Shown: positions 1 through 64,000 of the stretch, piece by piece
How the letters are laid out: every line of letters begins with the position of its first letter
Position numbering within the stretch: position 1 is the first letter of the stretch
Assembly: GCA_025141675.1 (NCBI GenBank)
Contig: CP081161.1
Location: forward strand, 1,090,001-1,154,000
DNA length: 64,000 nt
From: Rhodobacteraceae bacterium S2214
GTDB taxonomy: Bacteria > Pseudomonadota > Alphaproteobacteria > Rhodobacterales > Rhodobacteraceae
Direction: 5' to 3'
Position numbers and translations under genes: made by a program
The notes under the pieces: model-generated
Seen by the model: the letters and a program-made list of their open reading frames with translations, nothing else
Told to the model about the DNA's origin: nothing
The model's database searches: none

Positions 1-60
1 TTGTTCTTGAGCCAGATTTTGGGCCACTAAGCTTTCAGCTTAGGCCGTTCTACATGGATA
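1..60 (+). other. Window edge: possible gene tail and hairpin
   Basis: Frame 1 is open from the first base to a TAA at 28-30 and could be the last nine codons of a gene entering from the left; nine codons prove little. An imperfect hairpin (GGCC-TAAGC arms, 22-46, with a two-base bulge) lies over its end. The strong terminator at 68-93 supports a plus-strand transcript ending here. The product cannot be named. Confidence 0.2.
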
Positions 61-67
61 AACGAAG

Positions 68-93
68 GGGCCACGCGGTTGCGTGGCCCTTTT
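68..93 (+). terminator. Rho-independent terminator
   Basis: A perfect 9 bp stem (68-76 with 81-89) closes a GGTT loop and is followed by TTTT at 90-93. The polarity fits a plus-strand transcript entering from the left; the minus-strand gene ending at 97 gets no U-tract from it. Confidence 0.7.
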
Positions 94-96
94 GCG

Positions 97-591
97 TTAC
101 AGGTCCCGTGGAACAATAAAGTCCACTGCGTTGCCCTTACCGGGCTTCAGCCAATCTTCATCAGCAAATTCAATAACCGTGGTCGCGCAGGTCGGGTAAT
201 CGTCGAATCTGTAGTGATCGGGTGCGTAAGTCACAAAGCGCCGCGCCGCCATTCCGATCCCGGGATTGTGGCCGACGATTGCAATCGTCTGGGCATCTAC
301 CGCGCTTGCTACTTCTTGGATCGTCTCTGGTGCGGCGTGGTACAGCATGCCTATCTCTTTGGTCGCGATAGTCTCTGCTAGCTCGCGTTTCACCATGTTT
401 GTTGTTTGCAGTGCCCGTGTCGCGTCAGAGGTCAAGATCAGGTCTGGCACATAGCCCTGCGCCTTAAGCCATCCACCAATAGCTTCTGCTGCCTTTTGCC
501 CTCTGTCCGTGAGAGTACGCGCATGGTCGTCTGCATAGATGTTATCCCATCCTGATTTGGCGTGACGGATGAGGATAAGTCGTTTTGTCAT
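97..591 (-). CDS. SixA-like histidine phosphatase
   Basis: A 164-residue phosphohistidine phosphatase of the histidine phosphatase (phosphoglycerate mutase-like) superfamily. The catalytic RHAKSGW motif gives His10 near the N terminus, and the second histidine sits in GHNPG at about residue 108, the arrangement of the SixA family, which removes phosphate from phosphohistidine proteins. The start at 591 was chosen because it overlaps the stop of the upstream ferredoxin-like gene as ATGA; a longer reading frame would run well into that gene. Translational coupling of the two is likely. The in vivo substrate is unknown. Confidence 0.8.
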   Translation of the reverse strand: MTKRLILIRHAKSGWDNIYADDHARTLTDRGQKAAEAIGGWLKAQGYVPDLILTSDATRALQTTNMVKRELAETIATKEIGMLYHAAPETIQEVASAVDAQTIAIVGHNPGIGMAARRFVTYAPDHYRFDDYPTCATTVIEFADEDWLKPGKGNAVDFIVPRDL

Positions 592-1232
592 AGGAATGCT
601 TTCATATGGTGCGTTGCTTGGGCAGGCATGCGATTGCCGTGTCCGATAGGGCATGCACGCCGACTGCGACAGCCTTGTGACATACAATCAGCCCCTTGAG
701 CCGTGCGAAGGTGTGATTTGCAACTGTCGACATCATACCCGTCATGAAACGCATTCACAGGGCATGCAGGGATGCATGGCTTTTGGGTACATGTGATGCA
801 GGGGTTCTGTGCTTGGGATGGAGCGATAGCGTCATCCAGCAACAGAACACCGCGAAACGACACGAATAGCCCCGCAACATCATGCACTAGAAAGCCGATG
901 GGCGAGGACCAGAAACGCCCGGTACGCAATGCCCACGTGAAAACGGGTTGAAAGGGTGGGCCACCAAAGGGGAACAGCGCAATTGCGCCGTGTTTTTCAG
1001 CAAGATCGCCAATAACCCGCAACGACCAGCGGTCCAGCGGGTCCTCCTGTTGATCGTGGTATTCGGCACTTTGCGAAAATATCGGCCAGAATGCGGGTTC
1101 TTGGGGCCCGGTCAGGACAAGCGTGCCGTCACGTTGCAGGTTGTCCGCTGGCGCCGTGGCGCAGTGCCCAAGCGCTTGCAAGCCGTGTGCGGACAGGTCG
1201 TCGATCAATTGTTCCGGATAGGTGGGCAGCAT
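588..1232 (-). CDS. 4Fe-4S ferredoxin-like protein
   Basis: A 214-residue soluble protein with a ferredoxin-type cysteine cluster near the C terminus: Cys145, 148, 153 and 157 followed by Pro (the CxxC...CxxxCP pattern) and further cysteines at about 171, 183, 188 and 194, enough for one or two iron-sulfur clusters. The first 140 residues match no domain I can name. It is co-transcribed with the SixA-like gene through a 4 bp ATGA overlap. Role as an electron carrier is inferred from the cysteines only. Confidence 0.65.
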   Translation of the reverse strand: MLPTYPEQLIDDLSAHGLQALGHCATAPADNLQRDGTLVLTGPQEPAFWPIFSQSAEYHDQQEDPLDRWSLRVIGDLAEKHGAIALFPFGGPPFQPVFTWALRTGRFWSSPIGFLVHDVAGLFVSFRGVLLLDDAIAPSQAQNPCITCTQKPCIPACPVNAFHDGYDVDSCKSHLRTAQGADCMSQGCRSRRACPIGHGNRMPAQATHHMKAFL

Positions 1233-1278
1233 TGGGCCAGACTAGCGGCTCACCGACCTCGCGCAATCGTCTTTTGTA

Positions 1279-1782
1279 TTAATCCAGCCGTTGCCAGTTC
1301 GGCGGTATTTTCGCGGGTGTACTGTTCGTCGTAAAGCTAAGCGAGTTGCCGGCACAGGTGTACGTTCCATCACCGTTGCCAAACATGCCTGTCGAGGAAC
1401 TAAATGGAATCTCCATGCGGGTCCCCATGACGTCGGCTGCACCAACGAGGTTATAGTCCGTTGCGGTCGCAGCCCACGATCCACCTTCGGCCTGCATCCC
1501 GCCCGCGCTGTAACCGGACACACTGACGTCCATTTCGGGGGCGTTCGGGACTTTGACCCGCAATGTCATGTTCTGCACTTCGATGCGTACTGATCCGGGT
1601 GGGGCGACTTGCATCACGACCATGCCGCCAACAGGCGTCGCGGCACCTTGCATTTGGGACGCCATGATCTGTGCAAGCTCATCGAGGTCCGCCTGCCATG
1701 TGCCAACGACGCAAGGATCGATCGCAGCGTTAGCAAAGTTCGCGAAACAGGAAAAAGCGGTAGCAAGGCGTAATGTCGACAT
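1279..1782 (-). CDS. Exported hypothetical protein
   Basis: A 167-residue protein with a likely signal peptide (cleavage probably near Ala19-Ala20, in the run FANAAIDP) and a mature part rich in Gly, Thr and Ser with two cysteines, suggesting a small periplasmic beta-rich fold. The phrase VGTWQADLDEL just after the cleavage site recalls lipocalin-like exported proteins, but I do not recognise a family. It lies 63 bases downstream of argB and ends 46 bases before the ferredoxin-like gene, so all of these may share a transcript. Confidence 0.55.
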   Translation of the reverse strand: MSTLRLATAFSCFANFANAAIDPCVVGTWQADLDELAQIMASQMQGAATPVGGMVVMQVAPPGSVRIEVQNMTLRVKVPNAPEMDVSVSGYSAGGMQAEGGSWAATATDYNLVGAADVMGTRMEIPFSSSTGMFGNGDGTYTCAGNSLSFTTNSTPAKIPPNWQRLD

Positions 1783-1845
1783 GTCAGACCTCTTGGCTAG
1801 GGTTGTGTTAGGTTACCACAACACGCCTCAATCGCGAAATCTGTT

Positions 1846-2712
1846 TTAGTCGTTGCGTATGATTGATCCGGCGCCATGTTCGGTAAACAGTTCGAGCAGG
1901 CTGGCGTTCGGCAATGTGCCATCAAGGATCACGACAGCGCGGACACCTTCATCAAGTGCTTTTAGGGCTGTTTCGGTCTTTGGGATCATGCCGCCCGCAA
2001 TTGCGCCGCTTTTGATCATGTCGCGAACTTGGATCGCAGACAATTGGGTCATCACCTGACCGTTTTCGTCTTTCACACCGGGGACATTCGTTAGCAACAA
2101 AAGGCGGTCCGCCTTAAGTGCCGCCGCAATGGCGCCAGCGGCGGTGTCGCCATTGACGTTAAATGTTTCGGCGCGGCCTGTACCGGATGCGACAGGCGCA
2201 ACAACCGGGATGATGCCCGCTGCGTTCAGATCGTGCAGGACCTGCACGTTCATTTTGGACGGTTTGCCAACAAAACCCAATTCAGGATCGTCCGCTTCGG
2301 CGACCATCAGGTCGTCGTCTTTGCCAGACAGGCCAACAGCGCGGCCACCTTCGTCCATAATGGCCTGTACGATCCGCTTGTTCACGAGACCAGTCAGGAC
2401 CATTTCCACGACTTCGACAGTTTTCTGGTCAGTCACGCGTTTGCCGCGCACAAAGCTGGATTCGATGCCGAGTTTGTCGAGCATATCGTTGATCATCGGA
2501 CCACCGCCATGCACCACAACAGGGTTCAACCCGACCTGCTTCATCAGCACGATATCGCGGGCGAATTCGGCCATCGCGTCTTGGTCGCCCATCGCATTGC
2601 CGCCGAATTTGACCACGACGATGGCCCCTGCGTAGCGCTGCAAATAGGGCAGGGCTTGGGATAGGGTTTGAGCGGTTCCGATCCAGTCGCGAGTCATGTC
2701 TTGGGCCTTCAT
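1846..2712 (-). CDS. argB: Acetylglutamate kinase
   Basis: N-acetylglutamate kinase, the second step of arginine (ornithine) biosynthesis, which phosphorylates N-acetylglutamate with ATP. The protein has 288 residues, normal for the hexameric, arginine-inhibited type. The lysine motif KFGGNAM and the glycine-rich VVHGGGPMI substrate loop are intact, and the C-terminal ATP-binding part is present. The ATG at 2712 is preferred over an upstream one at 2760, because the latter lies inside engB and adds residues not typical of ArgB. Only one base separates the engB stop from this start, so the two are coupled. Confidence 0.95.
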
Positions 2713-2713
2713 A

Positions 2714-3361
2714 TTAATCAATCCCGGCAATAATTGCGCGCAGTGTCTCGATGCCATCACCCTTCTCGGATGAGGTCAAGATCAGCTCGGGGTAAGCGGC
2801 AGGGTGTTTCACCAGTGCCGCGCGGGTTTTTGCAAGTGATTGTTCCAACGCATCGCCACGCAGCTTATCCACCTTCGTCATGACGACTTGAAAGGTGACA
2901 GCCGCACTGTCGAGCAAGGACATGATTTCGTCGTCAACGGCTTTGGCCCCGTGACGCGCGTCGATCAAAACAAACACACGGCGCAGGGTTTGACGCCCAC
3001 GCAGGTAGCTTTTCAACAAGCGCTGCCATTTTTCGACGACGGGCAGGGGGGCGTTGGCAAAGCCGTAACCGGGCAAGTCAACAACATATAAATCACCAGC
3101 AGTGAAGTAGTTGATTTCTTGCGTCCGGCCTGGGGTGTTCGAGGCGCGCGCAAGACCTTTGCGGCCTGTGAGCGCGTTGATTAGGGACGATTTACCCACG
3201 TTGGAACGCCCAGCGAAACAGACTTCTAGGCGGTCCGCAGGCGGCAAGCCGTCCATGGCAACGACGCCTTTCACGAATTCGGTTTCCCCCGCGAACAGCA
3301 GGCGACCGGCTTCGCGTTCGGCGTCTTCGGGTGGCTGAACTTCGGGGAAGCGCATTTCCAT
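2714..3361 (-). CDS. engB: Ribosome biogenesis GTPase EngB/YsxC
   Basis: A 215-residue TRAFAC-class GTPase needed for 50S subunit assembly. The G1 loop GRSNVGKSS (residues 51-59), G3 DLPGYG and G4 TKVDK are all visible. In many Rhodobacteraceae it sits between yidC and argB, as here. The distance to the upstream yidC stop is only 64 bases and that space holds a terminator hairpin, so engB-argB expression depends on read-through or on a promoter inside the gap or in the end of yidC. Confidence 0.95.
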
Positions 3362-3390
3362 TGTAAGGCTCGTTCGTTTGACTGTGATGA

Positions 3391-3420
3391 AGAAAAAACC
3401 GCCGCATCACTGCGGCGGCT
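3391..3420 (-). terminator. Terminator between yidC and engB
   Basis: An 8 bp GC-rich stem (CCGCCGCA at 3399-3406 with TGCGGCGG at 3411-3418, loop of four) is followed, on the minus strand, by a run of T. It lies just after the yidC stop and before the engB start, so it should set the ratio between yidC and the genes behind it. Confidence 0.75.
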
Positions 3421-3425
3421 TTGGT

Positions 3426-5252
3426 TTATTTGTTTTTCGGCTTTGCTGGCGCATCCTTGGCGGGCGGCGCTTTCTTGAAGCTTGAGGTGATGTTCCCGAA
3501 CAGATCGGGTTTCGACCCGTGGCTCCGCATGATTGTGTATTGCTGGATAAACGTGATCACGTTGTTGGTGATCCAGTAGAGGACAAGACCGCTGGCGAAA
3601 CCGCCCAGCATGAACATGAAGACCCAAGGCATATAGGCGAAGATCATTTTCTGTGTCGGATCTGTTGGGGCCGGGTTCAGTTTCTGCTGCAACCACATGG
3701 ATACACCCAAAACAATCGGCATAATCCCAATCGCGATCAGTGCGATAAAGCTACCCGGTTCTGGCGCGCCCCATGGCAGAAGGCCGAACAGGTTGATGAT
3801 TGACGACGGATCCGGAGCGGACAAATCTTTGATCCAACCAATCCAAGGCGCATGACGCAGTTCGATCGTCACGAAGATCACCTTGTAGAGCGAGAAGAAG
3901 ATCGGGATTTGCAGCAGGATCGGCATACACCCAGCGGCTGGGTTAACCTTGTTATCCTTGTAAAGCTTCATCATGCCTTGCTGCAGCGCCTGTTTGTCTT
4001 CGCCTGACTTTTCTTTCAGGGCTTCCATTTCAGGCTGCAATTCCTTCATTTTCGCCATGGAAACGTAGGATTTGTAAGCCAAAGGCAGCACGAGAGCCTT
4101 TAGGATGAAGGTTAGCGCGATGATCGACCAACCCATGTTGCCAATGATGACATTCAGGTTGTGCAGCAGCCAGAAGATCGGCTTGGTCAGGAAAAAGAAC
4201 CAGCCCCAGTCGATGCTGTCGAGAAAGCCGGTGACGCCTTCTTCGTTTTCGTAGTTGCGGATCGCGTCCCATTCTTTGGCACCAGCGTAAAGTCGCGTCG
4301 TGACTTCGGTTGTTTCACCTGGGGCGACCGTTTGCAGCGCCATGACTGCTTCAGCTTGGTACAAGTCGCGGCTGTCGAAATACTTGGACGTGGACCGGAA
4401 GGCCGTGCCTTGTTCCGGGATCAGCGTTGTCATCCAGTAGTGATCTGTGTAGCCGATCCAACCGTTTTCGGTTGCTTCCAAACGTTCTGCTTGGGTGCCT
4501 TCGCGCGGGTCCAAATCGTAGTCGACGATTTTCTTGTAGTCGGTTTCTTCCAATTCACCGTCAGTCATTCGCACGAGGCCTTCGTGCAGAATGAAGAAGT
4601 TCTTCAAGTCTGCCGGTGTGCCATGACGGCGCAGCAGGCCATATGGCCGCAAAGTAATGTTGGAAGTACCAGTGTTTTCAACGCTTTGAACGTAATCGAA
4701 CATGAAGTCTTCGTCGACGCTAATTTCAGTGCGGAAGATGTGGCCAGCGCCATTATCCCAGACCAAGGTCACAGGTGTTTCAGGCGTCAGCGCATCACCG
4801 CTTTCGACTGACCAGATGGTGTCGGGGCCGGGGACCTGATCGGCAGCGATGCCTTCAGCAGAGGCCCAACCGAATGTAGCGAAATAAGCTTCGGCTTCGC
4901 CTACAGGCTTCAGGAGGTGAACGATAGGTGAACCGTCGACCAATTCCTCGCGGTATTGGGTCAGTGACAGATCATCGATACGGGCACCCTGAAGGGACAA
5001 AGAACCTTTGAATTCGGGTGTTTCGATCGCGATACGTGCGGCTTCTGCGACGGTTTCTGACGCGGCGGGCGTTGTTGTCGGTGCCGACGTGGTTTCCGCG
5101 GCAACGCTTGGCGTTGTGACGTCTGCTGCTTCTGCGACTGGTGGCAGATCAGTCAGCGCGGGTTCTTCAGGCGGGAAAAGCCAAAACCACACCATCACAA
5201 CGAGGAAACTTAGCACCGTTGCGAGTATCAGATTCTTGTTTTGGTCGTCCAT
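3426..5252 (-). CDS. yidC: Membrane protein insertase YidC
   Basis: A 608-residue Oxa1/YidC insertase that places proteins in the inner membrane alone or with SecYEG. One membrane segment lies at about residues 7-25, then a large periplasmic beta domain of about 300 residues typical of Gram-negative YidC, then a cluster of hydrophobic segments from about residue 350 with the positively charged cytoplasmic hairpin, and a basic tail rich in Lys and Pro. The ATG at 5252 was chosen because it gives the standard N terminus MDDQNKNLILA; the upstream extension is not typical. rpmH-rnpA-yidD lie about 3 kb upstream, separated from yidC by ttcA and an EAL gene. Confidence 0.95.
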   Translation of the reverse strand: MDDQNKNLILATVLSFLVVMVWFWLFPPEEPALTDLPPVAEAADVTTPSVAAETTSAPTTTPAASETVAEAARIAIETPEFKGSLSLQGARIDDLSLTQYREELVDGSPIVHLLKPVGEAEAYFATFGWASAEGIAADQVPGPDTIWSVESGDALTPETPVTLVWDNGAGHIFRTEISVDEDFMFDYVQSVENTGTSNITLRPYGLLRRHGTPADLKNFFILHEGLVRMTDGELEETDYKKIVDYDLDPREGTQAERLEATENGWIGYTDHYWMTTLIPEQGTAFRSTSKYFDSRDLYQAEAVMALQTVAPGETTEVTTRLYAGAKEWDAIRNYENEEGVTGFLDSIDWGWFFFLTKPIFWLLHNLNVIIGNMGWSIIALTFILKALVLPLAYKSYVSMAKMKELQPEMEALKEKSGEDKQALQQGMMKLYKDNKVNPAAGCMPILLQIPIFFSLYKVIFVTIELRHAPWIGWIKDLSAPDPSSIINLFGLLPWGAPEPGSFIALIAIGIMPIVLGVSMWLQQKLNPAPTDPTQKMIFAYMPWVFMFMLGGFASGLVLYWITNNVITFIQQYTIMRSHGSKPDLFGNITSSFKKAPPAKDAPAKPKNK

Positions 5253-5407
5253 GCGAATGCCGCCTGTGTCGAAGAAAAGGTCCCGCTGGTTCAACCCCTC
5301 AGAACCCCAAAGGTCAAGCGGTTTTGCCTTGTTTTGATGAGAATTCGACGTGATTGATTGCGGATAATTGCCATTTCACGTCGCGCATCTGTGCGACCGT
5401 CTGGCAA

Positions 5408-6814
5408 TTATTGAAGATAGCGCGGTCTCTGCGCGAAAACCTGCGGCAAACTGTAGTCGCGCAACCATGTCAGTGTTTCGGCGGGGGGAAGAGGGCGGGC
5501 GATGGCAAACCCTTGTGCATGACCGCAGCCGTTCTTCGCCATGTGTTGGATTTCGCTCGTCGTCTCAACACCTTCGGCGAGCGTTTCTATTGATAGGCCC
5601 TTAGCGACCATCAAGATCGTGTTAACCATTTGCTGTTGGCTTTCATCGACATCAACGTGGGAGACGAAGGAACGGTCAATTTTGATCCTATTAACGCTAA
5701 AATTCTGAATGGTTGTGAAGGCCGCGTGGCCGGTACCAAAATCGTCAAGGTCAATGTTGCAGCCCACGTCGGAAATTGCATGCAGGTTCCGAATGATCGG
5801 ATCGTCAGCGCCCCTTGCAACGACGGTTTCCAAAATTTCGATGACTAACCTGTCAGGTGTCAGGTCAAAGGCATCCAATTCTAACCGAATTATGTCGACA
5901 AGATTCGGATCGCGCAGTTCAAATGCCGACATGTTGACGGATACGCGTGGCACGTGGACGTTCGCGTCATCCCATTTCCGCAGCGCACGAAGGGAATCTC
6001 GTAACATTACCAAACCAAGTTGGCGCATCATCCCAGCTTCTTCCAAGATGGGGAGGAATTCCGCAGGTGAAATCACACCTCGTATCTTGTGATTCCATCG
6101 TGCCAGCGCTTCGACTCCTGAGACTTCATTGGTCGACAGGCACAGCTGAGGTTGGAAATATGCATGAATTTCGCCAGTTTTAATTGCGCGCAATGCCTCC
6201 GCCAAGAGAGAGCGGCGGGCATCGATGCGTTCTTTCATTTCGGTCGAATACACCCGGATCATCGAAACGCCTTGGCTCGCAGCCTCAATTTGCGCGACGC
6301 GGGCGGCTTCTAACAGTTCCTCACCGTCTTCCTGCTGTTCCGGGGAGGATATTGCGCAGCCTAAAGAGAGGCTAATTTGCAGTTCTTCGTCACCAAGTGG
6401 AATGGGTTCCGCCGCCTTGTCCTGGATCATCATCGCAAGGTCTAATAGCCCCGCGCGGACCAATCCCCTTAAGGGGCTGACAACGCATACAAATTGATCC
6501 CCGTCCAATCGGCGCACAACATCCCGAATGAGAAGAACGCCCTTTAGACGGTCTTCCAAAACCCGCAAAACATGACGGATATCTTTACCATTTCGGGTAC
6601 GTCGCAGATCGTGAAAATTGTCGATTTCAGCCACGATCACAATCGCATTGTAGCAATCGTAATAGCGGCGTTTAAGCGTATCGTCCAAGGCGTCGATGAT
6701 CTGTTCACGCGGGTCGGTCGGCCCTACGAAGACGTTTAAGACGGCAGTGATCCGTGTCCATAAATGGTGGAGGAAACTGCGCAAATCTGTGCCTCGCTTG
6801 GTAACGGGCACCAT
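5408..6814 (-). CDS. Cyclic-di-GMP phosphodiesterase (EAL), degenerate GGDEF
   Basis: A 468-residue cytoplasmic protein with a GGDEF-like domain (about residues 35-190) and an EAL domain (about 205-455). The diguanylate cyclase signature is degenerate: RRLDGDQF replaces GGDEF, so synthesis of c-di-GMP is unlikely. The EAL part keeps GVEALARW, the metal-binding DLDDFGTG, the lysine of IKIDRSFV and EGVET, so phosphodiesterase activity is expected. No membrane segment or sensor domain is visible. It lies between yidC and ttcA on the same strand with its own gaps, and the signal it answers to is unknown. Confidence 0.85.
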   Translation of the reverse strand: MVPVTKRGTDLRSFLHHLWTRITAVLNVFVGPTDPREQIIDALDDTLKRRYYDCYNAIVIVAEIDNFHDLRRTRNGKDIRHVLRVLEDRLKGVLLIRDVVRRLDGDQFVCVVSPLRGLVRAGLLDLAMMIQDKAAEPIPLGDEELQISLSLGCAISSPEQQEDGEELLEAARVAQIEAASQGVSMIRVYSTEMKERIDARRSLLAEALRAIKTGEIHAYFQPQLCLSTNEVSGVEALARWNHKIRGVISPAEFLPILEEAGMMRQLGLVMLRDSLRALRKWDDANVHVPRVSVNMSAFELRDPNLVDIIRLELDAFDLTPDRLVIEILETVVARGADDPIIRNLHAISDVGCNIDLDDFGTGHAAFTTIQNFSVNRIKIDRSFVSHVDVDESQQQMVNTILMVAKGLSIETLAEGVETTSEIQHMAKNGCGHAQGFAIARPLPPAETLTWLRDYSLPQVFAQRPRYLQ

Positions 6815-6856
6815 GCCCTAACGCGCAATGGATAAGACAGATTAGATAAACTTTGA

Positions 6857-7711
6857 TTAATCCTGTTCAGGATTCGTCATCAACCCAACGAAATCGAACA
6901 GCTTTGGGTCGAGTAGATGCGACGGCCTTGCATTTGTTAACGCGCGGAACATCTTTTGGCGGCGACCGGGGTGGTTCTTTTCCCAGCCGTCCAGCATTTG
7001 TTTGATCTGCTGACGTTGTAGTCCGTCCTGTGATCCGCACAGATCACATGGAATAATCGGATAGTTCATTGCCGTTGAAAAAGCTTCGCAATCGGCTTCC
7101 GCCACATGCGCCAGCGGGCGATACAAGAACAGATCGCCTTCTTCGTTAACGAGCTTCGGTGGCATCGTCGCCAGACGGCCGCCATGGAACAGGTTCATCA
7201 TAAACGTTTCGAGAATATCATCGCGATGGTGGCCCAAAACGACGGCGGAACATCCTTCCTCGCGCGCAATACGGTAGAGATTTCCGCGTCTTAGCCGCGA
7301 ACATAATGCGCAAAAAGTGCGGCCAGCGGGGACTTTGTCCATGACGATGGAATAGGTGTCTTGGTACTCAATCCGGTGCGGTACGCCCATCTTTTCCAAG
7401 AAAGCAGGCAGAACGGTCGCTGGGAAATTGGGCTGTCCCTGATCCAGATTGCAAGCAACCAGATCGACTGGCAACAGCCCGCGCCATTTCAGTTCGTACA
7501 AGACTGCCAGCAATGTGTAGCTGTCTTTGCCCCCAGATAAACAGACCAGCCATTTCGGCGGCTTCCCATCGCGTGCTTCGGGCGCGATCATGCCATATTG
7601 TTCAATCGCTTCACGCGTATTGCGCACAATCCGTTTGCGGAGTTTCTTGAACTCTGTCGTGGAGGGGGCGCCATTAAAGAGCGGATGAATATCTGTGTTT
7701 TCGTCTAGCAT
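6857..7711 (-). CDS. ttcA: tRNA 2-thiocytidine(32) synthetase TtcA
   Basis: A 284-residue PP-loop ATPase that thiolates cytidine 32 in certain tRNAs. The PP-loop SGGKDS is at residues 59-64. The Fe-S ligands are in TFCALCSRL and in [10 protein letters not shown] further along. Length and motifs match the TtcA family. The gene is transcribed with the same polarity as the rpmH-rnpA-yidD cluster upstream but is separated from it by a plus-strand lipoprotein gene. Confidence 0.92.
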
Positions 7712-7810
7712 GATCCCGCATTATAGCGCGGTCGCGATCCCGCCAAGGGGTTTCGTGACTTGCCGCTGCAGCTTTGCGAATTAAGTCATCGGAGGAAAAG
7801 AGGAACAAAT

Positions 7811-8350
7811 ATGCGTTTATTGATTGCTGCCGCCTTGATCGTATTGTCCGCTTGCACCGGGAAGCCGTCCTTTGACGACGAAAGCCTAAGCCGCGAAAAA
7901 CTAAACCTTGAAGAATTCTTTGACGGTGAATTGGTCGCATATGGCCAGTTCCAAGACGTTTTGGGCACCGTTCGGCGCAGTTTTGTGGTCGAGTTGAAAG
8001 GCGATTGGGACGGGGAACGCCTGCGCTTGGAAGAAGATTTCATTTACGAAGATGGATCGACCGAGAAACGCATCTGGACGCTGACGAAGACCGGACCTGA
8101 TAGTTGGACGGGGACAGCCCCGGGTGTGATCGGTGTCGCGACTGGTGAAGAACAGGATAATCGTTTTAATTGGCGCTATGAAATTGATTTGCCAATTCCG
8201 GCGGCGGACGGGTCTGTTGAAACCATGCGGGTCACGTTTGACGATTGGATGTGGTTGCTGTCTGAGGACCGTTTGTTCAATCGCGCCTACGTGCAGCGGT
8301 ATGGCTTCGACATCGGTGACGTCAGCATTTCGTTTGAAAAGCTAAACTAG
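7811..8350 (+). CDS. DUF3833 family lipoprotein
   Basis: A 179-residue protein with a lipoprotein signal peptide ending in a lipobox (LSAC, Cys at about residue 15) and the pattern of DUF3833, a family of small envelope lipoproteins with a beta-rich body (FDGELVAYGQFQD, FDDWMWLL). The ATG at 7811 follows a good GGAGGAAAAGAGG ribosome site at 7790-7802. It stands alone on the plus strand, and its TAG stop shares the tetranucleotide CTAG with the stop of the convergent yidD. Function is not known. Confidence 0.75.
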   Translation: MRLLIAAALIVLSACTGKPSFDDESLSREKLNLEEFFDGELVAYGQFQDVLGTVRRSFVVELKGDWDGERLRLEEDFIYEDGSTEKRIWTLTKTGPDSWTGTAPGVIGVATGEEQDNRFNWRYEIDLPIPAADGSVETMRVTFDDWMWLLSEDRLFNRAYVQRYGFDIGDVSISFEKLN

Positions 8351-8568
8351 TCTGGGACGTTGTCGATGCCCGAGCCGCCCCAAGGGTGGCATCGCCCGAT
8401 GCGGCGAATCGTCAGGATGCTACCTTTGACGCCGCCATGCTTTTCCAACGCTTCAAGGGCGTAGGCGGAACAGGTTGGTTGAAAACGGCACCCGTGTCCC
8501 ACCCAAGGACTAAGCAGAAGGCGATATGCCTTGACGGGGATTGCAAAGACGTGGGCAAGCGGGCTCAT
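8347..8568 (-). CDS. yidD: Membrane protein insertion efficiency factor YidD
   Basis: A 73-residue membrane-associated helper of YidC-dependent insertion. The family core CRFQPTCSAYALEAL and the trailing RIGRCHPWGGSG are intact. The start overlaps the rnpA stop as ATGA (8565-8568), so the two are translationally coupled, as in many bacteria. Its stop shares CTAG with the convergent DUF3833 gene. Confidence 0.92.
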   Translation of the reverse strand: MSPLAHVFAIPVKAYRLLLSPWVGHGCRFQPTCSAYALEALEKHGGVKGSILTIRRIGRCHPWGGSGIDNVPD

Positions 8569-8960
8569 GTGTGCACCTTATCCAATGCGCGGATCAGGTC
8601 ACTTTGCAATTGGGTGAAGGGCAGGGCGGCTGTCGTTTCGAACCGTCCGACAAGAACGTAATCCCAGCCGTCGCGGCCGTGATCCTTAAGAACAAGACGC
8701 GCAACTTCGCGCAACCGGCGTTTGGCGCGATTGCGGGCGACGGCATTGCCGACTTTCTTGGAGCAGGTGAAACCGACACGGATACCATCGGCCGTTTCAT
8801 CGGCGTGGCGTTTGCGTGCCTGCAGATGAATCCCCTTAGTTCCAAAGCGTTGCGCTTTGGAGCACCGGACGAAATCAGCCCGCTTGGTCAGTACAGTGAT
8901 CGCTGGACAAGCGAAAACCGCCGGTGGACCGTCCATGTGATCGACCGTTTGGTCAGACAT
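8565..8960 (-). CDS. rnpA: Ribonuclease P protein component
   Basis: The basic protein subunit of RNase P, which matures tRNA 5' ends. The signature RNRAKRRLRE and the N-terminal phrase TVLTKRADFVR are clear. I start it at the ATG at 8960 (131 residues); a TTG seven codons upstream and an ATG at 8936 are alternatives, and the first 25 or so residues are longer than usual. It sits between rpmH and yidD in the standard order. Confidence 0.92.
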   Translation of the reverse strand: MSDQTVDHMDGPPAVFACPAITVLTKRADFVRCSKAQRFGTKGIHLQARKRHADETADGIRVGFTCSKKVGNAVARNRAKRRLREVARLVLKDHGRDGWDYVLVGRFETTAALPFTQLQSDLIRALDKVHT

Positions 8961-9004
8961 GGGTGCCACCGGCGGCTTCAATTCGAATAACCGAAAGTTG
9001 GCGC

Positions 9005-9139
9005 TTACGCGCTCAGCTTCGCGCGGCCTTTTGCGCGACGGTTGTTCAGGATCTTGCGGCCAGCTTTAGTCGCCATGCGCGCGCGGAACCCGTGACGGTT
9101 CTTACGAACCCGGTTAGATGGCTGGAACGTACGCTTCAT
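9005..9139 (-). CDS. rpmH: 50S ribosomal protein L34
   Basis: A 44-residue, strongly basic protein ([18 protein letters not shown] at the start) that is a textbook L34. It is the first gene of rpmH-rnpA-yidD, and a GGAGGA ribosome site lies just upstream of the ATG at 9139. Confidence 0.97.
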
Positions 9140-9454
9140 CGCGTGTCCTCCGGTTAATGGGCCAAACCCTGTCAGGGATTCGAAGCCGATTGGAATTCAG
9201 ACTTGTCCTTTAGAGGGGGTACCGTGTCCTGTCAACGCAGGTCAGACCAGAAAACTGCAACAATTTCACATAGCGTGGCAGGTCAAATGTTTCAGTCGAC
9301 GGCCTGATAGGCCCCGAAGTATCGCAAACCGCTAACGACTGATCAAGCGCCCGTGATCGGGGTATCACCAACAGACGTTTCAAGTCATCTACAGTCCCAA
9401 CGAAAGCGCGTCCGTCAACCGTGATTGCGCCGCGCAATATGATAGGATGACCCG
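9140..9454. other. Intergenic region with rpmH promoter
   Basis: This 315-base gap separates rpmH from the divergent TVP38-type gene. It contains the probable rpmH promoter (9207-9235) and an AT-rich stretch around 9250-9280 that fits a promoter upstream region. The plus-strand gene starts at 9455 behind TAGGATGA. I see no coding potential. Confidence 0.6.
9207..9235 (-). promoter_or_regulatory. Probable rpmH promoter
   Basis: On the minus strand a perfect -35 TTGACA (9230-9235) is followed after 17 bases by TAAAGG (9207-9212) as a weak -10. The spacing is ideal for the housekeeping sigma factor, and the leader to rpmH would be about 60 bases. Confidence 0.5.
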
Positions 9455-10201
9455 ATGATTGATGCCCCGACCGAAATGGCCCCTGATAAGCAAAGCAATG
9501 CCTTTGTCCGCAGATTGCCCCTTATAGTCATAGCGGTTGTCGCTGTGTTGGGTGCGATTTTCTTGCGTGATTTCCTGACATTCGATGCGTTGAGTGAAAA
9601 TCGTGAAACGCTCCTGGCCTTCCGCGATGCCAATTACCTGCTGACAGCGTTGTTGTTCATTGCAGCCTACGTCGTGATCGTGGCCTTTTCATTGCCGGGT
9701 GCAACAATTGCTACGCTAACAGGCGGCTTTTTGTTCGCTACGTTCCCCGGTGCGTTATTTAATGTGACTGGTGCGACGTTAGGGGCGACTGCAATTTTCC
9801 TCGCGGCCCGTTGGGGATTCGGGGAAAAGCTGGGTGCCAAGCTGGAAGGATCCGAAGGGATCGTCAAAAAGATCAAAGATGGAATCGATGAAAACCAATG
9901 GTCGATGCTGTTCTTGATCCGTCTGGTGCCCGCGGTGCCGTTCTTCATGGCGAACCTGATTCCGTCGTTCCTGGAGGTCCCGACACGCCGCTTCATCATT
10001 TCAACATTCTTTGGCATCATTCCGGGTGCTGTGGTCTACACGTCCGTTGGTGCGGGTCTTGGTGAAGTGTTCGAGCGTGGCGAAACCCCGAACCTTGGCA
10101 TCATCTTTGAGCCATTCATCATTGGCCCAATCATCGGCCTTTGCGTGCTTGCCGCACTTCCTATTTTGATCAAGGCCGTGCGCGGCAAGAAAGGTCTTTA
10201 A
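9455..10201 (+). CDS. TVP38/TMEM64 (DedA-like) membrane protein
   Basis: A 248-residue inner membrane protein of the TVP38/TMEM64 (SNARE-associated/VTT domain) family: about six hydrophobic segments, the first at residues 20-38, with the conserved central region FSLPGATIATLTGGFLFAT and the RLVPAVPFFMANLIPSFLEV stretch. Members are thought to act as lipid scramblases or small-molecule transporters, but no substrate is established. It is followed after three bases by an FAD oxidoreductase, a pairing seen in many bacteria, which suggests a redox-linked membrane function. Confidence 0.8.
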   Translation: MIDAPTEMAPDKQSNAFVRRLPLIVIAVVAVLGAIFLRDFLTFDALSENRETLLAFRDANYLLTALLFIAAYVVIVAFSLPGATIATLTGGFLFATFPGALFNVTGATLGATAIFLAARWGFGEKLGAKLEGSEGIVKKIKDGIDENQWSMLFLIRLVPAVPFFMANLIPSFLEVPTRRFIISTFFGIIPGAVVYTSVGAGLGEVFERGETPNLGIIFEPFIIGPIIGLCVLAALPILIKAVRGKKGL

Positions 10202-10204
10202 GCC

Positions 10205-11623
10205 ATGAAACGTATTAAAACTGATATCTGTATCATTGGTGGTGGCTCGGGCGGTCTGTCTGTCGCAGCTGGTGCTGTTCAAATGGGCGCAAAAGTTGTC
10301 CTGCTCGAAGGCCACAAAATGGGCGGTGATTGCCTGAATTATGGCTGTGTTCCATCAAAGGCGCTGATCGCGTCCGCGAAACAGGCCTATGCGATGTCCC
10401 ATGGGTCCGCGCTGGGCATTGCAGACGAACAGGCGCAGGTGGACTACGCGGCGGCCAAAGATCACGTCGCCGACGTCATCGCGACGATTGCACCAGTCGA
10501 TTCGGTCGAGCGTTTCGAGGGTCTGGGCGTTCAGGTCATTCAGGAATTTGGCGCGTTCATCTCTGAAAACGAAGTGCAAGCCGGTGATACGATCATCGAA
10601 GCGCGTCGGTTTGTTGTGGCCACAGGGTCTGGCCCGTTTGTGCCGCCAATCGATGGCATTAGCGACGTTACATACTATACAAATGAAAACATCTTCGATC
10701 TGCGCGAAAAACCAAAGCATCTTCTCATCATCGGTGGCGGGCCCATCGGTATGGAAATGGCGCAAGCACATCGTCGCCTTGGTTGCGATGTCACCGTGAT
10801 TGAAGGGGCCAAGGCATTTGGCAACGATGATCCGGAAATGGCCGAAATCGTGCTGAACAAGATGCGCGACGAAGGCATCCAGATCATCGAAGGTGCGCAG
10901 GCGGAAAAGATCAGCGGCACGGACGATACGGTTACGGTTCACACGCCAAAGGGTGATTTCACTGGGTCCCATTTGCTTATGGCCGTTGGGCGTAAAGTAA
11001 ACATCGACAAGCTTGATCTGGATAAGGGCAACATCGCCCATGATCGGCGTGGTTTGAAAGTTGGGGATGACCTGCGGTCCGAGACAAACAAAAAGGTTTA
11101 TGCCGCTGGTGATGTCGCTGGTGGTCTACAGTTCACCCATGTCGCAGGCTATCACGCAGGTGTTCTGATCCGGTCACTTCTGTTCGGTCTGCCGTCCAAG
11201 CAAAAGACGTCTCATATTCCCTGGGCGACTTACACAGATCCAGAATTGTCCCAAGTCGGCCTGACTGAAGCGCAAGCCCGCGAAAAACATGGCGACAAGT
11301 TAGAAGTGGTGCGTTTCGAATATCACCACAACGACCGTGCCATCGCAGAACGGAAAACCACGGGCCTTATCAAGGTGATGGTGGTCAAGGGACGGCCAGT
11401 GGGCGCGTCCATCGCAGGCCATCTTGCGGGCGAATTGATCTCGATGTGGGCCATGGCGATTGCAAATAATATGAAAATGTCTGCCATCGCCAATACCGTT
11501 TTGCCTTACCCGACCATAAGTGAGGTCAACAAGCGGGCGGCTGGGGCCTATTTCAGCCCGCGCTTGTTTGATAGTGCAATGGTTAAGCGGGTTGTTGGGT
11601 TCGTTCAGCGCTGGATCCCGTAA
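10205..11623 (+). CDS. FAD pyridine nucleotide-disulfide oxidoreductase
   Basis: A 472-residue class I flavoprotein disulfide reductase (family of lipoamide dehydrogenase and mercuric reductase). It has an FAD GGGSGGLSVA loop at about residue 12, the redox disulfide in GGDCLNYGCVPSKA, an NAD(P)H loop GGGPIGMEMA, the FAD motif YAAGDVAGG and a C-terminal dimerisation domain. It lacks the N-terminal metal-binding domain and the C-terminal vicinal cysteine pair of mercuric reductase, so MerA activity is not supported. It is coupled to the TVP38-type gene, so the substrate may be a membrane-related thiol or quinone. Confidence 0.8.
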   Translation: MKRIKTDICIIGGGSGGLSVAAGAVQMGAKVVLLEGHKMGGDCLNYGCVPSKALIASAKQAYAMSHGSALGIADEQAQVDYAAAKDHVADVIATIAPVDSVERFEGLGVQVIQEFGAFISENEVQAGDTIIEARRFVVATGSGPFVPPIDGISDVTYYTNENIFDLREKPKHLLIIGGGPIGMEMAQAHRRLGCDVTVIEGAKAFGNDDPEMAEIVLNKMRDEGIQIIEGAQAEKISGTDDTVTVHTPKGDFTGSHLLMAVGRKVNIDKLDLDKGNIAHDRRGLKVGDDLRSETNKKVYAAGDVAGGLQFTHVAGYHAGVLIRSLLFGLPSKQKTSHIPWATYTDPELSQVGLTEAQAREKHGDKLEVVRFEYHHNDRAIAERKTTGLIKVMVVKGRPVGASIAGHLAGELISMWAMAIANNMKMSAIANTVLPYPTISEVNKRAAGAYFSPRLFDSAMVKRVVGFVQRWIP

Positions 11624-11644
11624 CGCAGGCAAGAAGGCGTCATT

Positions 11645-13069
11645 ATGTTCAATACCCTCTCTGGGCGGTTCTTGGTTCTTACTATCATCTTTGTGATGTT
11701 GGCCGAAGTTTTTATCTTTGTGCCGTCGATTGCGCGGTTCCGCGAAGATTACTTGCTCGAACGCCTTGAGAGGGCGCAAATCGCGTCTTTGGCGCTCGAG
11801 GCGGATCCGTTCATATCGCCAGAGCTGCAATCAGAGCTTTTGAAAAACGCTGACGTCTATAACGTTGTTCTACGGCGCAACGAAGTCCGGCAATTGGCGT
11901 TGTCATCACCGATCCCGTTTCCCGTGATGGCGACCTACGACATGCGCGATCCGTCGTCGTGGGAATTGATCAGGGACGCGATGTCGACGCTTGTCACCCA
12001 GGACGAACAGGTCATCCGTGTGATGGGGACACCTGTGCAGGGCGGCGGAACGCTGATTGAAATCACGACACCGCAAATGCCGCTGCGCGATGCAATGATG
12101 GCGTATGGACGGAACGTCTTGATCCTGTCGTTGGTGATTTCGGTTATCACGGCGGCGATGTTGTTTGTTGCGGTTCGCTACCTGCTTGTTCGGCCTATCA
12201 AAGGGTTGGTCGATCAGATGGAACGGTATGCCGCGGCACCAGAAGACGCGCGTAAGATCATTGAACCAACGGCCACCGTGCGCGAATTGCATGCGGCTGA
12301 ACTGGCGTTGCAGTCTATGGAAAACCAACTGACCGGCGCATTACGGCAAAAAGATCGTCTCGCGCAGCTTGGCGGTGCCGTTGCCAAGGTCAGCCATGAC
12401 CTGCGCAACATCCTCACGTCAGCGCAATTGTTCACGGACCGGATCGAAAGTTCGGAAGATCCACTGGTCAAACGCATGGCACCCAAGTTGGTCGGATCGA
12501 TCACGCGCGCGGTCAATCTGTGCGAAACGACCTTGGCCTTCGGGCGCGTGGAAGAACCGCAGCCAACGCTAACCCGCATTGTTCTGGTCGGATTGGTCGA
12601 CGAATTGTTGGAAGGCGAACGGCTTGCGGCAGGCGACGCACCAATCACGTTTGAAGCGGATGTGCCGACTGCGATGACCGTACGCGCGGACGGAGAACAA
12701 ATTTTCCGGGTCCTGTCCAATTTGCTGCGCAATGCCCGTCAAGCGATTGAAGCGACGCGGGCCCCTGGCACGATTACGATCCGCGGTTTCGAAGACGATG
12801 CAGCGTGGTGGATCGAAGTATGCGATACGGGGCCAGGGTTGCCGAAGCGAGCACGGGACAATCTGTTCAAACCGTTTGAAGGCGGGGCGCGTAAAGGCGG
12901 GACGGGACTGGGGCTCGTCATCGCAGGCGATTTGATCAGAGGCCACGGTGGCCGGTTGGAGCTCGGTAACACGGATGAAAACGGTACTGTGTTCGTGATC
13001 CAGCTGCCAAAAGCTGACTTGGCACTAGAGCCTTCGGCGTTAGAAATGGCCTCAATTGAACAAGATTAA
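11645..13069 (+). CDS. Orphan sensor histidine kinase
   Basis: A 474-residue inner membrane histidine kinase. One membrane helix lies at about residues 7-27 and a second at about 155-180, with a periplasmic sensor between them; then comes a HAMP-like linker, the phospho-acceptor box VSHDLRNIL (His at about residue 251), and the ATPase core with the N box NLLRNARQAIE, DTGPGLP and GGTGLGLVI. No response regulator is next to it, so its partner is elsewhere. It starts 21 bases behind the oxidoreductase and may share its transcript. Confidence 0.88.
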   Translation: MFNTLSGRFLVLTIIFVMLAEVFIFVPSIARFREDYLLERLERAQIASLALEADPFISPELQSELLKNADVYNVVLRRNEVRQLALSSPIPFPVMATYDMRDPSSWELIRDAMSTLVTQDEQVIRVMGTPVQGGGTLIEITTPQMPLRDAMMAYGRNVLILSLVISVITAAMLFVAVRYLLVRPIKGLVDQMERYAAAPEDARKIIEPTATVRELHAAELALQSMENQLTGALRQKDRLAQLGGAVAKVSHDLRNILTSAQLFTDRIESSEDPLVKRMAPKLVGSITRAVNLCETTLAFGRVEEPQPTLTRIVLVGLVDELLEGERLAAGDAPITFEADVPTAMTVRADGEQIFRVLSNLLRNARQAIEATRAPGTITIRGFEDDAAWWIEVCDTGPGLPKRARDNLFKPFEGGARKGGTGLGLVIAGDLIRGHGGRLELGNTDENGTVFVIQLPKADLALEPSALEMASIEQD

Positions 13070-13129
13070 AAATACTTACAATTTGGGCCTTGCATACCCC
13101 GGCAGGCACAGCTAAATCCCACCACACGC

Positions 13130-13206
13130 GGATTGGTAGCTCAGTTGGATAGAGTACTTGACTACGAATCAAGGGGTCGGGGGTTCGAATCCTCCCCAGT
13201 CCGCCA
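13130..13206 (+). tRNA. tRNA-Arg (ACG)
   Basis: A 77-base cloverleaf: acceptor GGATTGG (13130-13136) pairs with CCAGTCC, the anticodon stem CTTGA/TCAAG encloses the loop CTACGAA with anticodon ACG, and the T arm holds TTCGAAT. The 3' end GCCA is encoded. The accessory segment begins within seven bases of its 3' end, making this a likely island boundary. Confidence 0.95.
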
Positions 13207-13212
13207 TTTACC

Positions 13213-13838
13213 ACTTTTGTCGAAAACCGAGATAACTTGCCTTTTTGCGCGGTAAGTTGCCTTTTTCGGCGTGCATTGCGGACCTTTCTTTTCAATTTGA
13301 TTGCCATGGCTTGTTTCTCGCGTCTTTCAATCGTTGCAGGTTTTCAAGACAACGCACGTAGTGCGCTTGCTCTGAAACCTTGCCACGTGGCGAACGCGGG
13401 AGGGGGCGAGGCAGGTCTATTCGACGGCAGTGGTGCGGCCCGCAGGCGCTAGCCGAGGACACGGTGCTGTCTAATGGGCTTGCCCGAGGGGGAGGGCCGC
13501 GCCCTCACCCTGACGCTGTGCAGCGGCGTTCGGCTTGCCCGAACCCCCAACAGCCATAGAAAGCGCAGGATCGCAGATCCGTTGCCCCAGCGACCGTCAC
13601 CCGTAGGGCAGATCGGCGCGGCCCATAGACAGCATGAGACAAAGGAAAGGCACCGGCTCTGAAGGAGACGTTGCCCGACTATTGTATCAGGTGGCGATGG
13701 GTTGCGCTGTTCTGGGTGAAAGCTGCTCCTTGCAGCTGGAAGCTAGGGCGCGGTGACACATCCAAAGGATGGGGCGGGGGCCATGCTGCAATTGCAGCCA
13801 AACGCAGCATTGGCGGAAAGCGGAAGTTCGCGGCAACC
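13213..13838 (+). repeat. Long direct repeat, copy 1
   Basis: About 625 bases that match 37259-37862 in the same orientation, by eye at nine positions in ten or better over long stretches, beginning with ACTTTTGTCGAAA and ending in the GGCGGAAAGCGGA-type segment. Copy 1 has an extra 20 bp partial tandem duplication of ACTTGCCTTTTT near 13232-13255. No convincing reading frame spans it. It starts immediately behind tRNA-Arg. It may be a degenerate mobile or repeat unit; its identity is unknown. Confidence 0.8.
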
Positions 13839-13904
13839 GCGAAATTTAATAAAACTCTCGCAGGGCTGGGTGCATTGAAAACAGTATCTTGGTCGCGCGT
13901 TTTG

Positions 13905-14354
13905 TTAGCTTACATCTTCCCAGAAGTGACTTGGCATGTCGTGCATCAGTTCCGCAGCTTTATCGTCTATCCAATCTTGTTTTTCGTCGATGGACCAATT
14001 TGATGCGATTTCGTCAGTACTCAACAGCTGGCGCGCTTTGGATTTTGCCTGACGGTACTTCATCTCATCAATACGATCGTCTGGAACGATCGCGTACACA
14101 AATTTCCCGCCCATAGCCGCGGCTAATTGGTCCATTTGCTTGAGGGAAACGGCACCGTCTTTTTCACTGCGTTCCGCCTGATAAACAGCATTGCGGCTGA
14201 CGCCTTTGCGCTGCGCCACATATTCCGCTGACATACCGAGTGCGGCCCGCATTGCGGCAATCCACCCCTTGGGTGGCACCTCAACGTCACCAAGTTGCTT
14301 TGCTGCACGATCAAGCAGCCGCGTCAGGCGTCTTTGTTCCATGAAATCGGGCAT
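13905..14354 (-). CDS. MmyA-like HTH regulator (mobile mystery protein A)
   Basis: A 149-residue DNA-binding protein matching the pattern of mobile mystery protein A. It has an N-terminal RRLTRLLDRAAKQL helix, the GWIAAMRAALGMS lead-in, an Xre-type helix-turn-helix at about residues 40-75 (VAQRKGVSRNAVYQAE), then LKQMDQLAAAMGGKFVYAIV. In other genomes MmyA precedes mmyB, a Fic-domain partner, in what resembles a toxin-antitoxin pair; no mmyB is visible here on either side. An AT-rich divergent promoter region (14355-14490) separates it from yqiJ. Confidence 0.75.
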   Translation of the reverse strand: MPDFMEQRRLTRLLDRAAKQLGDVEVPPKGWIAAMRAALGMSAEYVAQRKGVSRNAVYQAERSEKDGAVSLKQMDQLAAAMGGKFVYAIVPDDRIDEMKYRQAKSKARQLLSTDEIASNWSIDEKQDWIDDKAAELMHDMPSHFWEDVS

Positions 14355-14490
14355 AAGGTATGCTCTGCAATCAATATCAGTATAATATTACATTATAAAT
14401 AGAATTTAAAAGTAAGCAAATTATTATTTTTGCACATATATACTTCAAATACACTCAGGGTTGTGTTATGTATGTTTTGAAAGGAATACT

Positions 14491-15177
14491 ATGCACGCAC
14501 TTTTTACGTCCGCGGGGACCGTCCCGTTTTCAATCGCACTTGCTGTTGTTGCCGGTCTGTTTGTGCTCGAAATCATCACGGCGCTTTTGGGCGGCTCAAT
14601 CCTTGGGGTTGGGACGGATGCGCCTGACGTTGACGTTGATCTCGACTTTGACTTTTCAGCAGATATCGATGCGGGCATCGAAGTTGCAGACGGGCTCGAT
14701 GGTGTGGATATCCCCGACCCACATGCATCGTCTGGCGGCGTGTTCACGTGGATCGGCGCACGCGATGTGCCAGTCCTTATCTGGTTGGTTTCGTTTCTGA
14801 CGATGTTCGGTTTGGCCGGACTGATCCTGCAATCGGTCAGTGGTGGCGTGATTGGCAAACAACTACCACCGTTCATCGCTGCTATCATCGTTTTTATGCC
14901 AGCTCTTGCTGTGACCCGCCTGATTGCAAATTGGGTCGCTCTACTTATGCCTAAAACCGAAACGACAGCGCTGCGCGCACGTCATTTGGGGGGCTATCAT
15001 GGCACGATAACGCAAGGCACCGCGTCACGCGGTAAGCCTGCCGAGGTCAAGATCAAAGACCGCCATGGTAACATTCACTATCTGCGGGTTGAACCGCTGC
15101 ATGATGACGACAGGTTTGCCCAAGGCACCGACGTCACGCTTATCCGGAAACGCGGCGACAAATTCTTCGTCATCTAA
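14491..15177 (+). CDS. yqiJ: YqiJ-like membrane OB-fold protein
   Basis: A 228-residue inner membrane protein with a hydrophobic helix at about residues 10-33, an acidic Asp-rich linker (about 45-80), two further membrane segments (about 90-140), and a C-terminal OB-fold-like domain (GTITQGTASRGKPAEVKIKD). This is the YqiJ/NfeD-like partner of flotillin-type YqiK, which follows 42 bases downstream. The start at 14491 has AAAGGAA upstream. It may help assemble flotillin membrane domains; this is known for the family, not shown here. Confidence 0.75.
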   Translation: MHALFTSAGTVPFSIALAVVAGLFVLEIITALLGGSILGVGTDAPDVDVDLDFDFSADIDAGIEVADGLDGVDIPDPHASSGGVFTWIGARDVPVLIWLVSFLTMFGLAGLILQSVSGGVIGKQLPPFIAAIIVFMPALAVTRLIANWVALLMPKTETTALRARHLGGYHGTITQGTASRGKPAEVKIKDRHGNIHYLRVEPLHDDDRFAQGTDVTLIRKRGDKFFVI

Positions 15178-15219
15178 ACCCCGCTTCCGTTCATTTTCAA
15201 AAATCTAAGGAGTTATTCA

Positions 15220-16878
15220 ATGGATCTTATTTCCATCGCAACCGTTGCTGGCATCATTGTCGGTCTACTTATTTTTATCGGCCTGATTATGGCCCGTCTT
15301 TACAAACGTGCCACGCGCGAAACGAGCCTCGTGAAAACAGGGTCGGGGGGACGCAAGGTCATCATGGATGGCGGTACTATTGTCGTGCCCTTCCTGCATG
15401 AGATTTCAAAAGTGAACATGAAAACCCTGCGCCTCGAAGTGGCTCGCGTGAATGAACAATCTTTGATTACGAAGGACCGCATGCGTGTTGACGTAGGTGT
15501 TGAATTCTACGTGTCGGTAAATGCAACCGAAGACGGTATTTCGCGCGCCGCACAGACGCTTGGTGACCGTACCTTCCATGTGGATCAACTGCGGGAAATG
15601 ATCGAAGGTAAGTTGGTCGATGGTCTGCGGGCTGTGGCCGCACAGATGACCATGGACGAGCTGCACGAAAATCGCGCAAGTTTTGTTCAAGAGGTGCAGA
15701 ATGCGATCTCAGAGGATCTGTTGAAGAACGGTTTGGAACTCGAGGCCGTATCGCTGACCGCTTTGGACCAAACGCCTTTTGAATCGCTCGACGAGAACAA
15801 CGCGTTTAACGCTGTGGGTATGCAAAAGTTGGCGGCTGTGATTGCCACATCTCGCAAGCAACGTGCTGAAATTACAGCTGAAGCGGATGTATCTGTGGCG
15901 CAATCAGAGATGGAAGCCGAAAAGCGCAAGTACGAAATTGAGCGCGATCAAAAGCATGCCGAGATCAAGCAGATCGAGGAAATCCAGACGTTGCAGGCAG
16001 AGCAAGAAGCGCAGATTGCACGCAATCAGGAAGCCTCCGACCGTGCGAAGGATGAAGCGCGGATTGGACGCGAGAAAGCCGTCCGAGAAGCAGAGATCGC
16101 CCGCGAGCGTGCCATCCGTGAAGCCGAAATCAACAAAGAGCGCGAGCTTGAAGTCGCAGATCAGGAGCGTCAGATCATTGTCGCGCGTAAGTCCGAGGAA
16201 GAAAGTCAGGCAAGCGCATCTGCGGACAATGCCCGCGCTGAGGCCAAAAAGGCATCTGAGGCGATTGAAACAGCCCGCGCGGTTGCTGAAGCCGAGCGTG
16301 CCAAGCAGATTGCTTTGATTGAAGCCCAAAAAGAAGCGGAACGTCAAGCAACGGCCATTCGTCTCTCTGCTCAGGCAGAAAAGGAAGCGGCAAGCGACCG
16401 TGCTGCGGCTAAGCTGGAAGAGGCCCAGGCCGATGCCAATGCGTTGACGGTGCGCGCCGAGGCGAAAAAGGCTGACTTGCTTGCGACCGCTGAGGGTCAG
16501 ACGGCGATTGCGAATTCCGAGAACGAATTGAGCGCTGAAATTATCGCCATGAAGGTCCGCTTAGCACAACTCGAAGCAATGCCTGCGATCATTGCTGAAA
16601 TGGTGAAGCCGGCTGAGAAGATCGATTCCATCAAGATCCATCAGGTAACTGGTATGAGTGGTATTGGCGGGGCTGATACGGTCAACGCAGGTGGTACCCC
16701 AGTTAATCAGGCGCTGGACTCGGTGCTCGGAATGGCTTTGCAAATGCCCGCTATGCAAGCGCTCGGTAAGGAGTTGGGTGTAAGCTTGGAGAATGGGCTG
16801 AGTGGTGTGGTCAATGATGTGATGGACGTTCCTCCGGCAACTGATGAAGCCGTCAAAGAGGATAGCGCCGCCACATAA
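15220..16878 (+). CDS. yqiK: Flotillin-like protein YqiK
   Basis: A 552-residue SPFH-domain protein with one N-terminal membrane helix (about residues 7-27), a band-7/SPFH domain (about 40-200), a very long Ala/Glu/Lys/Arg-rich coiled coil (about 200-440) and a C-terminal tail. It matches bacterial flotillin YqiK, a scaffold of ordered membrane domains. It is preceded by yqiJ and by the AAGGAG ribosome site, and is followed by a hairpin terminator. Next come the potassium uptake genes ktrA-ktrB, in a separate transcript. Confidence 0.88.
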   Translation: MDLISIATVAGIIVGLLIFIGLIMARLYKRATRETSLVKTGSGGRKVIMDGGTIVVPFLHEISKVNMKTLRLEVARVNEQSLITKDRMRVDVGVEFYVSVNATEDGISRAAQTLGDRTFHVDQLREMIEGKLVDGLRAVAAQMTMDELHENRASFVQEVQNAISEDLLKNGLELEAVSLTALDQTPFESLDENNAFNAVGMQKLAAVIATSRKQRAEITAEADVSVAQSEMEAEKRKYEIERDQKHAEIKQIEEIQTLQAEQEAQIARNQEASDRAKDEARIGREKAVREAEIARERAIREAEINKERELEVADQERQIIVARKSEEESQASASADNARAEAKKASEAIETARAVAEAERAKQIALIEAQKEAERQATAIRLSAQAEKEAASDRAAAKLEEAQADANALTVRAEAKKADLLATAEGQTAIANSENELSAEIIAMKVRLAQLEAMPAIIAEMVKPAEKIDSIKIHQVTGMSGIGGADTVNAGGTPVNQALDSVLGMALQMPAMQALGKELGVSLENGLSGVVNDVMDVPPATDEAVKEDSAAT

Positions 16879-16887
16879 GCAATCTCG

Positions 16888-16911
16888 ATATCGCCCCTTC
16901 GGGGGCGATAT
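16888..16911 (+). terminator. Hairpin terminator behind yqiK
   Basis: A perfect 10 bp stem ATATCGCCCC/GGGGCGATAT closed by a TTCG tetraloop lies 10 bases after the yqiK stop. The T-run that follows is short, so termination may be partly Rho-assisted. The remaining 244 bases to ktrA hold no gene that I can see. Confidence 0.6.
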
Positions 16912-17155
16912 TCATTTGGGAGAGCGTTCTGGGAATCGGTTTTGGTATGACGCAGCGGGTTCCAAATTTGCTTTACGATGCGAAGATGCTGCAACGCGGC
17001 GCCGCTTCTTTTGTCTGATGTCTGCTTTGGGCCGTGCGTGTCGATTAAATCGAGACCGTTCGGCCGGATCGCGGCGACGCGGCTAACGGCAGGTGTGAGC
17101 CCATGTTGACAAATTGCTGCGCCGCGGCAAGGTTCCCCATCTATGATCAAAGATC

Positions 17156-17833
17156 GTGAGTTCAGACATGAAAAATACTGCTAACCGAACTTTTGGTGTC
17201 GTCGGGCTCGGCAATTTTGGCAGCACCGTCGCAAAGGAGTTGCAGCGATTCGGCAATCACGTCGTCGGGGTCGACATATCCGAAGCACGCGTCATAACCC
17301 TTGCCGATACACTCTCTCAGGCCATGATTGTGGATGCACGCGATGATGCGGCTTTGCGGGAAGCGGGCTTTGGTGATTGTGATGTGGCCGTAGTTGCCAT
17401 GGGCGACGATCTGGAGGCCAGTATCCTTGCGGCGATCAACCTCAAACTTGTCGGGGTTCCGGTTGTTTGGGCCAAAGCCACGACCAAAACGCATCACCGA
17501 ATTCTGAGCAAACTTGGTGTCGACAGGATCATTCATCCGGAAGTTGAGGTCGGTCAACACATCGCGCAGGTTTTGCATAACCCGCTGGTGCGTGACTATG
17601 TCAGCCTGGGCAACGGCTACCACGTTGTCAATTTTCGTATCCCTGAAAGCCTTGAAGGCAAGAGCCTGAAAGACCTGCCGCATGGCGATAAATTCAATCT
17701 GCGTTGCATCGGGGTCATGCGGGGAACCGATTACGTAGGGCAAGATGCGACAGGATGCCAACTGGAGCGGCACGACCTTCTACTATTGCTCGGCCAACGA
17801 AAAGATCTGCGCAACTTCGCAGCTAGCCTCTAA
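17156..17833 (+). CDS. ktrA: Potassium uptake regulatory subunit KtrA
   Basis: A 225-residue cytoplasmic RCK protein: a Rossmann TrkA-N domain (GVVGLGNFGSTVAKEL, acidic VVGVD at the end of the second strand) at about residues 14-130 and a TrkA-C domain at about 145-220. It gates the KtrB channel in response to nucleotides. A GTG at 17156 and an ATG at 17168 are both possible starts; neither has a strong ribosome site. ktrB follows after two bases. Confidence 0.9.
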   Translation: MSSDMKNTANRTFGVVGLGNFGSTVAKELQRFGNHVVGVDISEARVITLADTLSQAMIVDARDDAALREAGFGDCDVAVVAMGDDLEASILAAINLKLVGVPVVWAKATTKTHHRILSKLGVDRIIHPEVEVGQHIAQVLHNPLVRDYVSLGNGYHVVNFRIPESLEGKSLKDLPHGDKFNLRCIGVMRGTDYVGQDATGCQLERHDLLLLLGQRKDLRNFAASL

Positions 17834-17835
17834 CC

Positions 17836-19179
17836 ATGGTATTTCGGCCCTCGAAACTGGTGAAGCGGTTCGCGACCCTGCGGATGCCCCCCCCCGCGGT
17901 TCTGGTGCTCTTTTACCTCGCCTTCATCATCGTGGGTGCGCTGCTGCTCTGGCTGCCGATCTCACATCACGGTGAAATCGGACTGGGCGAAGCACTGTTT
18001 ACATCAACCTCTGCCGTGACCGTAACAGGGCTTGTGCTTGCTGACACGGGTGCTGCTTTTACGGGCTTTGGGCAGGCTGTCATTGCCGCGCTCATTCAGC
18101 TCGGCGGGTTAGGCTTGATGACTTTTGCGGTGCTCTTGCTCGGGGCGCTCGGCATTCCGGTAGGTATGCCACAACGCCTGATCCTGCGCGAAGACCTGAA
18201 CCAGACATCGCTGTCAAACCTGACCTATCTTGCGCGCATCATCTTTATCATCGCCCTGGTCTGCGAGGTGATCGGGGCCGCCTTGCTTGCCCTGGTCTTT
18301 GTTCCTGAGTTCGGCTGGCATGGCATATGGCAGGCGGTTTTTCATTCTATTTCGGCCTTCAATAACGCGGGTTTTGCGCTTTATCCCGACAGCCTCTCTC
18401 AATGGGTAGGCCACCCGATCGTCAACATTGTGATCCCTGTCACCTTCATTCTGGGAGGCCTCGGGTTCATTGTCGTGGGGGATATCTATCAGAAACGCCA
18501 GTGGCGCAAACTTACGCTGCATTCCAAACTGATGCTGCTCGGAACCGGCATTCTGATTGCCTGGGGGAGCATCATGTTCGGGCTTCTTGAATGGACGAAC
18601 CCCAACACCTTGGGCCCGTTGAGCACTGGCGAAAAACTATGGGCAAGTTGGTTTCAGGGGGTCACGCCGCGCACGGCCGGGTTCAATACGATCGACACCG
18701 GCGGAATGCATGACAGCACGACCATGTTGACGATGACTCTCATGTTGGTTGGCGGTGGCAGCACCTCGACTGCAGGAGGGATCAAAGTGACGACACTCTG
18801 CGTGTTGTTGCTCGCCACTGTCGCTTTCTTCAGGCGTCAAACAACATTGCACGCCTTTGGGCGATCTTTGGGTGTCGACGAAGTCATGAAAGTCCTCGCT
18901 CTCACGACCATTTCAATGCTTCTGGTACTAACGGGCATTTTTGTCACGTTGATCAATCACGACGGTGAATTCATCGACCTCGCGTTCGAGGTCACATCGG
19001 CATTCGGCACAGTGGGTCTGTCGCGCGGGACGACCGGAGAGCTTGATGGTATCGGCAGGGCAATCATTATGGCGATGATGTTCATCGGTCGGGTTGGCCC
19101 TCTGGCCATCGGTTTTTTCCTCGCGACCCGCAGCGCGCCGCGGGTAAAGTACCCCGCAGGGCAAATATATCTTGGGTAG
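17836..19179 (+). CDS. ktrB: Trk/Ktr potassium channel subunit KtrB
   Basis: A 447-residue inner membrane K+ transporter of the Trk/Ktr/HKT superfamily, with four M1-P-M2 repeats; the filter-like loops are visible as SAVTVTGL, SAFNNAGF, TPRTAGFNT and SAFGTVGLS. Length matches KtrB rather than the longer TrkH. It pairs with ktrA directly upstream and mediates K+ uptake, coupled to Na+ in studied members. The Tn7-like module begins a few hundred bases downstream. Confidence 0.9.
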   Translation: MVFRPSKLVKRFATLRMPPPAVLVLFYLAFIIVGALLLWLPISHHGEIGLGEALFTSTSAVTVTGLVLADTGAAFTGFGQAVIAALIQLGGLGLMTFAVLLLGALGIPVGMPQRLILREDLNQTSLSNLTYLARIIFIIALVCEVIGAALLALVFVPEFGWHGIWQAVFHSISAFNNAGFALYPDSLSQWVGHPIVNIVIPVTFILGGLGFIVVGDIYQKRQWRKLTLHSKLMLLGTGILIAWGSIMFGLLEWTNPNTLGPLSTGEKLWASWFQGVTPRTAGFNTIDTGGMHDSTTMLTMTLMLVGGGSTSTAGGIKVTTLCVLLLATVAFFRRQTTLHAFGRSLGVDEVMKVLALTTISMLLVLTGIFVTLINHDGEFIDLAFEVTSAFGTVGLSRGTTGELDGIGRAIIMAMMFIGRVGPLAIGFFLATRSAPRVKYPAGQIYLG

Positions 19180-19571
19180 CCAAGCGACATAGGTCGAAGG
19201 ACCGCTTCGTCCCGTACTGCCGCCAGTTCGCCACCTCCGAGTCTTTGCGCTCGCGGCGAAGGTCCGCAATGCGGGCTGCGGATGCAGCATCTCGACTGAT
19301 CGATGAACGGCAGGTTTGGGCCGCGTCTGACTATGTGATCAATTCCACTTTTCAGATTGACATGCTCCCCAGAGACAAGCGCTCATTAATGGTTGTCGTG
19401 CAATTTGTGGAGCCTTGAGACATTTGTTCACAAATTTGAATTTGTTCCTCTTTTTGAAATTTGTGAACATTTTTCGTTTTGTATCAATTACTTGAGGGAA
19501 TCGAATCGATTGTGTTTCGTGAATTAATCACGCTACATTGTAAGGCAGACGTAATCGGGGGATTGTCTGCA
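19180..19571. other. Gap between ktrB and Tn7-like module 1
   Basis: This 392-base stretch has two parts: a GC-rich tail behind ktrB up to about 19330 with no features I recognise, and an AT-rich part from about 19380 that contains a long perfect inverted repeat (19425-19469) and three direct AATTTGT copies (19402, 19439, 19458). The left end of the Tn7-like element should lie here. No terminal repeat with matching target duplication could be identified. Confidence 0.4.
19425..19469. promoter_or_regulatory. Inverted repeat upstream of module 1 regulator
   Basis: TGTTCACAAATTT (19425-19437) is repeated in exact inverted form at 19457-19469, 19 bases apart. It lies about 100 bases upstream of the Ner-like gene and could be its operator, or a pair of TnsB-binding sites at the transposon end. 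Three direct AATTTGT cores overlap the region. Confidence 0.5.
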
Positions 19572-19793
19572 ATGATTGATCTTGAACGGCATGACGCAAT
19601 TCGCAGAAGGCTGCGCGCGCTTGGCGTTAATTTCACTGATATCGCAAATTCTGTCGGTTGTGTTCCAAGTCTTGTGACCATGGTTTGCCAGGGTCACAGG
19701 TCAAATGTTGCTATTGAAACGGAAATAGCGGCTCGATTGAACGATGTTCCATCAAACCTATGGCCTCATAGATACGAGGAGGAAACCAAATGA
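19572..19793 (+). CDS. Ner-like HTH regulator of Tn7-like module 1
   Basis: A 73-residue DNA-binding protein of the Ner/Nlp type: the helix-turn-helix RRLRALGVNFTDIANSVGC followed by the recognition helix region, ending in NLWPHRYE. Similar proteins control early transcription in Mu-like phages. The ATG at 19572 gives the compact length typical of the family; the frame is open upstream to 19479. It heads the tns genes, and an equivalent gene heads module 2 with the same closing LWP-R pattern, so it probably represses transposase expression. Confidence 0.65.
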   Translation: MIDLERHDAIRRRLRALGVNFTDIANSVGCVPSLVTMVCQGHRSNVAIETEIAARLNDVPSNLWPHRYEEETK

Positions 19794-19813
19794 AGATTTA
19801 ACCCCAAAAACGA

Positions 19814-19967
19814 GAAACGGCCAAGGCCGGTTTCCCAGTCAAGGCCGCTTCGTATCATTTGGATCTGATACGTAAGCTTCTCCTTTCGACTGTTCAATGT
19901 CAAGTCAGAACGCCCTTTGGGGCGCTCAATTCCTTTGTCTCAATAAATGGAGAAGCGCCCTTGGGCG
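19814..19967 (+). promoter_or_regulatory. Hairpin-rich leader between Ner-like gene and tnsA
   Basis: Four strong inverted repeats follow one another: GAAACGGCC/GGCCGGTTTC (19814-19834), GCTTCGTATCA/TGATACG-T-AAGC (19847-19877, one bulge), CGCCC/GGGCG (19911-19924) and CGCCC/GGGCG (19956-19967). No protein is visible apart from a three-codon ATG-AAG-ATT-TAA that overlaps the regulator stop. The equivalent place in module 2 is also hairpin-rich. It could be an attenuator, a terminator array, or a structured RNA. Confidence 0.45.
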
Positions 19968-19979
19968 ATCGGTGAAGTT

Positions 19980-20693
19980 ATGCCGGTCGTCAGGGCCAAC
20001 ACAAACATGAATTATTCATCTAACCGTACGTTTCGCAGGGCTCTTGCGAGCCGTTCCAATCGCCGGATCAACCCACGTGGCCGCAGTGGTCGTGGCGCAA
20101 TTGTCTGCAGGTTGCCGAACTGGCAGTTTGATCGCCGTGTCATATTCGAGAGCATTCTAGAAATGCACGTGCTGCTTTTATTGCTCGCACGGCGCGACAC
20201 CATAGACCTTTGGGAGCAGCGCGGGCCCATCAGATATACTGATGCGCATGACGCGACGCGCCACACCTACTTTGACTTTGTGGTCAAACTGGCATGCGGC
20301 AAAATGCTCGCCATTGCTGTGAAGCCTGCAGCGATTGTTGAAGAACATGGCTTTCGGCAGGAGCTGGAGCTGATCAAGGCGGCAACTCCTTTGAGCTTTG
20401 CCGATGACGTCGTGTTGGTGACAGATCGCTCGTTCACACCTGCAGAGGCCAGAAACGCGCAACGGTTGCACGAGTTTCGTAGGTATCCAGATGTCGAGGC
20501 CGACGCGGCAATTGCGTCTTTGTTGGCTGATCTCGATACACCTACGACGATTGCTGATCTGGTGCAGAAGTCAGGACTTGATGGGCGAGGCTTTCGAGCT
20601 GCGTTTCGCGCTCTGTTCACCGGACAAGCCAAGGTCTTGAACGTAGGCGATATCACCCCGCAGACGATGATCACCGCGGAGGTGGCGTCATGA
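19980..20693 (+). CDS. tnsA: TnsA-like endonuclease, module 1
   Basis: A 237-residue TnsA-type nuclease, which cuts the 5' ends of a Tn7-like element so that it moves by cut-and-paste. The PD-(D/E)XK core is visible as FESILE (Glu at about residue 57), YFDFVV (Asp at about 99) and AIAVKP (Lys at about 114). The C-terminal half (SFADDVVLVTDRSFT onwards) should contact TnsC. The start is uncertain (19947, 19980 or 20007 are all in frame). The stop overlaps the tnsB start as ATGA. Confidence 0.8.
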   Translation: MPVVRANTNMNYSSNRTFRRALASRSNRRINPRGRSGRGAIVCRLPNWQFDRRVIFESILEMHVLLLLLARRDTIDLWEQRGPIRYTDAHDATRHTYFDFVVKLACGKMLAIAVKPAAIVEEHGFRQELELIKAATPLSFADDVVLVTDRSFTPAEARNAQRLHEFRRYPDVEADAAIASLLADLDTPTTIADLVQKSGLDGRGFRAAFRALFTGQAKVLNVGDITPQTMITAEVAS

Positions 20694-22909
20694 GAGTACG
20701 CTTTGATCCGAGTGACGCGTTTGAGTTGGCGGCTGTGCTCTATATGATCACGTTACAGTCCAAAGATGGGATTGTCCTGCAGCAGGTCGATAACGCGGAC
20801 ATCACGCTGTCCTTTAGCCATGACGAGGTCACGGCTCTCCTAAAGGATCCGACGACGCGACTGCGACGGGGATTCTTTTCCAAGCATCGCGCAGTGTCGC
20901 GTCTGCATACTAGTCAAAAGTACCTTGCGACAGCAAAGCCGAAAGCGCGCTCAGACGCTTTGTGGCGCGAGGTTTGGGTTCAGGTTACTTCAGCTTCGGT
21001 ACATGCCAAGGAAATCAATCGGACTGAGACATCGATTACCCAGTTCATGCCGGTGCTGCGCCAACGGGTGAATGCCATTTGCGTTGATGCGCAGTACCTG
21101 GGGTCATCAGGGCAAGCTGGTAGGAAAGCAACCATCCGCAAAGCGCCATGTGCGAAAACATTATTGAATTGGCTACGTCGCTATGAACGCGCGGGCGGAT
21201 GTCCGTTATCGCTGATGAACAAGCAGCGCTGCGAGACGACCTACGTTAGGCGATTTGGCACGGAGGTCATGAAGGTCCTCAACGCGTGCCTGTGGGAGTT
21301 TCTATCGCTGGGCAAGCCGACACCCGCAAAGATCGTCCGCGATACCCAAGATCACTTCAAGGAGCTGAATGCGGAACGCGCAACCGACGGCCTGCCTGAT
21401 CTCGTCATTCCATCGGCCTCGGACATCAAGCGCCGCGCGTCTCAACTCAAAAAGTTCCAGTGTAAAGTCGGGCGTTACGGCAAAAGTGCCGCTGTGCGTG
21501 ACATGAGCATCTATCAAGAGGGCTTGAAGATCTTTCATCCTTTGCAATGGGTGGAAATGGATGAATGGAAGATCGATGTCTATTCGCTGCTGGATGAAGC
21601 GGGATGCCTTGATGGCCTGAGTGAGCAACAAAAAGCGACCTACAAAGTTGGCCGCAGATGGCTGTGTCTCGCGATTGATGTGGCGACACGGTGCGTCGTT
21701 GGTATGCGGCTTGCGCAGAGGCCGACGCCGGCTGACGCGATCAGCACGCTTTCTTTGATCACAATGGATAAGACTCCGCTTGCGCAGGCAGCAGGGTGTG
21801 AGTCTGGTTGGGGATTTTTTGGTGGTTGCGGCACCGTTTCTACGGACATGGGGCCCGCGTTCATCGCCGATGAGTACCGTGTTGCAGTCGCGGACTTGCG
21901 TTTTACGCAGTCGGCTCCGGCTGCAGGCGTCCCCAAACTTCGCGGGCATGTCGAGCGCATTTTTGGGACCTTCGCATCACAGTTGATGGTAGAACTCACA
22001 GGGCGCAGTTTTTCGAACTCTAAGGAACGCGGGGACTACCCGGGTGAAGACTTGGCTGCTGTGACAGACGATGATCTCGTTCGGCTGTTCACACGGTTTG
22101 TCGTCGATATCTATCATAACGTGCCACATGCGGGATTGGATGATGAAACACCTGCCAATGCATGGAAGCGGCTTGCCAAGGAGCAAGGCGTGACAGCGAC
22201 GCCAGATGCGACAACACTGTGTTCCGTGTTCGGGATTGCATTGCAGCGCAAGATTGATCGCCACGGTGTGCTAGCGCATGGCATTCACTACCTGTCCCCC
22301 GAGATCGAGCAGGCCTATTCCGACGGCGCCCGATCCAAAGTGGAGATCCGCGTCGACCCGCACGACCTGACCTTTATTACCGTGTATTTGGATGGGGAAT
22401 GGTATCCAGCTCACGCGGTATCAGACAGTGTCTGGGGGCTTTCGCTTGTCGAGTGGACCGAGATTTGCCGCAATTTACGTCTCAAACATAAGAAGGAGGC
22501 GCAGCTATCTGAAGATGTCGTGCGGCGTGCGCGCAAAGCCATTCGCGCAATCAACGCCGATGCGATGGCGCTGCGGCGCCTGAAACCAATGACATTGACG
22601 ACGGAAGAGTTGGAGCGTGCAGAGCGTGAGTTGTTCATGTCGCTCTCGATCAAGCCTTCCAAGCATGTGCCGCCGGTCAAAGATGCGCCCGAAGGGCTTG
22701 GGCTGTTGGGCGATGTGATTGATCCATCAGGGTCTGACAGTGTGGATCAGGGTCACGATGATCAAACAGATTTGCCCGTCGACGCGCCTGATCCGGGATC
22801 GGAGCGGGAGCCGCAATCGGACAATAATCCGCAAGAAACCAAGCCAAGCGACGATGAAAACGAGCCCCAGAAGGGTCGCTCAGGCGGATTTGGGTTCCGC
22901 CATGACTGA
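20690..22909 (+). CDS. tnsB: TnsB-like DDE transposase, module 1
   Basis: A 739-residue transposase of the TnsB/MuA (rve integrase core) type that binds the element ends and joins 3' ends to target DNA. The DDE residues are in VEMDEWKID (Asp about 290), STDMGPAF (Asp about 386) and HVERIFGTF (Glu about 422). The Mu-type beta-barrel follows, and a Pro/Asp-rich acidic tail (about 660-739) probably contacts TnsC. It overlaps tnsA by 4 and tnsC by 8 bases. Confidence 0.9.
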   Translation: MRVRFDPSDAFELAAVLYMITLQSKDGIVLQQVDNADITLSFSHDEVTALLKDPTTRLRRGFFSKHRAVSRLHTSQKYLATAKPKARSDALWREVWVQVTSASVHAKEINRTETSITQFMPVLRQRVNAICVDAQYLGSSGQAGRKATIRKAPCAKTLLNWLRRYERAGGCPLSLMNKQRCETTYVRRFGTEVMKVLNACLWEFLSLGKPTPAKIVRDTQDHFKELNAERATDGLPDLVIPSASDIKRRASQLKKFQCKVGRYGKSAAVRDMSIYQEGLKIFHPLQWVEMDEWKIDVYSLLDEAGCLDGLSEQQKATYKVGRRWLCLAIDVATRCVVGMRLAQRPTPADAISTLSLITMDKTPLAQAAGCESGWGFFGGCGTVSTDMGPAFIADEYRVAVADLRFTQSAPAAGVPKLRGHVERIFGTFASQLMVELTGRSFSNSKERGDYPGEDLAAVTDDDLVRLFTRFVVDIYHNVPHAGLDDETPANAWKRLAKEQGVTATPDATTLCSVFGIALQRKIDRHGVLAHGIHYLSPEIEQAYSDGARSKVEIRVDPHDLTFITVYLDGEWYPAHAVSDSVWGLSLVEWTEICRNLRLKHKKEAQLSEDVVRRARKAIRAINADAMALRRLKPMTLTTEELERAERELFMSLSIKPSKHVPPVKDAPEGLGLLGDVIDPSGSDSVDQGHDDQTDLPVDAPDPGSEREPQSDNNPQETKPSDDENEPQKGRSGGFGFRHD

Positions 22910-23855
22910 TGATCGCATTGCTGACCAAATTGTCAGGCTCGGTATGATCTTTGCCGAGCACCCTGCCTACGCGCCCCTGGAGAAGAAGTTCTTTGACCTT
23001 GTGTCCTTGCGGCGCGCGCAGCTGGCGGCGGGGATCGCACCCGAAGTCGAAGGTATCGTTGTCACCGGCCCCCCTGGGGCCGGCAAATCGATGGCGGTGC
23101 AAGAATTGCTGCGGTCGTTCCGAGAAGGAGATGATGGCGGCGATGATGGTAACATCTGCGAGGCGCTGAGTTGTTTGGTGCCATCTCCTGCCACCGAGAA
23201 GTCGGTTGGTATCACCTGTTTGAGGTCCCTTGGATACAAACTTGAGCGGGACCGCCCGGCCCATATTATCTGGGACATGGTGCGCGATAATCTGCGAGAT
23301 CGCCAAACGCTCTTTGTGCACTTTGATGAGGCGCAGCATCTTTGCGAAAAACAAACCCCGCGTGAAATCCAATCGGTGATCAGCACCCTGAAATCCTTGT
23401 TGCAGAACCCCGGATGGCCTGTTGGTCTCATCTTGTCGGGCACGCCGCTGCTGAAGGACATGATCAATCAAGACGCGCAATTGACGCGGCGATTGTATCC
23501 GATCGAGTTGAAAGCGCTGAACGCACTGCAGGACATTGATGCCATTATCGGAACCCTTCGCTTTTATGTGGGCAAGGCCGGTTTAGACGTGTGCCCTGAT
23601 AGTCTTTCGGCTGAATTTGTGGCGCGCTTGGTCCACGCGGCCTGCGGTGAATTTGGCCTTCTGATCAAGTTCATCATCTTGGCAATTGAACAGGCACTGA
23701 GGCAGGGGAAGACCGCGGTTGGGCCTGCGCAGTTCCAATCAGCCTATGCGGACAAGTCAGGCTGCATGGACGGCATGAACCCGTTTATCGCGGTGGACTT
23801 CGAGCGGATTGATTGCAGCAAGCTTTATGGGGAGGGCGACACCTATGGCATTTGA
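22902..23855 (+). CDS. tnsC: TnsC-like AAA+ ATPase, module 1
   Basis: A 317-residue AAA+ regulator that links target choice by TniQ to the transposase. The Walker A GPPGAGKS lies at about residue 55 and Walker B LFVHFDEAQH at about 141; sensor-type SGTPLL follows. The ATG at 22902 overlaps the end of tnsB by 8 bases, exactly as in module 2, which fixes the start. It is shorter than Tn7 TnsC and closer in size to the TniB/TnsC of smaller Tn7-like elements. Confidence 0.88.
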   Translation: MTDDRIADQIVRLGMIFAEHPAYAPLEKKFFDLVSLRRAQLAAGIAPEVEGIVVTGPPGAGKSMAVQELLRSFREGDDGGDDGNICEALSCLVPSPATEKSVGITCLRSLGYKLERDRPAHIIWDMVRDNLRDRQTLFVHFDEAQHLCEKQTPREIQSVISTLKSLLQNPGWPVGLILSGTPLLKDMINQDAQLTRRLYPIELKALNALQDIDAIIGTLRFYVGKAGLDVCPDSLSAEFVARLVHAACGEFGLLIKFIILAIEQALRQGKTAVGPAQFQSAYADKSGCMDGMNPFIAVDFERIDCSKLYGEGDTYGI

Positions 23856-25752
23856 ACCTCGTATCAGTTTCCCGCTCAAACGGTTCGAAACAGCGACGTC
23901 TTATGTGTCGCGCCTAGCGCGGTTTTTCCACGTGGAGACGCCGCACGACTTTTGTCTCGATCATGGTTTCCGGTGGCAAGACGTTGTGCGGGGCGATGAT
24001 GTTCTCCTTGAACGCGTCGCGCGCATCGGCGGGGCCTGTTCCGCTGATCTGAAACATTGGGCTGTTCGCAGTACTGCGTCTCATCGGTTTGTGGTGGCAG
24101 GGCAGGAGGGCACTAAGAGCTCGCTCATTCGCACGCGGCTGCGAGTGTGCCCGCAATGCCTTGTTGCGGATCGGATCGCTGATTGGCGGCATGGTGCATA
24201 CCGTCGGCACTTTTGGCAGTTCGCAGCAATGCGGGCTTGCGATAAGCATCATTGCCCGATCATCACTTTGCCGCACGAGCGCTATACGATCCACAACTAT
24301 GACTTTGCAGGTCAAGTCGAAAGGCATTGGGATCTCATTGCGGGTGCAGCAAGCGATTGCGCACACCAGTCTGCAACTGACCTTGAGGCCTATGTGATGT
24401 CCCGCCTGATGGGGAAGCCGTGCAATCCGTTTTTGGACGCTATGCCGATGCACATCGCCACGCGATTGTCTGAGGTATTGGGCTTTGTGCTGTTGTTCGG
24501 GTCGAAACGTTTGATCTCGAGTGCGTCGGAGGCTGAACTGGCAGAAGCGGGGCAGGCGGGTTTTGACGCACTGCAGACGGGCGAGGAGGGGCTTTGCAAG
24601 GCTTTGGAAAGTCTGGTGGCGCCAGAGGCTTTGCGCACGGTGCACCACAAATCCGATCTGGGAGCATTATTTGAATGGCTCAGGACGTCCGCGCTGGGGG
24701 AAGCGTTTGAGCCCCTGAAAAACATCGTGCGCGACTTCATTTTCCGCAGCTATCCGATCCAAGAAGGTCAAACTGTTTTGGGGAAGGCTTGCACATCCCG
24801 CGAGAAATACACGGTACACACTGCCTGGCAGACACTGGGCATGCAGCGCAATCGCATGAACAGGGTCCTTCTGTCAGGCGGGCAGGCCCAGCTTGATGAT
24901 GAGGACAAATCCATAAGGCTTCATGCCGCCCTGGATGTCACAGACGTCGCCCGTATTGCGGCGCAAATGGAGGGGCGTCTGACGGCGCAACAAGCGAGCG
25001 CGCGTTTAGCTGTCAGCACCGAGGTTCTGCAGCAGTTCAGGGAACGATCAATTTTGACGCCAATCATCGACGCGTTGGATCTCATTCCAAAGTACGAACA
25101 AGCGGACATCGACCGGCTGCTCGCGCGGCTGTCACATCGCGTGACTGTGCGAGGTGCGTCTCATGCAAAGCTTGTCCCGATCACGGAGGCATCGCAGCGC
25201 GTCCGGTGTCCCAGCGCTGATATCGTCTCGTTCATTCTGGACGGACACCTGCAGACCATCGGGCACGATAGCGCAAAAGATGGGCTGTCAGGCTTCCGTA
25301 TTTGCATTGGGGAATTGCGGTCACTGCTGCCAGTGCCTGAGCTGCCGGGACTGCCCAAGGGGGATGCCGCACGCGCGCTGCGTGTAACATATCCCACGAT
25401 CAAACATCTCGTCGATCACGGACTGCTGAGTGAGGAGCGCGCGATGAACCCAAAGTCGCGTCAGCCCATCACGGTCATCACGTTTGAAAGCATCACAGCA
25501 TTCAGCGCGAAATACGTCACGCTCGGCGAATTGGCCAAAGAGTACCGCCGCACAGCCGGGCCTTTAGGGTGTCATCTCGAAGCCAAAGGCATTTGCCCCA
25601 TCGAGACGCCGCTGAAGATCAGTTGGTACTATGAACGTCATGGATTACGTGCGCGGTTGGCCGCGATTGGGTTGAAGGCTCCGGTTGATCGGCGCCAAAG
25701 GCGACAGAACACTGATCGCCAGACCCAAGAACATCGGGAGGCAAGGCTTTGA
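23845..25752 (+). CDS. tniQ: TniQ/TnsD-like target-selection protein, module 1
   Basis: A 635-residue TniQ-family protein, long enough to be TnsD-like (TniQ domain plus a sequence-specific DNA-binding part) rather than a short Cas-linked TniQ. The zinc-ribbon region RVCPQCLVADR...WRHGAYRRHFW...ACDKHHCPI sits at about residues 105-150. The C-terminal two thirds contain repeated helical segments. Such proteins usually guide insertion into one chromosomal site. It overlaps tnsC by 11 bases and closes the module. The target site cannot be read from the sequence. Confidence 0.82.
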   Translation: MAFEPRISFPLKRFETATSYVSRLARFFHVETPHDFCLDHGFRWQDVVRGDDVLLERVARIGGACSADLKHWAVRSTASHRFVVAGQEGTKSSLIRTRLRVCPQCLVADRIADWRHGAYRRHFWQFAAMRACDKHHCPIITLPHERYTIHNYDFAGQVERHWDLIAGAASDCAHQSATDLEAYVMSRLMGKPCNPFLDAMPMHIATRLSEVLGFVLLFGSKRLISSASEAELAEAGQAGFDALQTGEEGLCKALESLVAPEALRTVHHKSDLGALFEWLRTSALGEAFEPLKNIVRDFIFRSYPIQEGQTVLGKACTSREKYTVHTAWQTLGMQRNRMNRVLLSGGQAQLDDEDKSIRLHAALDVTDVARIAAQMEGRLTAQQASARLAVSTEVLQQFRERSILTPIIDALDLIPKYEQADIDRLLARLSHRVTVRGASHAKLVPITEASQRVRCPSADIVSFILDGHLQTIGHDSAKDGLSGFRICIGELRSLLPVPELPGLPKGDAARALRVTYPTIKHLVDHGLLSEERAMNPKSRQPITVITFESITAFSAKYVTLGELAKEYRRTAGPLGCHLEAKGICPIETPLKISWYYERHGLRARLAAIGLKAPVDRRQRRQNTDRQTQEHREARL

Positions 25753-26789
25753 TTGTGAAAACTACGCAATTGCAACCGGATCCGAGATGATGGCACTCTG
25801 CGATCTCCAGCAAAACATGTCGTAGTCCGACTTTACGACGACGGAGATCTCGTCACACAGCTACTAAAAACGAAAACCCGCGAGGACCTTACGGCTGTCG
25901 CGGGCATCTAAGAAATTGGAAGACTCAAAGTTGCCTTCTACTGCGCTCCGGATAGGGTCCGCTGTACCAGTTGTCAACAAAACAGACTATGACTATTTGG
26001 TAGGACTTTGTGCTGGTGTCCGCCATGGGGATGGTTGCAGTTCGTCTGGTAACTTTTGTACTTCCTGCAGCGCTGTCTTAATCAAATGATCGGTTAAGTT
26101 GCATTATCGTTCTTGGTATATGCCCAGTCAGTCTCGAAAAAGAATGAGATACTATGGAAGGATCAGGTCGCCATGTGCGCCGCTTTTTCCTGCTCCTAAA
26201 CTGGTAATACGCATCTGAAAGAACTTGGAGCTAAGCAACCATATTCTTCTGTAGGTGTGCTTTAACTTAAAAGTGGTCGGTCCTTCTGAAAGAACCAGAC
26301 CACTTTTATATCACTGATTTACAACCCAATGACGGGATACTCATAACTTCGAGAAACAAGGCAACAGAACTGGTAACCGAAAACCATTCACTCAAGACAG
26401 ACTAATACCGAACTCGGTACGACCGCTCGTATACATGCGCCGATCAACCGTGAGGAGATGTCCTTTAGTACAGGCACAGATAAGTTGCACAAATCGGCAC
26501 GATACAGTGAGGTTGCGATCGGACTATTGAGGATAGGCACTGTTAAATAGCTGGGAACGTTAAGGGAAACAGCTGGTGAATGAATTCGGCTGGAGTCTTA
26601 AACACTGGGAATCCTCAAAAGTGGCTAAAAAGAGTTAATGCTGAAAGCTCTCCGAGCGGAACCCTAGCAGTACTCAACTGAATATTCGGTCCGATATGCT
26701 TTGATTTGCTATGGTTCGCCCTATATGTGCCCAATCCCCGGCTCCACTTATGGTTGAGCGGGAGCCTTACCAAAGAGAAGGAGTGCTCA
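25753..26789. other. Long non-coding stretch behind module 1
   Basis: About 1 kb with stops in all frames and no recognisable protein. It contains a CCCGCGA/TCGCGGG hairpin at 25878-25906, which on the minus strand is followed by T-rich sequence, and a strong terminator-like hairpin at 26269-26307. Base composition is lower in GC than the tns genes. It may hold degenerate element DNA. Confidence 0.5.
26269..26307. terminator. Bidirectional terminator-like hairpin
   Basis: AAAAGTGGTC (26269-26278) and GACCACTTTT (26298-26307) form a perfect 10 bp stem, extended inwards by GGTCCTT/AAGAACC with one mismatch. A-tract and T-tract flank the stem, so it can end transcripts from both sides. It lies in the gap behind tniQ. 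Confidence 0.6.
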
Positions 26790-27275
26790 GTGAATACGAT
26801 AGTAAACGATATTGAGGTTGCAGACGGTGGGCGGGTCGAAGGCACAGTTAAGTGGTTCGATTGTATAAAGGGTTACGGATTCATCTGCGTGCCCGGCGTG
26901 CAAGGAGATATCTTACTGCATTTGAATGTTCTTCTTCAGGTCAATAGATCATCGATCAGTGAAGGGGCAACCGTACTATGCAAGGTATCAGGTGAAGCGG
27001 GGCGTCTTCGGGCAACCGAGGTTTATGGGGTCCACCCAGTGGAACAGTTTGAACAATCCACTTTGACGTTTCAACCGGCGCGCGTGAGATGGTTCTCGAA
27101 GTCCAAAGGTTACGGTTTCGCAGTCGTTTTTGGAACGACCGAAGATATCTTCGTAGGGCAAGAGTCCATGAAGTCGTCAGGTTTCGGATCACTGGAGGCG
27201 GGTGAAGCGATCTCAATTGTTGTGGAACGAAGAAAAGACGGTTTGGCAGCAGTCAAAGTCGCAGCATGGCAATAA
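26790..27275 (+). CDS. Double cold-shock-domain protein (GTG start)
   Basis: A 161-residue protein of two cold-shock domains. CSD1 (about residues 15-80) has GTVKWFDCIKGYGFI and CSD2 (about 95-160) has ARVRWFSKSKGYGFAVV; both keep the RNP1-type KGYGF core but deviate in RNP2 (GDILLHLNVL and EDIFVGQESM instead of the usual DVFVH). The GTG at 26790 follows AGAAGGAG with a 7-base gap, which decides the start. Such two-domain proteins bind single-stranded nucleic acid. It stands alone, about 1 kb behind tniQ, and may be cargo. Confidence 0.8.
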   Translation: MNTIVNDIEVADGGRVEGTVKWFDCIKGYGFICVPGVQGDILLHLNVLLQVNRSSISEGATVLCKVSGEAGRLRATEVYGVHPVEQFEQSTLTFQPARVRWFSKSKGYGFAVVFGTTEDIFVGQESMKSSGFGSLEAGEAISIVVERRKDGLAAVKVAAWQ

Positions 27276-27811
27276 AAATTGTCCCAAACCGCTGTTCGCG
27301 CTAGCGCCGCGATTTAGCAACTTGACAACTAATTGATGTTTTACTTTCGCTGTGGCGACAGTGGTATCTCGAATAAGACTGAGGCGGGGTCCACGAACGA
27401 CGTGATTGGGGAAAAGTAGTCGCACCACAACAAGAACCATGATGCGAATTCAAATTAAAGCTGCGTCAGTGAAGTAACAAACTCCAGGGCCATCTTTGTC
27501 CTCTACCTATGGGTCGCTCTATTAAGCCTCCCAGCACGACGTTCAAACGGTCCTTACGGGCATTAGCTGCGCGATGCACCGAGGTCTGCTTTGCGGACAA
27601 ACCGGACTTATGCAGGCGCGGCTGTTGCTGACGCAGCATTAGTTCGCACGCGCGGCGCGTTCATCGCTGTGTCGCAGCTGATGTCGCCAGACCGGTCGAT
27701 CAGAGGCCCCGATTGTGCCCGAACCAAGACCGAACTTTCGCCGTACGCTTCGCAAATGTGAAAGATGGTGGGACAGGGATACCGTTCGCGAAACTCAAAC
27801 TAAAGGCTGCC
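27276..27811. other. Non-coding gap with a diverged repeat
   Basis: This 536-base gap has no protein I can support. A segment at about 27584-27743 resembles 63533-63695 behind module 2 in the same orientation (shared GTCTGCTTTGCGG start and a TGACGCAGCAT core). Confidence 0.5.
27584..27743 (+). repeat. Diverged intergenic repeat, copy A
   Basis: Alignable by eye with 63533-63695: the same order of short matches (GTCTGCTTTGCGG, CTGACGCAGCAT, TTCGC, CATGTTTATCGCTG-like, GTCGCC, ACCG..CTTTCGC), roughly half to two thirds identical. It has no open frame. It looks like a decayed member of an intergenic repeat family. Confidence 0.5.
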
Positions 27812-28225
27812 TTACTCTTGCAGGCCATCTCCAAAGCCATCCTTCATCAAAGCGTCCAACATGGGGCAAGCCGCAGTGCCATCTTCGCAGTTCTTTGAAA
27901 GGCTCAAGAGCGCGTCTCGGAGGCGCACTAAGTTCTCAATCTTGGCGGTGATCTCACCCAGATGGTTCTCAGCCATTGCTTTCACCTCGCCACAGGATCG
28001 GTCGCTCTGCTCGGTCAGAGATAGAAAGGTCTGAATAATCGAGATCGGGAAGCCCAAATCGCGACACCGGCGCACGAACCTGAGTTTGGCGATTTCATCG
28101 GATGAGTATAGCCGACGTCCACCTGCGGAACGCCCCGGCTTCGGAACAACACCTTCTCGTTCATAGTATCGGATCGTTTCGATGTTGACGCCGCTTTGTT
28201 CCGACGCTTTGCCGATGGTGAACAT
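27812..28225 (-). CDS. merR: MerR-type mercury-responsive regulator
   Basis: A 137-residue MerR-family activator. The N-terminal winged helix starts MFTIGKASEQSGVNIETIRY. Three cysteines match the Hg(II) ligands of MerR: one in DRSCGEV at about residue 80, and two in KNCEDGTAACPML near 115-125. It is divergent from merT and faces a 19-base-spacer promoter with a dyad, the hallmark of MerR control. The start at 28225 gives the standard N terminus. Confidence 0.85.
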   Translation of the reverse strand: MFTIGKASEQSGVNIETIRYYEREGVVPKPGRSAGGRRLYSSDEIAKLRFVRRCRDLGFPISIIQTFLSLTEQSDRSCGEVKAMAENHLGEITAKIENLVRLRDALLSLSKNCEDGTAACPMLDALMKDGFGDGLQE

Positions 28226-28230
28226 TTCGC

Positions 28231-28261
28231 TTGCTCCTGTAGTGGCTACAGAAAGTAGAAA
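28231..28261 (+). promoter_or_regulatory. MerR-type promoter/operator for merT
   Basis: TTGCTC (-35, 28231-28236) and TAGAAA (-10, 28256-28261) are 19 bases apart, and the spacer carries the dyad CTGTAG-TGG-CTACAG. The over-long spacer with a central dyad is typical of MerR-activated promoters. Transcription would begin at or next to the merT ATG at 28268. Confidence 0.75.
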
Positions 28262-28267
28262 GGCAAA

Positions 28268-28654
28268 ATGGACATGAATGCAAATCAACAACCCGTGGCA
28301 GACACCGGCATCGCTGCCCGCCTGGTGATGCCCTTCGCAGCCCTTTTGGCGCTGTTGTCGGCGTCATGTTGTGTTTTGCCTATTGGCCTTTCGATATTAG
28401 GCCTTGGCGGCGCATGGCTCACCATGCTTGGCCCATTCATCGCTTACCGAGGGTTCATTCTTGTCGCTGTCGCGATTGCCCTCGTTTGGGCTTGGTATCG
28501 GGTGCTGCGGCGCAAGCCATGCTCAACGCGCAGGCGGTCTGCAATTATCTGGACGTCGCTTGCATCCATCGCCTTTTTGATCGCGCTGTCTTCGCCGCTC
28601 TGGGAGGCGTCAGCGCAACGTTTTATGTGGGATTTGTGGAGATCGACTCGATGA
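28268..28654 (+). CDS. merT: Mercuric ion transporter MerT
   Basis: A 128-residue inner membrane protein with three hydrophobic segments and the vicinal cysteine pair SASCCVLPIG (Cys34-Cys35) in the first, which carries Hg(II) inwards in MerT. The single later cysteine (RRKPCSTRR) is less than the usual cytoplasmic pair. The mRNA may be leaderless because the predicted start site coincides with this ATG; an ATG two codons later is an alternative. It overlaps merF as ATGA. Confidence 0.8.
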   Translation: MDMNANQQPVADTGIAARLVMPFAALLALLSASCCVLPIGLSILGLGGAWLTMLGPFIAYRGFILVAVAIALVWAWYRVLRRKPCSTRRRSAIIWTSLASIAFLIALSSPLWEASAQRFMWDLWRSTR

Positions 28655-28860
28655 AGAACAAACTCCTGGTGCTCGGGGTAGGTGGCACGATTTTGGCCGC
28701 GCTATGTTGCTTCACACCGTTGCTGCCGGTCGCGCTGACAGCGCTTGGTCTGACGGGCTTACTTGGTGTCGTCTACAACGATGCTGTTTTGCTGCCGATT
28801 TTGGCGGGATTTCTTTTACTGACGGGGTACGCGATATGGCGACAGAAAACGCAAAAGTAG
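28651..28860 (+). CDS. merF: MerF-like mercury transporter
   Basis: A 69-residue membrane protein with two hydrophobic helices and the cysteine pair LAALCCFTPLL (Cys19-Cys20), typical of MerF. It is coupled to merT by a 4-base overlap and itself overlaps the next gene by 25 bases. MerF normally moves Hg(II) into the cytoplasm for reduction by MerA. The second cysteine pair of classic MerF is not visible. Confidence 0.75.
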   Translation: MKNKLLVLGVGGTILAALCCFTPLLPVALTALGLTGLLGVVYNDAVLLPILAGFLLLTGYAIWRQKTQK

Positions 28861-29063
28861 TTTTGGAATCTACGCTCACCTGTCCAACTTGCGGACACGT
28901 CGAAACCGAGACTATGCCGACGGATGCTTGCCAGTGGTTTTATGAATGCAAGTCATGTCAGACTGTCTTGAAACCGCTTGAGGGGGATTGCTGCGTCTAT
29001 TGTTCTTACGCAACAGTTCCTTGCCCACCGATCCAGGAAGGCAAATCCTGCTGCGGAGTTTAG
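28836..29063 (+). CDS. Cysteine-rich GDCC-type mer-associated protein
   Basis: A 75-residue soluble protein with nine cysteines in the order CPTCGH, ACQW, CKSCQ, GDCCVYCSYATVPCPPIQ and a closing CCGV. The GDCCVxCSYGT phrase is that of a small conserved protein often found in mer operons of alphaproteobacteria. It probably binds Hg or another thiophilic metal through zinc-ribbon-like sites. The ATG at 28836 lies within merF; the frame is open upstream, but this start gives the family N terminus. Confidence 0.75.
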   Translation: MATENAKVVLESTLTCPTCGHVETETMPTDACQWFYECKSCQTVLKPLEGDCCVYCSYATVPCPPIQEGKSCCGV

Positions 29064-29075
29064 GTATGGACGCGT

Positions 29076-29477
29076 CTAATCTGCCGGGGCACCGGCTATC
29101 TCACCGAAGACGATTTCTCGGCCACCCGGTGCCATTGCTACAATCTCTCGGCAACCGTATGGCTTGTCGGTTATCGGGCCTTTGAGCTTTGCGCCTCGGC
29201 GCTCGAATTCGTCATGCAGCTCTTCTATGTTTTCTACCCAGAAATAGGCCGCCCAACCATGTTTTCGGAGTCCAAATGTTCGATGGCAAGCAAGCATGAT
29301 TGTCTGACCATCTCTGTCCAAAGTCACAAATTTTGGACCAGCCCCAATCTCCGTACCAAGTTCAAATCCGAGCCGCTCAACAAAAAAGTCCCGCATCGGT
29401 CTTACTGAGCGGCTGTTCACCTGGAGCACTGCGGCGGTTCGGTGGAAGAATGGGGAAGGGATTTCTTCAGTGTTCAT
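29076..29477 (-). CDS. VOC/glyoxalase-family protein
   Basis: A 133-residue protein of the vicinal oxygen chelate fold (glyoxalase/bleomycin resistance type): VLQVNSRSVRPMRDFFVERLGFELG is the usual first beta-alpha-beta unit, and WVENIEELHDEFERRGAK and YGCREIVAMAPGGREIVFGE complete the second. It is convergent with the mer operon. Substrate unknown. The start at 29477 is the internal ATG closest to the fold; an ATG ten codons upstream is possible. Confidence 0.7.
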   Translation of the reverse strand: MNTEEIPSPFFHRTAAVLQVNSRSVRPMRDFFVERLGFELGTEIGAGPKFVTLDRDGQTIMLACHRTFGLRKHGWAAYFWVENIEELHDEFERRGAKLKGPITDKPYGCREIVAMAPGGREIVFGEIAGAPAD

Positions 29478-29583
29478 CTTACGACTATTGCCATAACCAA
29501 CTACCAAGACCAGTCAGTCAAGTGATTGGCTTAGCAGGTTGGCTAACACCCTTTTTCCGCAATTGTAATTTTGGTTATCGATA

Positions 29584-30000
29584 TCAGTGCTCCCTCTCAC
29601 AAAGTTCATGATCAGCCAAAGACGCCAAGACATAGCAGTCTTCAGAAACGCCGTGCCCATCACATCCCTTCGAAATTCGCGTGAGTTCCTTTTCCAAAAG
29701 CTTGAGCCGTTTGATTTTCGCGCGAACATCTGCAAGCTGCGAAACAGCAATGTCTGTTGCGGCCTTGCACGATCTGTCTGGATGATCCTGTAACTCGATG
29801 AGCGATGATATCGCCTCAATCGAAAATCCCAGATCACGAGCGTGACGAATGAAACTCAGTCGTTCCAATCCTTCCTTATCGTAGCGTCTTTGGTTGCCAC
29901 TCGTGCGCTCGGCTTCTGCCAAAAGTCCCATTTCTTCATAGTAACGAATGGTTGGAACCTTGACCTTTGTGCGTTTTGAAAGCTCGCCGATAGAAAACAT
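29584..30000 (-). CDS. MerR-family metal-responsive regulator
   Basis: A 138-residue MerR-family protein (MFSIGELSKRTKVKVPTIRY) with cysteines in DRSCKAAT, SKGCDGHG, EDCYVL and a C-terminal HELCEREH. The pattern is that of Zn/Cd/Pb-type rather than Hg-type sensors, but the metal cannot be fixed. It diverges from a cation diffusion facilitator across a 19-base-spacer promoter with a perfect dyad, and so should activate the exporter. Confidence 0.8.
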   Translation of the reverse strand: MFSIGELSKRTKVKVPTIRYYEEMGLLAEAERTSGNQRRYDKEGLERLSFIRHARDLGFSIEAISSLIELQDHPDRSCKAATDIAVSQLADVRAKIKRLKLLEKELTRISKGCDGHGVSEDCYVLASLADHELCEREH

Positions 30001-30011
30001 GAAGAAACCTC

Positions 30012-30042
30012 TTGAACCTCTAGTCACTAGAGACATTACACT
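30012..30042 (+). promoter_or_regulatory. MerR-type promoter/operator for the cation exporter
   Basis: TTGAAC (30012-30017) and TACACT (30037-30042) are 19 bases apart, with the perfect dyad CTCTAGT-C-ACTAGAG (30018-30032) in the spacer. This is a classic MerR target. The start site would be near 30049, leaving a leader of about 26 bases with AAAGAGGA before the ATG at 30075. Confidence 0.8.
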
Positions 30043-30074
30043 ATCATCAACGTAAGATGAAAGAGGATTCACCC

Positions 30075-30710
30075 ATGTCAGGTTGCTGCGGACACGACAC
30101 CAAATTTGACGGCGTATCAGACGATTACAAGCGAAGGCTTTGGATCGTCATTGCATTGAACGCGACGATGTTCGCAGTTGAAATGACGGCTGGCCATTTG
30201 GCGCAGTCACAGGCTTTGCAAGCCGATGCGCTCGACTTTGCGGGGGATGCAATGACCTACGGCATTTCTCTGGCAGTCATTGGTGCCTCACTTCGCGCCC
30301 GTACCAATGCCGCGCTGTTCAAGGGTTTCAGCCTCTTGTTGATGGGGCTTTGGGTTTTTGGATCGACTGTCTACCGCGTATTTTATGTCGGGGTTCCCAC
30401 AGCCGAGATCATGGGTGCTGTTGGCTTTCTGGCATTGCTCACCAACCTTGCCAGTGTGTTCTTACTGGTGCGCTACAAGGACGGTGACGCCAACGTGCGC
30501 TCAGTCTGGCTATGCTCCCGCAATGACGCCATCGGCAACGTCGCAGTTATGTTCGCCGCCTTGGGCGTCTGGGGCACTGCAACGGGCTGGCCTGACCTGA
30601 TCGTGGCAACAATCATGGCGGGACTGTTTCTGTCGTCAGCATTCCAGATAGTGCGCCAAGCCCTCGCGGAACGGCGGGAAGTGATCGACCACGGCCACGT
30701 AGACGTATGA
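30075..30710 (+). CDS. Cation diffusion facilitator (short CDF)
   Basis: A 211-residue membrane protein of the cation efflux family with about six hydrophobic segments and a metal-binding N terminus (MSGCCGHD). The second helix has DALDFAGD in place of the usual HxxxD and the fifth has SRNDAIGN, so the metal site is atypical. The cytoplasmic C-terminal domain of most CDF proteins is missing. It is controlled by the divergent MerR-type gene and overlaps the methyltransferase-like gene as ATGATG. Confidence 0.78.
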   Translation: MSGCCGHDTKFDGVSDDYKRRLWIVIALNATMFAVEMTAGHLAQSQALQADALDFAGDAMTYGISLAVIGASLRARTNAALFKGFSLLLMGLWVFGSTVYRVFYVGVPTAEIMGAVGFLALLTNLASVFLLVRYKDGDANVRSVWLCSRNDAIGNVAVMFAALGVWGTATGWPDLIVATIMAGLFLSSAFQIVRQALAERREVIDHGHVDV

Positions 30711-31258
30711 TGCATAGCATGCTTGTTGCTCTAGGTCTGGGCATTGCGGCTATGACCTTGGCCGCGATCCTTTGGTCAATCGCCTTTCCTGCGCGGCGGA
30801 TATGGCCGCCCAAACGCTATACGGCACTTACACCTTTCCTTGTCTGGGTGCCGACATTCACGCTGTTCGGTGTTCTCATCTTGCTTGGTGTCTTGGGTTG
30901 GGCTGATCTGGCCATTCCAAGTTGGGTGCGGTTTGGCGTTGGCCTGCCTCTCATCCTCCTTGGCAACATTGTGGTATGGATGGAAGTCTCGCACTTTGGG
31001 GTGCCGCAGACTGGTGGAGCCAAAGGCACCCTGCGCACTGAGGGCATGTATCGTTACTCTCGGAACCCGCAGTACATCGCTGATATTGGCATCGTAAGTG
31101 GCTGGATGATCTTGTCAGCAGCGCCTTGGGCAATGGTCGTCGGGTTAGCGGGAATAGCAGTGCTTATCGCCGCACCATTTTCTGAGGAACCTTGGCTCAA
31201 GGATAAATACGGAAGCACGTTTGAACAGTACGCGACACGTGTGGGGAGGTTCTTCTGA
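30707..31258 (+). CDS. Isoprenylcysteine/phospholipid methyltransferase-like membrane protein
   Basis: A 183-residue membrane protein of the ICMT/PEMT family with about five hydrophobic helices and the C-terminal cofactor region MYRYSRNPQYIAD followed by EEPWLKDKYGSTFEQY. Bacterial members methylate lipids or unknown small substrates with S-adenosylmethionine. It is coupled to the cation exporter by a 4-base overlap, a pairing that also occurs in other metal-resistance loci. Substrate unknown. Confidence 0.72.
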   Translation: MMHSMLVALGLGIAAMTLAAILWSIAFPARRIWPPKRYTALTPFLVWVPTFTLFGVLILLGVLGWADLAIPSWVRFGVGLPLILLGNIVVWMEVSHFGVPQTGGAKGTLRTEGMYRYSRNPQYIADIGIVSGWMILSAAPWAMVVGLAGIAVLIAAPFSEEPWLKDKYGSTFEQYATRVGRFF

Positions 31259-31318
31259 GGTACGCAACGAGCCAAAGTCGGATTGCGACTGACACCAAAA
31301 TGTAACAACGCTAAAAAG

Positions 31319-31735
31319 CTAGGTAGGCATTCCATCAGCTTTCGGGAGACTGGGGTCCATTTGATCCCAAGGCTGTGCGCTCTTCACGTAAATGTCACGG
31401 CTTGGCTGGTACCAACTCGGATCATCCAAACTACCCGCGAACAGGATCATTGCTCCTTCGCTTGCCTTGTTGATCAGAAACAGCGGTGATCCACACTCAG
31501 CGCAGAAACCGCGAAGCATTGCATGGCCGCGATCAGCTTGGCGCTCGAACCACTTTGGTTCACCTTTCTCAAGCCTGAAATCAGTCTGTTTCACTAGCAC
31601 AGCTGGAAAATAGGCACTTCCAGTGGCCTGCTGGCAATCGCGGCAATGGCAGTTACCCATGTAGCGGGCAACACCTTCGGATTTGTATCGGACTGCTCCA
31701 CACGCGCACCCACCGGAAAACTGCTCAGGCAACAT
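31319..31735 (-). CDS. GFA-family (CENP-V/GFA) zinc protein
   Basis: A 138-residue protein of the glutathione-dependent formaldehyde-activating-like family. The cysteine pairs SGGCACGAV, NCHCRDCQ and FCAECGSPL are the usual structural and catalytic zinc ligands. The ATG at 31735 follows AGAGGAAAG and is preferred over 31774. These proteins are often annotated as aldehyde-activating, but activity has rarely been shown. It is convergent with the methyltransferase-like gene. Confidence 0.75.
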   Translation of the reverse strand: MLPEQFSGGCACGAVRYKSEGVARYMGNCHCRDCQQATGSAYFPAVLVKQTDFRLEKGEPKWFERQADRGHAMLRGFCAECGSPLFLINKASEGAMILFAGSLDDPSWYQPSRDIYVKSAQPWDQMDPSLPKADGMPT

Positions 31736-31861
31736 GATCTTTCCTCTCCAGTTCATTTTAGGAAGGAGAACCAACTTCGCAACAACTTATAGTCTGAACC
31801 TATCTGGTTGCTGCAAGGCCCAGAAAGTCCGATATCTCAAGAAGGGTATTTGTGTCTGGGT

Positions 31862-32404
31862 TCATGCCTGATCGTCCCGGCGACGCTTCGCAAGTTCGCG
31901 ATAAAGAGCGGGTGGCGTCACCCCAATCCAATCGGCGACGTGCACCCACCCACCTTCTTTTGGAGGTCCATTAAGTTCGAGATAGGCATCCAGCCGATCT
32001 GTTACCTTTCGCAACCGCATGATCTCAATGCGCGTCCGCAGTGCCTGAAGTTCTCTGGTCGTTCGCTCCAATGCTCTTACCGAAAGATTTCCCCCCCAAG
32101 AACCGTTCTCAAAGTCCTTCAGAAGCTGCGCCTTAGGTATGGCCGAAACCTTTGTGGTCCGATCCGTGACCGCATCGCAGTGGTACTGATCTGCAAACAA
32201 GGACGCTTCGGCGACCAAATCGCCCGCATTGGCGATGTGCAATGTGAGAAGCCCGCCATCTTTCAGAGCACGGCGAAGGAGCACATGGCCTTCTCTTACG
32301 AGGAAGGCCATTTCAACTTTGTCGTTACGCCGAAAAAGATACTCGCCTGCGTCTAGTGTTCGAACAGATGCGCCTTCGAATGATGTGAGCCAATGATCTG
32401 ACAT
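31862..32404 (-). CDS. Crp/Fnr-family regulator
   Basis: A 180-residue regulator with a cyclic-nucleotide-binding-type beta roll (about residues 10-110, with GEYLFRRNDKVEMAFLVREG) and a C-terminal helix-turn-helix (HVADWIGVTPPALYREL). No N-terminal cysteine cluster is present, so it is not an oxygen-sensing FNR. The ATG at 32404 is one of two (the other at 32416). It diverges from a Spy-like exported protein and probably controls it. Confidence 0.75.
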   Translation of the reverse strand: MSDHWLTSFEGASVRTLDAGEYLFRRNDKVEMAFLVREGHVLLRRALKDGGLLTLHIANAGDLVAEASLFADQYHCDAVTDRTTKVSAIPKAQLLKDFENGSWGGNLSVRALERTTRELQALRTRIEIMRLRKVTDRLDAYLELNGPPKEGGWVHVADWIGVTPPALYRELAKRRRDDQA

Positions 32405-32481
32405 GATTTCTATCATGTTTCATGTTGCTCATCATATGCAATGTCTTTGCGCAAATACCGGATCAAACAAGGATATCAAAC

Positions 32482-33078
32482 ATGACAACCAAGCGCTTCG
32501 CATTCCTCATGCTGTTCTTGCCCACCTTTGCCTTTGCTCAAAACCACTCTGGAAACTACGGCTCAGTCCCATCGGACTATGCAGGGCAAGAAACGCGCCT
32601 TATCAAATCCCTTTCCGAGGACGACTTGGAAGAGATCGCACGTGGCGGCGGTTGGGGTCTTGCACGCGCCGCCGAGCTAAATGGCGTTCCCGGGCCAACG
32701 CATCTCCTTGAGCTTGCCGATGAAATCGGTCTGACCGAACAGCAGCGCGCCGACATCGAGGTGGTCCGGGCGCAGATGCTATCAGACGCCATAACTGCTG
32801 GGGAGCGGTTCGTCGCGGCGGAACAATCGCTGGACGCAGCGTTTCAACAAGGCGCACCAGATGCCGATATGCTTGAACGTCTAGTCGCAGAAGCAGGTCA
32901 AGCGCGCTCAGCTCTTCGCCTTGTCCATTTGAATGCCCATCTGTTGACTTTACCATTGCTGACTGATGCCCAAGTCAGCCAGTACTCGGTCTTGCGCGGT
33001 TATTCAGATGATCCCTGTGCCACCGTTCCAGACGGGCATAATCCGGACATGTGGCGTAGCCATAATGGTTGCAACTAG
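32482..33078 (+). CDS. Spy/CpxP-like exported protein
   Basis: A 198-residue protein with a signal peptide (cleavage probably after AFA at about residue 19) and an LTxxQ-type motif IGLTEQQRADIEVVRAQM, the mark of Spy/CpxP-like periplasmic metal-stress proteins. The second half is helical, and the closing region (DDPCATVPDGHNPDMWRSHN) has Cys and His residues suited to metal binding. The start follows AAGGA. It lies between the Crp-like regulator and the copper genes. Confidence 0.68.
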   Translation: MTTKRFAFLMLFLPTFAFAQNHSGNYGSVPSDYAGQETRLIKSLSEDDLEEIARGGGWGLARAAELNGVPGPTHLLELADEIGLTEQQRADIEVVRAQMLSDAITAGERFVAAEQSLDAAFQQGAPDADMLERLVAEAGQARSALRLVHLNAHLLTLPLLTDAQVSQYSVLRGYSDDPCATVPDGHNPDMWRSHNGCN

Positions 33079-33120
33079 GCAGGCTCGCGGCGACACATCC
33101 TCGTGACTTGTCAAAGCCAA

Positions 33121-33137
33121 ATACCCCCAGTAGGTAT
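33121..33137 (+). promoter_or_regulatory. CsoR-type operator over a promoter
   Basis: ATACCCCCAGTAGGTAT resembles the CsoR box (ATACC...GGTAT halves around a C/G-rich centre). It covers the spacer and -10 of a good promoter: TTGTCA at 33108-33113 and TAGGTA at 33131-33136 with a 17-base spacer. The start site would fall near 33143, the ATG of the next gene. It matches the box at 36048 in its outer halves. Confidence 0.6.
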
Positions 33138-33142
33138 TGGTT

Positions 33143-33478
33143 ATGCTTCGTTTGGTTCTGTCGATCATTCTTGTTTTTGCATTCACTGGTGCATCCACCG
33201 CATCTGTGATGCATGGCTTGAACCATGGATCGGATCACGCCGACCACCACGCCCAAACATCAGAAAGCGACCCCTTGGCTGATGCTGAGAAGGCACTTGC
33301 GGACTGCTGCGACGCCTCAAGCGGCATGGGGTCAATGCCCTGTTTTGGCGATCTCGCGGCCGCTTCTGCTATTTTGCAGGTCATTCCCGCGAGCAGATCG
33401 GTTGTTAGTGTTCTGAACGCTGACTTCGACTTTGCAAACCTGACGCTAGCTGTCCCAACCGGTCCTCCGAAAGTCTAA
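33143..33478 (+). CDS. Small His-rich exported protein
   Basis: A 111-residue protein with an N-terminal signal peptide (cleavage probably near residue 20), a His-rich stretch HGLNHGSDHADHHAQ and a CC pair followed by Met residues (DCCDASSGMGSMPCFG). These look like copper ligands. It is the first gene of a row leading into DUF411, cytochrome c, copC and copD, under a CsoR-type box that ends six bases before the ATG, so its mRNA may be leaderless. No named family. Confidence 0.6.
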   Translation: MLRLVLSIILVFAFTGASTASVMHGLNHGSDHADHHAQTSESDPLADAEKALADCCDASSGMGSMPCFGDLAAASAILQVIPASRSVVSVLNADFDFANLTLAVPTGPPKV

Positions 33479-33536
33479 GCGGCAACGGGCGCTAGCCCGC
33501 AGTCCATTCAACTTTCAAATCAAAGGACCGACAGAC

Positions 33537-34004
33537 ATGATCACACGTCGTCACTTCACCACCCTAACTGCAACAGCTCTTGCCATGGCTGCCCTGCCTG
33601 CTCGTGCTGGCACACCTATGCGCGTTCTCGCTTCGCCAGGCTGCGGGTGCTGTCACGCTTGGGCTGACCTAGCTCGCGCACGCGGCTACGCCGTCACGGT
33701 CGAGGAACTGACCGACCCCGAGGCGCAGAAGTCAGAACGCGGCATACCGCTTGAACTGGCATCCTGTCATACCATTGAAGCGGATGGATATGTCTTCGAA
33801 GGGCATGTGCCGTTCGAAGCATTGGAAACTGTTTTGCACGATCGCCCAGACATCACCGGTCTTGCTGTTCCGGGCATGCCTATGGGTTCCCCCGGCATGG
33901 GAGATGACCCGTCTGCCCGTTACGACGTCATCGCATTTGGTGGAGAGGCGGGCACCGGAATGGTTTACTACCGCGCTGGTACAGCACAGCCCTTCGACAC
34001 CTGA
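33537..34004 (+). CDS. DUF411 periplasmic metal-binding protein
   Basis: A 155-residue exported DUF411 protein with a Tat-like or Sec signal (MITRRHFTTLTATALAMAAL) and the family core SPGCGCCHAWADLAR (Cys36, 38, 39 and His40), then ELASCHT and PGMPMGSPGM, a Met-rich stretch. Members are small thioredoxin-like proteins of copper and other metal-resistance operons. The stop overlaps the start of the cytochrome c gene (TGATG). Confidence 0.85.
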   Translation: MITRRHFTTLTATALAMAALPARAGTPMRVLASPGCGCCHAWADLARARGYAVTVEELTDPEAQKSERGIPLELASCHTIEADGYVFEGHVPFEALETVLHDRPDITGLAVPGMPMGSPGMGDDPSARYDVIAFGGEAGTGMVYYRAGTAQPFDT

Positions 34005-34468
34005 TGGCAAGTCGCAAAGCAGTTCTTATGACCGGCGGGCTCGCGCTCGCCGGTTTCGCCGCCGCCTTTGTCATGGCCCAACCCTCCGATGCGGTCGGTC
34101 TTTTGTCACCTGACGACGCCGAAGTAGTTGCCAACGGCCAAGGCATCTACGCGGACCAATGTGCTGCGTGCCATGGTGCGCGCCTAGAAGGGCAAGCGAA
34201 CTGGCGGATGCGGGGCGAAGATGGTTTGCTACCAGCACCGCCGCATGACGCGACCGGGCACACGTGGCACCACGACGATGAAACGCTCTTCACCCTGACC
34301 AAATATGGGCTTGCCGGACTGATGGAGAATGCACCCCCATCCGGTATGCCTGTCTATGAAGAAGTGCTCAGCGATGAAGAGATCATTGCCGTGTTATCCT
34401 TCATCAAATCAACCTGGCCCAGTGATATTCGAGAGCATCACGACGCACTCAATGCCCAGTCCGAATAG
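34004..34468 (+). CDS. Periplasmic c-type cytochrome
   Basis: A 154-residue cytochrome c with an N-terminal signal/anchor (about residues 7-25), a CAACH haem-binding motif (Cys53, Cys56, His57) and a probable Met axial ligand in PPSGMPVYEE (about 115). Such small cytochromes follow DUF411 and copC in several copper clusters and may accept electrons from copper oxidation. It overlaps DUF411 by one base. Confidence 0.82.
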   Translation: MASRKAVLMTGGLALAGFAAAFVMAQPSDAVGLLSPDDAEVVANGQGIYADQCAACHGARLEGQANWRMRGEDGLLPAPPHDATGHTWHHDDETLFTLTKYGLAGLMENAPPSGMPVYEEVLSDEEIIAVLSFIKSTWPSDIREHHDALNAQSE

Positions 34469-34480
34469 AGGAAAACTCAG

Positions 34481-34825
34481 ATGATTAGACAAGCCCTTCT
34501 CGGTTTGGCCATCGCAGTCGCTCCGGTGGTTGCTGCGGCGCATTCCAAGTCCGAAGCAACGACACCTGCTGATGGTGCGACTGTCACAGAAGTGCCAGAG
34601 CTTTCAATGCGGTTCGATGATCCGATGCGCATCATTTCCGTCATGCTGACTGCAACCGATGATGACATCGAAATCGAACGCGAGACCGGTATGGAACCAA
34701 CAACGGAATTCCGGGCAGTGCCATTGGAAGCGCTTGCGCCTGGAAGCTACCGTTTCGACTGGCGCGGCATGGCCTCAGACGGTCACCCGATGCAGGGTAG
34801 CTTCTCCTTCACGGTCGCGGAGTGA
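34481..34825 (+). CDS. copC: Copper-resistance protein CopC
   Basis: A 114-residue periplasmic copper-binding protein with a cleavable signal; the mature form begins with His21 (AAA-HSKSE), the amino-terminal histidine of the Cu(II) brace, and has the DGHPMQGSFSF motif near the end with the second histidine. It is about the normal size for CopC/YobA. It binds copper and delivers it to CopD, whose GTG start overlaps its stop. Confidence 0.88.
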   Translation: MIRQALLGLAIAVAPVVAAAHSKSEATTPADGATVTEVPELSMRFDDPMRIISVMLTATDDDIEIERETGMEPTTEFRAVPLEALAPGSYRFDWRGMASDGHPMQGSFSFTVAE

Positions 34826-35700
34826 CCGGACTGGCTCCAATCGACGGTCTTGCCGTCTTGGCCATTGTAGCCAAAGCGATTGGCTATAGCGCGGCTCTTC
34901 TCGCGATTGGGGGCGTCTTGTTTTCCTTCATCTTTGCGAAGCGCGCCGAGGCGTCTGTCCTGCGCCTTGCCAGGCGGCTTGCCGTCGTTGCGGTACTGGT
35001 TGGCCTGACTGTGTTGGCTATACGTATTGGCATTCGTGCGGCCCGCATATCTGGGATGGGCTTTGAGGGCGCAACGGACCCGATGATGCTCGGGTTTGTT
35101 TGGGAAAGCCCGCTTGGCACCGCCGCGATTTGGCGTGGATTTGGCGAACTTGCGATACTGGCGGTTTTGGTGCCTCGTATTGGGCAATGGATTGCTTTGT
35201 TGGGCAGCCTTGCCGTGGCCATATCTTTTGCTCAGGTGGGCCACGCTCTGGGTGATCCCAGGATGATTCTCGTTGTCTTGCTTGCTCTTCACCTTCTGAC
35301 CGCAGCTTTTTGGGTTGGTGCGCTTGTGCCTTTGCGCCGCGCGGCGCTTACTCCCTCGGGCGTTGACGTGTTGCACCACTTTGGCAATGTCGCTGCTCTT
35401 GGAGTGGCTTTCCTGATCTTTGCAGGTACAGCGCTCGCCTGGCTCCTTTCAGGCTCCGTCACTGCCTTATTTGGAACAGCCTATGGCCTGGGGCTTTTGC
35501 TCAAAGTCGCGATTGTTGCGGTACTTCTGGGCTTTGCGGCTTTCAATAAGGTGAGGCTCGTTCCTGCGTTGCGCGCCGAGAAAGCCGGTGCAGCCCATGC
35601 CCTGCGGCGGTCTATTTTGATGGAAATGCTGGCCGTCGTGATGATCCTGTTGGCAACGGCAACGATCACAAGCGTGACGACACCGCCGATCAATCTTTGA
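34822..35700 (+). CDS. copD: Copper-resistance membrane protein CopD
   Basis: A 292-residue inner membrane protein with about eight hydrophobic segments and conserved histidines (GHALGDPRM, LHLLTAAFWVGAL, LHHFGNVA) of the CopD family. It is thought to import copper from CopC into the cytoplasm or to the membrane. A GTG start at 34822 overlaps the copC stop as GTGA. The last gene of the copper row, it ends four bases before the convergent csoR. Confidence 0.88.
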   Translation: MTGLAPIDGLAVLAIVAKAIGYSAALLAIGGVLFSFIFAKRAEASVLRLARRLAVVAVLVGLTVLAIRIGIRAARISGMGFEGATDPMMLGFVWESPLGTAAIWRGFGELAILAVLVPRIGQWIALLGSLAVAISFAQVGHALGDPRMILVVLLALHLLTAAFWVGALVPLRRAALTPSGVDVLHHFGNVAALGVAFLIFAGTALAWLLSGSVTALFGTAYGLGLLLKVAIVAVLLGFAAFNKVRLVPALRAEKAGAAHALRRSILMEMLAVVMILLATATITSVTTPPINL

Positions 35701-35704
35701 CGGC

Positions 35705-35977
35705 TTAGCCGCGCGCTTTGTCGAGCAATTCAAGGAGTTCGGTGAACTTCGCCCGCTGGTCCTCACGATCACCCGAGGCGAGCGCATCTTCGATGCAGTG
35801 GGATGCGTGATCGTCGATCACGAGCTTTTCGACGCCTTTCAGCGCCGCGCGGACTGCCGCGATTTGCGTCAAGACGTCAACGCAATAGCGGTCCTCTTCG
35901 ACCATCCGGGCGATCCCGCGGACCTGACCCTCAAGGCGTTTCAGACGTTTCAAAGTGGCTTCGCGGTTTTCGTGCAT
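35705..35977 (-). CDS. csoR: CsoR-type copper-sensing repressor
   Basis: A 90-residue all-helical repressor of the CsoR/RcnR family. Cys32 (RYCVDVL) and the HxxxC pair His57/Cys61 (DDHASHC) form the copper fingerprint of CsoR. The ATG at 35977 gives the normal length; one five codons upstream (35992) is possible. It is divergent from the glutaredoxin-MauE gene, whose promoter carries a near-canonical CsoR box. Confidence 0.88.
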   Translation of the reverse strand: MHENREATLKRLKRLEGQVRGIARMVEEDRYCVDVLTQIAAVRAALKGVEKLVIDDHASHCIEDALASGDREDQRAKFTELLELLDKARG

Positions 35978-36047
35978 AGTCCCTTTTCGCATGGTGGCAG
36001 ATAAAAAGTCGAGTGAGTGCGGAACCAAAGGTCGAACTCTTGATTAT

Positions 36048-36064
36048 ATACCCTATGGGGGTAT
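36048..36064 (+). promoter_or_regulatory. CsoR box in the glutaredoxin-MauE promoter
   Basis: ATACCCTATGGGGGTAT is almost identical to the Bacillus subtilis CsoR consensus. It overlaps a promoter, TTGATT (36040-36045) and TATATA (36062-36067) with a 16-base spacer. The start site would be near 36074, which favours the ATG at 36110 over 36071 as translation start. Confidence 0.8.
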
Positions 36065-36109
36065 ATAGAAATGAGAGATACACACGCAAATAGATCGTCG
36101 GAGAAGCCA

Positions 36110-36895
36110 ATGCCCAAAGACACACGCGACGTTGCAGACATAGACACAAACCCCGCCGAAGTGGCGGTGGGCAAGACAGCTGTGCTTTACCGAATGGCCT
36201 TGCCAGACCATCTGTGCCCATCCGGGCAAAAGGCGCGCTGGCTTCTTGAACGTCAGGGATATGATATCGATGACAGGCTTTTCCGAACACGCGCCGAAGT
36301 TGACAGCTTCAAGGCCGAGCATGACGTCAAGACGACGCCCCAAGCATGGATCGAAGGCGAACGCGTTGGCGGCTATACGGACCTGCGCGAAAAGCTGACC
36401 GGCTGGGACCCAAAGGCAACCACCTACCGGCCAGTGCTTTATCTCTTTGCCGTGGCAGCTCTGACCGCAATCGCGCTCTCCATCGGGTTTCTTGGCGCCA
36501 TCACATGGCAGACGCTTGGCTGGTTCATCTCGGTCTCGATGATCCTTCTCGGCATGCAGAAACTGCGCGATATCGAGGGCTTCTCCACGATGTTCCTCAA
36601 CTACGACCTTCTTGCTCGGAGGTGGGTGCCCTACTCCTATATCTATCCATTCGTAGAAACAGGTGCAGGCATCCTCATGACCGGCATGATCCTGACCTGG
36701 GTATCCGCTCCCGCAGCACTCCTGGTTGCGAGCATCGGAGCCATCAGCGTCTTCAAAGCCGTCTACATCGACAAACGCGAGCTGAAATGCGCGTGCGTTG
36801 GAGGAAACTCCAACGTCCCGCTAGGGTTTGTCAGCCTCACAGAAAACCTCATGATGGTGGGAATGGCCGTCGTGATGCTTTGGTTGATGATTTGA
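36110..36895 (+). CDS. Glutaredoxin-MauE/DoxX fusion membrane protein
   Basis: A 261-residue fusion. The N terminus is a glutaredoxin-like domain (about residues 20-100) with a CPSG site (Cys36) instead of the dithiol CPYC, so it would work by a single cysteine; KTTPQAWI is the cis-proline region. The C terminus (about 110-261) is a four-helix MauE-type membrane domain with LKCACVGGNSNVPLG near the end. The start at 36110 has GGAGA and lies behind the predicted transcription start. Control by the neighbouring CsoR points to a role in copper handling. Confidence 0.75.
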   Translation: MPKDTRDVADIDTNPAEVAVGKTAVLYRMALPDHLCPSGQKARWLLERQGYDIDDRLFRTRAEVDSFKAEHDVKTTPQAWIEGERVGGYTDLREKLTGWDPKATTYRPVLYLFAVAALTAIALSIGFLGAITWQTLGWFISVSMILLGMQKLRDIEGFSTMFLNYDLLARRWVPYSYIYPFVETGAGILMTGMILTWVSAPAALLVASIGAISVFKAVYIDKRELKCACVGGNSNVPLGFVSLTENLMMVGMAVVMLWLMI

Positions 36896-37258
36896 AACTA
36901 GCGATCAGCAATCAAAGCGGGCCTTAGGATACAGATCTGGAACGGCATCAATATTCCGCGACCTGCACTTTCGAATCCAAAACCATGCTGCGGCATCCTC
37001 GAATGGCGGTTTCTCCCGCCGCGCGACAGCATGAGGTTTTTCGCTCATGCCGCATTTTCCTCGCTGCGAGCGCACGCAGCACAAAATCATAATGGCCGAG
37101 TCGGGCTCTTGGCGGTCGTTAGCTGCACTCTCCATGAAATTCCGCTTGTGTCGCTAGAAGCAATTTACCTTGGTCGAAAAGGCAATATTGCTCAACGGAA
37201 ATCCTGTAACCCTTTGTTTTTATGTGTCTGAAAAGGCAACTTTGGAGTGTTTTCGACA
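36896..37258. other. Gap before repeat copy 2
   Basis: This 363-base stretch has no supported gene. A 47-codon minus-strand frame (36905-37048) starts MSEKPHAVARREKPPF but has no family I recognise. A TTTCGACAA-CTT-TTGTCGAAA palindrome at 37251-37271 straddles the start of repeat copy 2. Confidence 0.4.
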
Positions 37259-37862
37259 ACTTTTGTCGAAAGCCGAGATAACTTGCCTTTTTCGACGTGC
37301 ATTGCTGACCTTTCTTTTCAATTTGATTGCCATCGCTTGTTTCTCGCGTCCTTCAATCGTTGCAGGTTTTAAGACAACGCACGCAGTGCGCTTGCTCTGA
37401 AACCTTGCCACGTGGCGAACGCGGGAGGGGGCGAGGCAGGTCTATTCGATAGCAGTGGTGCGGCCCGCAGGCGATAGCCGAGGACGCGGTGCTGTCTAAT
37501 GGACTTGCCCGAGGGGGAGGGCCGCGCCCTCACCCTAACGCTGTGCAGCGGCGTTCGGCTTGGCCGAACCCCAAACAGCCATAGAATGATCAGGGTCGCA
37601 GATCCGTCGCCCCAGCGACCGTCACCCGGAGGGCAGATCGACGCGGCCGATGGACAGCATGAGGCAAAGGTAAGGCACCGGCTCTGAAAGAGACGATGCC
37701 TGACTATTGGATCAGCTGGCGATTGGTTGTGCCGTTCTGGGTGAAAGCTGCTCTAGGCAGCTGGAAGCTAACGCGCGGTGACACATCCAAAGGATGGGGC
37801 AGGGGCCATGCAACAATCGCAGCGAAACGCAGCATTGGCGGGAAGCGGACGTTTGCTGCATC
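37259..37862 (+). repeat. Long direct repeat, copy 2
   Basis: The partner of 13213-13838 in the same orientation. It lacks the short tandem duplication of copy 1 and keeps the full TTTCGACAA/TTGTCGAAA palindrome at its left edge, where copy 1 has the tRNA-Arg end. Between the two copies lie 23 kb of accessory genes. No coding function. Confidence 0.8.
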
Positions 37863-38223
37863 CGCATGCGGTGCAATTAAAGCGAGGGTAAGCGGACATT
37901 GCCGTATCCAGTATTTAGCTGACCCATTATGGCTCTTAAAAAGACATTCGTCATAACAGCCGGAGCATCTTGTTCTCGCAGAACTTTTGCCTCGATTGCC
38001 AAGATTAGCCATCCGAAGTTAACTGCAAGACAGTGTATGTGTGTCAAGACGGACCCCTGAGTGATTAATTAAAATTGCTACCCATTCACTGAGCGTCTGA
38101 GGTGCATTTCCTTCGTCGAAACGTCATATGACACAATACGGCGAAAAGGACCGATATCGATCCCATTCGAATGATTTGAAACTTCATAAGGCCGCAGACG
38201 CCCATGCGCAAAGATTGTTGCGG
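37863..38223. other. Gap behind repeat copy 2
   Basis: This 361-base stretch has no gene, hairpin or motif that I can support. The sequence becomes AT-richer around 38030-38110. Confidence 0.4.
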
Positions 38224-38427
38224 TTACGGTTCCCCAGAGAAGATTCCTTCGACGCCATCCGAAAATCCATCGATAAGCAGCACACTGAGAAAAATGGTTC
38301 CCAGCGCCAATCCGGCTAGACCGAATGTGATGCGCCCCTCTACTGGAGGATGCGGGTCTATTATCGGGCCGTGCGGCCTTTCACATGCTGTCAGGAGCGT
38401 CATCCCGATCAAGAGGGTGAGGCGCAT
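38224..38427 (-). CDS. Small lipoprotein
   Basis: A 67-residue protein with a lipoprotein signal (MRLTLLIGMTLLTAC, lipobox LTAC with Cys at about residue 15), then a short Pro-rich stretch and one membrane helix (about 34-55). An ATG five codons upstream (38442) is also in frame. Family not recognised. Confidence 0.45.
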   Translation of the reverse strand: MRLTLLIGMTLLTACERPHGPIIDPHPPVEGRITFGLAGLALGTIFLSVLLIDGFSDGVEGIFSGEP

Positions 38428-38525
38428 GATATAGTTTGGCATTTATGGCATCCAATTGGGTTTAGGGGTGCGACAGGCCATGTGGTGACCCGTCACGTGC
38501 TTGCGTGAGTGGTAGGACGTTGGTT

Positions 38526-38824
38526 TCAGCTGCATCCATTTTGGCGAAAGGCGCGATTGAGCGCGTCAAGCTCTTGCGTGGCCGCGACATGTGTCAAATC
38601 ACCTGCAAGCGATTCAAGACCGCTTGTAATCTCATCTGCGGTGGATTCGGCTGCCAACATGTCAACTGTACCTGCAATACTATCAACCGTGGCGGTGGCC
38701 CTGATTTGGGTGCTTTACCGATGTTGCGGGCCAATTCTGTGCAACTCATTTTGGCCACAGGTACTGTTTCTGATGCGCAGGCTGTAAGCAAAAAGGCTGT
38801 GGCGGTGAGGACGAAAAGTTTCAT
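38526..38824 (-). pseudogene. Frameshifted small lipoprotein
   Basis: The first 40 or so codons read as a lipoprotein signal and start (MKLFVLTATAFLLTAC, then KMSCTELARNIG). The frame then fails into an unlikely tail, while the -1 frame, from about 38705, continues as an Ala/Asp-rich helix (ATVDSIAGTVDMLAAESTAD...RAFRQNGCS) to a TGA at 38526-38528. The span is 299 bases, one short of a whole number of codons, so one base appears lost. A sequencing error would give the same picture. Confidence 0.55.
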
Positions 38825-38894
38825 AAGGTTTCCATGTTTAGGGTCTGTGGCGCATAGCCGAAGTGATTGGTGTGTGTCGTAGATGGGGGGGACG

Positions 38895-40019
38895 CTAGTT
38901 TGCCGCGATCCATGCGCTGATTTTGGCCATGACGCTGACTGATATGGTTGTGTCGATTTTCGCGTACTCCGACGGCAATCCCGTTGCGGAGGGTTGAAAC
39001 AGATGGTTCACCCCTGGGACCACATGCACTTCCGAGCGCGGGTGGCGTAAGGCCGCGCGCATTAGGGGGGCCTCTGTTTCGGCGGAGACTTGCAGATCGT
39101 TTTCGCCGAACAATGCCAACACCGGATTGGTCAACGCGCGGAGCGCCGCCACAGGGTCATGCCGCGCATAGCTGACGCCCCACCGCGTTGCGAATTGGTC
39201 CAGAAAATCGTTGCGGGCTGCACGCCGCAGACCTTGGCCTTTCAGATAATCATCGAGATCGCCGCGTATTTTTGCCAACGGTGCGTCTTGCGCCAAGATG
39301 GCGGAGCCTTCTCTGTATTGCCGTGCGGCAAGCGCGATCAGATCCGGGTCCGCGCCCTCTGCGCGTAACAGGTCAGTTGTTTGTGTGACCAAGACTTCGG
39401 GCAATAGAGGCCGCGCAGCACCGGCCAAAAATACCATGAATGCTGGATCGGTCTGCTGAGCAGCAACAGGCGCGATATAGCCGCCTTCAGAACTGCCGAT
39501 ATAGCCAATAGCATTGGTGTCGATCTCAGCGCGCGCAGCTAAGTAGCGGAACGCACTTGCCGCGTCATCGGCAAAATCATTCAGGTCGGCGGTGTCGTAA
39601 TCACCCGGGCTTTCCCCAAATCCACGGTCATCATAACGTAACACCGCAAAACCTGCCCGCGTCAGATGATCGGACAACACCAAAAACGGCTTGTGTCCGG
39701 CCAATGCTTCGTTGCGATCTTGCGGCCCGGACCCCGATATCAACACAACGGCCTTAAACGGTCCACCAACGTGCGGCATCGTCAGTTCGCCTGCCAAGGT
39801 CGCACCAGACCCGCCCGCAAATTGTACAGTTTCGATCTTATAGCGTCTGTCATCCGGATCTTGTGGGCGTTTCGATAAGCCGGCAAGCCCCGTACAAGCC
39901 GACAGCACCAAGGCGAACCCGAGGGTCAATTTGCTCGTCCGCAGACGGGGCGCAGAAATTTGGGGCGGCAGCGCAGTTAGCCTATGCCAGAATATTGTGA
40001 AGGATCGGCGGGCGTTCAT
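38895..40019 (-). CDS. Exported alpha/beta hydrolase
   Basis: A 374-residue alpha/beta hydrolase with an N-terminal signal or lipoprotein-like segment (VLSACTGLAG, about residues 33-42). The nucleophile elbow is GYIGSSEGGY (Ser about 180), with the oxyanion region LISGSGPQDRNE and the acid/His in LFGENDLQ and PGVNHLFQ. The start at 40019 has AGGAGA. It is 28 bases behind a membrane-anchored AraC regulator and likely in one operon. Substrate unknown. Confidence 0.75.
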   Translation of the reverse strand: MNARRSFTIFWHRLTALPPQISAPRLRTSKLTLGFALVLSACTGLAGLSKRPQDPDDRRYKIETVQFAGGSGATLAGELTMPHVGGPFKAVVLISGSGPQDRNEALAGHKPFLVLSDHLTRAGFAVLRYDDRGFGESPGDYDTADLNDFADDAASAFRYLAARAEIDTNAIGYIGSSEGGYIAPVAAQQTDPAFMVFLAGAARPLLPEVLVTQTTDLLRAEGADPDLIALAARQYREGSAILAQDAPLAKIRGDLDDYLKGQGLRRAARNDFLDQFATRWGVSYARHDPVAALRALTNPVLALFGENDLQVSAETEAPLMRAALRHPRSEVHVVPGVNHLFQPSATGLPSEYAKIDTTISVSVMAKISAWIAAN

Positions 40020-40047
40020 CTGTGTTCTCCTGATCATCGTAATGAGA

Positions 40048-41253
40048 TCAGGTGTGACGCACCACACTGTCTACGTCGTCCATCCCCTCACGGACGGACA
40101 TTGTTTTCCGATATTGAGACGGTGTTTGCCCCGTCACGCGTTTGAAGGCGTTGTAAAATGACGACCGGGCATTAAAGCCAACGTCGTAGGTGATGGACAA
40201 CACGGTTTGATCCGTTGTCGCGAGTAACTTCATCGCCTCAGCAACGCGGTAGCCGTTGACGAAATCAAAGAAGCTTTCACCGATGATTTCATTCAAGGTT
40301 TGGGAGATGTAATTGGGTGAGCCACCGGTATGACGGGCCAATGCCCAGAGCGACAGGTTGGGATCGCGGTGCAGATGGTCGACTTCCATTGCGGCGCGCA
40401 ATTTGCGCGCGATACGGGCTGAAGCTTCCGTACTCAGAGCTGAATTTTCGTATTTGGGTGAACTGGTGGATGCCGGGCCGACAGCGTCTTCACCAACGTC
40501 CGGCACCAAGGGCGGGCGTTGCCGTAGCCCCCATAGCGTTGTGGCCGCAAACAATGCTAACCCAAATAAACTGAGCATCGCCATTGGGACAAACGCCCAA
40601 TTGGGGTTAATGGCAGCAGCCAAAATCAGCGATTGCGCGACCCAGAACAAGCCCCCGAGTCCACCAATCACATAAATCCAACGCAGTTCATGTTGTTCAG
40701 TACTCGCATAGACATCCCGCAGCTTGCGTTTGTACTGCACAAGGCGCCGCACGATCAGATAGAGATAGAACGCCAACTGCGGATAAAGCGCGACTTGAAG
40801 GACCGCAATCGATGCGAGGACTGCCAATGCCCATCCTTCGGTCGGTAGACTAGTCTCGGAGAAGAAAGATGCGCGTGTCTCGTCAGGACTGATTATTAGC
40901 GCGGCACCTACTACAGCGCCGAGCACCGGAAGGATTAAGTGGCGTCCGAGTGATTTAGGCCACCTTTGCGCATTGGACGTCAGGGTATAGACATAAATCC
41001 ACAGCGTAGGTGCCAAGCACAATGCGCTACATAGCCAAAGTGCCAGGCTGACGGATTGCACAAAACTGCCCTGCATCATGTCCAACATCCGCGATAGGGC
41101 GTCTGGTACGTTGTTGCAGGCCACACAAGCCAGGAAAGCCGCAAAACTACGGTTCACATGACGGTAGTGCGTTTGCATCAAGCTAAATGCGACACCAAAA
41201 AGGGCAATTGCAATCGTAGCGGTACTAATCAGTTCGACAAGAATTTGGTTCAT
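40048..41253 (-). CDS. AraC-family regulator with membrane N terminus
   Basis: A 401-residue regulator with six or seven hydrophobic segments in the first 230 residues and a C-terminal AraC double helix-turn-helix (about 285-395), including SLWALARHTGGSPNYISQTLNE and SITYDVGFNARSSFYNAFKRVTGQTPSQYR. It probably senses a membrane or envelope cue. The start at 41253 is chosen over 41274. The adjacent mipA-like gene diverges from it. Confidence 0.78.
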   Translation of the reverse strand: MNQILVELISTATIAIALFGVAFSLMQTHYRHVNRSFAAFLACVACNNVPDALSRMLDMMQGSFVQSVSLALWLCSALCLAPTLWIYVYTLTSNAQRWPKSLGRHLILPVLGAVVGAALIISPDETRASFFSETSLPTEGWALAVLASIAVLQVALYPQLAFYLYLIVRRLVQYKRKLRDVYASTEQHELRWIYVIGGLGGLFWVAQSLILAAAINPNWAFVPMAMLSLFGLALFAATTLWGLRQRPPLVPDVGEDAVGPASTSSPKYENSALSTEASARIARKLRAAMEVDHLHRDPNLSLWALARHTGGSPNYISQTLNEIIGESFFDFVNGYRVAEAMKLLATTDQTVLSITYDVGFNARSSFYNAFKRVTGQTPSQYRKTMSVREGMDDVDSVVRHT

Positions 41254-41398
41254 TCCGCAACCTGTCCCAAACAATGCTCAGATGCCAGACTGCTCAGGCT
41301 CAAAATCCCTGCCAAACTGTCCGCCCCTGTTGATATGGACGACGTGGAACACGGTTTTGCCGATTGAAAGACATCACATTTCAATCAAGGAAAACTTC

Positions 41399-42121
41399 AT
41401 GTGTAAAAGACTTCTCGCGTTGGCATTCATGTGTGCGGGCACAAGCGCATCGGCGGACGGGCCGTGGACAATCGGCGTTTTCGCTATGGGTGCGACAGAT
41501 GTTTATCTAGGTGATGATCAGGAAGTCGGCTTTGCCCCGATCATTAGCTACGATACTGACAGGCTGCATATCGGCGTCGACGGTCTGTCCTATCAGGTCT
41601 ACGACTACGGGCTTGGGCAATTGGATGTCGTTCTTGGATATCGTGGCGCGCCCGCCTTTCCCGACAAAAATCCGCGTTTCGTCGGGCTCAAAAGAGACGA
41701 TGCAGTCGAGGCCGGGATCAGCACGCAGCTCGCGTTTGGAAACGCCTACGTCGGTCTGAGCACATTGACAGATATCACTGACGCCCATGGCGGGACTGAG
41801 GCCGATGTGACCCTCGGTTACACGACGTTAGTTGGCGATGTGCAATTTGATGCGTCTGTCGGAGCGAGATACCGCACAGCCAAACTGAACCAATTTCTTT
41901 ATGGTGTAAGTGACGCAGAAGCGACCACAAACCGGCGTGCATATAAGGCCAACGATACCACCACTGCTTTCGTCGACATTACAATCGGCTACGCAGTCAC
42001 CGACGCTATCACAGCGGTCGCCCAAATCGGATATGAAGATATCGGGGAGAATATCGATAGCCCGTTAACTAGTAAATCATCCGCATTGGGTGTGGGCTTA
42101 GGACTGGTGTGGAGTTTCTAG
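41399..42121 (+). CDS. MipA/OmpV-family outer membrane protein
   Basis: A 240-residue outer membrane beta-barrel with a signal peptide (cleavage about residue 19, SASA-DGPW) and a C-terminal Trp-Ser-Phe ending. The motif pattern, with GYRGAPAFPDKNPRFVGLK and TTLVGDVQFDASVG, is that of MipA/OmpV proteins, which act as scaffold or channel. It follows a ribosome site AAGGA. The divergent AraC/hydrolase operon suggests joint control. A hairpin terminator follows. Confidence 0.78.
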   Translation: MCKRLLALAFMCAGTSASADGPWTIGVFAMGATDVYLGDDQEVGFAPIISYDTDRLHIGVDGLSYQVYDYGLGQLDVVLGYRGAPAFPDKNPRFVGLKRDDAVEAGISTQLAFGNAYVGLSTLTDITDAHGGTEADVTLGYTTLVGDVQFDASVGARYRTAKLNQFLYGVSDAEATTNRRAYKANDTTTAFVDITIGYAVTDAITAVAQIGYEDIGENIDSPLTSKSSALGVGLGLVWSF

Positions 42122-42131
42122 ATTAAAAGCA

Positions 42132-42157
42132 GGTTGTGCCTGAATAAGGGCACAACC
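42132..42157 (+). terminator. Terminator behind the MipA-like gene
   Basis: GGTTGTGCC (42132-42140) pairs with GGCACAACC (42149-42157) around an eight-base loop, followed by T-rich sequence (TTGGTTTTGT) a few bases on. Polarity and position fit the end of the mipA-like transcript. Confidence 0.6.
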
Positions 42158-42224
42158 ACACTTGGTTTTGTCCGCACAAGATAGGTTTGAATACCACCTA
42201 TTTTCGCGGTTGCGGCGCGATTTG

Positions 42225-43463
42225 TTAACCGCGACTTTCTACGCTCGATTGATACTGAGCGAGGGCCGAGATGAGCGTTTTGCCCTCTGCGACGCCCATC
42301 CGATCACAGAACTCCGCCCAAACCGCGCCGAATGGCAGGTCTTTGACTTCTTCAGTCACCACGAGACGAGAAGTATAATCCAGGGCGTTCTCGGCTGTTT
42401 TCAACTGCTCCCACGGTGCTAATAGCGCGCGCAGCAATGCCTTTTGCATGTTACGTGTGCCAATCACCCAAGCTGCCGTCCGGCTAATGGTCGCGTCAAA
42501 GAAATCGAGACCGATGTGTGTGCGATCCAAAAGATCGGCACTCACCAGCTCCTGCGCCATTTGTATGATCGAGTCGTCCAGCAGGATTACATGGTCACTG
42601 TCCCAACGCATCGGGCGGCTGACGTGCAGTAGGATTTCATCCACCGACAGGGCAACAGAGCTGAGCTTGTCAGCAACGTTTTCAGTCGGGTGGAAATGCC
42701 CCATGTCGAGGCACAACAGGGTTTCGTTACGGATCGCGTAACCCATGTAAAATTCATGGCTACCGACTGTGCAGGCCTCAACGCCGATGCCGAATAGCTT
42801 GCTTTCCACCGCATCCAGCATCTGCGCCTTGTCGTGCGGCGTGGCCATCATCGCGTTCAGTGACTGGTCCAACCGTTTGCGTGGTGCATAGCGATCTACG
42901 GGCGTGTCTTTATATCCATCCGGAACCCAGACGTTATTGACGACAGGCGACCCAAGCGCCGCGCCCATCTGAGCCGCGATATCGCGGGACCGTTTGCCAT
43001 GCTCGATCCAGAAATCGCGGATTCCTTGATCCGGATGGCTGAGTGTTAAATTATCATCAGCCTTGGCGTGGCCAAAGAATGTCGGGTTGAAGTCAAGGCC
43101 GAGGCCCTGATCTTTAGCCCAGTCTACCCATGGCGCAAAGTGACTGAATTCAATCTCGTCGCGATCAGGGTTCTGGTCTGTGTCCAGATAGCATGCGTGC
43201 AAATTCAGCCGGTGGTTGCCGGGTATCATGCTGTATGAAAATTCCAGATCGGCCCGCAGTTCGTCTGGGGTGCGGGCGCGTCCGGGGTGGTTGCCCGTTG
43301 CCTGAATGCCGCCTCCCGAACTGCCGGTCTTCTTTTCAAAGCCAACGACATCATCGCCTTGCCAGCAATGCATCGAAATCGGAATCTCTGCGAGTTTTGC
43401 AAGGGCTGCTTCTGTGTCGACGCCCCAATCGGCAAAGGCGGCTTTCGCGCTTTCATAGTTCAT
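42225..43463 (-). CDS. rhaI: L-rhamnose isomerase
   Basis: A 412-residue isomerase that converts L-rhamnose to L-rhamnulose. The N-terminal PISMHCWQGDDVVGFE and the metal-site regions NLHACYLDT and GLDFFDATISR are typical of this family, with E. coli RhaA being of similar size. The ATG at 43463 follows a strong AGGGAGGATCACC ribosome site. It is the second gene of the rhaD-rhaI unit, 26 bases behind rhaD. Confidence 0.92.
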   Translation of the reverse strand: MNYESAKAAFADWGVDTEAALAKLAEIPISMHCWQGDDVVGFEKKTGSSGGGIQATGNHPGRARTPDELRADLEFSYSMIPGNHRLNLHACYLDTDQNPDRDEIEFSHFAPWVDWAKDQGLGLDFNPTFFGHAKADDNLTLSHPDQGIRDFWIEHGKRSRDIAAQMGAALGSPVVNNVWVPDGYKDTPVDRYAPRKRLDQSLNAMMATPHDKAQMLDAVESKLFGIGVEACTVGSHEFYMGYAIRNETLLCLDMGHFHPTENVADKLSSVALSVDEILLHVSRPMRWDSDHVILLDDSIIQMAQELVSADLLDRTHIGLDFFDATISRTAAWVIGTRNMQKALLRALLAPWEQLKTAENALDYTSRLVVTEEVKDLPFGAVWAEFCDRMGVAEGKTLISALAQYQSSVESRG

Positions 43464-43489
43464 GGTGATCCTCCCTGAACCGTCCACGC

Positions 43490-45592
43490 TTAGCGCGTGA
43501 ACGCCTCTTTGTTGCCGGCATCAACGTTGATGATGTTGCCTGTGGATTTTGCCGATAAATCAGAGGCAAGGAAATAAGCGGCCTCTGCAATGTCTTCGGG
43601 CAGCACAGACCGTTTCAGCATGGACCGCTCGCGGTACATTTCCTCAAGTCCGTCTTTATCGGTACCGTATGTGCCCGCACGTTGATCCAGCCATTCACCT
43701 TGCCAGATTTTGGAGCCTTTCAGCACGGCATCAGGGTTCACGACATTGACGCGTACACCCAATGGTGCGCCTTCGAGCGCGAGACAACGGGCTAGGTGAA
43801 TTTCGCTCGCCTTGGCAGTGCAATAGGCAGAAGCGTTTGGCGATGCGGCGAGGCCGTTCTTAGAGGCCACAAAGACGACCGACCCGCCCATGTCCTGCAC
43901 TTTGAACAGTTTGAACGCTTCGCGGCTCACAAGGAAATAACCGGTCGACAGAATCGCCATGTTCTTGTTCCACAGGTCAAGAGAGGTGTCTTCGATCGGG
44001 GCAGAGCTCGCGATGCCGGCGTTTGACACGAGGATATCAACGCCACCAAATTCAGCGGCGATGGCGTTGTAGGCGTTGGCAACTGCTGCTTCGTCGGTCA
44101 CGTTCATGTTCACGGTACGCACCACGTCCGCTGAGTATTTCCCGCTCAGCCCAACAAAGGTTTCAGTCAAGGCTGCGTCGTCGATGTCCGCCAGCATCAC
44201 GCAAGCGCCCTCGCGTAGATACCGTTCGGCGGTCGCAGCTCCAATGCCGCCTGCACCACCAGTGACCAGTGCCACACGGCCAGCCATTGATTTCGGCGCT
44301 GGCATGCGCTGCAACTTAGCCTCTTCCAGAAGCCAGTATTCGATATCAAATGCCTCCTGTTCAGGCAGCCCTTGATATTCGGAAACAGCATCCGCACCGC
44401 GCATCACGTTGATTGCGTTAACGTAGAATTCGCCAGAGATCCGCGCTGTCGCCTTATCCTTGGCGAATGTGATCATGCCGACGCCCGGGATCAGATAGAC
44501 CACCGCGTTAGGGTCGCGGATTGCAGGGCTGTCGTCCCTTTTGCAGCGGTCATAATAGGCCTGATAGCCAACGCGGTATTCGGCGATTGCGGCCTCAAGT
44601 CCGGCAATCGTGGCGTCAACATCCGGCTTGGCGGGGTCGAAATCCACAACGAGCGGGCAGATTTTTGTGCGCAGGAAATGGTCGGGGCAGGACGTGCCTA
44701 AGGCGGCCAAACGTTCCATATCCTTGGCATTGACGAATTCAAGCACCGCATCGCTGTCAGTGAAATGCCCGACCATATGCTGTTGACCGGACACGTACCC
44801 GCGAATGGCAGGCATCAGCCGTGCGGCTGCAGTTCGGCGTTCATCTGCGGACAGGCTTTTATGCACAGCACCGCCAAAAGCGTCCTTGCCTGCGGTTTCG
44901 GTAGCGAACCAATCCATCGCTTTCTGAATGATCTCAAGCGTCAGCTCGTAGCAGTCTTTCGCGTCATCTGCCCATGTGAACAGGCCGTGGCTTTCCAGTA
45001 CAACACCTTTGGCATCGGGGTTCTTTTCGCAGAAATCCGAAAGCCAAAGACCCAATTCATATCCCGGCTTTTTCCACGGCAACCAACCGATTGTGTCGCC
45101 AAAAATCTGTTGCGTTAGGGCCTTGCTGTCTTTGGCTGCCGCAATCGCAATGATTGCGTCAGGGTGCATGTGGTCAACGTGTTTATTTGGAACATAAGCG
45201 TGCAGCGGCGTATCAATAGATGCGGCGCGCGGGTTCAGGTTAAAGGTGCAATGGGGCAGGTAGCCAACCATCTCGTCTTCGAATTCGACGCCACGATAAA
45301 TGCCGCGCAGTGCGTTCAGTTTGTCCATATAAAGGGTCGAAAACCCGTCCATCTTGATCGATCCGACATCGCCACCGGACCCTTTGACCCACAAGACCTC
45401 TACCATATCGCCGGACAGCGGATCCTTTTGCATGACCTTTGCAGATGTATTGCCACCACCATAATTGGTGATTCGTTTGTCTGACCCCAACAAGTTTGAA
45501 CGATAAAGGAGCTTCTCTGGTTCGCTCATGCTTTCGGCGTTGGCCGCATCCCATTTGTTTTCAAGGCGTTGATTCGGTTTCGAAGCGGTCAT
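43490..45592 (-). CDS. rhaD: Bifunctional rhamnulose-1-P aldolase/lactaldehyde dehydrogenase
   Basis: A 700-residue fusion. The N-terminal class II aldolase part (about residues 1-420) splits L-rhamnulose 1-phosphate into dihydroxyacetone phosphate and L-lactaldehyde. The C-terminal short-chain dehydrogenase part (about 435-700), with GGAGGIGAATA (about 442) and SAYCTAKA (about 590), oxidises L-lactaldehyde to lactate. This fusion is known in Rhizobium and other alphaproteobacteria. It is divergent from the transport genes across the RhaR operator array. Confidence 0.92.
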   Translation of the reverse strand: MTASKPNQRLENKWDAANAESMSEPEKLLYRSNLLGSDKRITNYGGGNTSAKVMQKDPLSGDMVEVLWVKGSGGDVGSIKMDGFSTLYMDKLNALRGIYRGVEFEDEMVGYLPHCTFNLNPRAASIDTPLHAYVPNKHVDHMHPDAIIAIAAAKDSKALTQQIFGDTIGWLPWKKPGYELGLWLSDFCEKNPDAKGVVLESHGLFTWADDAKDCYELTLEIIQKAMDWFATETAGKDAFGGAVHKSLSADERRTAAARLMPAIRGYVSGQQHMVGHFTDSDAVLEFVNAKDMERLAALGTSCPDHFLRTKICPLVVDFDPAKPDVDATIAGLEAAIAEYRVGYQAYYDRCKRDDSPAIRDPNAVVYLIPGVGMITFAKDKATARISGEFYVNAINVMRGADAVSEYQGLPEQEAFDIEYWLLEEAKLQRMPAPKSMAGRVALVTGGAGGIGAATAERYLREGACVMLADIDDAALTETFVGLSGKYSADVVRTVNMNVTDEAAVANAYNAIAAEFGGVDILVSNAGIASSAPIEDTSLDLWNKNMAILSTGYFLVSREAFKLFKVQDMGGSVVFVASKNGLAASPNASAYCTAKASEIHLARCLALEGAPLGVRVNVVNPDAVLKGSKIWQGEWLDQRAGTYGTDKDGLEEMYRERSMLKRSVLPEDIAEAAYFLASDLSAKSTGNIINVDAGNKEAFTR

Positions 45593-45661
45593 GTGTCTCT
45601 CCGTGGAGGGCAGGTTAAGGTCAATTTGTTAGCAGCAAGCTGACGGGCGGCAAATATAAAG

Positions 45662-45730
45662 TCAATCACTTTCAATCACATTCAATCATGCTGCGGCGCA
45701 GAATGATTGAAGTTGAAAATAAATGATTGA
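45662..45730. promoter_or_regulatory. Repeated RhaR-type operator sites
   Basis: Three direct TCAATCA copies at 45662, 45672 and 45682 (10-base spacing, one helix turn) and two inverted TGATTGA copies at 45704 and 45724. TTGACA at 45727-45732 overlaps the last copy and may be a -35 for rhaR. This is the expected place for a DeoR-type repressor controlling both arms. Confidence 0.75.
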
Positions 45731-45778
45731 CATAACGCCGCAATGTAATCCAGTTTGGCCCAACGAAAGGACCACCCA

Positions 45779-46582
45779 ATGCACGAGAACGACCGCCACC
45801 GCGTTATCCTCTCCGCCGTTCAAGACCGCTCACTTGTTACAGTGATCGACCTGTGTTCGCTGACCGGCGCATCCGAGGCAACGATACGCCGCGATATCAA
45901 TACGCTGGACGAACAAAAACGTCTGCGTCGTGTGCGGGGTGGGGCCGAGGCCTTAACATCAAAACCATTTGTCGGATTGGCCGGTCGCCCTTTTTCGGTA
46001 AACGAAACGCTGAACATCGCCGAAAAACAGGCAATTGCAGCCGCGGCTGTCGAACTGTGCGATGACGGTGAACCCATTATCATCAACGGCGGGACAACGA
46101 CCTTTCAAATGGTGCATCCGCTGGCGTCGCGTCGCATGCAGGTTTTTACCAACTCTTTTCCCATCGCCGAACATTTGCTTAAGAACACAACAAATACGGT
46201 GATGCTGTCTGGCGGAATCATTTACCGCGAACAAAACATCATTCTGTCCCCTTTCGATAACGACGTGACCCGTAATTTTTATGCGAAACGCATGTTCATG
46301 GGCGCGCAGGGCATCGGCCCACTGGGACTGATGGAACAAGATCCGCTCCTTATTCAGGCGGAACACAAGCTGATCGGGCAAGCCGAAGAACTGATCGTTC
46401 TGGTGGACAGCTCCAAATTCGAAAACCGCTCAAGCCTCGTGCTTTGCCCGCTTGAACGTATCGACACAATCATCACCGACGAAGGCATCGATGACCGCAC
46501 CGCGGCCATGCTTGAGGCGGCAGATGTAACGCTGATCGTGGTGCCCATTGGTGCCGCGCAGAAAGACGGGATGGCATCCTAG
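45779..46582 (+). CDS. rhaR: DeoR-family rhamnose regulator
   Basis: A 267-residue DeoR-family repressor: an N-terminal helix-turn-helix (VIDLCSLTGASEATIRRDINTL) and a C-terminal sugar-phosphate-binding domain with IINGGTTTFQM and LIVLVDSSKFENRSS. In Rhizobium the equivalent RhaR represses the rhamnose genes. The ATG at 45779 follows AAAGGA. It is next to the divergent rhaD and to the array of TCAATCA sites, which supports self-control. rhaS follows after 34 bases. Confidence 0.85.
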   Translation: MHENDRHRVILSAVQDRSLVTVIDLCSLTGASEATIRRDINTLDEQKRLRRVRGGAEALTSKPFVGLAGRPFSVNETLNIAEKQAIAAAAVELCDDGEPIIINGGTTTFQMVHPLASRRMQVFTNSFPIAEHLLKNTTNTVMLSGGIIYREQNIILSPFDNDVTRNFYAKRMFMGAQGIGPLGLMEQDPLLIQAEHKLIGQAEELIVLVDSSKFENRSSLVLCPLERIDTIITDEGIDDRTAAMLEAADVTLIVVPIGAAQKDGMAS

Positions 46583-46616
46583 CCAGCTCAATCACAACCA
46601 CTCCAGGGAGGAAACC

Positions 46617-47612
46617 ATGAGTGTACTCAAGAAATTAGCAACATCTGTTGCATTGGCCGGCGCGATGTTCGGCTCACCTGCATTGGCACAGGATGATGTG
46701 CGCATTGCATTGGTCGTCAAAGCGCTCGGCATTGGGTTCTTTGAAGCCGCCAATGAGGGTGCACAAGAAGCTGCTGAAGAACTGGGCAACGTCGAGATCA
46801 TCTACACAGGTCCGACAGACACCACCGCTGAAGGCCAGATCGAAGTTATCAACGCACTGATTGCGCAAAATGTTGACGCAATTGCGATCTCTTCGAACGA
46901 TACAGATGCATTGGTACCCGCCCTGAAACGCGCCATGCAGCGCGGCATCACCGTGATCAGCTGGGATTCCGGTGTGGCACCAGAGGGTCGCCAACTGCAC
47001 CTGAACCCGTCGTCTAACCCGCTGATCGGGAACATGATCATCAAACTGGCCGCGGATCACCTTCCTGATGGCGGCGAGGTCGCTCTGCTGTCTGCCACAA
47101 CGACCTCCACCAACCAGAACATCTGGATGGAAGAGATGAACAAGGTGATGGGCGACTATCCGGGCATCGAAGTTGTTGCCACCGTTTACGGCGACGATCT
47201 CGCTGATAAATCCTACCGCGAGGCTACAGGCCTGATGCAGTCCTATCCGGATCTGGATGCGATCATTGCGCCAACATCCGTAGGTATCGTGGCCGCTGCT
47301 CAGGCGGTCGTGGACGCGGGCAAAGTCGGTGAAGTCAACGTAACGGGCCTTGGACTACCATCCGAGATGGCGGGTGCGATCGAATCCGGTGCATCCCAAT
47401 CATTCGCAATCTGGAACCCGATCGATTTGGGCTACTCCGCGACGATGCTCGCTTATGAACTGAGCCAGAACGGTGCTGAAGCTGCCCCCGGTGCGGAAAT
47501 CCCGATGGGTCGCATGGGGTCGTTGACGCTGGACGAAAACAACGAAGGCGCGATGGCTGATCCGTTTGTTTACGACGCCAGCAACATCGACGATTTCAAG
47601 TCGATCTTCTAA
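46617..47612 (+). CDS. rhaS: Rhamnose ABC transporter substrate-binding protein
   Basis: A 331-residue periplasmic sugar-binding protein of the RbsB type with a signal peptide (cleavage after about residue 23, PALA-QDD). The mature part starts VRIALVVKALGIGFFEAANEG and keeps the pattern ISSNDTDALVPALKRAMQRG. It should deliver L-rhamnose to the RhaPQT permease. The start follows GGAGG. Note that this RhaS is the transporter subunit of rhizobia, not the E. coli activator of the same name. Confidence 0.9.
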   Translation: MSVLKKLATSVALAGAMFGSPALAQDDVRIALVVKALGIGFFEAANEGAQEAAEELGNVEIIYTGPTDTTAEGQIEVINALIAQNVDAIAISSNDTDALVPALKRAMQRGITVISWDSGVAPEGRQLHLNPSSNPLIGNMIIKLAADHLPDGGEVALLSATTTSTNQNIWMEEMNKVMGDYPGIEVVATVYGDDLADKSYREATGLMQSYPDLDAIIAPTSVGIVAAAQAVVDAGKVGEVNVTGLGLPSEMAGAIESGASQSFAIWNPIDLGYSATMLAYELSQNGAEAAPGAEIPMGRMGSLTLDENNEGAMADPFVYDASNIDDFKSIF

Positions 47613-47685
47613 ACACCCATATTGTTCCGGCGCAGGATTTGCGCCGGAACAGACACCTATCCCCCCGACAAAACGAGGCCACCCA

Positions 47686-49224
47686 ATGACGACGCAGACC
47701 GCGCCCGCCAACTCGTCCGCTGTTGTTTCGATGGACATGATCACAAAGACTTTTCCTGGCGTGAAGGCACTCGATCAGGTCAAGCTGGATCTTTATCCTG
47801 GGCAAGTGACTGCGTTGGTTGGGGAAAACGGTGCCGGCAAATCGACGACCGTCAAGATTCTGACGGGCATTTATCGCACTGACGGTGGTACGATCCGCAT
47901 TGATGGCGACCCCGTTACCTTCGCTTCGCCCAATGACGCGGCCAAGGCAGGGATCACCGCGATCCACCAAGAAACGGTACTATTCGATGAATTGTCCGTG
48001 GCCGAAAATATCTACATCGGCCACGCCCCGCGTAACCGTTTCGGGTTAATCGACACGGCGCGGATGCATCGCAATGCGGCTGACCTATTGGCTGAAATCG
48101 GTGCGCCGTTCAGTAGTCACACCCAACTTCGCGACCTTGGAATTGCCAACAAACACTTGGTGGCAATTGCCCGCGCACTTTCCGTAGATGCCCGTGTCGT
48201 GATCATGGACGAACCAACAGCAGCGCTATCCCACAAAGAGATCGAAGAACTTTACGAACTGGTCGAAACCCTCAAGGCGCAGGGTAAAGCGATCTTGTTC
48301 ATCAGCCACAAGTTTGACGAGATATTCCGTATCGCCGACCGATATACCGTGTTTCGCGATGGAGGATTCGTAGGTGACGGATTAATTGCCGACATCACTG
48401 AGGGTGATCTTGTGACCATGATGGTCGGACGGTCTGTGGATCAGATTTTTCCGGACCGCGACCACGATGTGGGCGACGAAGTCCTCAAAGTCGTTGGATA
48501 TTCCCATCCGACCGAATTTGCCGATATCAATTTCGACCTGAAACGTGGGGAAATCCTCGGGTTTTACGGCTTAGTTGGCGCGGGCAGGTCCGAATTTATG
48601 CAAGCACTGTTCGGGATCACAAAACCGTCCAAAGGTGCGTGCCGCGTGAATGGCGATATCAAGGTGATCCGTTCCCCCGCGGAGGCCGTTGAAAATGGGA
48701 TCGTCTATGTGCCCGAAGATCGCGGCAAACAGGGCGCGGTGATCGGGTTGCCTATTTTCCAGAATATAACACTGCCGTCTCTTGGGCGTACGTCTCGGAA
48801 TGGTTTTCTGCAACTTGCCGAAGAATTCAAACTGGCCCGTGAATACGCCGAGCGGCTAGACCTGCGCGCAGCGTCATTAGACCAAGACATTGGTAACCTT
48901 TCGGGCGGTAACCAGCAGAAGGTCGTGATCGCCAAATGGCTGGCGACGCAACCGCAGGTCATTATTCTGGATGAGCCCACCAAAGGCATCGACATCGGAT
49001 CAAAGGCTGCGGTGCATGAATTTATGGCCGAGCTGGCCGCTCAAGGCCTGTCCGTCATCATGGTCAGTTCCGAAATCCCTGAGGTGATCGGCATGTCCGA
49101 CCGGGTCATTGTCATGCGTGACGGGTTGATCGCGTCGGAATTGACCGGTGACGAGGTGACACCTGAAACATTGGTGCGCCACGCGGCGGGCATTACAACA
49201 CAAACAGAAAGCGTTGCACCATGA
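47686..49224 (+). CDS. rhaT: Rhamnose ABC transporter ATP-binding protein
   Basis: A 512-residue sugar ABC ATPase with two fused nucleotide-binding domains. The first (about residues 15-240) has Walker A GENGAGKST and VIMDEPTAAL; the second (about 265-500) has a degenerate A loop (YGLVGAGRSEFM), the signature LSGGNQQKVVIAKWL and VIILDEPTKGID. This is the RbsA/MglA arrangement. It overlaps rhaP by 4 bases. Confidence 0.9.
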   Translation: MTTQTAPANSSAVVSMDMITKTFPGVKALDQVKLDLYPGQVTALVGENGAGKSTTVKILTGIYRTDGGTIRIDGDPVTFASPNDAAKAGITAIHQETVLFDELSVAENIYIGHAPRNRFGLIDTARMHRNAADLLAEIGAPFSSHTQLRDLGIANKHLVAIARALSVDARVVIMDEPTAALSHKEIEELYELVETLKAQGKAILFISHKFDEIFRIADRYTVFRDGGFVGDGLIADITEGDLVTMMVGRSVDQIFPDRDHDVGDEVLKVVGYSHPTEFADINFDLKRGEILGFYGLVGAGRSEFMQALFGITKPSKGACRVNGDIKVIRSPAEAVENGIVYVPEDRGKQGAVIGLPIFQNITLPSLGRTSRNGFLQLAEEFKLAREYAERLDLRAASLDQDIGNLSGGNQQKVVIAKWLATQPQVIILDEPTKGIDIGSKAAVHEFMAELAAQGLSVIMVSSEIPEVIGMSDRVIVMRDGLIASELTGDEVTPETLVRHAAGITTQTESVAP

Positions 49225-50201
49225 TGCGTTTCATTCCTGTGCGCGAAGCCATCCTTGGCAGCGCGATCCTGATCTTGATTGTCCTCGTGGCATCCCGTTT
49301 CGCGGGCTTCGTCGCGCCGGCCAATCTGGCAAATGTCTTCAACGATACCGCACCGTTAATCATCCTAGCACTAGGACAAATGGTGGTGATCCTGACCCGC
49401 TGTATTGATCTGTCAGTGGCCGCGAACCTCGCCCTGACGGGCATGGCCGTCGCGATGATTAACGTCGTTATGCCCGGCCTTCCGATCCCCGTTATCATTG
49501 CAATCGCGGTTCTTATGGGTGCGGTCATGGGGGCGGTGAACGGTGTGCTTGTATGGAAACTGTCGATCCCGCCAATCGTTGTGACGCTTGGCACCATGAC
49601 GATATTCCGTGGGATTATCTTTCTGATTTCCGACGGCAAGTGGGTCAATTCCCATGAAATGAGCCCCGATTTTACAGGCTTCCCGCGCGCTGTTCTGTTG
49701 GGCCTGCCGGTTTTGTCGTGGATCGCAATTATGACTGTCATTGTCTTTGGCATCATGATGGCGCGCACCCAATTCGGGCGGTCCGTCTTCGCTGTGGGCG
49801 GCAACCCCCACGCAGCTGTCTACACAGGGATCGATGTCGGCAAGACGCAGTTTTGGGCCTTCGTCGTCTCAGGCGCGCTGGCAGGTTTGACTGGGTATTT
49901 GTGGGTCGCGAGATATGCGGTGGCCTATGTGGATATCGCTGGCGGTTTCGAGCTCGAAGTCGTGGCGGCCTGTGTGATTGGCGGGATTTCCATCGCCGGT
50001 GGCATCGGGTCCGTCGGCGGGGCCGTGCTGGGCGCGATCTTCCTTGGGGTGGTCAAGAATGCCTTGCCTGTCGTCAACATTTCACCGTTCTGGCAGCTTG
50101 CCATATCCGGCTCGGCGATCCTGATTGCAGTCGCATTCAATGCGCGGTCTGGCCGCACCAAAGGCCGCATTATCCTTAAATCCGCAGAGGTCACCCAATG
50201 A
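49221..50201 (+). CDS. rhaP: Rhamnose ABC transporter permease
   Basis: A 326-residue inner membrane permease of the RbsC/BPD-transp-2 family with about eight to ten hydrophobic helices and the EAA-like region CVIGGISIAGGIGSVGGAVLG near the C terminus. It pairs with RhaQ to form the L-rhamnose channel. Its start overlaps rhaT and its stop overlaps rhaQ by 4 bases each. Confidence 0.9.
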   Translation: MMRFIPVREAILGSAILILIVLVASRFAGFVAPANLANVFNDTAPLIILALGQMVVILTRCIDLSVAANLALTGMAVAMINVVMPGLPIPVIIAIAVLMGAVMGAVNGVLVWKLSIPPIVVTLGTMTIFRGIIFLISDGKWVNSHEMSPDFTGFPRAVLLGLPVLSWIAIMTVIVFGIMMARTQFGRSVFAVGGNPHAAVYTGIDVGKTQFWAFVVSGALAGLTGYLWVARYAVAYVDIAGGFELEVVAACVIGGISIAGGIGSVGGAVLGAIFLGVVKNALPVVNISPFWQLAISGSAILIAVAFNARSGRTKGRIILKSAEVTQ

Positions 50202-51199
50202 CGGACACAACCATCACCCGCCATATCCCGGATCGGCTAAACGGCCGTGCCGTGCGTGTTTTCAAAAGCTGGGAAGCGCTTTTGCTCGCCGTTGCTATCG
50301 CGATCTTTGTGGTGAACAGCTTTGCGTCGCCGTATTTTCTCAGCGCATGGAACCTCAGCGACGCAACCTTTAACTTCACCGAAAAGGCGATGATCGCCTT
50401 CGCAATGGCGTTGCTGATCATCTCTGGTGAGATCGACCTGTCGGTCGCGTCGATTATTGCGCTGGCAAGTACCGCTATGGGGTTGGCTATGCAATACGGC
50501 GCAGGAACACCCGAACTGGTTGCAATCGGTCTGGCGGTCGGGCTGCTGTGCGGCGCGTTCAACGGGTTTTTCGTGACCATACTCGGCTTGCCGTCCATCG
50601 TTGTGACTATCGGCACGATGAGCCTGTTTCGGGGCATCAGTTTTATCATCCTCGGGGACGGGTCATTCAGTGGCTATCCGTCCAGCTTTTCGTGGTTCGG
50701 GCAGGGGTATATCTACTGGGTCTTCACGGTGGAAATGTTGCTGTTCGTCATCATCGCCGCGATTTATGCCGTGCTGCTGCACAAAACAAATTTTGGCCGC
50801 GCTGTCTATGCGATCGGCAACAACCCGACCGGTGCATTGTTTAGCGGCATCCGTGTGCAACGGGTCAAATTTATCCTGTTCCTGCTAACGGGGCTTATGT
50901 CGGGGATCGCGGCGGTCTGCTTGACGTCCCGACTTGGGTCGACGCGGCCCAGCATTGCAACGGGAATGGAGCTTGAGGTCGTGACAATGGTTGTCCTCGG
51001 CGGCGTCAATATTCTTGGTGGGTCCGGCACGATCCCGGGCGTGGTCATCGCAGCCTTCGTGATGGGACTGGTCACCTTCGGGTTGGGCCTGTTGAATGTG
51101 CCTGGCATCGTGATGTCGATCTTCATCGGCTTGTTGCTGATCGGGGTCATTGCCTTGCCGCGTCTCTGGGCGATGGCTGCCGCACGGCGCAAATCATGA
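50198..51199 (+). CDS. rhaQ: Rhamnose ABC transporter permease
   Basis: A 333-residue second permease of the same family, with the conserved [19 protein letters not shown] loop near the C terminus. Together with RhaP it forms the membrane part of the rhamnose importer. It overlaps rhaP and rhaU by 4 bases, so the whole row is translationally coupled. Confidence 0.9.
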
Positions 51200-51513
51200 C
51201 CGCGCGTTACGTTTTTCGCATGCGTCTGAACGATGGCATGGCCGATGAATACAAACGTCGTCATGATGCGATCTGGCCCGAGCTTGTCGATTTGCTACAC
51301 GGTGCTGGCGTCAGCGATTATTCGATCCATCTGGACGAGAGCACCAACCATCTGATCGGTGTTCTCACCCGCACCGCCGATCACGGCATGGACGATTTGC
51401 CAAATCACCCCGTGATGCAAAAATGGTGGGCCTATATGGGGGACATCATGGAAACGAACGCGGATCGCTCGCCAAGTGCCGTAGCGCTTACACCGCTGTT
51501 TCATATGCCATGA
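51196..51513 (+). CDS. rhaU: L-rhamnose mutarotase
   Basis: A 105-residue RhaM/RhaU-type mutarotase that interconverts alpha- and beta-L-rhamnose. It shows the family start [29 protein letters not shown] and a closing [12 protein letters not shown]. The ATG overlaps the rhaQ stop. The rhaQ-rhaU-rhaK order matches Rhizobium leguminosarum. Confidence 0.9.
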
Positions 51514-52901
51514 AAAGACCGCAACACATCGCCGTCATTGATATCGGCAAAACAAACGCAAAGCTCGCCTTGGTCGATCTAGGTTCATTGACCGAGATTG
51601 CCGTGGTCACGCGTCCCAATGTCGTGCTGGCAGGTCCGCCTTGGCCCCATTACGATGTCGATGGACATTGGGCATTCTTGCTGGATGCTCTGGCGACGTT
51701 CCATCACGATCACCGCGTGGACGCAATTTCCATCACCACCCACGGTGCCTGTGCTGCATTGCTATCGGCTGACGGAACGCTCGCTGCTCCGATCCTTGAC
51801 TATGAACATGAATACCCTGCGGAAGTAGTCGCAGCCTATAAGATCATTAAACCCGATTTTGCAGAGACCGGATCGCCAGACATGATCGGTGGCCTGAACA
51901 TCGGTGCGCAGTTGCACTATCAGTTCACAACCGATCCGACCCTCAAGAATCGGACGGAGCAGATCGTCACCTATCCGCAATTTTGGGGTCACCGCCTGAC
52001 TGGTGTTGGCGCGACAGATGTCACCTCTCTCGGCTGTCATACGGACCTGTGGAATCCCCATACGGCCACATTTTCCGACCTCCCTGCGACCCTTGGAATC
52101 CGCGATAAGATCGCGCCGGTACGTTACCCTAGCGATATACTCGGCCCAATACTGCCGCACATTGCAAAGGCCACGGGGCTTAATCCAAACACACCAGTTT
52201 GCGTCGGCATCCACGATTCCAATGCATCGCTATACCCCCATATCATTTCGCGCGATGAACCAGCGTCAGTTATTTCGACGGGGACGTGGGTGATCGCGAT
52301 GTCGTTGACAGGCGACGCTGCGTCGGCAATTCCGCCACTTGATCCGGCCCGGGATACCCTGGTTAACGTCAACGCACGCGGGCAAGCCGTTCCGAGTGCG
52401 CGGTTCATGGGGGGACGCGAATATGAGATCATTCAGAATGGTCACGCATACGCGGTAACTGAGCAAGACGTCGCAAATGTTCTCGACCGATCTTTGATGC
52501 TTTTGCCATCAATCGAATCCGGTACAGGTCCGTTCCAAGGCATTGCAATGCAGTGGCAAGGTCAGGAACCCGCCTTTGGATCGGGAGAACGCGCCGTTGC
52601 CGTGTCGTTTTACCTCGCCCTGATGGCAGGGACTTGTCTGGACTTGATCAATGGGGCAGGCCCTACGGTCGTCGAAGGGCCCTTCGCACGCAATGCAGAA
52701 TTTGTAGCGATGCTGGGAAGCATCACAGGCAGGCCCGTCGTCGCAAGCGAAACTGCAACGGGCACAAGTATCGGCGCGGCCTTGCTCTTCAATCAGGATA
52801 AATCATGGCCGATGCCTGTCGATGCGGGAATTTCTAACGTTGGAGAGAGGTTTTCGACGTACATAGATCGCTGGAAGACGTCGGTTCGATCTCGAAATTA
52901 A
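51510..52901 (+). CDS. rhaK: Rhamnulokinase (FGGY family)
   Basis: A 463-residue sugar kinase of the FGGY family: the phosphate-1 region [15 protein letters not shown] at the N terminus, [12 protein letters not shown] in the middle and the C-terminal [14 protein letters not shown] region. It phosphorylates L-rhamnulose. In R. leguminosarum the kinase is also needed for rhamnose uptake through the ABC importer, which fits its place at the end of this row. The start at 51510 overlaps the rhaU stop as ATGA. Confidence 0.88.
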
Positions 52902-53258
52902 CTTCCTACGACGACATGGAATAACGGTTGTGTTGCGATCCCGTCCTCTCGGTACTTCACCATTTGCGTTCTGAAGTGGTCATCATTGCTGAATATAGAG
53001 TTCAAGTAAGTCGGCAAAGCAAACAAGTGGCGGCCACTCCGCTTCTATTAACTATGAGGCTTGGCAAAATGTGTCCGATCAGCCCCTAGGTTGGCGTTTG
53101 ATGGCAACGTCGACAATACGGGGGGCAACCGAAGCATTTTAGCACCATGGTGGGCGGCAAGAGTAGGCGCGAACCACACAAATACCCCAAGTTGTAGTCC
53201 AAGGGTGTTCGTCTTATGTTCTATCCGAGTGCCCGTCGCCGGAGAGGTTGAAAACAGC
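52902..53258. other. Gap behind rhaK
   Basis: This 357-base gap contains no gene, hairpin or repeat that I can support apart from the ribosome site GGAGAGG used by the DUF6500 gene. No clear terminator for the rha transcript is visible. Confidence 0.4.
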
Positions 53259-53477
53259 ATGAGAGCAAGCTTAAGAAATAAGGCCGTTGCAGTCTGCAAT
53301 GAAAAGATCGCCAAAAAGGGAGAGGCGGTAGGTCTCTCTTTCTATGCGTTTTTTGCCAACAAGAATGATGACCCGGCCTTACTAATGGAAGCCGCCGAAT
53401 GGTGGATCAAAACGCACGAACTGGACCACTTTGAAAAAGCGGTAAAAATTCGAGATCTAATCATCTCAGATATTTGA
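53259..53477 (+). CDS. DUF6500 family small protein
   Basis: A 72-residue soluble, mostly helical protein whose sequence (MRASLRNKAVAVCNEKIAKK and AEWWIKTHELDHFEKAVKIR) matches the small conserved family I know as DUF6500. The frame is open far upstream, but the ATG at 53259 with GGAGAGG fits the family length. No neighbour suggests a role. Confidence 0.65.
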   Translation: MRASLRNKAVAVCNEKIAKKGEAVGLSFYAFFANKNDDPALLMEAAEWWIKTHELDHFEKAVKIRDLIISDI

Positions 53478-53764
53478 TCTGACGCGACTTTGACCGCGAA
53501 CTGTGAATGCGCCACCCTCTTGTTGCCGCGAGTTGCTCGTTCCAAGGATCGCACCGCAGAATAGGGATCCTTGGGGCAATGTCTGATGAGGGCTGTTCGC
53601 AAGGCTCTAATAATTCGGGCGGTCAGCGGCAACTCTTTACATGTGAAACCATGCGCAGCCCTTAAAGCGAAAGATGCCATGGCAGGGTGGTCCCGAAAAC
53701 AAAGCGCAGTGGCCGATAGTATGAATTAATCCACTCCAATGCGAGTGTTTCCGCTTTCACTTCC
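53478..53764. other. Gap behind the DUF6500 gene
   Basis: Nothing supported is seen in this stretch. A minus-strand frame over 53342-53680 overlaps the DUF6500 gene and is judged a shadow. Confidence 0.35.
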
Positions 53765-53795
53765 TGCCCCGCCGCATCGAAGACACGGCGGGGCA
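53765..53795 (-). terminator. Hairpin behind the MFS gene
   Basis: TGCCCCGCCG (53765-53774) and CGGCGGGGCA (53786-53795) form a perfect 10 bp stem with an 11-base loop, nine bases beyond the MFS stop. The minus-strand T-run is missing, so this may be a Rho-linked or weak terminator. Confidence 0.45.
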
Positions 53796-53803
53796 GTCGA
53801 TGG

Positions 53804-54985
53804 TTATTCGGCAGCGACGGTTTGAGGCGCTGCCCCGTTCAGGCGGCCAGAAAGGCGCACCAAAACGATCCCGACAACCACCACTCCGGCGGCGATGTAG
53901 GGCGCTGCGGCAAGGCCGATCCCCTCGACCACGAGACCACCGGCCCATGCACCCCCGGCGATGCCGAGGTTGAACGCACCGATGTTCAGGCCAGATGCTA
54001 CGTCAACAGCACCGGGCGAAACTTCGCGCGCAATTTGCACGACGTAAGACTGCAGCGGCGGCACGTTAGCGAAGGCAAAGCCGCCCCAGAATGCCGCGAC
54101 CGCGATGGCTGCAATAGGGCTGGTAAGGAACGCACCAAGTGCAACCAGTGATATCGCAAGGCCCGCAAAGATCACGGTCAGGGAAGGCACTGCACCGATA
54201 CGGTCAGCCAGTTTGCCTCCCGCTATGTTCCCTACGGCAACAGATGCACCGTAAAGCAGCAACACCAGACTAACCGCGCCTGCGGACAGGCCTGTGACTT
54301 CGTTCAGCATCGGCGCAAGGAAGGTAAAGGCGATGAAGTTACCGCCATAGCCGACAGCCGTGATCAGATAGACCAGCAACAGACGCGGTGAGGTCAGCAC
54401 CTGCAGCTGCGCCTTGATCCCTGCCGACGCGTTTTTGGTCAGATTGGCGGGCACCAGAATGGCAGACGCGACAAAACCAATCAGACCAAGTGCTACAACG
54501 CCAAGGAAGGTCGACTGCCAGCCGAAGTTCTGGCCGATGAACGTCCCCAATGGCACACCCGTTACCAATGCGACGGTCAAACCAAGGAACACGAGCGCAA
54601 TGGCCGAGCTTTCCTTTTCAGGTTCCACAAGATCCGTGGCGATGGTCGAGGCAATGGCAAAGAATACGCCGTGCGCCAGACCGGTTATAAAGCGGGCCGC
54701 GACAAGGCTGCCGTAATCCGGCGCAAAGGCGGCATAGCCATTGCCGAGGATGAACAGCGCCAACAGGAGCAGTAACAGTGTCTTGCGCGGCACACGGTCG
54801 GCCATGGCGGTTAGCACGGGCGCGCCGATGGTCACGCCAAGGGCATAGAGGCTGACCAGCAGACCGGCAGAAGGAATAGAAACGCCAAGATCGGCGGCGA
54901 TGGTGGGAAGCAGGCCGACGATAACGAACTCTGTCGTTCCGACGGCGAAAGCGCTGATGGTCAGCGCCCAAAGGGCAAGGGGCAT
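53804..54985 (-). CDS. MFS transporter, AraJ/sugar-efflux type
   Basis: A 393-residue inner membrane protein with 12 hydrophobic helices of the DHA1/AraJ type (start MPLALWALTISAFAVGTTEFVIVGLLP). The MFS motif A region ADRVPRKTLL lies between helices 2 and 3. Substrates of the group include sugars and drugs. It is divergent from a LysR-type gene, which probably regulates it. Confidence 0.85.
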   Translation of the reverse strand: MPLALWALTISAFAVGTTEFVIVGLLPTIAADLGVSIPSAGLLVSLYALGVTIGAPVLTAMADRVPRKTLLLLLLALFILGNGYAAFAPDYGSLVAARFITGLAHGVFFAIASTIATDLVEPEKESSAIALVFLGLTVALVTGVPLGTFIGQNFGWQSTFLGVVALGLIGFVASAILVPANLTKNASAGIKAQLQVLTSPRLLLVYLITAVGYGGNFIAFTFLAPMLNEVTGLSAGAVSLVLLLYGASVAVGNIAGGKLADRIGAVPSLTVIFAGLAISLVALGAFLTSPIAAIAVAAFWGGFAFANVPPLQSYVVQIAREVSPGAVDVASGLNIGAFNLGIAGGAWAGGLVVEGIGLAAAPYIAAGVVVVGIVLVRLSGRLNGAAPQTVAAE

Positions 54986-55096
54986 CGGTTATCTCCAATA
55001 AATTTGATGTCGACGCCACATATGCCTGTCGCTATCTGTTGCGAGAACAGACAAGTTTGGAATAGATCATTGCAGAAACTGCATGAATTGCTGCGC

Positions 55097-55966
55097 ATGG
55101 GGGATTTGGCTGCCTTTGTCGGGATCGTGGATGACGGCGGCTTTGCTGAATCCGCGCGGCGCAGGGGCGTGTCTGCCTCGACCCTCAGCCGATCAATCAC
55201 GCGACTGGAAGAGCAATTGAAGGTTACGTTGCTCAGGCGCACGACGCGGTCTATCGAGATCACCCCCGAAGGGGCAGCCGTTCTGGCCCAGGCGCGCGAG
55301 ATTTTGGACCGCAGCGAAGCCCTGCAAGAAATCGCGACCAGCGGGCAGGCTCCCGCCGGCCCTCTGCGTGTAAATGCGCCGGTTCCTTATGTCCTGCATA
55401 TTCTTGCCCCGCGACTGGCCGAGTTCCACGCAAAATACCCGGACATTCAGCTGTCGATCGATATGACGGATACGCTGGTGGATCTGATCGGAAGCCACGC
55501 AGATGTTGCCATCAGACTGGGTCAGCTGCCGGACAGCGACATGTTGCACCGGCCTTTGGGGCGCACCGCTTGGAAATTGGTGGCTGCGCCGGAGTATCTC
55601 GATTGCAAAGGCTGGCCTGAAACACCCGCTGACCTCGCACGGCTGGAACAAGTGCGCTTCGCGGCACCCGATCATATCAACACATTGCGTTTTACAGGAC
55701 TAGCCGAGCCAGTAACGGTGCCTACCGCCCTGACTTCGGGCAACGGAGAGGCCGTCCGCCAGTTGGTATTAGGCGGTCTGGGCATCGCCCGCTTCTCCGA
55801 TTTTATGATCGCAGACGATATACGCGCAGGGCGCTTGGTTGAGCTGTTCGCCGGACAGCTTTCAGCGGACCCGCTGAATATCTCAGCGCTCTACCTCACC
55901 CGCGTCTCGGGCCTGCGCCGGTTGGGTGTTTTTCTGGATTGGTTGGGGACCGTTGCTCGATGTTAA
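55097..55966 (+). CDS. LysR-family regulator
   Basis: A 289-residue LysR-type regulator with an N-terminal winged helix (GFAESARRRGVSASTLSRSITRLEEQL) and a C-terminal effector-binding domain. The ATG at 55097 gives the usual short lead before the helix-turn-helix; the frame is open to 55004, which would place the start inside the divergent promoter region. The MFS gene is the obvious target. Confidence 0.85.
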   Translation: MGDLAAFVGIVDDGGFAESARRRGVSASTLSRSITRLEEQLKVTLLRRTTRSIEITPEGAAVLAQAREILDRSEALQEIATSGQAPAGPLRVNAPVPYVLHILAPRLAEFHAKYPDIQLSIDMTDTLVDLIGSHADVAIRLGQLPDSDMLHRPLGRTAWKLVAAPEYLDCKGWPETPADLARLEQVRFAAPDHINTLRFTGLAEPVTVPTALTSGNGEAVRQLVLGGLGIARFSDFMIADDIRAGRLVELFAGQLSADPLNISALYLTRVSGLRRLGVFLDWLGTVARC

Positions 55967-56236
55967 GTCAAGCGTGCGCCTTTCATCACGTATAACGCGT
56001 CCGAGCAAAGCGTGGCCTCCAAAAGGAGGCCCTACCAAGCATATATGGACATATTTTTGGATGTCGGCTTTCTGGAAGCTGCACTGCAGCAGCGCGCCGC
56101 CATGTGAACGGCTTGTAAGGGCCGAAAAGACCCTTTTTTCCGTCTGGTGTCGCGTTGCGCCACTGTAGGTGTTGCTGATTAGGTCGGGAAAGTAAGTTGG
56201 AATTGGTCACATGTAATACTTACGACATTTCTCTTT
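55967..56236. other. Gap between the LysR gene and module 2 region
   Basis: A 270-base stretch with a GGCCTCC-AAAA-GGAGGCC hairpin (56014-56031) and a terminator (56117-56139). The left edge of the second Tn7-like element may lie here or just upstream of 57118; no terminal repeat could be identified. Confidence 0.45.
56117..56139 (+). terminator. Terminator behind the LysR gene
   Basis: A short AAGGG/CCCTT stem (56117-56121 with 56131-56135) runs directly into TTTTTT. Polarity fits the plus-strand LysR transcript. Confidence 0.5.
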
Positions 56237-56842
56237 TCAAAGGTCTCTCTTGTTGTCGCTAAGCCCTTCTAAACTGGCTGGCAAATGTCGTCGCACTGTC
56301 TTGGTACTAACACCGAGCCGATCTGCCGTTTTTCCCAAGTCGGATCCTTCTTCACGATAGACCTCGAGCAAGGCGGTTTGTGTAAGGCATAACTTGCCGT
56401 TACGATCAACGATCTCGACGCCAGATTGCCGTAGCCATTTCCTTATCTTTTCGTGCCCCACTCCGTGCAGGGCGGCCAATTTGTTTGTACTTGGAATTGC
56501 TTCATATTGATCGCTTAACATTTTTCCGAAATCAAAACCTGCAAGCATGCAGTGTTTGATTACGCGAGACCCTGTCATCCCACCCAAAAGCCCACCAACA
56601 AATACCGCAGAGCGCTCGATCTCCATATTATAAGCAATAATGATAGACGGCCATGCTACATCGTGCACCTGAGTTTCTACCCCGCTGAGGTAATCTGGTT
56701 CCCTTCCGAAAAACTCGTGAAACATTCTAATCGAACAGCCCAACATCAATTCATCAGGGATGGTCAAGGATGCCCGTCCACGGCGCGTCCGATTCCCCAT
56801 CCTGAAGATCATGACGTCTCGAAGGTCGGGTCGTTTCACCAT
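56237..56842 (-). CDS. HTH protein divergent from module 2
   Basis: A 201-residue protein with two helix-turn-helix-like units: KLAALHGVGHEKIRKWLRQSG (about residues 121-141) and DLGKTADRLGVSTKTVRRHL (about 168-187), and an N-terminal half of unknown fold. The ATG at 56842 has AAGGAA upstream. It is divergent from module 2, and its promoter carries the dyad at 56889-56904. It is probably a regulator; it has no counterpart beside module 1. Confidence 0.6.
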   Translation of the reverse strand: MVKRPDLRDVMIFRMGNRTRRGRASLTIPDELMLGCSIRMFHEFFGREPDYLSGVETQVHDVAWPSIIIAYNMEIERSAVFVGGLLGGMTGSRVIKHCMLAGFDFGKMLSDQYEAIPSTNKLAALHGVGHEKIRKWLRQSGVEIVDRNGKLCLTQTALLEVYREEGSDLGKTADRLGVSTKTVRRHLPASLEGLSDNKRDL

Positions 56843-56888
56843 GTAGATTCGTTCCTTCAGAGACAGGGTAAGAAGCCATCTCCGAATT

Positions 56889-56904
56889 TCACAAATATAT
56901 GTGA
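56889..56904. promoter_or_regulatory. Dyad TCACA-N6-TGTGA
   Basis: TCACA (56889-56893) and TGTGA (56900-56904) with an AT-only centre lie 47 bases upstream of the divergent HTH gene. The core TTCACAAAT recurs in the module 1 inverted repeat (19425-19437). It is a candidate operator for the HTH gene, the Ner-like gene, or the element's own end. Confidence 0.4.
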
Positions 56905-57117
56905 CAAAAATCCAGTACTTTCGAGTGCGAACCGGAGAACAGGGACATATGCGCTCAAAATTCAATTCGAACGTACCCGATCGGGTAACGATTTTTCAGA
57001 TTCAAGCGCAAATGTCCTTAATGCATTGAATTATATTAATTTATTGACCTTCGTTTCACTCAGTCTTACGAATTGACCCCATTGTATCGCCAAAGCCATT
57101 GAGGAGCTCAGAGTTAG

Positions 57118-57417
57118 TTGGACTTGCTTACCGAACTTAAACAGCAATTCGACGCTACCAAGCACCTGGATCAGCTTCGATTGGAGCGCCACGAATTTAT
57201 CAAAGCCCAACTTCGCATTAGGCAAACCAGCCTTGCCGAGACGGGGCGTTTGTTGGGCATAAAGACCGGAACGATGTCCGCTATCTCGCAAGGCATTGGT
57301 AAATCCGAGCGCGTTCAGCGAAAGCTTGCGGAAATCTTGGATATCCCGCCGTCTACATTGTGGCCTGAACGCTTCGAAAAACAAAACGAGGAGAAAACCA
57401 ATGACCTAGAAAAGTAA
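57118..57417 (+). CDS. Ner-like HTH regulator of Tn7-like module 2
   Basis: A 99-residue DNA-binding protein with a helix-turn-helix at about residues 36-60 (SLAETGRLLGIKTGTMSAISQG) and the same closing pattern as module 1 (TLWPERFE). The only start in range is a TTG at 57118, about 11 bases behind GAGGAG; a shorter product is possible. It heads the second tns row and probably represses it. Confidence 0.6.
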   Translation: MDLLTELKQQFDATKHLDQLRLERHEFIKAQLRIRQTSLAETGRLLGIKTGTMSAISQGIGKSERVQRKLAEILDIPPSTLWPERFEKQNEEKTNDLEK

Positions 57418-57419
57418 AA

Positions 57420-57544
57420 ACCTCCGAAAGCGCGTGCGCTTTAGAAGGTCTTTGGGTGTAGTAGATTGGACTCCCTACACCTCTTTCATTCCACAGAATC
57501 CGGAACCGGTCAAGCGCGCAGATGCTTTCTGCGTGGCGGTTCCG
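57420..57544 (+). promoter_or_regulatory. Hairpin-rich leader of module 2
   Basis: Three structures follow the Ner-like stop: a 14-base arm pair with two mismatches (57420-57449), GGTGTAG/CTACACC (57455-57481), and a nested stem CGGAACCG/CGGTTCCG (57501-57544) around CGCAG/CTGCG. The position matches the hairpins at 19814-19967 of module 1. Sequences differ, but the layout is shared. Confidence 0.45.
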
Positions 57545-57569
57545 TTCATCCAATTTTTGAAGGAGAGCC

Positions 57570-58413
57570 ATGACGTGGTCAGGGGTGAGCCCGGCTGCGC
57601 ATGCAAATGCTATGACAGACAACACAGAACCTCTTGAACCAAATTCATCCTTGAGCGGAGCAACCACGCCGCCACCACATTCGAAGCCAACGGACCTCCA
57701 GGCCGCGATACTGAACGATAACTTGGCCGTCTTGGATGACATCAGAGACCTGCCGCCGCTGCCCAGCCAAGCAACGCGCCGGATTGGGAAGCGTAAAAAA
57801 ATCAGTTCCCGAGGCGGCGTCCTCGTACAATTGTCCAGTTGGAAAAGGCCGAGAGTTGTCTACTTTGAAAGCAAGCTGGAACAGCGTGTTCTGTTTGTGC
57901 TTCTGGCGCGGGGCGATGTCATCGATCTTTGGGAACAACCTCCTTTGGTCCGGTACTTTGATGACGAGGGGCAGCCAAAACACCACTTCATCGATTTTTA
58001 CATCGTTCTTGAGTCCGGCAGGCGGATCGCGATCGTCGTCAAACCCGCCAAAATCGCGGCGCGCGCAAAGTTCATGCGGGAGTTGCAGAACATTCGCACG
58101 GCAATCCGAAAGAGTTTTTGCCGATGATCTGGTGTTGATCACAGACCAAGATTTTACGCGGGATGAGGCGCTGAATGCAGAGCGGTACCATGATTTTTCA
58201 CGCCATCGTTGTCCTGCGACGTTCGATCAACTGCGCGCACTTGTTTCGACAACTTCGTTCCCGACGACAATGGGGGATTTAGTGCGAGCTTTGGATGCCG
58301 GCGGCGGCGGTTTCGGAGCGATCTTCATCGCAATCTACGAGGGCCTACTGACCGCAGACCGCACGTCAAAAATTGATGCAGATACATCGATCCTCAAGGG
58401 GGCTGCACAATGA
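57570..58413 (+). pseudogene. tnsA: TnsA-like endonuclease, module 2, frameshifted
   Basis: The frame from 57570 (behind AAGGAGAG) encodes the nuclease core: YFESKLEQ, FIDFYIVL and IAIVVKP. It stops at 58125-58127 after IRKSF. The +1 frame continues as ADDLVLITDQDFTRDEALN to 58413 and overlaps tnsB as ATGA. Module 1 has SFADDVVLVTDRSF here, so one T in the run 58115-58119 appears extra. The nuclease residues lie before the shift; the lost part is the C-terminal domain that should contact TnsC. Slippage on five T is unlikely to restore much product. Confidence 0.75.
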
Positions 58414-60563
58414 GCCAATTGACGCACTACACAACATTTGATCGCTTGACGGTTGAGCCGCGGAAGTACCAATGCGTGGCGGTCACAGGCATCGGTGCCA
58501 CGTATGAGAGCACGGATACGCCGGTTGCGACGCTGTTCCTCACCTTCGAGGAGCTGCGTCAAAAGCTCAAGCAGCCTGATGTGTTGCTCGAACGGGACTA
58601 TTTTCTTACCGGAGCCAGTGAGACCCGCGAACTTGCCAACACCGACATTATTGGCGCACTACCTCTGAAGGTGCAGACAGAAGTAGTTTGGCGCTACGCA
58701 TATGTCAGCCCGCTTTTGCAGTTCTTTGCACTCGGGCGCGCGAAACGCACGGAATTCCATGTCAACGCGGTCCTTGAGGAGATTGAAAGGCTTGTAAACA
58801 AGCAAGCCAAAGCGGTGCAAGGCGGCTGGACATCAAAGCGGGCAGGCAAAGAGAAGGTGTACCGAGATGCGCCTTGTGCCAGTACGGTTTTAGAGTGGGT
58901 GCGCCGCTTTGAGGCTGCAGGCAATTCACCTCTTTGCCTTGTTCCGCGAACGCATCTCTCTGGCAATCGTAATCCGCGCTTCAGCCTTGTCGAATTGCGC
59001 ATGCTGGGAGAAGCCATCGGTAGTTATTTAACACGCAAGCGGAGGTCAAAACGTCAGGTCGCAGCCGATTGTAAAGCCAGCTTTGATGCGAAGAATAAGC
59101 AGTTTGAGCAAGATGGCCTGCCGTTGCTTCAAGTCCCCTCGAAACCAATGGTTGAGCGGGAAATCGCGAAGCTTGATCCCTACACAACCTACGCTGCGCG
59201 ACATGGAATTGAAGCTGCCAATCGAAAGTTCCTTTTGTATGAGGAAGGCATCGACGCTGCTTATCCGATGGAACGAGTGGAAATCGACGAGTGGCAGGTT
59301 GATCTGATATCAATCTTGGCACAGCGCGGGGCCTTGGCAGGGCTTTCTCCGCAACAGCTTGCCGCGCTGCCACGGGGGCGACGGTGGCTGTACCTTGCGA
59401 TCGATTGCGCAACGCGCTGCGTGGTGGGCATGAGATTGGCGGTCACGCCTAACTCGGAAGATGCCATTGCGCTTTTAGCCGATGCAACCCGCGATAAGAG
59501 CGATTTGGCTGCTGCAGCCGGATGTAGGTCGGAATGGGGACACTACGGCGGGCTTAAAACTGTTCCGTCAGACCTCGGATCAGCTTTTGTCGATGACCGT
59601 TTTCGTACTGCGATCTTCGATGCATCTGGCCTTCCGGAAACTCCACCTGGTGGGTTACCGCATCTGCGGTCGCGTGTTGAGCGGATATTCGGGACGTTCG
59701 GTACGAACCTGATGCCCGGCCTCGCGGGGCCGACATTTTTTAATCCAAAAGAAAGGGGTGACTATCCGTCTGTGGAAACGGCCGCGATTACAGATGATAC
59801 CTTAATACAGATGCTGATCCTGTACGTGGTGGACGTCTATCATAACCGGCCCCATCGGGGTCTCAAGGGAGAAACACCCAATAACTGCTGGAAGAGGCTG
59901 GCCGCAGAAAAAGGCGTCGTTCCTGATCTCCCAGAACGGATCCGGCGTCGCGCTTTCGGCAAGAGTCTCACGCGTAAAGTGAGCGGCAAAGGGGTGGAGG
60001 TCTTCGATATCCACTACACTTGTGCGGCCCTGCGGCGTTTTCACCTTCATAGCCATGAAGAAGACGTCGAGATCAAAGTTGATCTCAACGACATCGGCTG
60101 GATCATGGTGCGTGTTGATGACGCTTGGTACCCGGCAAGGGCAATTCAGAAGTGCTTCGACGGTGTTTCCTACGATGACTGGAAAGAAACGTCACGCCAG
60201 CTTGCGATGAAGTATCGCGATCAGGCGACCATCCACGAAAGCACGGTTGCTGAGGCGCTTGCCAAGATCGTCGCGTTGAATGCGGCAGACGAGCACACCT
60301 TCGGCGCGCAGCTACGCGCGGTGACACCTTACGGCCTGCGGCGCGGCATGGATGATTTGCATCTTGGTTTGGCCATCGAGCCAGATGATCCGGAGCGTTT
60401 TGATCTCCCGCCCGATGACGACCTTTTTGGGCACGTGGTCCCATTGCCGCAGTCAGACAGCGGTGGGGGAGGTGCGACTTTTGAAGCCGAAGACACCCGC
60501 AACTTAGAAACTGATATGAGCGACATTGACCGCGCTTCCACATGGAGCTTTGACAATGACTGA
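58410..60563 (+). CDS. tnsB: TnsB-like DDE transposase, module 2
   Basis: A 717-residue TnsB/MuA-type transposase, clearly a paralogue of module 1. The DDE residues are in VEIDEWQVDL (Asp about 293), PSDLGSAF (Asp about 388) and RVERIFGTF (Glu about 424), with the same spacing as module 1. An acidic tail follows. It overlaps tnsA by 4 and tnsC by 8 bases. Confidence 0.9.
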   Translation: MSQLTHYTTFDRLTVEPRKYQCVAVTGIGATYESTDTPVATLFLTFEELRQKLKQPDVLLERDYFLTGASETRELANTDIIGALPLKVQTEVVWRYAYVSPLLQFFALGRAKRTEFHVNAVLEEIERLVNKQAKAVQGGWTSKRAGKEKVYRDAPCASTVLEWVRRFEAAGNSPLCLVPRTHLSGNRNPRFSLVELRMLGEAIGSYLTRKRRSKRQVAADCKASFDAKNKQFEQDGLPLLQVPSKPMVEREIAKLDPYTTYAARHGIEAANRKFLLYEEGIDAAYPMERVEIDEWQVDLISILAQRGALAGLSPQQLAALPRGRRWLYLAIDCATRCVVGMRLAVTPNSEDAIALLADATRDKSDLAAAAGCRSEWGHYGGLKTVPSDLGSAFVDDRFRTAIFDASGLPETPPGGLPHLRSRVERIFGTFGTNLMPGLAGPTFFNPKERGDYPSVETAAITDDTLIQMLILYVVDVYHNRPHRGLKGETPNNCWKRLAAEKGVVPDLPERIRRRAFGKSLTRKVSGKGVEVFDIHYTCAALRRFHLHSHEEDVEIKVDLNDIGWIMVRVDDAWYPARAIQKCFDGVSYDDWKETSRQLAMKYRDQATIHESTVAEALAKIVALNAADEHTFGAQLRAVTPYGLRRGMDDLHLGLAIEPDDPERFDLPPDDDLFGHVVPLPQSDSGGGGATFEAEDTRNLETDMSDIDRASTWSFDND

Positions 60564-61521
60564 TCTTAACAACATTCACTTCAAGATCGCAAAACTGCGG
60601 GCAGAATTCATCAAGAGTGAGCCTTATGATCGGCTTTGGGACCAATTTGATCGCCAAATTCAGCGCAGGAGGGCAAATCTATCCCTTGGTCTGTATGGTG
60701 AAGCGCGGGGGCTGGCGGTCGTCGGCGCCCCCGGTAGCGGCAAGTCGACCTTGGTGAACCGGCTTTTAACCCAGTATCCCGATTTGTCACAACCCCAACC
60801 TGAACAGATGAAGGCTGAACTTATCAGTCTTCTGGTGCCATCACCCGCGACATTGAAATATGTTGGCTCCGCCATGTTGGGAGGGCTTGGGTATCCCCTG
60901 ACGCGGGACAAGCCCGCAGGGTTTATCTGGGATCAAGTGCGGGATCTTTTGCACAAGCGGGAGACATTGTTTGTTCATCTTGACGAGGCCCAAGACCTCT
61001 TTTCGACCAAAAATCTGAACACGCGAGGCGATGTCGTCAATACGCTCAAATCTCTGATGAACAACCGCGTCTGGCCTGTTGGACTGATCCTATCCGGTAC
61101 CCCCAAGATGCTGGAAATGATCAATTCCGATGATCAACTGAAGCGACGCATCGATATGATCAATCTTGATACGGTCTCTTGGAGCACGCATGGCACAGAA
61201 GTCCGAGAGACATTCTTGGCGTATGCCGCCAAGGCGGGGTTGAGCATTTGCCCAAAGCTGCAGCTCAACGACTTTTTATCACGACTGGTCCACGCAGGTT
61301 GTAATGAGCTGGGGCTGATCATCGAAATGATCCTCAGCGGCATCGAAAACGCGCTACTTGCCCAGAGTGATGCGCTTCGCATTGATCACTTTGTGGATGC
61401 GTTCCAGCGCAAATCAGGGTGCAGCAGAGGTCTAAATATCTTTGTTGTCTCAGATTATCTGGCAATCGACCCTCGCGCGGTGATGCGCAAAGCTAACCAT
61501 CCGGGAGGGGGCGACCGATGA
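60556..61521 (+). CDS. tnsC: TnsC-like AAA+ ATPase, module 2
   Basis: A 321-residue AAA+ protein with Walker A GAPGSGKS (about residue 56) and Walker B LFVHLDEAQD (about 142), then SGTPKML. The ATG at 60556 overlaps tnsB by 8 bases, the same as in module 1, which fixes the start. It should activate TnsB once TniQ has marked a site. It overlaps tniQ as ATGA. Confidence 0.88.
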   Translation: MTDLNNIHFKIAKLRAEFIKSEPYDRLWDQFDRQIQRRRANLSLGLYGEARGLAVVGAPGSGKSTLVNRLLTQYPDLSQPQPEQMKAELISLLVPSPATLKYVGSAMLGGLGYPLTRDKPAGFIWDQVRDLLHKRETLFVHLDEAQDLFSTKNLNTRGDVVNTLKSLMNNRVWPVGLILSGTPKMLEMINSDDQLKRRIDMINLDTVSWSTHGTEVRETFLAYAAKAGLSICPKLQLNDFLSRLVHAGCNELGLIIEMILSGIENALLAQSDALRIDHFVDAFQRKSGCSRGLNIFVVSDYLAIDPRAVMRKANHPGGGDR

Positions 61522-63392
61522 GCATTCAGCACACGTTATCGTTCCCCATTCAACAGTTTGAGACCGCGACATCTTATGTGTCGCGGCTCGCGCTCTGGTG
61601 CGGTTTGGGCAGCCCGTCTGATCTGTGTCTCGACTGGGGGTTTCGATGGCAGGATGTTGTTCGCGGCGACGATTTTGTTTTTGAGAGAATTGCGGTCACT
61701 GGCGGTGCACACGTTGGGGATCTCAAAAATTGGGCTGTATGTACGATTGCTCCGCATCATTTTAGGGTCGCGGGGCAGGAGGGTACCAAAACTTCACTCA
61801 TTAGGACCCGTTTGCGCGTGTGCCCGCGTTGTCTTGTTGAGGATCGCGACGCGGATTGGCGGCACGGAGCGTACCGCAGGCACTATTGGCAGTTCAGGGC
61901 GATGCGTGCATGTCACATCCACCAGTGCCCGATCATCACGTTGCCGCATGAACGTTACACGATCCAAAACTATGACTTTGCGGGATTGATTGAACGGCAC
62001 TGGCCACATGTTTTGCAAGCGGCTGACGCGGACACACAACGCAAATCGACTGAGTTGGAAGCTTACGTGATGTCACGTCTGCTGGGGCAGGTTGGTACGC
62101 CATTCCTCGACGCAATGCCAATGTATATAGCCACGCGGCTTTGCGAGGTTTTAGGCTTTGTGGTGTTGTTCGGGCCCAAACGTTTGATCTCAAGTGCAAC
62201 TGAGGCCCAACTGGCATTAGCGGGGCAGGCGGGTTTTGACGCTCTAAAAACGGGAGAGCAGGGGCTCAACGCTGCTCTGCAGGGTTTGGTTGCTCCTGCT
62301 GCACTGCGCACGATACATCATCAAGCTGACTTGGGTGCATTGTTTGAGTGGCTTCGTACGTCGAACTTAGGTGCACCGTTTGAGCCGCTCAAGGATATGG
62401 TGCGCGACTTCATCTTTAGAACCTATCCCATCCAAGAGGGCCACACCGTGTTGGGTAAGGCGTGTACGGCGCCTGCGCGTTATACCATCCACAGCGCCTG
62501 GCAATCACTTGGCATACAGCGCAAACGCATGAATCGTATCTTGATCGATGAAGGGTTGGCGTCACTCAACGCAGATGAAAATGCCGTCCGATTGGAAGGC
62601 GCCCTTGGGGTCGCGGATATTGCTCAAATTGCTGCGCGCATGCACGATCGACTCGTTCTTCAAGAGGTCTGTGATCTCTTGGCGATTGGTCCTGATATTG
62701 TGCACCAGCTACGAGACCGTGCGATTTTGACGCCGGTTACTGATGCGCTGGATCAGGTTCCAAAATATGAACGCACTGACGTGACCAAGGTTTTGGACCG
62801 CTTGTTGCTGCGTGTTACCGTGAAAGGAACCTCACATCGGCGTCTTGTGCCGATCTTTGATGCCGCAAGGCGGGTGAGATGCCCGAGTGCAGATATCATT
62901 CACCTGATCTTGGAAGGCAGACTTGCAAAGATCAGTCGGGATGAAAGCATTAGGGGCCTTGCTGGACTCGCGATTTGTCTGCGGGAGTTGCGACAAGTTT
63001 TGCCGCCGTTAGAAATGGCGGCCATCCCGAAAGGCGAGGCGTCGCGCTTATTGCGTGTCACGTATCCTACGATCAACTATCTGATCGATGAAGGCCATTT
63101 GACGTCACAGCGTGTCAGAAATCCAAAATCACGGCAGTTTATTGATGCGGTTTGCCAGGACAGCATCGCAGATTTTAGCAAGACCTACGAGACCCTTGGT
63201 GAATTGGCGCATCGATACAAACGCGCCTCTGGTCCTCTGGGCTGTCATCTCGAAGCGAAGGGCATTTGCCCCATTGAGACCCCGCCGAAAATCAGCTGGT
63301 ACTATGAGCGAAAGGGCTTGGAACTGGGCATTCAAAAGGCCGGTGTTACGCTCGCCGCGGAGACAAAGCGAGAAAGGCGTCAACATGCGTAG
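61518..63392 (+). CDS. tniQ: TniQ/TnsD-like target-selection protein, module 2
   Basis: A 624-residue protein, the closest pair of the two modules with the module 1 tniQ: long stretches such as QFETATSYVSRLA, DVVRGDD, GQEGTK-SLIRTRLRVCP and PHERYTI are shared. The zinc-ribbon region RVCPRCLVEDR...ACHIHQCPI is intact. Its likeness to the module 1 protein suggests related targets. It closes the module; about 430 bases without a gene follow. Confidence 0.82.
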   Translation: MSIQHTLSFPIQQFETATSYVSRLALWCGLGSPSDLCLDWGFRWQDVVRGDDFVFERIAVTGGAHVGDLKNWAVCTIAPHHFRVAGQEGTKTSLIRTRLRVCPRCLVEDRDADWRHGAYRRHYWQFRAMRACHIHQCPIITLPHERYTIQNYDFAGLIERHWPHVLQAADADTQRKSTELEAYVMSRLLGQVGTPFLDAMPMYIATRLCEVLGFVVLFGPKRLISSATEAQLALAGQAGFDALKTGEQGLNAALQGLVAPAALRTIHHQADLGALFEWLRTSNLGAPFEPLKDMVRDFIFRTYPIQEGHTVLGKACTAPARYTIHSAWQSLGIQRKRMNRILIDEGLASLNADENAVRLEGALGVADIAQIAARMHDRLVLQEVCDLLAIGPDIVHQLRDRAILTPVTDALDQVPKYERTDVTKVLDRLLLRVTVKGTSHRRLVPIFDAARRVRCPSADIIHLILEGRLAKISRDESIRGLAGLAICLRELRQVLPPLEMAAIPKGEASRLLRVTYPTINYLIDEGHLTSQRVRNPKSRQFIDAVCQDSIADFSKTYETLGELAHRYKRASGPLGCHLEAKGICPIETPPKISWYYERKGLELGIQKAGVTLAAETKRERRQHA

Positions 63393-63826
63393 TGCAGGGG
63401 GGGCTCAACTTGCGGGTGCTTCACATAACACCCGTTAGGCGACGTTCGCGTTTCGTTTTCGCGCCTCGCTTCAGTTTTAAGTTGTGTGTTGGTACTTCCT
63501 TGAGCGGACGATGCACATCTTTCAAGATGATCGTCTGCTTTGCGGGACGGAGCCGACATTCGTTTTTTGGTCTTCGCTGACGCAGCATCGCTTCGCGCTT
63601 GCGGCATGTTTATCGCTGCGTTGCAGATCGCGTCGCCGATGCGGCCATTTAACCTGGCTCTATCACGTCAAATTCAGACCGCGCTTTCGCTGCGCGGCGT
63701 CAGAAATATCGACGCGCGGGAGGACATGTGAATTCTCTGTATTCACGACAATCACCGCTTGTCTGGTTTAAACTATCTGGATCGTGGGACACGGCTTTCG
63801 GGTAAGCCTTAGCTATTCTAACACTT
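63393..63826. other. Gap behind module 2
   Basis: This 434-base stretch has no gene that I can support. It contains the second member of the diverged repeat (63533-63695). No terminator or transposon end is obvious. Confidence 0.4.
63533..63695 (+). repeat. Diverged intergenic repeat, copy B
   Basis: Partner of 27584-27743. It shares GTCTGCTTTGCGG at the start and the TGACGCAGCAT core. Each copy lies downstream of a tniQ gene (141 bases here, 1.8 kb in module 1). Confidence 0.5.
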
Positions 63827-64000
63827 CTAGAAATCGTCAAATTCCGGAACGTTGCCGAGCCTTATGAGGAAGCTTGGCGTTCCGACTTCTCCGCTGTTTG
63901 GGTCCTCAATGACCATGTAAGCGTCGGCACCCGCACAATCTTCAGATAGAGCTTCTCGTTCGGCTCTGTTTTGTGCCTCCGACGCTGTGGAATATTCGTA
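63827..64000 (-). CDS. 3' end of an unknown gene (partial)
   Basis: The minus strand is open from the window edge to a TAG at 63827-63829, giving the last 57 residues of a protein that starts beyond the window (STASEAQNRAEREALSEDC in its first part, VIEDPNSGEVGTPSFLIRLG later, ending EFDDF). Codon use looks like real coding sequence, and the residues are acidic. No family is recognised. Confidence 0.5.
   Translation of the reverse strand, partial: YEYSTASEAQNRAEREALSEDCAGADAYMVIEDPNSGEVGTPSFLIRLGNVPEFDDF

Follow-up and report, generated by a model that had tools for sequence, protein, structure and literature searches.

Stacked Tn7-like elements behind a tRNA-Arg(ACG) gene in a Yoonia-type bacterium, with an apparent exchange of the TniQ target selector

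Introduction

Two Tn7-like gene modules about 38 kb apart in the genome of a Yoonia-type marine bacterium (Rhodobacteraceae) raise the question of whether they arose by duplication in place or by separate insertion, and of what brought both to one region. The present study analyzes the window that holds them, a stretch of 64,000 nucleotides, together with corresponding sites in other genomes. A preliminary description had noted the spacing, which stands, and had suggested either a preferred insertion region or two insertions with target immunity that does not recognize the other element. Tn7 itself inserts by TnsABC and TnsD at attTn7, past glmS; among Tn7-like elements stacking and swapped target selectors are known, as are elements beside tRNA genes.

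Results

Both modules belong to a set of Tn7-like elements stacked head to tail behind a single tRNA-Arg(ACG) gene. The first of these elements, complete and 24 kb long, has module 1 as its core; it starts 11 bp past this gene, has TGT/ACA ends containing repeats and is flanked by an exact duplication of 5 bp of target, ACTTT. Its features are as follows.

13130..13206, + strand: tRNA-Arg(ACG), the common target gene (ARAGORN, Rfam)
13213..13217, no strand: ACTTT, target duplication, copy 1
13218..37258, + strand: element 1, complete, 24,041 bp, gamma-type ends (matching ends and exact duplication)
13218..13267, + strand: gamma right end of element 1, TGTCGAAAACC, with two 20-bp repeats
13352..13513, + strand: structured element, right-end copy 1
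13905..19179, no strand: right-side cargo (Pfam: HTH_3 protein, YqiJ, flotillin, TrkA, TrkH)
19479..19793, + strand: Ner-like HTH gene 1 (HTH_35; open reading frame as listed, the start may be 19572)
19947..20693, + strand: tnsA1 (44% identity to the TnsA2 N-terminal piece)
20690..22909, + strand: tnsB1, gamma lineage, presumed D-D-E motifs (Mu-transpos_C, tree)
22902..23855, + strand: tnsC1 (TniB/AAA), overlapping tnsB1
23845..25752, + strand: tniQ1, beta TniQ clade, apparently a replaced selector (TniQ Pfam, trees)
26706..36895, no strand: left-side cargo (Pfam: cold-shock protein, MerR, MerF-like, cation efflux, DUF411, cytochrome c, CopC, CopD, MauE)
37226..37258, - strand: gamma left end of element 1
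37259..37263, no strand: ACTTT, target duplication, copy 2

The left end of element 1, the duplication and a second gamma right end directly abut, in agreement with the suggestion of two separate insertions. Module 2 is the core of the distal element in the same stack.

37264..64000 and on to C1:1161435 (7.4 kb past the window), + strand: element 2, if read as one element
37264..37291, + strand: second gamma right end, start of element 2
37377..37538, + strand: structured element, right-end copy 2
38895..52901, no strand: cargo of element 2 (Pfam)
57118..57417, + strand: Ner-like HTH gene 2 (HTH_35)
57570..58413, + strand: tnsA2, split over two frames
58410..60563, + strand: tnsB2, beta lineage, presumed D-D-E motifs (Mu-transpos_C, tree, Tn6677 TnsB match)
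60556..61521, + strand: tnsC2 (TniB/AAA, VchTnsC match)
61518..63392, + strand: tniQ2, beta TniQ clade (TniQ Pfam, trees)

The cargo of element 2 includes genes of an L-rhamnose-type catabolism (RhaA, aldolase/dehydrogenase, DeoR, a sugar ABC transporter and an FGGY kinase) along with AraC, MipA and a hydrolase. Element 2 is probably a recombinant, because the left end behind module 2 is of the beta family and the right end at 37264 is gamma. No trace of a beta right end was found between 37264 and module 2, nor was an unambiguous right border of element 2. The order HTH-TnsA-TnsB-TnsC-TniQ and the coordinates of both modules were as first described, except that tnsA2 is not a single open frame: the frame of 57570-58127 encodes its N-terminal part and that of 57736-58413 its C-terminal part. 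With ends of two families and a broken tnsA, element 2 is probably unable to move by itself. A third gamma right end lies at C1:1161442; no recognizable left end for it was found in a search to window coordinate 140000, and the genes beyond it look chromosomal. Right ends were chosen by eye; among three of them the blocks are 91–92% identical. The span 19572..63392 originally assigned to the modules lacked the target site, the ends and much of the cargo. The tRNA target, the element borders and the TniQ swap had not figured in the preliminary description.

The evidence supports the 3′ flank of tRNA-Arg(ACG) as one preferred insertion site, since element ends follow this gene and its core pattern occurs once in the genome; the suggested preferred region can thus be narrowed to this flank. 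In eight beta-type target sites the tRNA body was mostly invariant and the acceptor stem variable, but tRNA bodies are conserved anyway. TrkH, which just precedes module 1, was rejected as the target: the right end sits at the tRNA, and TrkH was matched in only 12 of 56 genus genomes, our own counted.

Both modules match Pfam HTH_35, Mu-transpos_C, TniB/AAA and TniQ. Alignment of the paired proteins gave 63% identity for TniQ, 43% for TnsC, 36% for TnsB and 28% for the HTH protein, so that the modules are related but diverged, as had been proposed, with much greater similarity in TniQ than in the transposase. The same 8 bases, ATGACTGA, form the tnsB/tnsC overlap in both modules as first reported, but this is weak evidence because ATGACTGA merely holds a start and a stop. 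TnsB2 matches the TnsB of Tn6677 (E 7e-28), and D, D and E residues of TnsB1 and TnsB2 were taken by us as DDE transposase motifs. TnsC has TniB/AAA_22 matches, with TnsC2 reaching VchTnsC at E 2e-4. The TnsA2 N-terminal piece scored 24.3 bits against PF08722 (Tn7_TnsA-like_N), just below the cut-off of 26.5. TnsA1 had no match among Pfam families or solved structures (PDB) and is identified by its resemblance to the TnsA2 piece; we also take FES-LE, DF and VKPA in it to be TnsA motifs. PF06527 was above its cut-off for TniQ in both modules and a profile search reached TnsD at E 0.003; PF15978 (TnsD) had no match in this genome, which is uninformative because 14 controls lacked one as well. 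The C-terminal half of TniQ2 contains a row of winged-HTH-like units. As a single query against the genome contigs TniQ2 gave no matches; a five-row TniQ alignment gave seven loci. The initial impression that Cas genes, CRISPR and TnsE are missing held, with no CRISPR-like direct-repeat array within the window and no Cas or TnsE family among the scanned subset of its open reading frames.

Phylogenetic analysis placed TnsB1 (gamma) and TnsB2 (beta) in different lineages, each well supported and with closer relatives elsewhere, and a clade uniting them was rejected (AU test, p 0.0012). TniQ1 and TniQ2 are sisters, both within the beta TniQ clade, and placing TniQ1 with the gamma group was rejected (AU test, p 7e-56). 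TniQ1 therefore groups with the lineage of TniQ2, apart from the TniQs that accompany relatives of TnsB1, and module 1 seems from these trees to carry a replaced target selector, apparently from the lineage of the other element. The exchange is old, and its donor and direction are not fixed, because TniQ1 and TniQ2 differ by 37%. DNA identity between tniQ1 and tniQ2 is about 70% over most of the gene. Relatives of TnsB2 carry beta ends. A second mismatch of TnsB and TniQ occurs in another stack. In one genome (G077), as in another gamma relative (G307), a gamma core and a gamma TniQ occur together at this tRNA-Arg(ACG), and TniQs of several clades use this tRNA. In other pairs TniQ is not the slower protein; between CCS2 and G310, for example, identity is 67% for TnsB and 48% for TniQ.

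In the genus, Tn7-type ends stand 9–12 bp past tRNA-Arg(ACG) in 17 of 46 readable genomes and the flank holds other sequence in 29; such ends occur in other genera too, and across genomes those of several families occupy this flank. The border is sharp, with spacers on average 41% and 47% identical against 92% and 91% for the ends (10 alpha and 9 beta sites, respectively). Stacks were seen in three further genomes. A left end joined through the duplication to a following right end was present in four of the 17 occupied genomes and no left-end junction was found in the other 13, for which some fetched stretches were short. Comparison with relatives, as recommended earlier, revealed other Tn7-type ends or none at this tRNA, but a clean empty site in a near relative was not found, as no common downstream neighbor of the tRNA could be identified; in the nearest relatives by kinase gene (G025, G061) the tRNA is absent at the corresponding place. 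Yoonia maritima (G005) has a lone TniQ at this site on the opposite strand. TnsB1 was matched at E 1e-60 in 34 of 295 family genomes, of which 12 were followed. For another TniQ clade (G097) the assignment of tRNA-Ala(GGC) as target looks sound. tRNA-Pro(CGG) for G102 and tRNA-Lys(TTT) for G327 are doubtful candidate targets that we do not claim. No adjacent tRNA was found in G081, G125 or G150; the contigs of G081 and G125 are 7.5 and 6.1 kb long.

About 110–150 bp inside the right ends is a covarying structured element of approximately 160 nt, either RNA or single-stranded DNA. It has no Rfam family: in the window only tRNA exceeded the gathering cut-off, and between 13100 and 14000 at E up to 5 there was nothing of note except tRNA. 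It was matched at 36 places outside this genome; among the 28 inspected, 12 have an intact tRNA-Arg just upstream, two more fit (half a tRNA; behind a left end) and 14 lie elsewhere. It also occurs on conjugative plasmids, adjoining DUF3560, zincin-like, DUF932/ParB and DUF3768 genes. At E up to 0.01 the model found no match in L106 (G077), L109 (G032), L034 (G023), L110 (G028), L061, L118 (G017) or L139 (G066), so the structured element is not needed for tRNA-Arg targeting. Covariation by further pair types did not exceed that of shuffles (28 versus 26.1, reached by 122 of 500), and the structure is favored over slid controls since it was derived from the same sequences. Energy z-scores were -2.1 as RNA and -1.1 as DNA on the + strand and -1.5 as RNA on the - strand.

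Discussion

Patterns detected here are best explained, we believe with good confidence, by independent insertions stacked at tRNA-Arg(ACG), followed by recombination exchanging tniQ and right-end blocks. TniQ would read the tRNA gene via its row of winged-HTH units and recruit TnsC and TnsAB, with insertion just past the tRNA, which would stay whole. Each newcomer would insert between the tRNA and the earlier element and displace the latter outward, and neighbors in the stack could then recombine, element 2 being one possible product. Elements with unlike TnsB and ends could stack because TnsB-based immunity would not cross-recognize them; that the immunity of each fails to recognize the other, as the preliminary description proposed, is plausible from the differing end families.

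Tandem duplication of a single element long ago, with divergence in place, could account for the same gene order, the similar overlaps and the likeness of TniQ, but the separate TnsB lineages argue against it, as do left ends of different families and the duplication that element 1 has of its own; the existence of element ends also goes against a duplication without them, and we find this origin barely credible. A tRNA-associated integrase island with the Tn7-like genes as passengers might be considered, as integrases classically use tRNA 3′ ends, many genomes have other sequence behind this tRNA and an integrase-family open reading frame exists at L026:3996-4670. The Tn7-type termini so close to the tRNA, and the abutting left end, duplication and right end, make such an island highly improbable.

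Alternatively, no selector may have been exchanged, and TniQ may have descended ordinarily, being slow to change or convergent as both proteins read the same tRNA. Use of this tRNA by several TniQ clades would be consistent with such a common constraint, but TniQ is not slower than TnsB in other pairs, the gamma relatives retain gamma TniQ at the same tRNA, the gamma placement is rejected and the similarity extends to DNA across most of tniQ, so that this too is very unlikely. Somewhat unlikely, with a realistic chance of being correct, is that element 2 is not recombinant and that the right end at 37264 remains from another element that has lost its left end, the beta right end having decayed. 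The third right end likewise lacks a recognizable left end, and relics occur in this genome; against this reading, no remnant of a beta right end was seen between 37264 and module 2, and the common right-end block provides homology for a crossover.

The stack resembles Tn7 in its TnsB, TnsC and TniQ/TnsD-type proteins, its TGT/ACA ends and 5-bp duplication, and its constant orientation at a safe site next to an essential gene. It differs in that the site is a tRNA gene, no TnsE was seen, the tns genes are mid-element with cargo on both sides, and a Ner-like HTH gene precedes tnsA. Sequence kinship of TnsB2 and TnsC2 connects it with the CRISPR-associated Tn6677 (I-F3), from which it departs in the long TniQ with extra winged-HTH units, and in that the window showed no CRISPR-like array and the scanned open reading frames no Cas family. 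Selector exchange between cores and a tRNA-flank site are shared with known Tn7-like elements, but here the sister of the foreign TniQ is carried by the adjacent element of the stack, and no guide RNA is visible.

The structured element connects transposons with conjugative plasmids. It could be a functional component of these transposons that is passed from lineage to lineage through recombination: an RNA, transcribed by read-through from the tRNA gene at the landing site, or a promoter acquired from conjugative plasmids that acts when the transposon enters as single-stranded DNA. We regard this as doubtful. Frpo-type single-strand promoters occur in plasmid leading regions, and the structured element is likewise beside plasmid genes, but in the transposons it directly follows the right end, and the corresponding side carries no gene of this kind. 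If the proposal is true, a Tn7-like element would in this way be tied to its tRNA site or to conjugation.

Unlike TnsABC cores on one tRNA site, one with a foreign TniQ, show exchangeable parts of the Tn7-like system. If element 1 moved with the foreign TniQ, TnsC1 must be able to function with it. TnsC-TniQ compatibility, immunity between lineages and protein-read targeting of a tRNA gene become directly testable. CRISPR-free insertion at a safe site may be on offer, and the stack is a natural experiment in the choice and sharing of a safe landing site.

Results

Two five-gene modules (HTH, TnsA, TnsB, TnsC and the target selector TniQ) lie at 19572-25752 and 57118-63392 in the positions and gene order of the preliminary description, sharing the same 8 bases at the tnsB/tnsC overlap; its interpretation was correct in outline, and the finding is real. 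Identities between the modules are uneven (TniQ 63%, TnsC 43%, TnsB 36%, HTH 28%), and tnsA2 is split between two reading frames. A 16-bp inverted repeat (94%) directly before HTH1, at 19425-19469, may serve the Ner-like regulator as its operator. We infer that the genome belongs to the GTDB genus holding Roseobacter sp. CCS2 and Yoonia maritima, with Yoonia as the genus name.

Module 1 is carried by element 1, which begins at 13218 with TGTCGAAAAC and stops at 37258 with an inverted copy of it, flanked on both sides by ACTTT (13213-13217 and 37259-37263). Allowing up to 3 mismatches, the pattern shared by the two ends is present four times genome-wide, always within this array, and the next right end of the same family (gamma; alpha and beta are other families of ends, and gamma and beta also name TnsB lineages) begins at 37264. 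Cargo comprises YqiJ, flotillin and Trk genes ahead of the module and mercury- and copper-type genes behind it; a second TrkH elsewhere in the genome (C1:3011905-3013224, L057) is 80% identical to that of the element. Weak PADLOC matches to mad1 of a MADS defence candidate were noted at 29584-30072 (E 8e-11) and 56237-56965 (E 7e-6). The array lies behind a tRNA gene whose core pattern is unique in the genome:

13130-13206, tRNA-Arg(ACG)

Roseobacter sp. CCS2, MAG G023 and Yoonia maritima, with related TniQs, have this tRNA and the histidine kinase gene of our genome near TniQ; in Yoonia maritima TniQ alone remains at this tRNA, on the opposite strand. The kinase gene was strongly matched in 55 of 56 genus genomes (own counted), and the sequence beyond it was read in 48 of the 56 plus G074, 49 in all. 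The tRNA followed in 47, with at least 41 bases visible past it in 46, and 17 of these 46 had a Tn7-type end, assigned by eye, beginning 9-12 bp past the tRNA CCA. With other genera included, spacers average 41% identity at 10 alpha sites and 47% at 9 beta sites, compared with 92% and 91% for the outermost 44 bp of the ends, so that the border is sharp. Outside the genus, 12 of 34 genomes with a TnsB1 match were followed. Six had a TGT start 9-13 bp after tRNA-Arg(ACG), with beta ends in G206, G336, G310 and G349 and none of the families defined here in G307 and G309; one of the others lay past tRNA-Ala(GGC), two were unclear and three had no visible tRNA.

A left end, 5-bp duplication and next right end were found in succession in four of the 17 occupied genomes: our own, G012 (alpha, then beta beginning 3 bases after the duplication), G063 (alpha then alpha) and G077 (next end beta-like). 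The other 13, some scanned on short stretches, gave no left-end junction, and five more listed matches were counted as chance because the right end behind them was absent. G012 carries two complete modules 43 kb apart behind the tRNA-Arg. Five right-end-block matches within 56 kb beyond the tRNA in Yoonia maritima (G005:C9:850307-906251) suggest a longer stack.

Just inside the right ends is a covarying segment common to alpha, beta and gamma elements, present in all three right-end blocks of the array:

13352-13513, structured element
37377-37538, structured element
L026:7575-7736, structured element

Among 16 sequences, pairing held in 98.0% of cells versus 40-46% when slid. Double changes occurred in 16 of 50 pairs (shuffles 8.7) and 57 cells (shuffles 15.1), neither value being reached in any of 500 shuffles; the count of further pair types showed no excess over shuffles. 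The segment is not in Rfam, was matched in 27 of 295 family genomes (own counted) and had zero matches in the phage collection searched. It was matched in 135 plasmid records: in 15 over 80% of its length, in many for only ~40 bases. It is found on conjugative plasmids near antirestriction-type genes, and inspected plasmid copies adjoin DUF3560, zincin-like, DUF932/ParB and DUF3768 genes, among others. An RNA and a single-strand promoter are readings to test. At one locus (L262, G219:C2:60610) an alpha right end with the structured element is preceded by only the 3' half of tRNA-Arg.

Discussion

Target selectors have probably been exchanged between stacked elements. The TnsB and TniQ trees (23 modules) conflict: TnsB1 clusters with G327, G102 and G307 (support 100/99) and TnsB2 with CCS2, Octadecabacter, a MAG and G336 (100/99), whereas TniQ1 and TniQ2 are sisters (100/99) nested in a clade of beta-core TniQs (100/99). 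A TnsB1+TnsB2 clade was rejected (p 0.0012), as was joining TniQ1 to the gamma group (p 7e-56), both groupings having been named after the identities were seen. G012 offers a second case, its second element having a beta TnsB, yet a TniQ grouped with those of its first element and of G309 (100/100). At the same tRNA, G077, outside the trees, pairs a gamma core with a gamma TniQ; its tnsB (L106), the nearest relative of TnsB1 at this tRNA, is in two overlapping ORFs. The gamma core of element 1 thus uses a foreign selector for a site that the gamma lineage itself also uses.

Element 2 holds module 2 and a rhamnose-type catabolic cluster. It probably begins with the gamma right end at 37264 and terminates beyond the window in a beta-family left end (C1:1161435); next come CACTT, T and, from C1:1161442, a third gamma right end. 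That left end fits module 2, since beta-ended elements (CCS2, G336, G310) have TnsBs 62-65% identical to TnsB2. That a lost element once lay between the gamma right end and module 2's own element is the less likely reading. The stretch from 37264 to module 2 yielded no beta right end. All three gamma right ends lead into a common 590-625 bp stretch, 91-92% identical, parts of which also occur in alpha and beta elements. We favour element 2 as a crossover product between right-end blocks, joining a gamma right end to a beta interior and left end.

An AF2 model of TniQ2, built from 8 sequences, is of moderate quality (pLDDT 71, pTM 0.42), with repeated strand-HTH-strand units in its C-terminal half and likeness to Xis- and MerR-type winged helices at residues 375-434 and 442-499; these units may read the tRNA gene. 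In G097 (L217:13217-13292) a Tn7-type end lies 9 bp past the CCA of tRNA-Ala(GGC) with a TniQ of another clade, and other TniQ clades may therefore read other tRNA genes. Two further TniQ genes in our genome, each with an internal stop, are remnants (C1:1974845-1975756, L029; C1:3437531-3438724, L028), the former ~4.5 kb past a tRNA-Pro(TGG).

Tn7-like elements are already known to stack and to swap selectors. We claim a variant only: an array at tRNA-Arg where one core has its neighbour's selector lineage, plus a structured element at the right ends.
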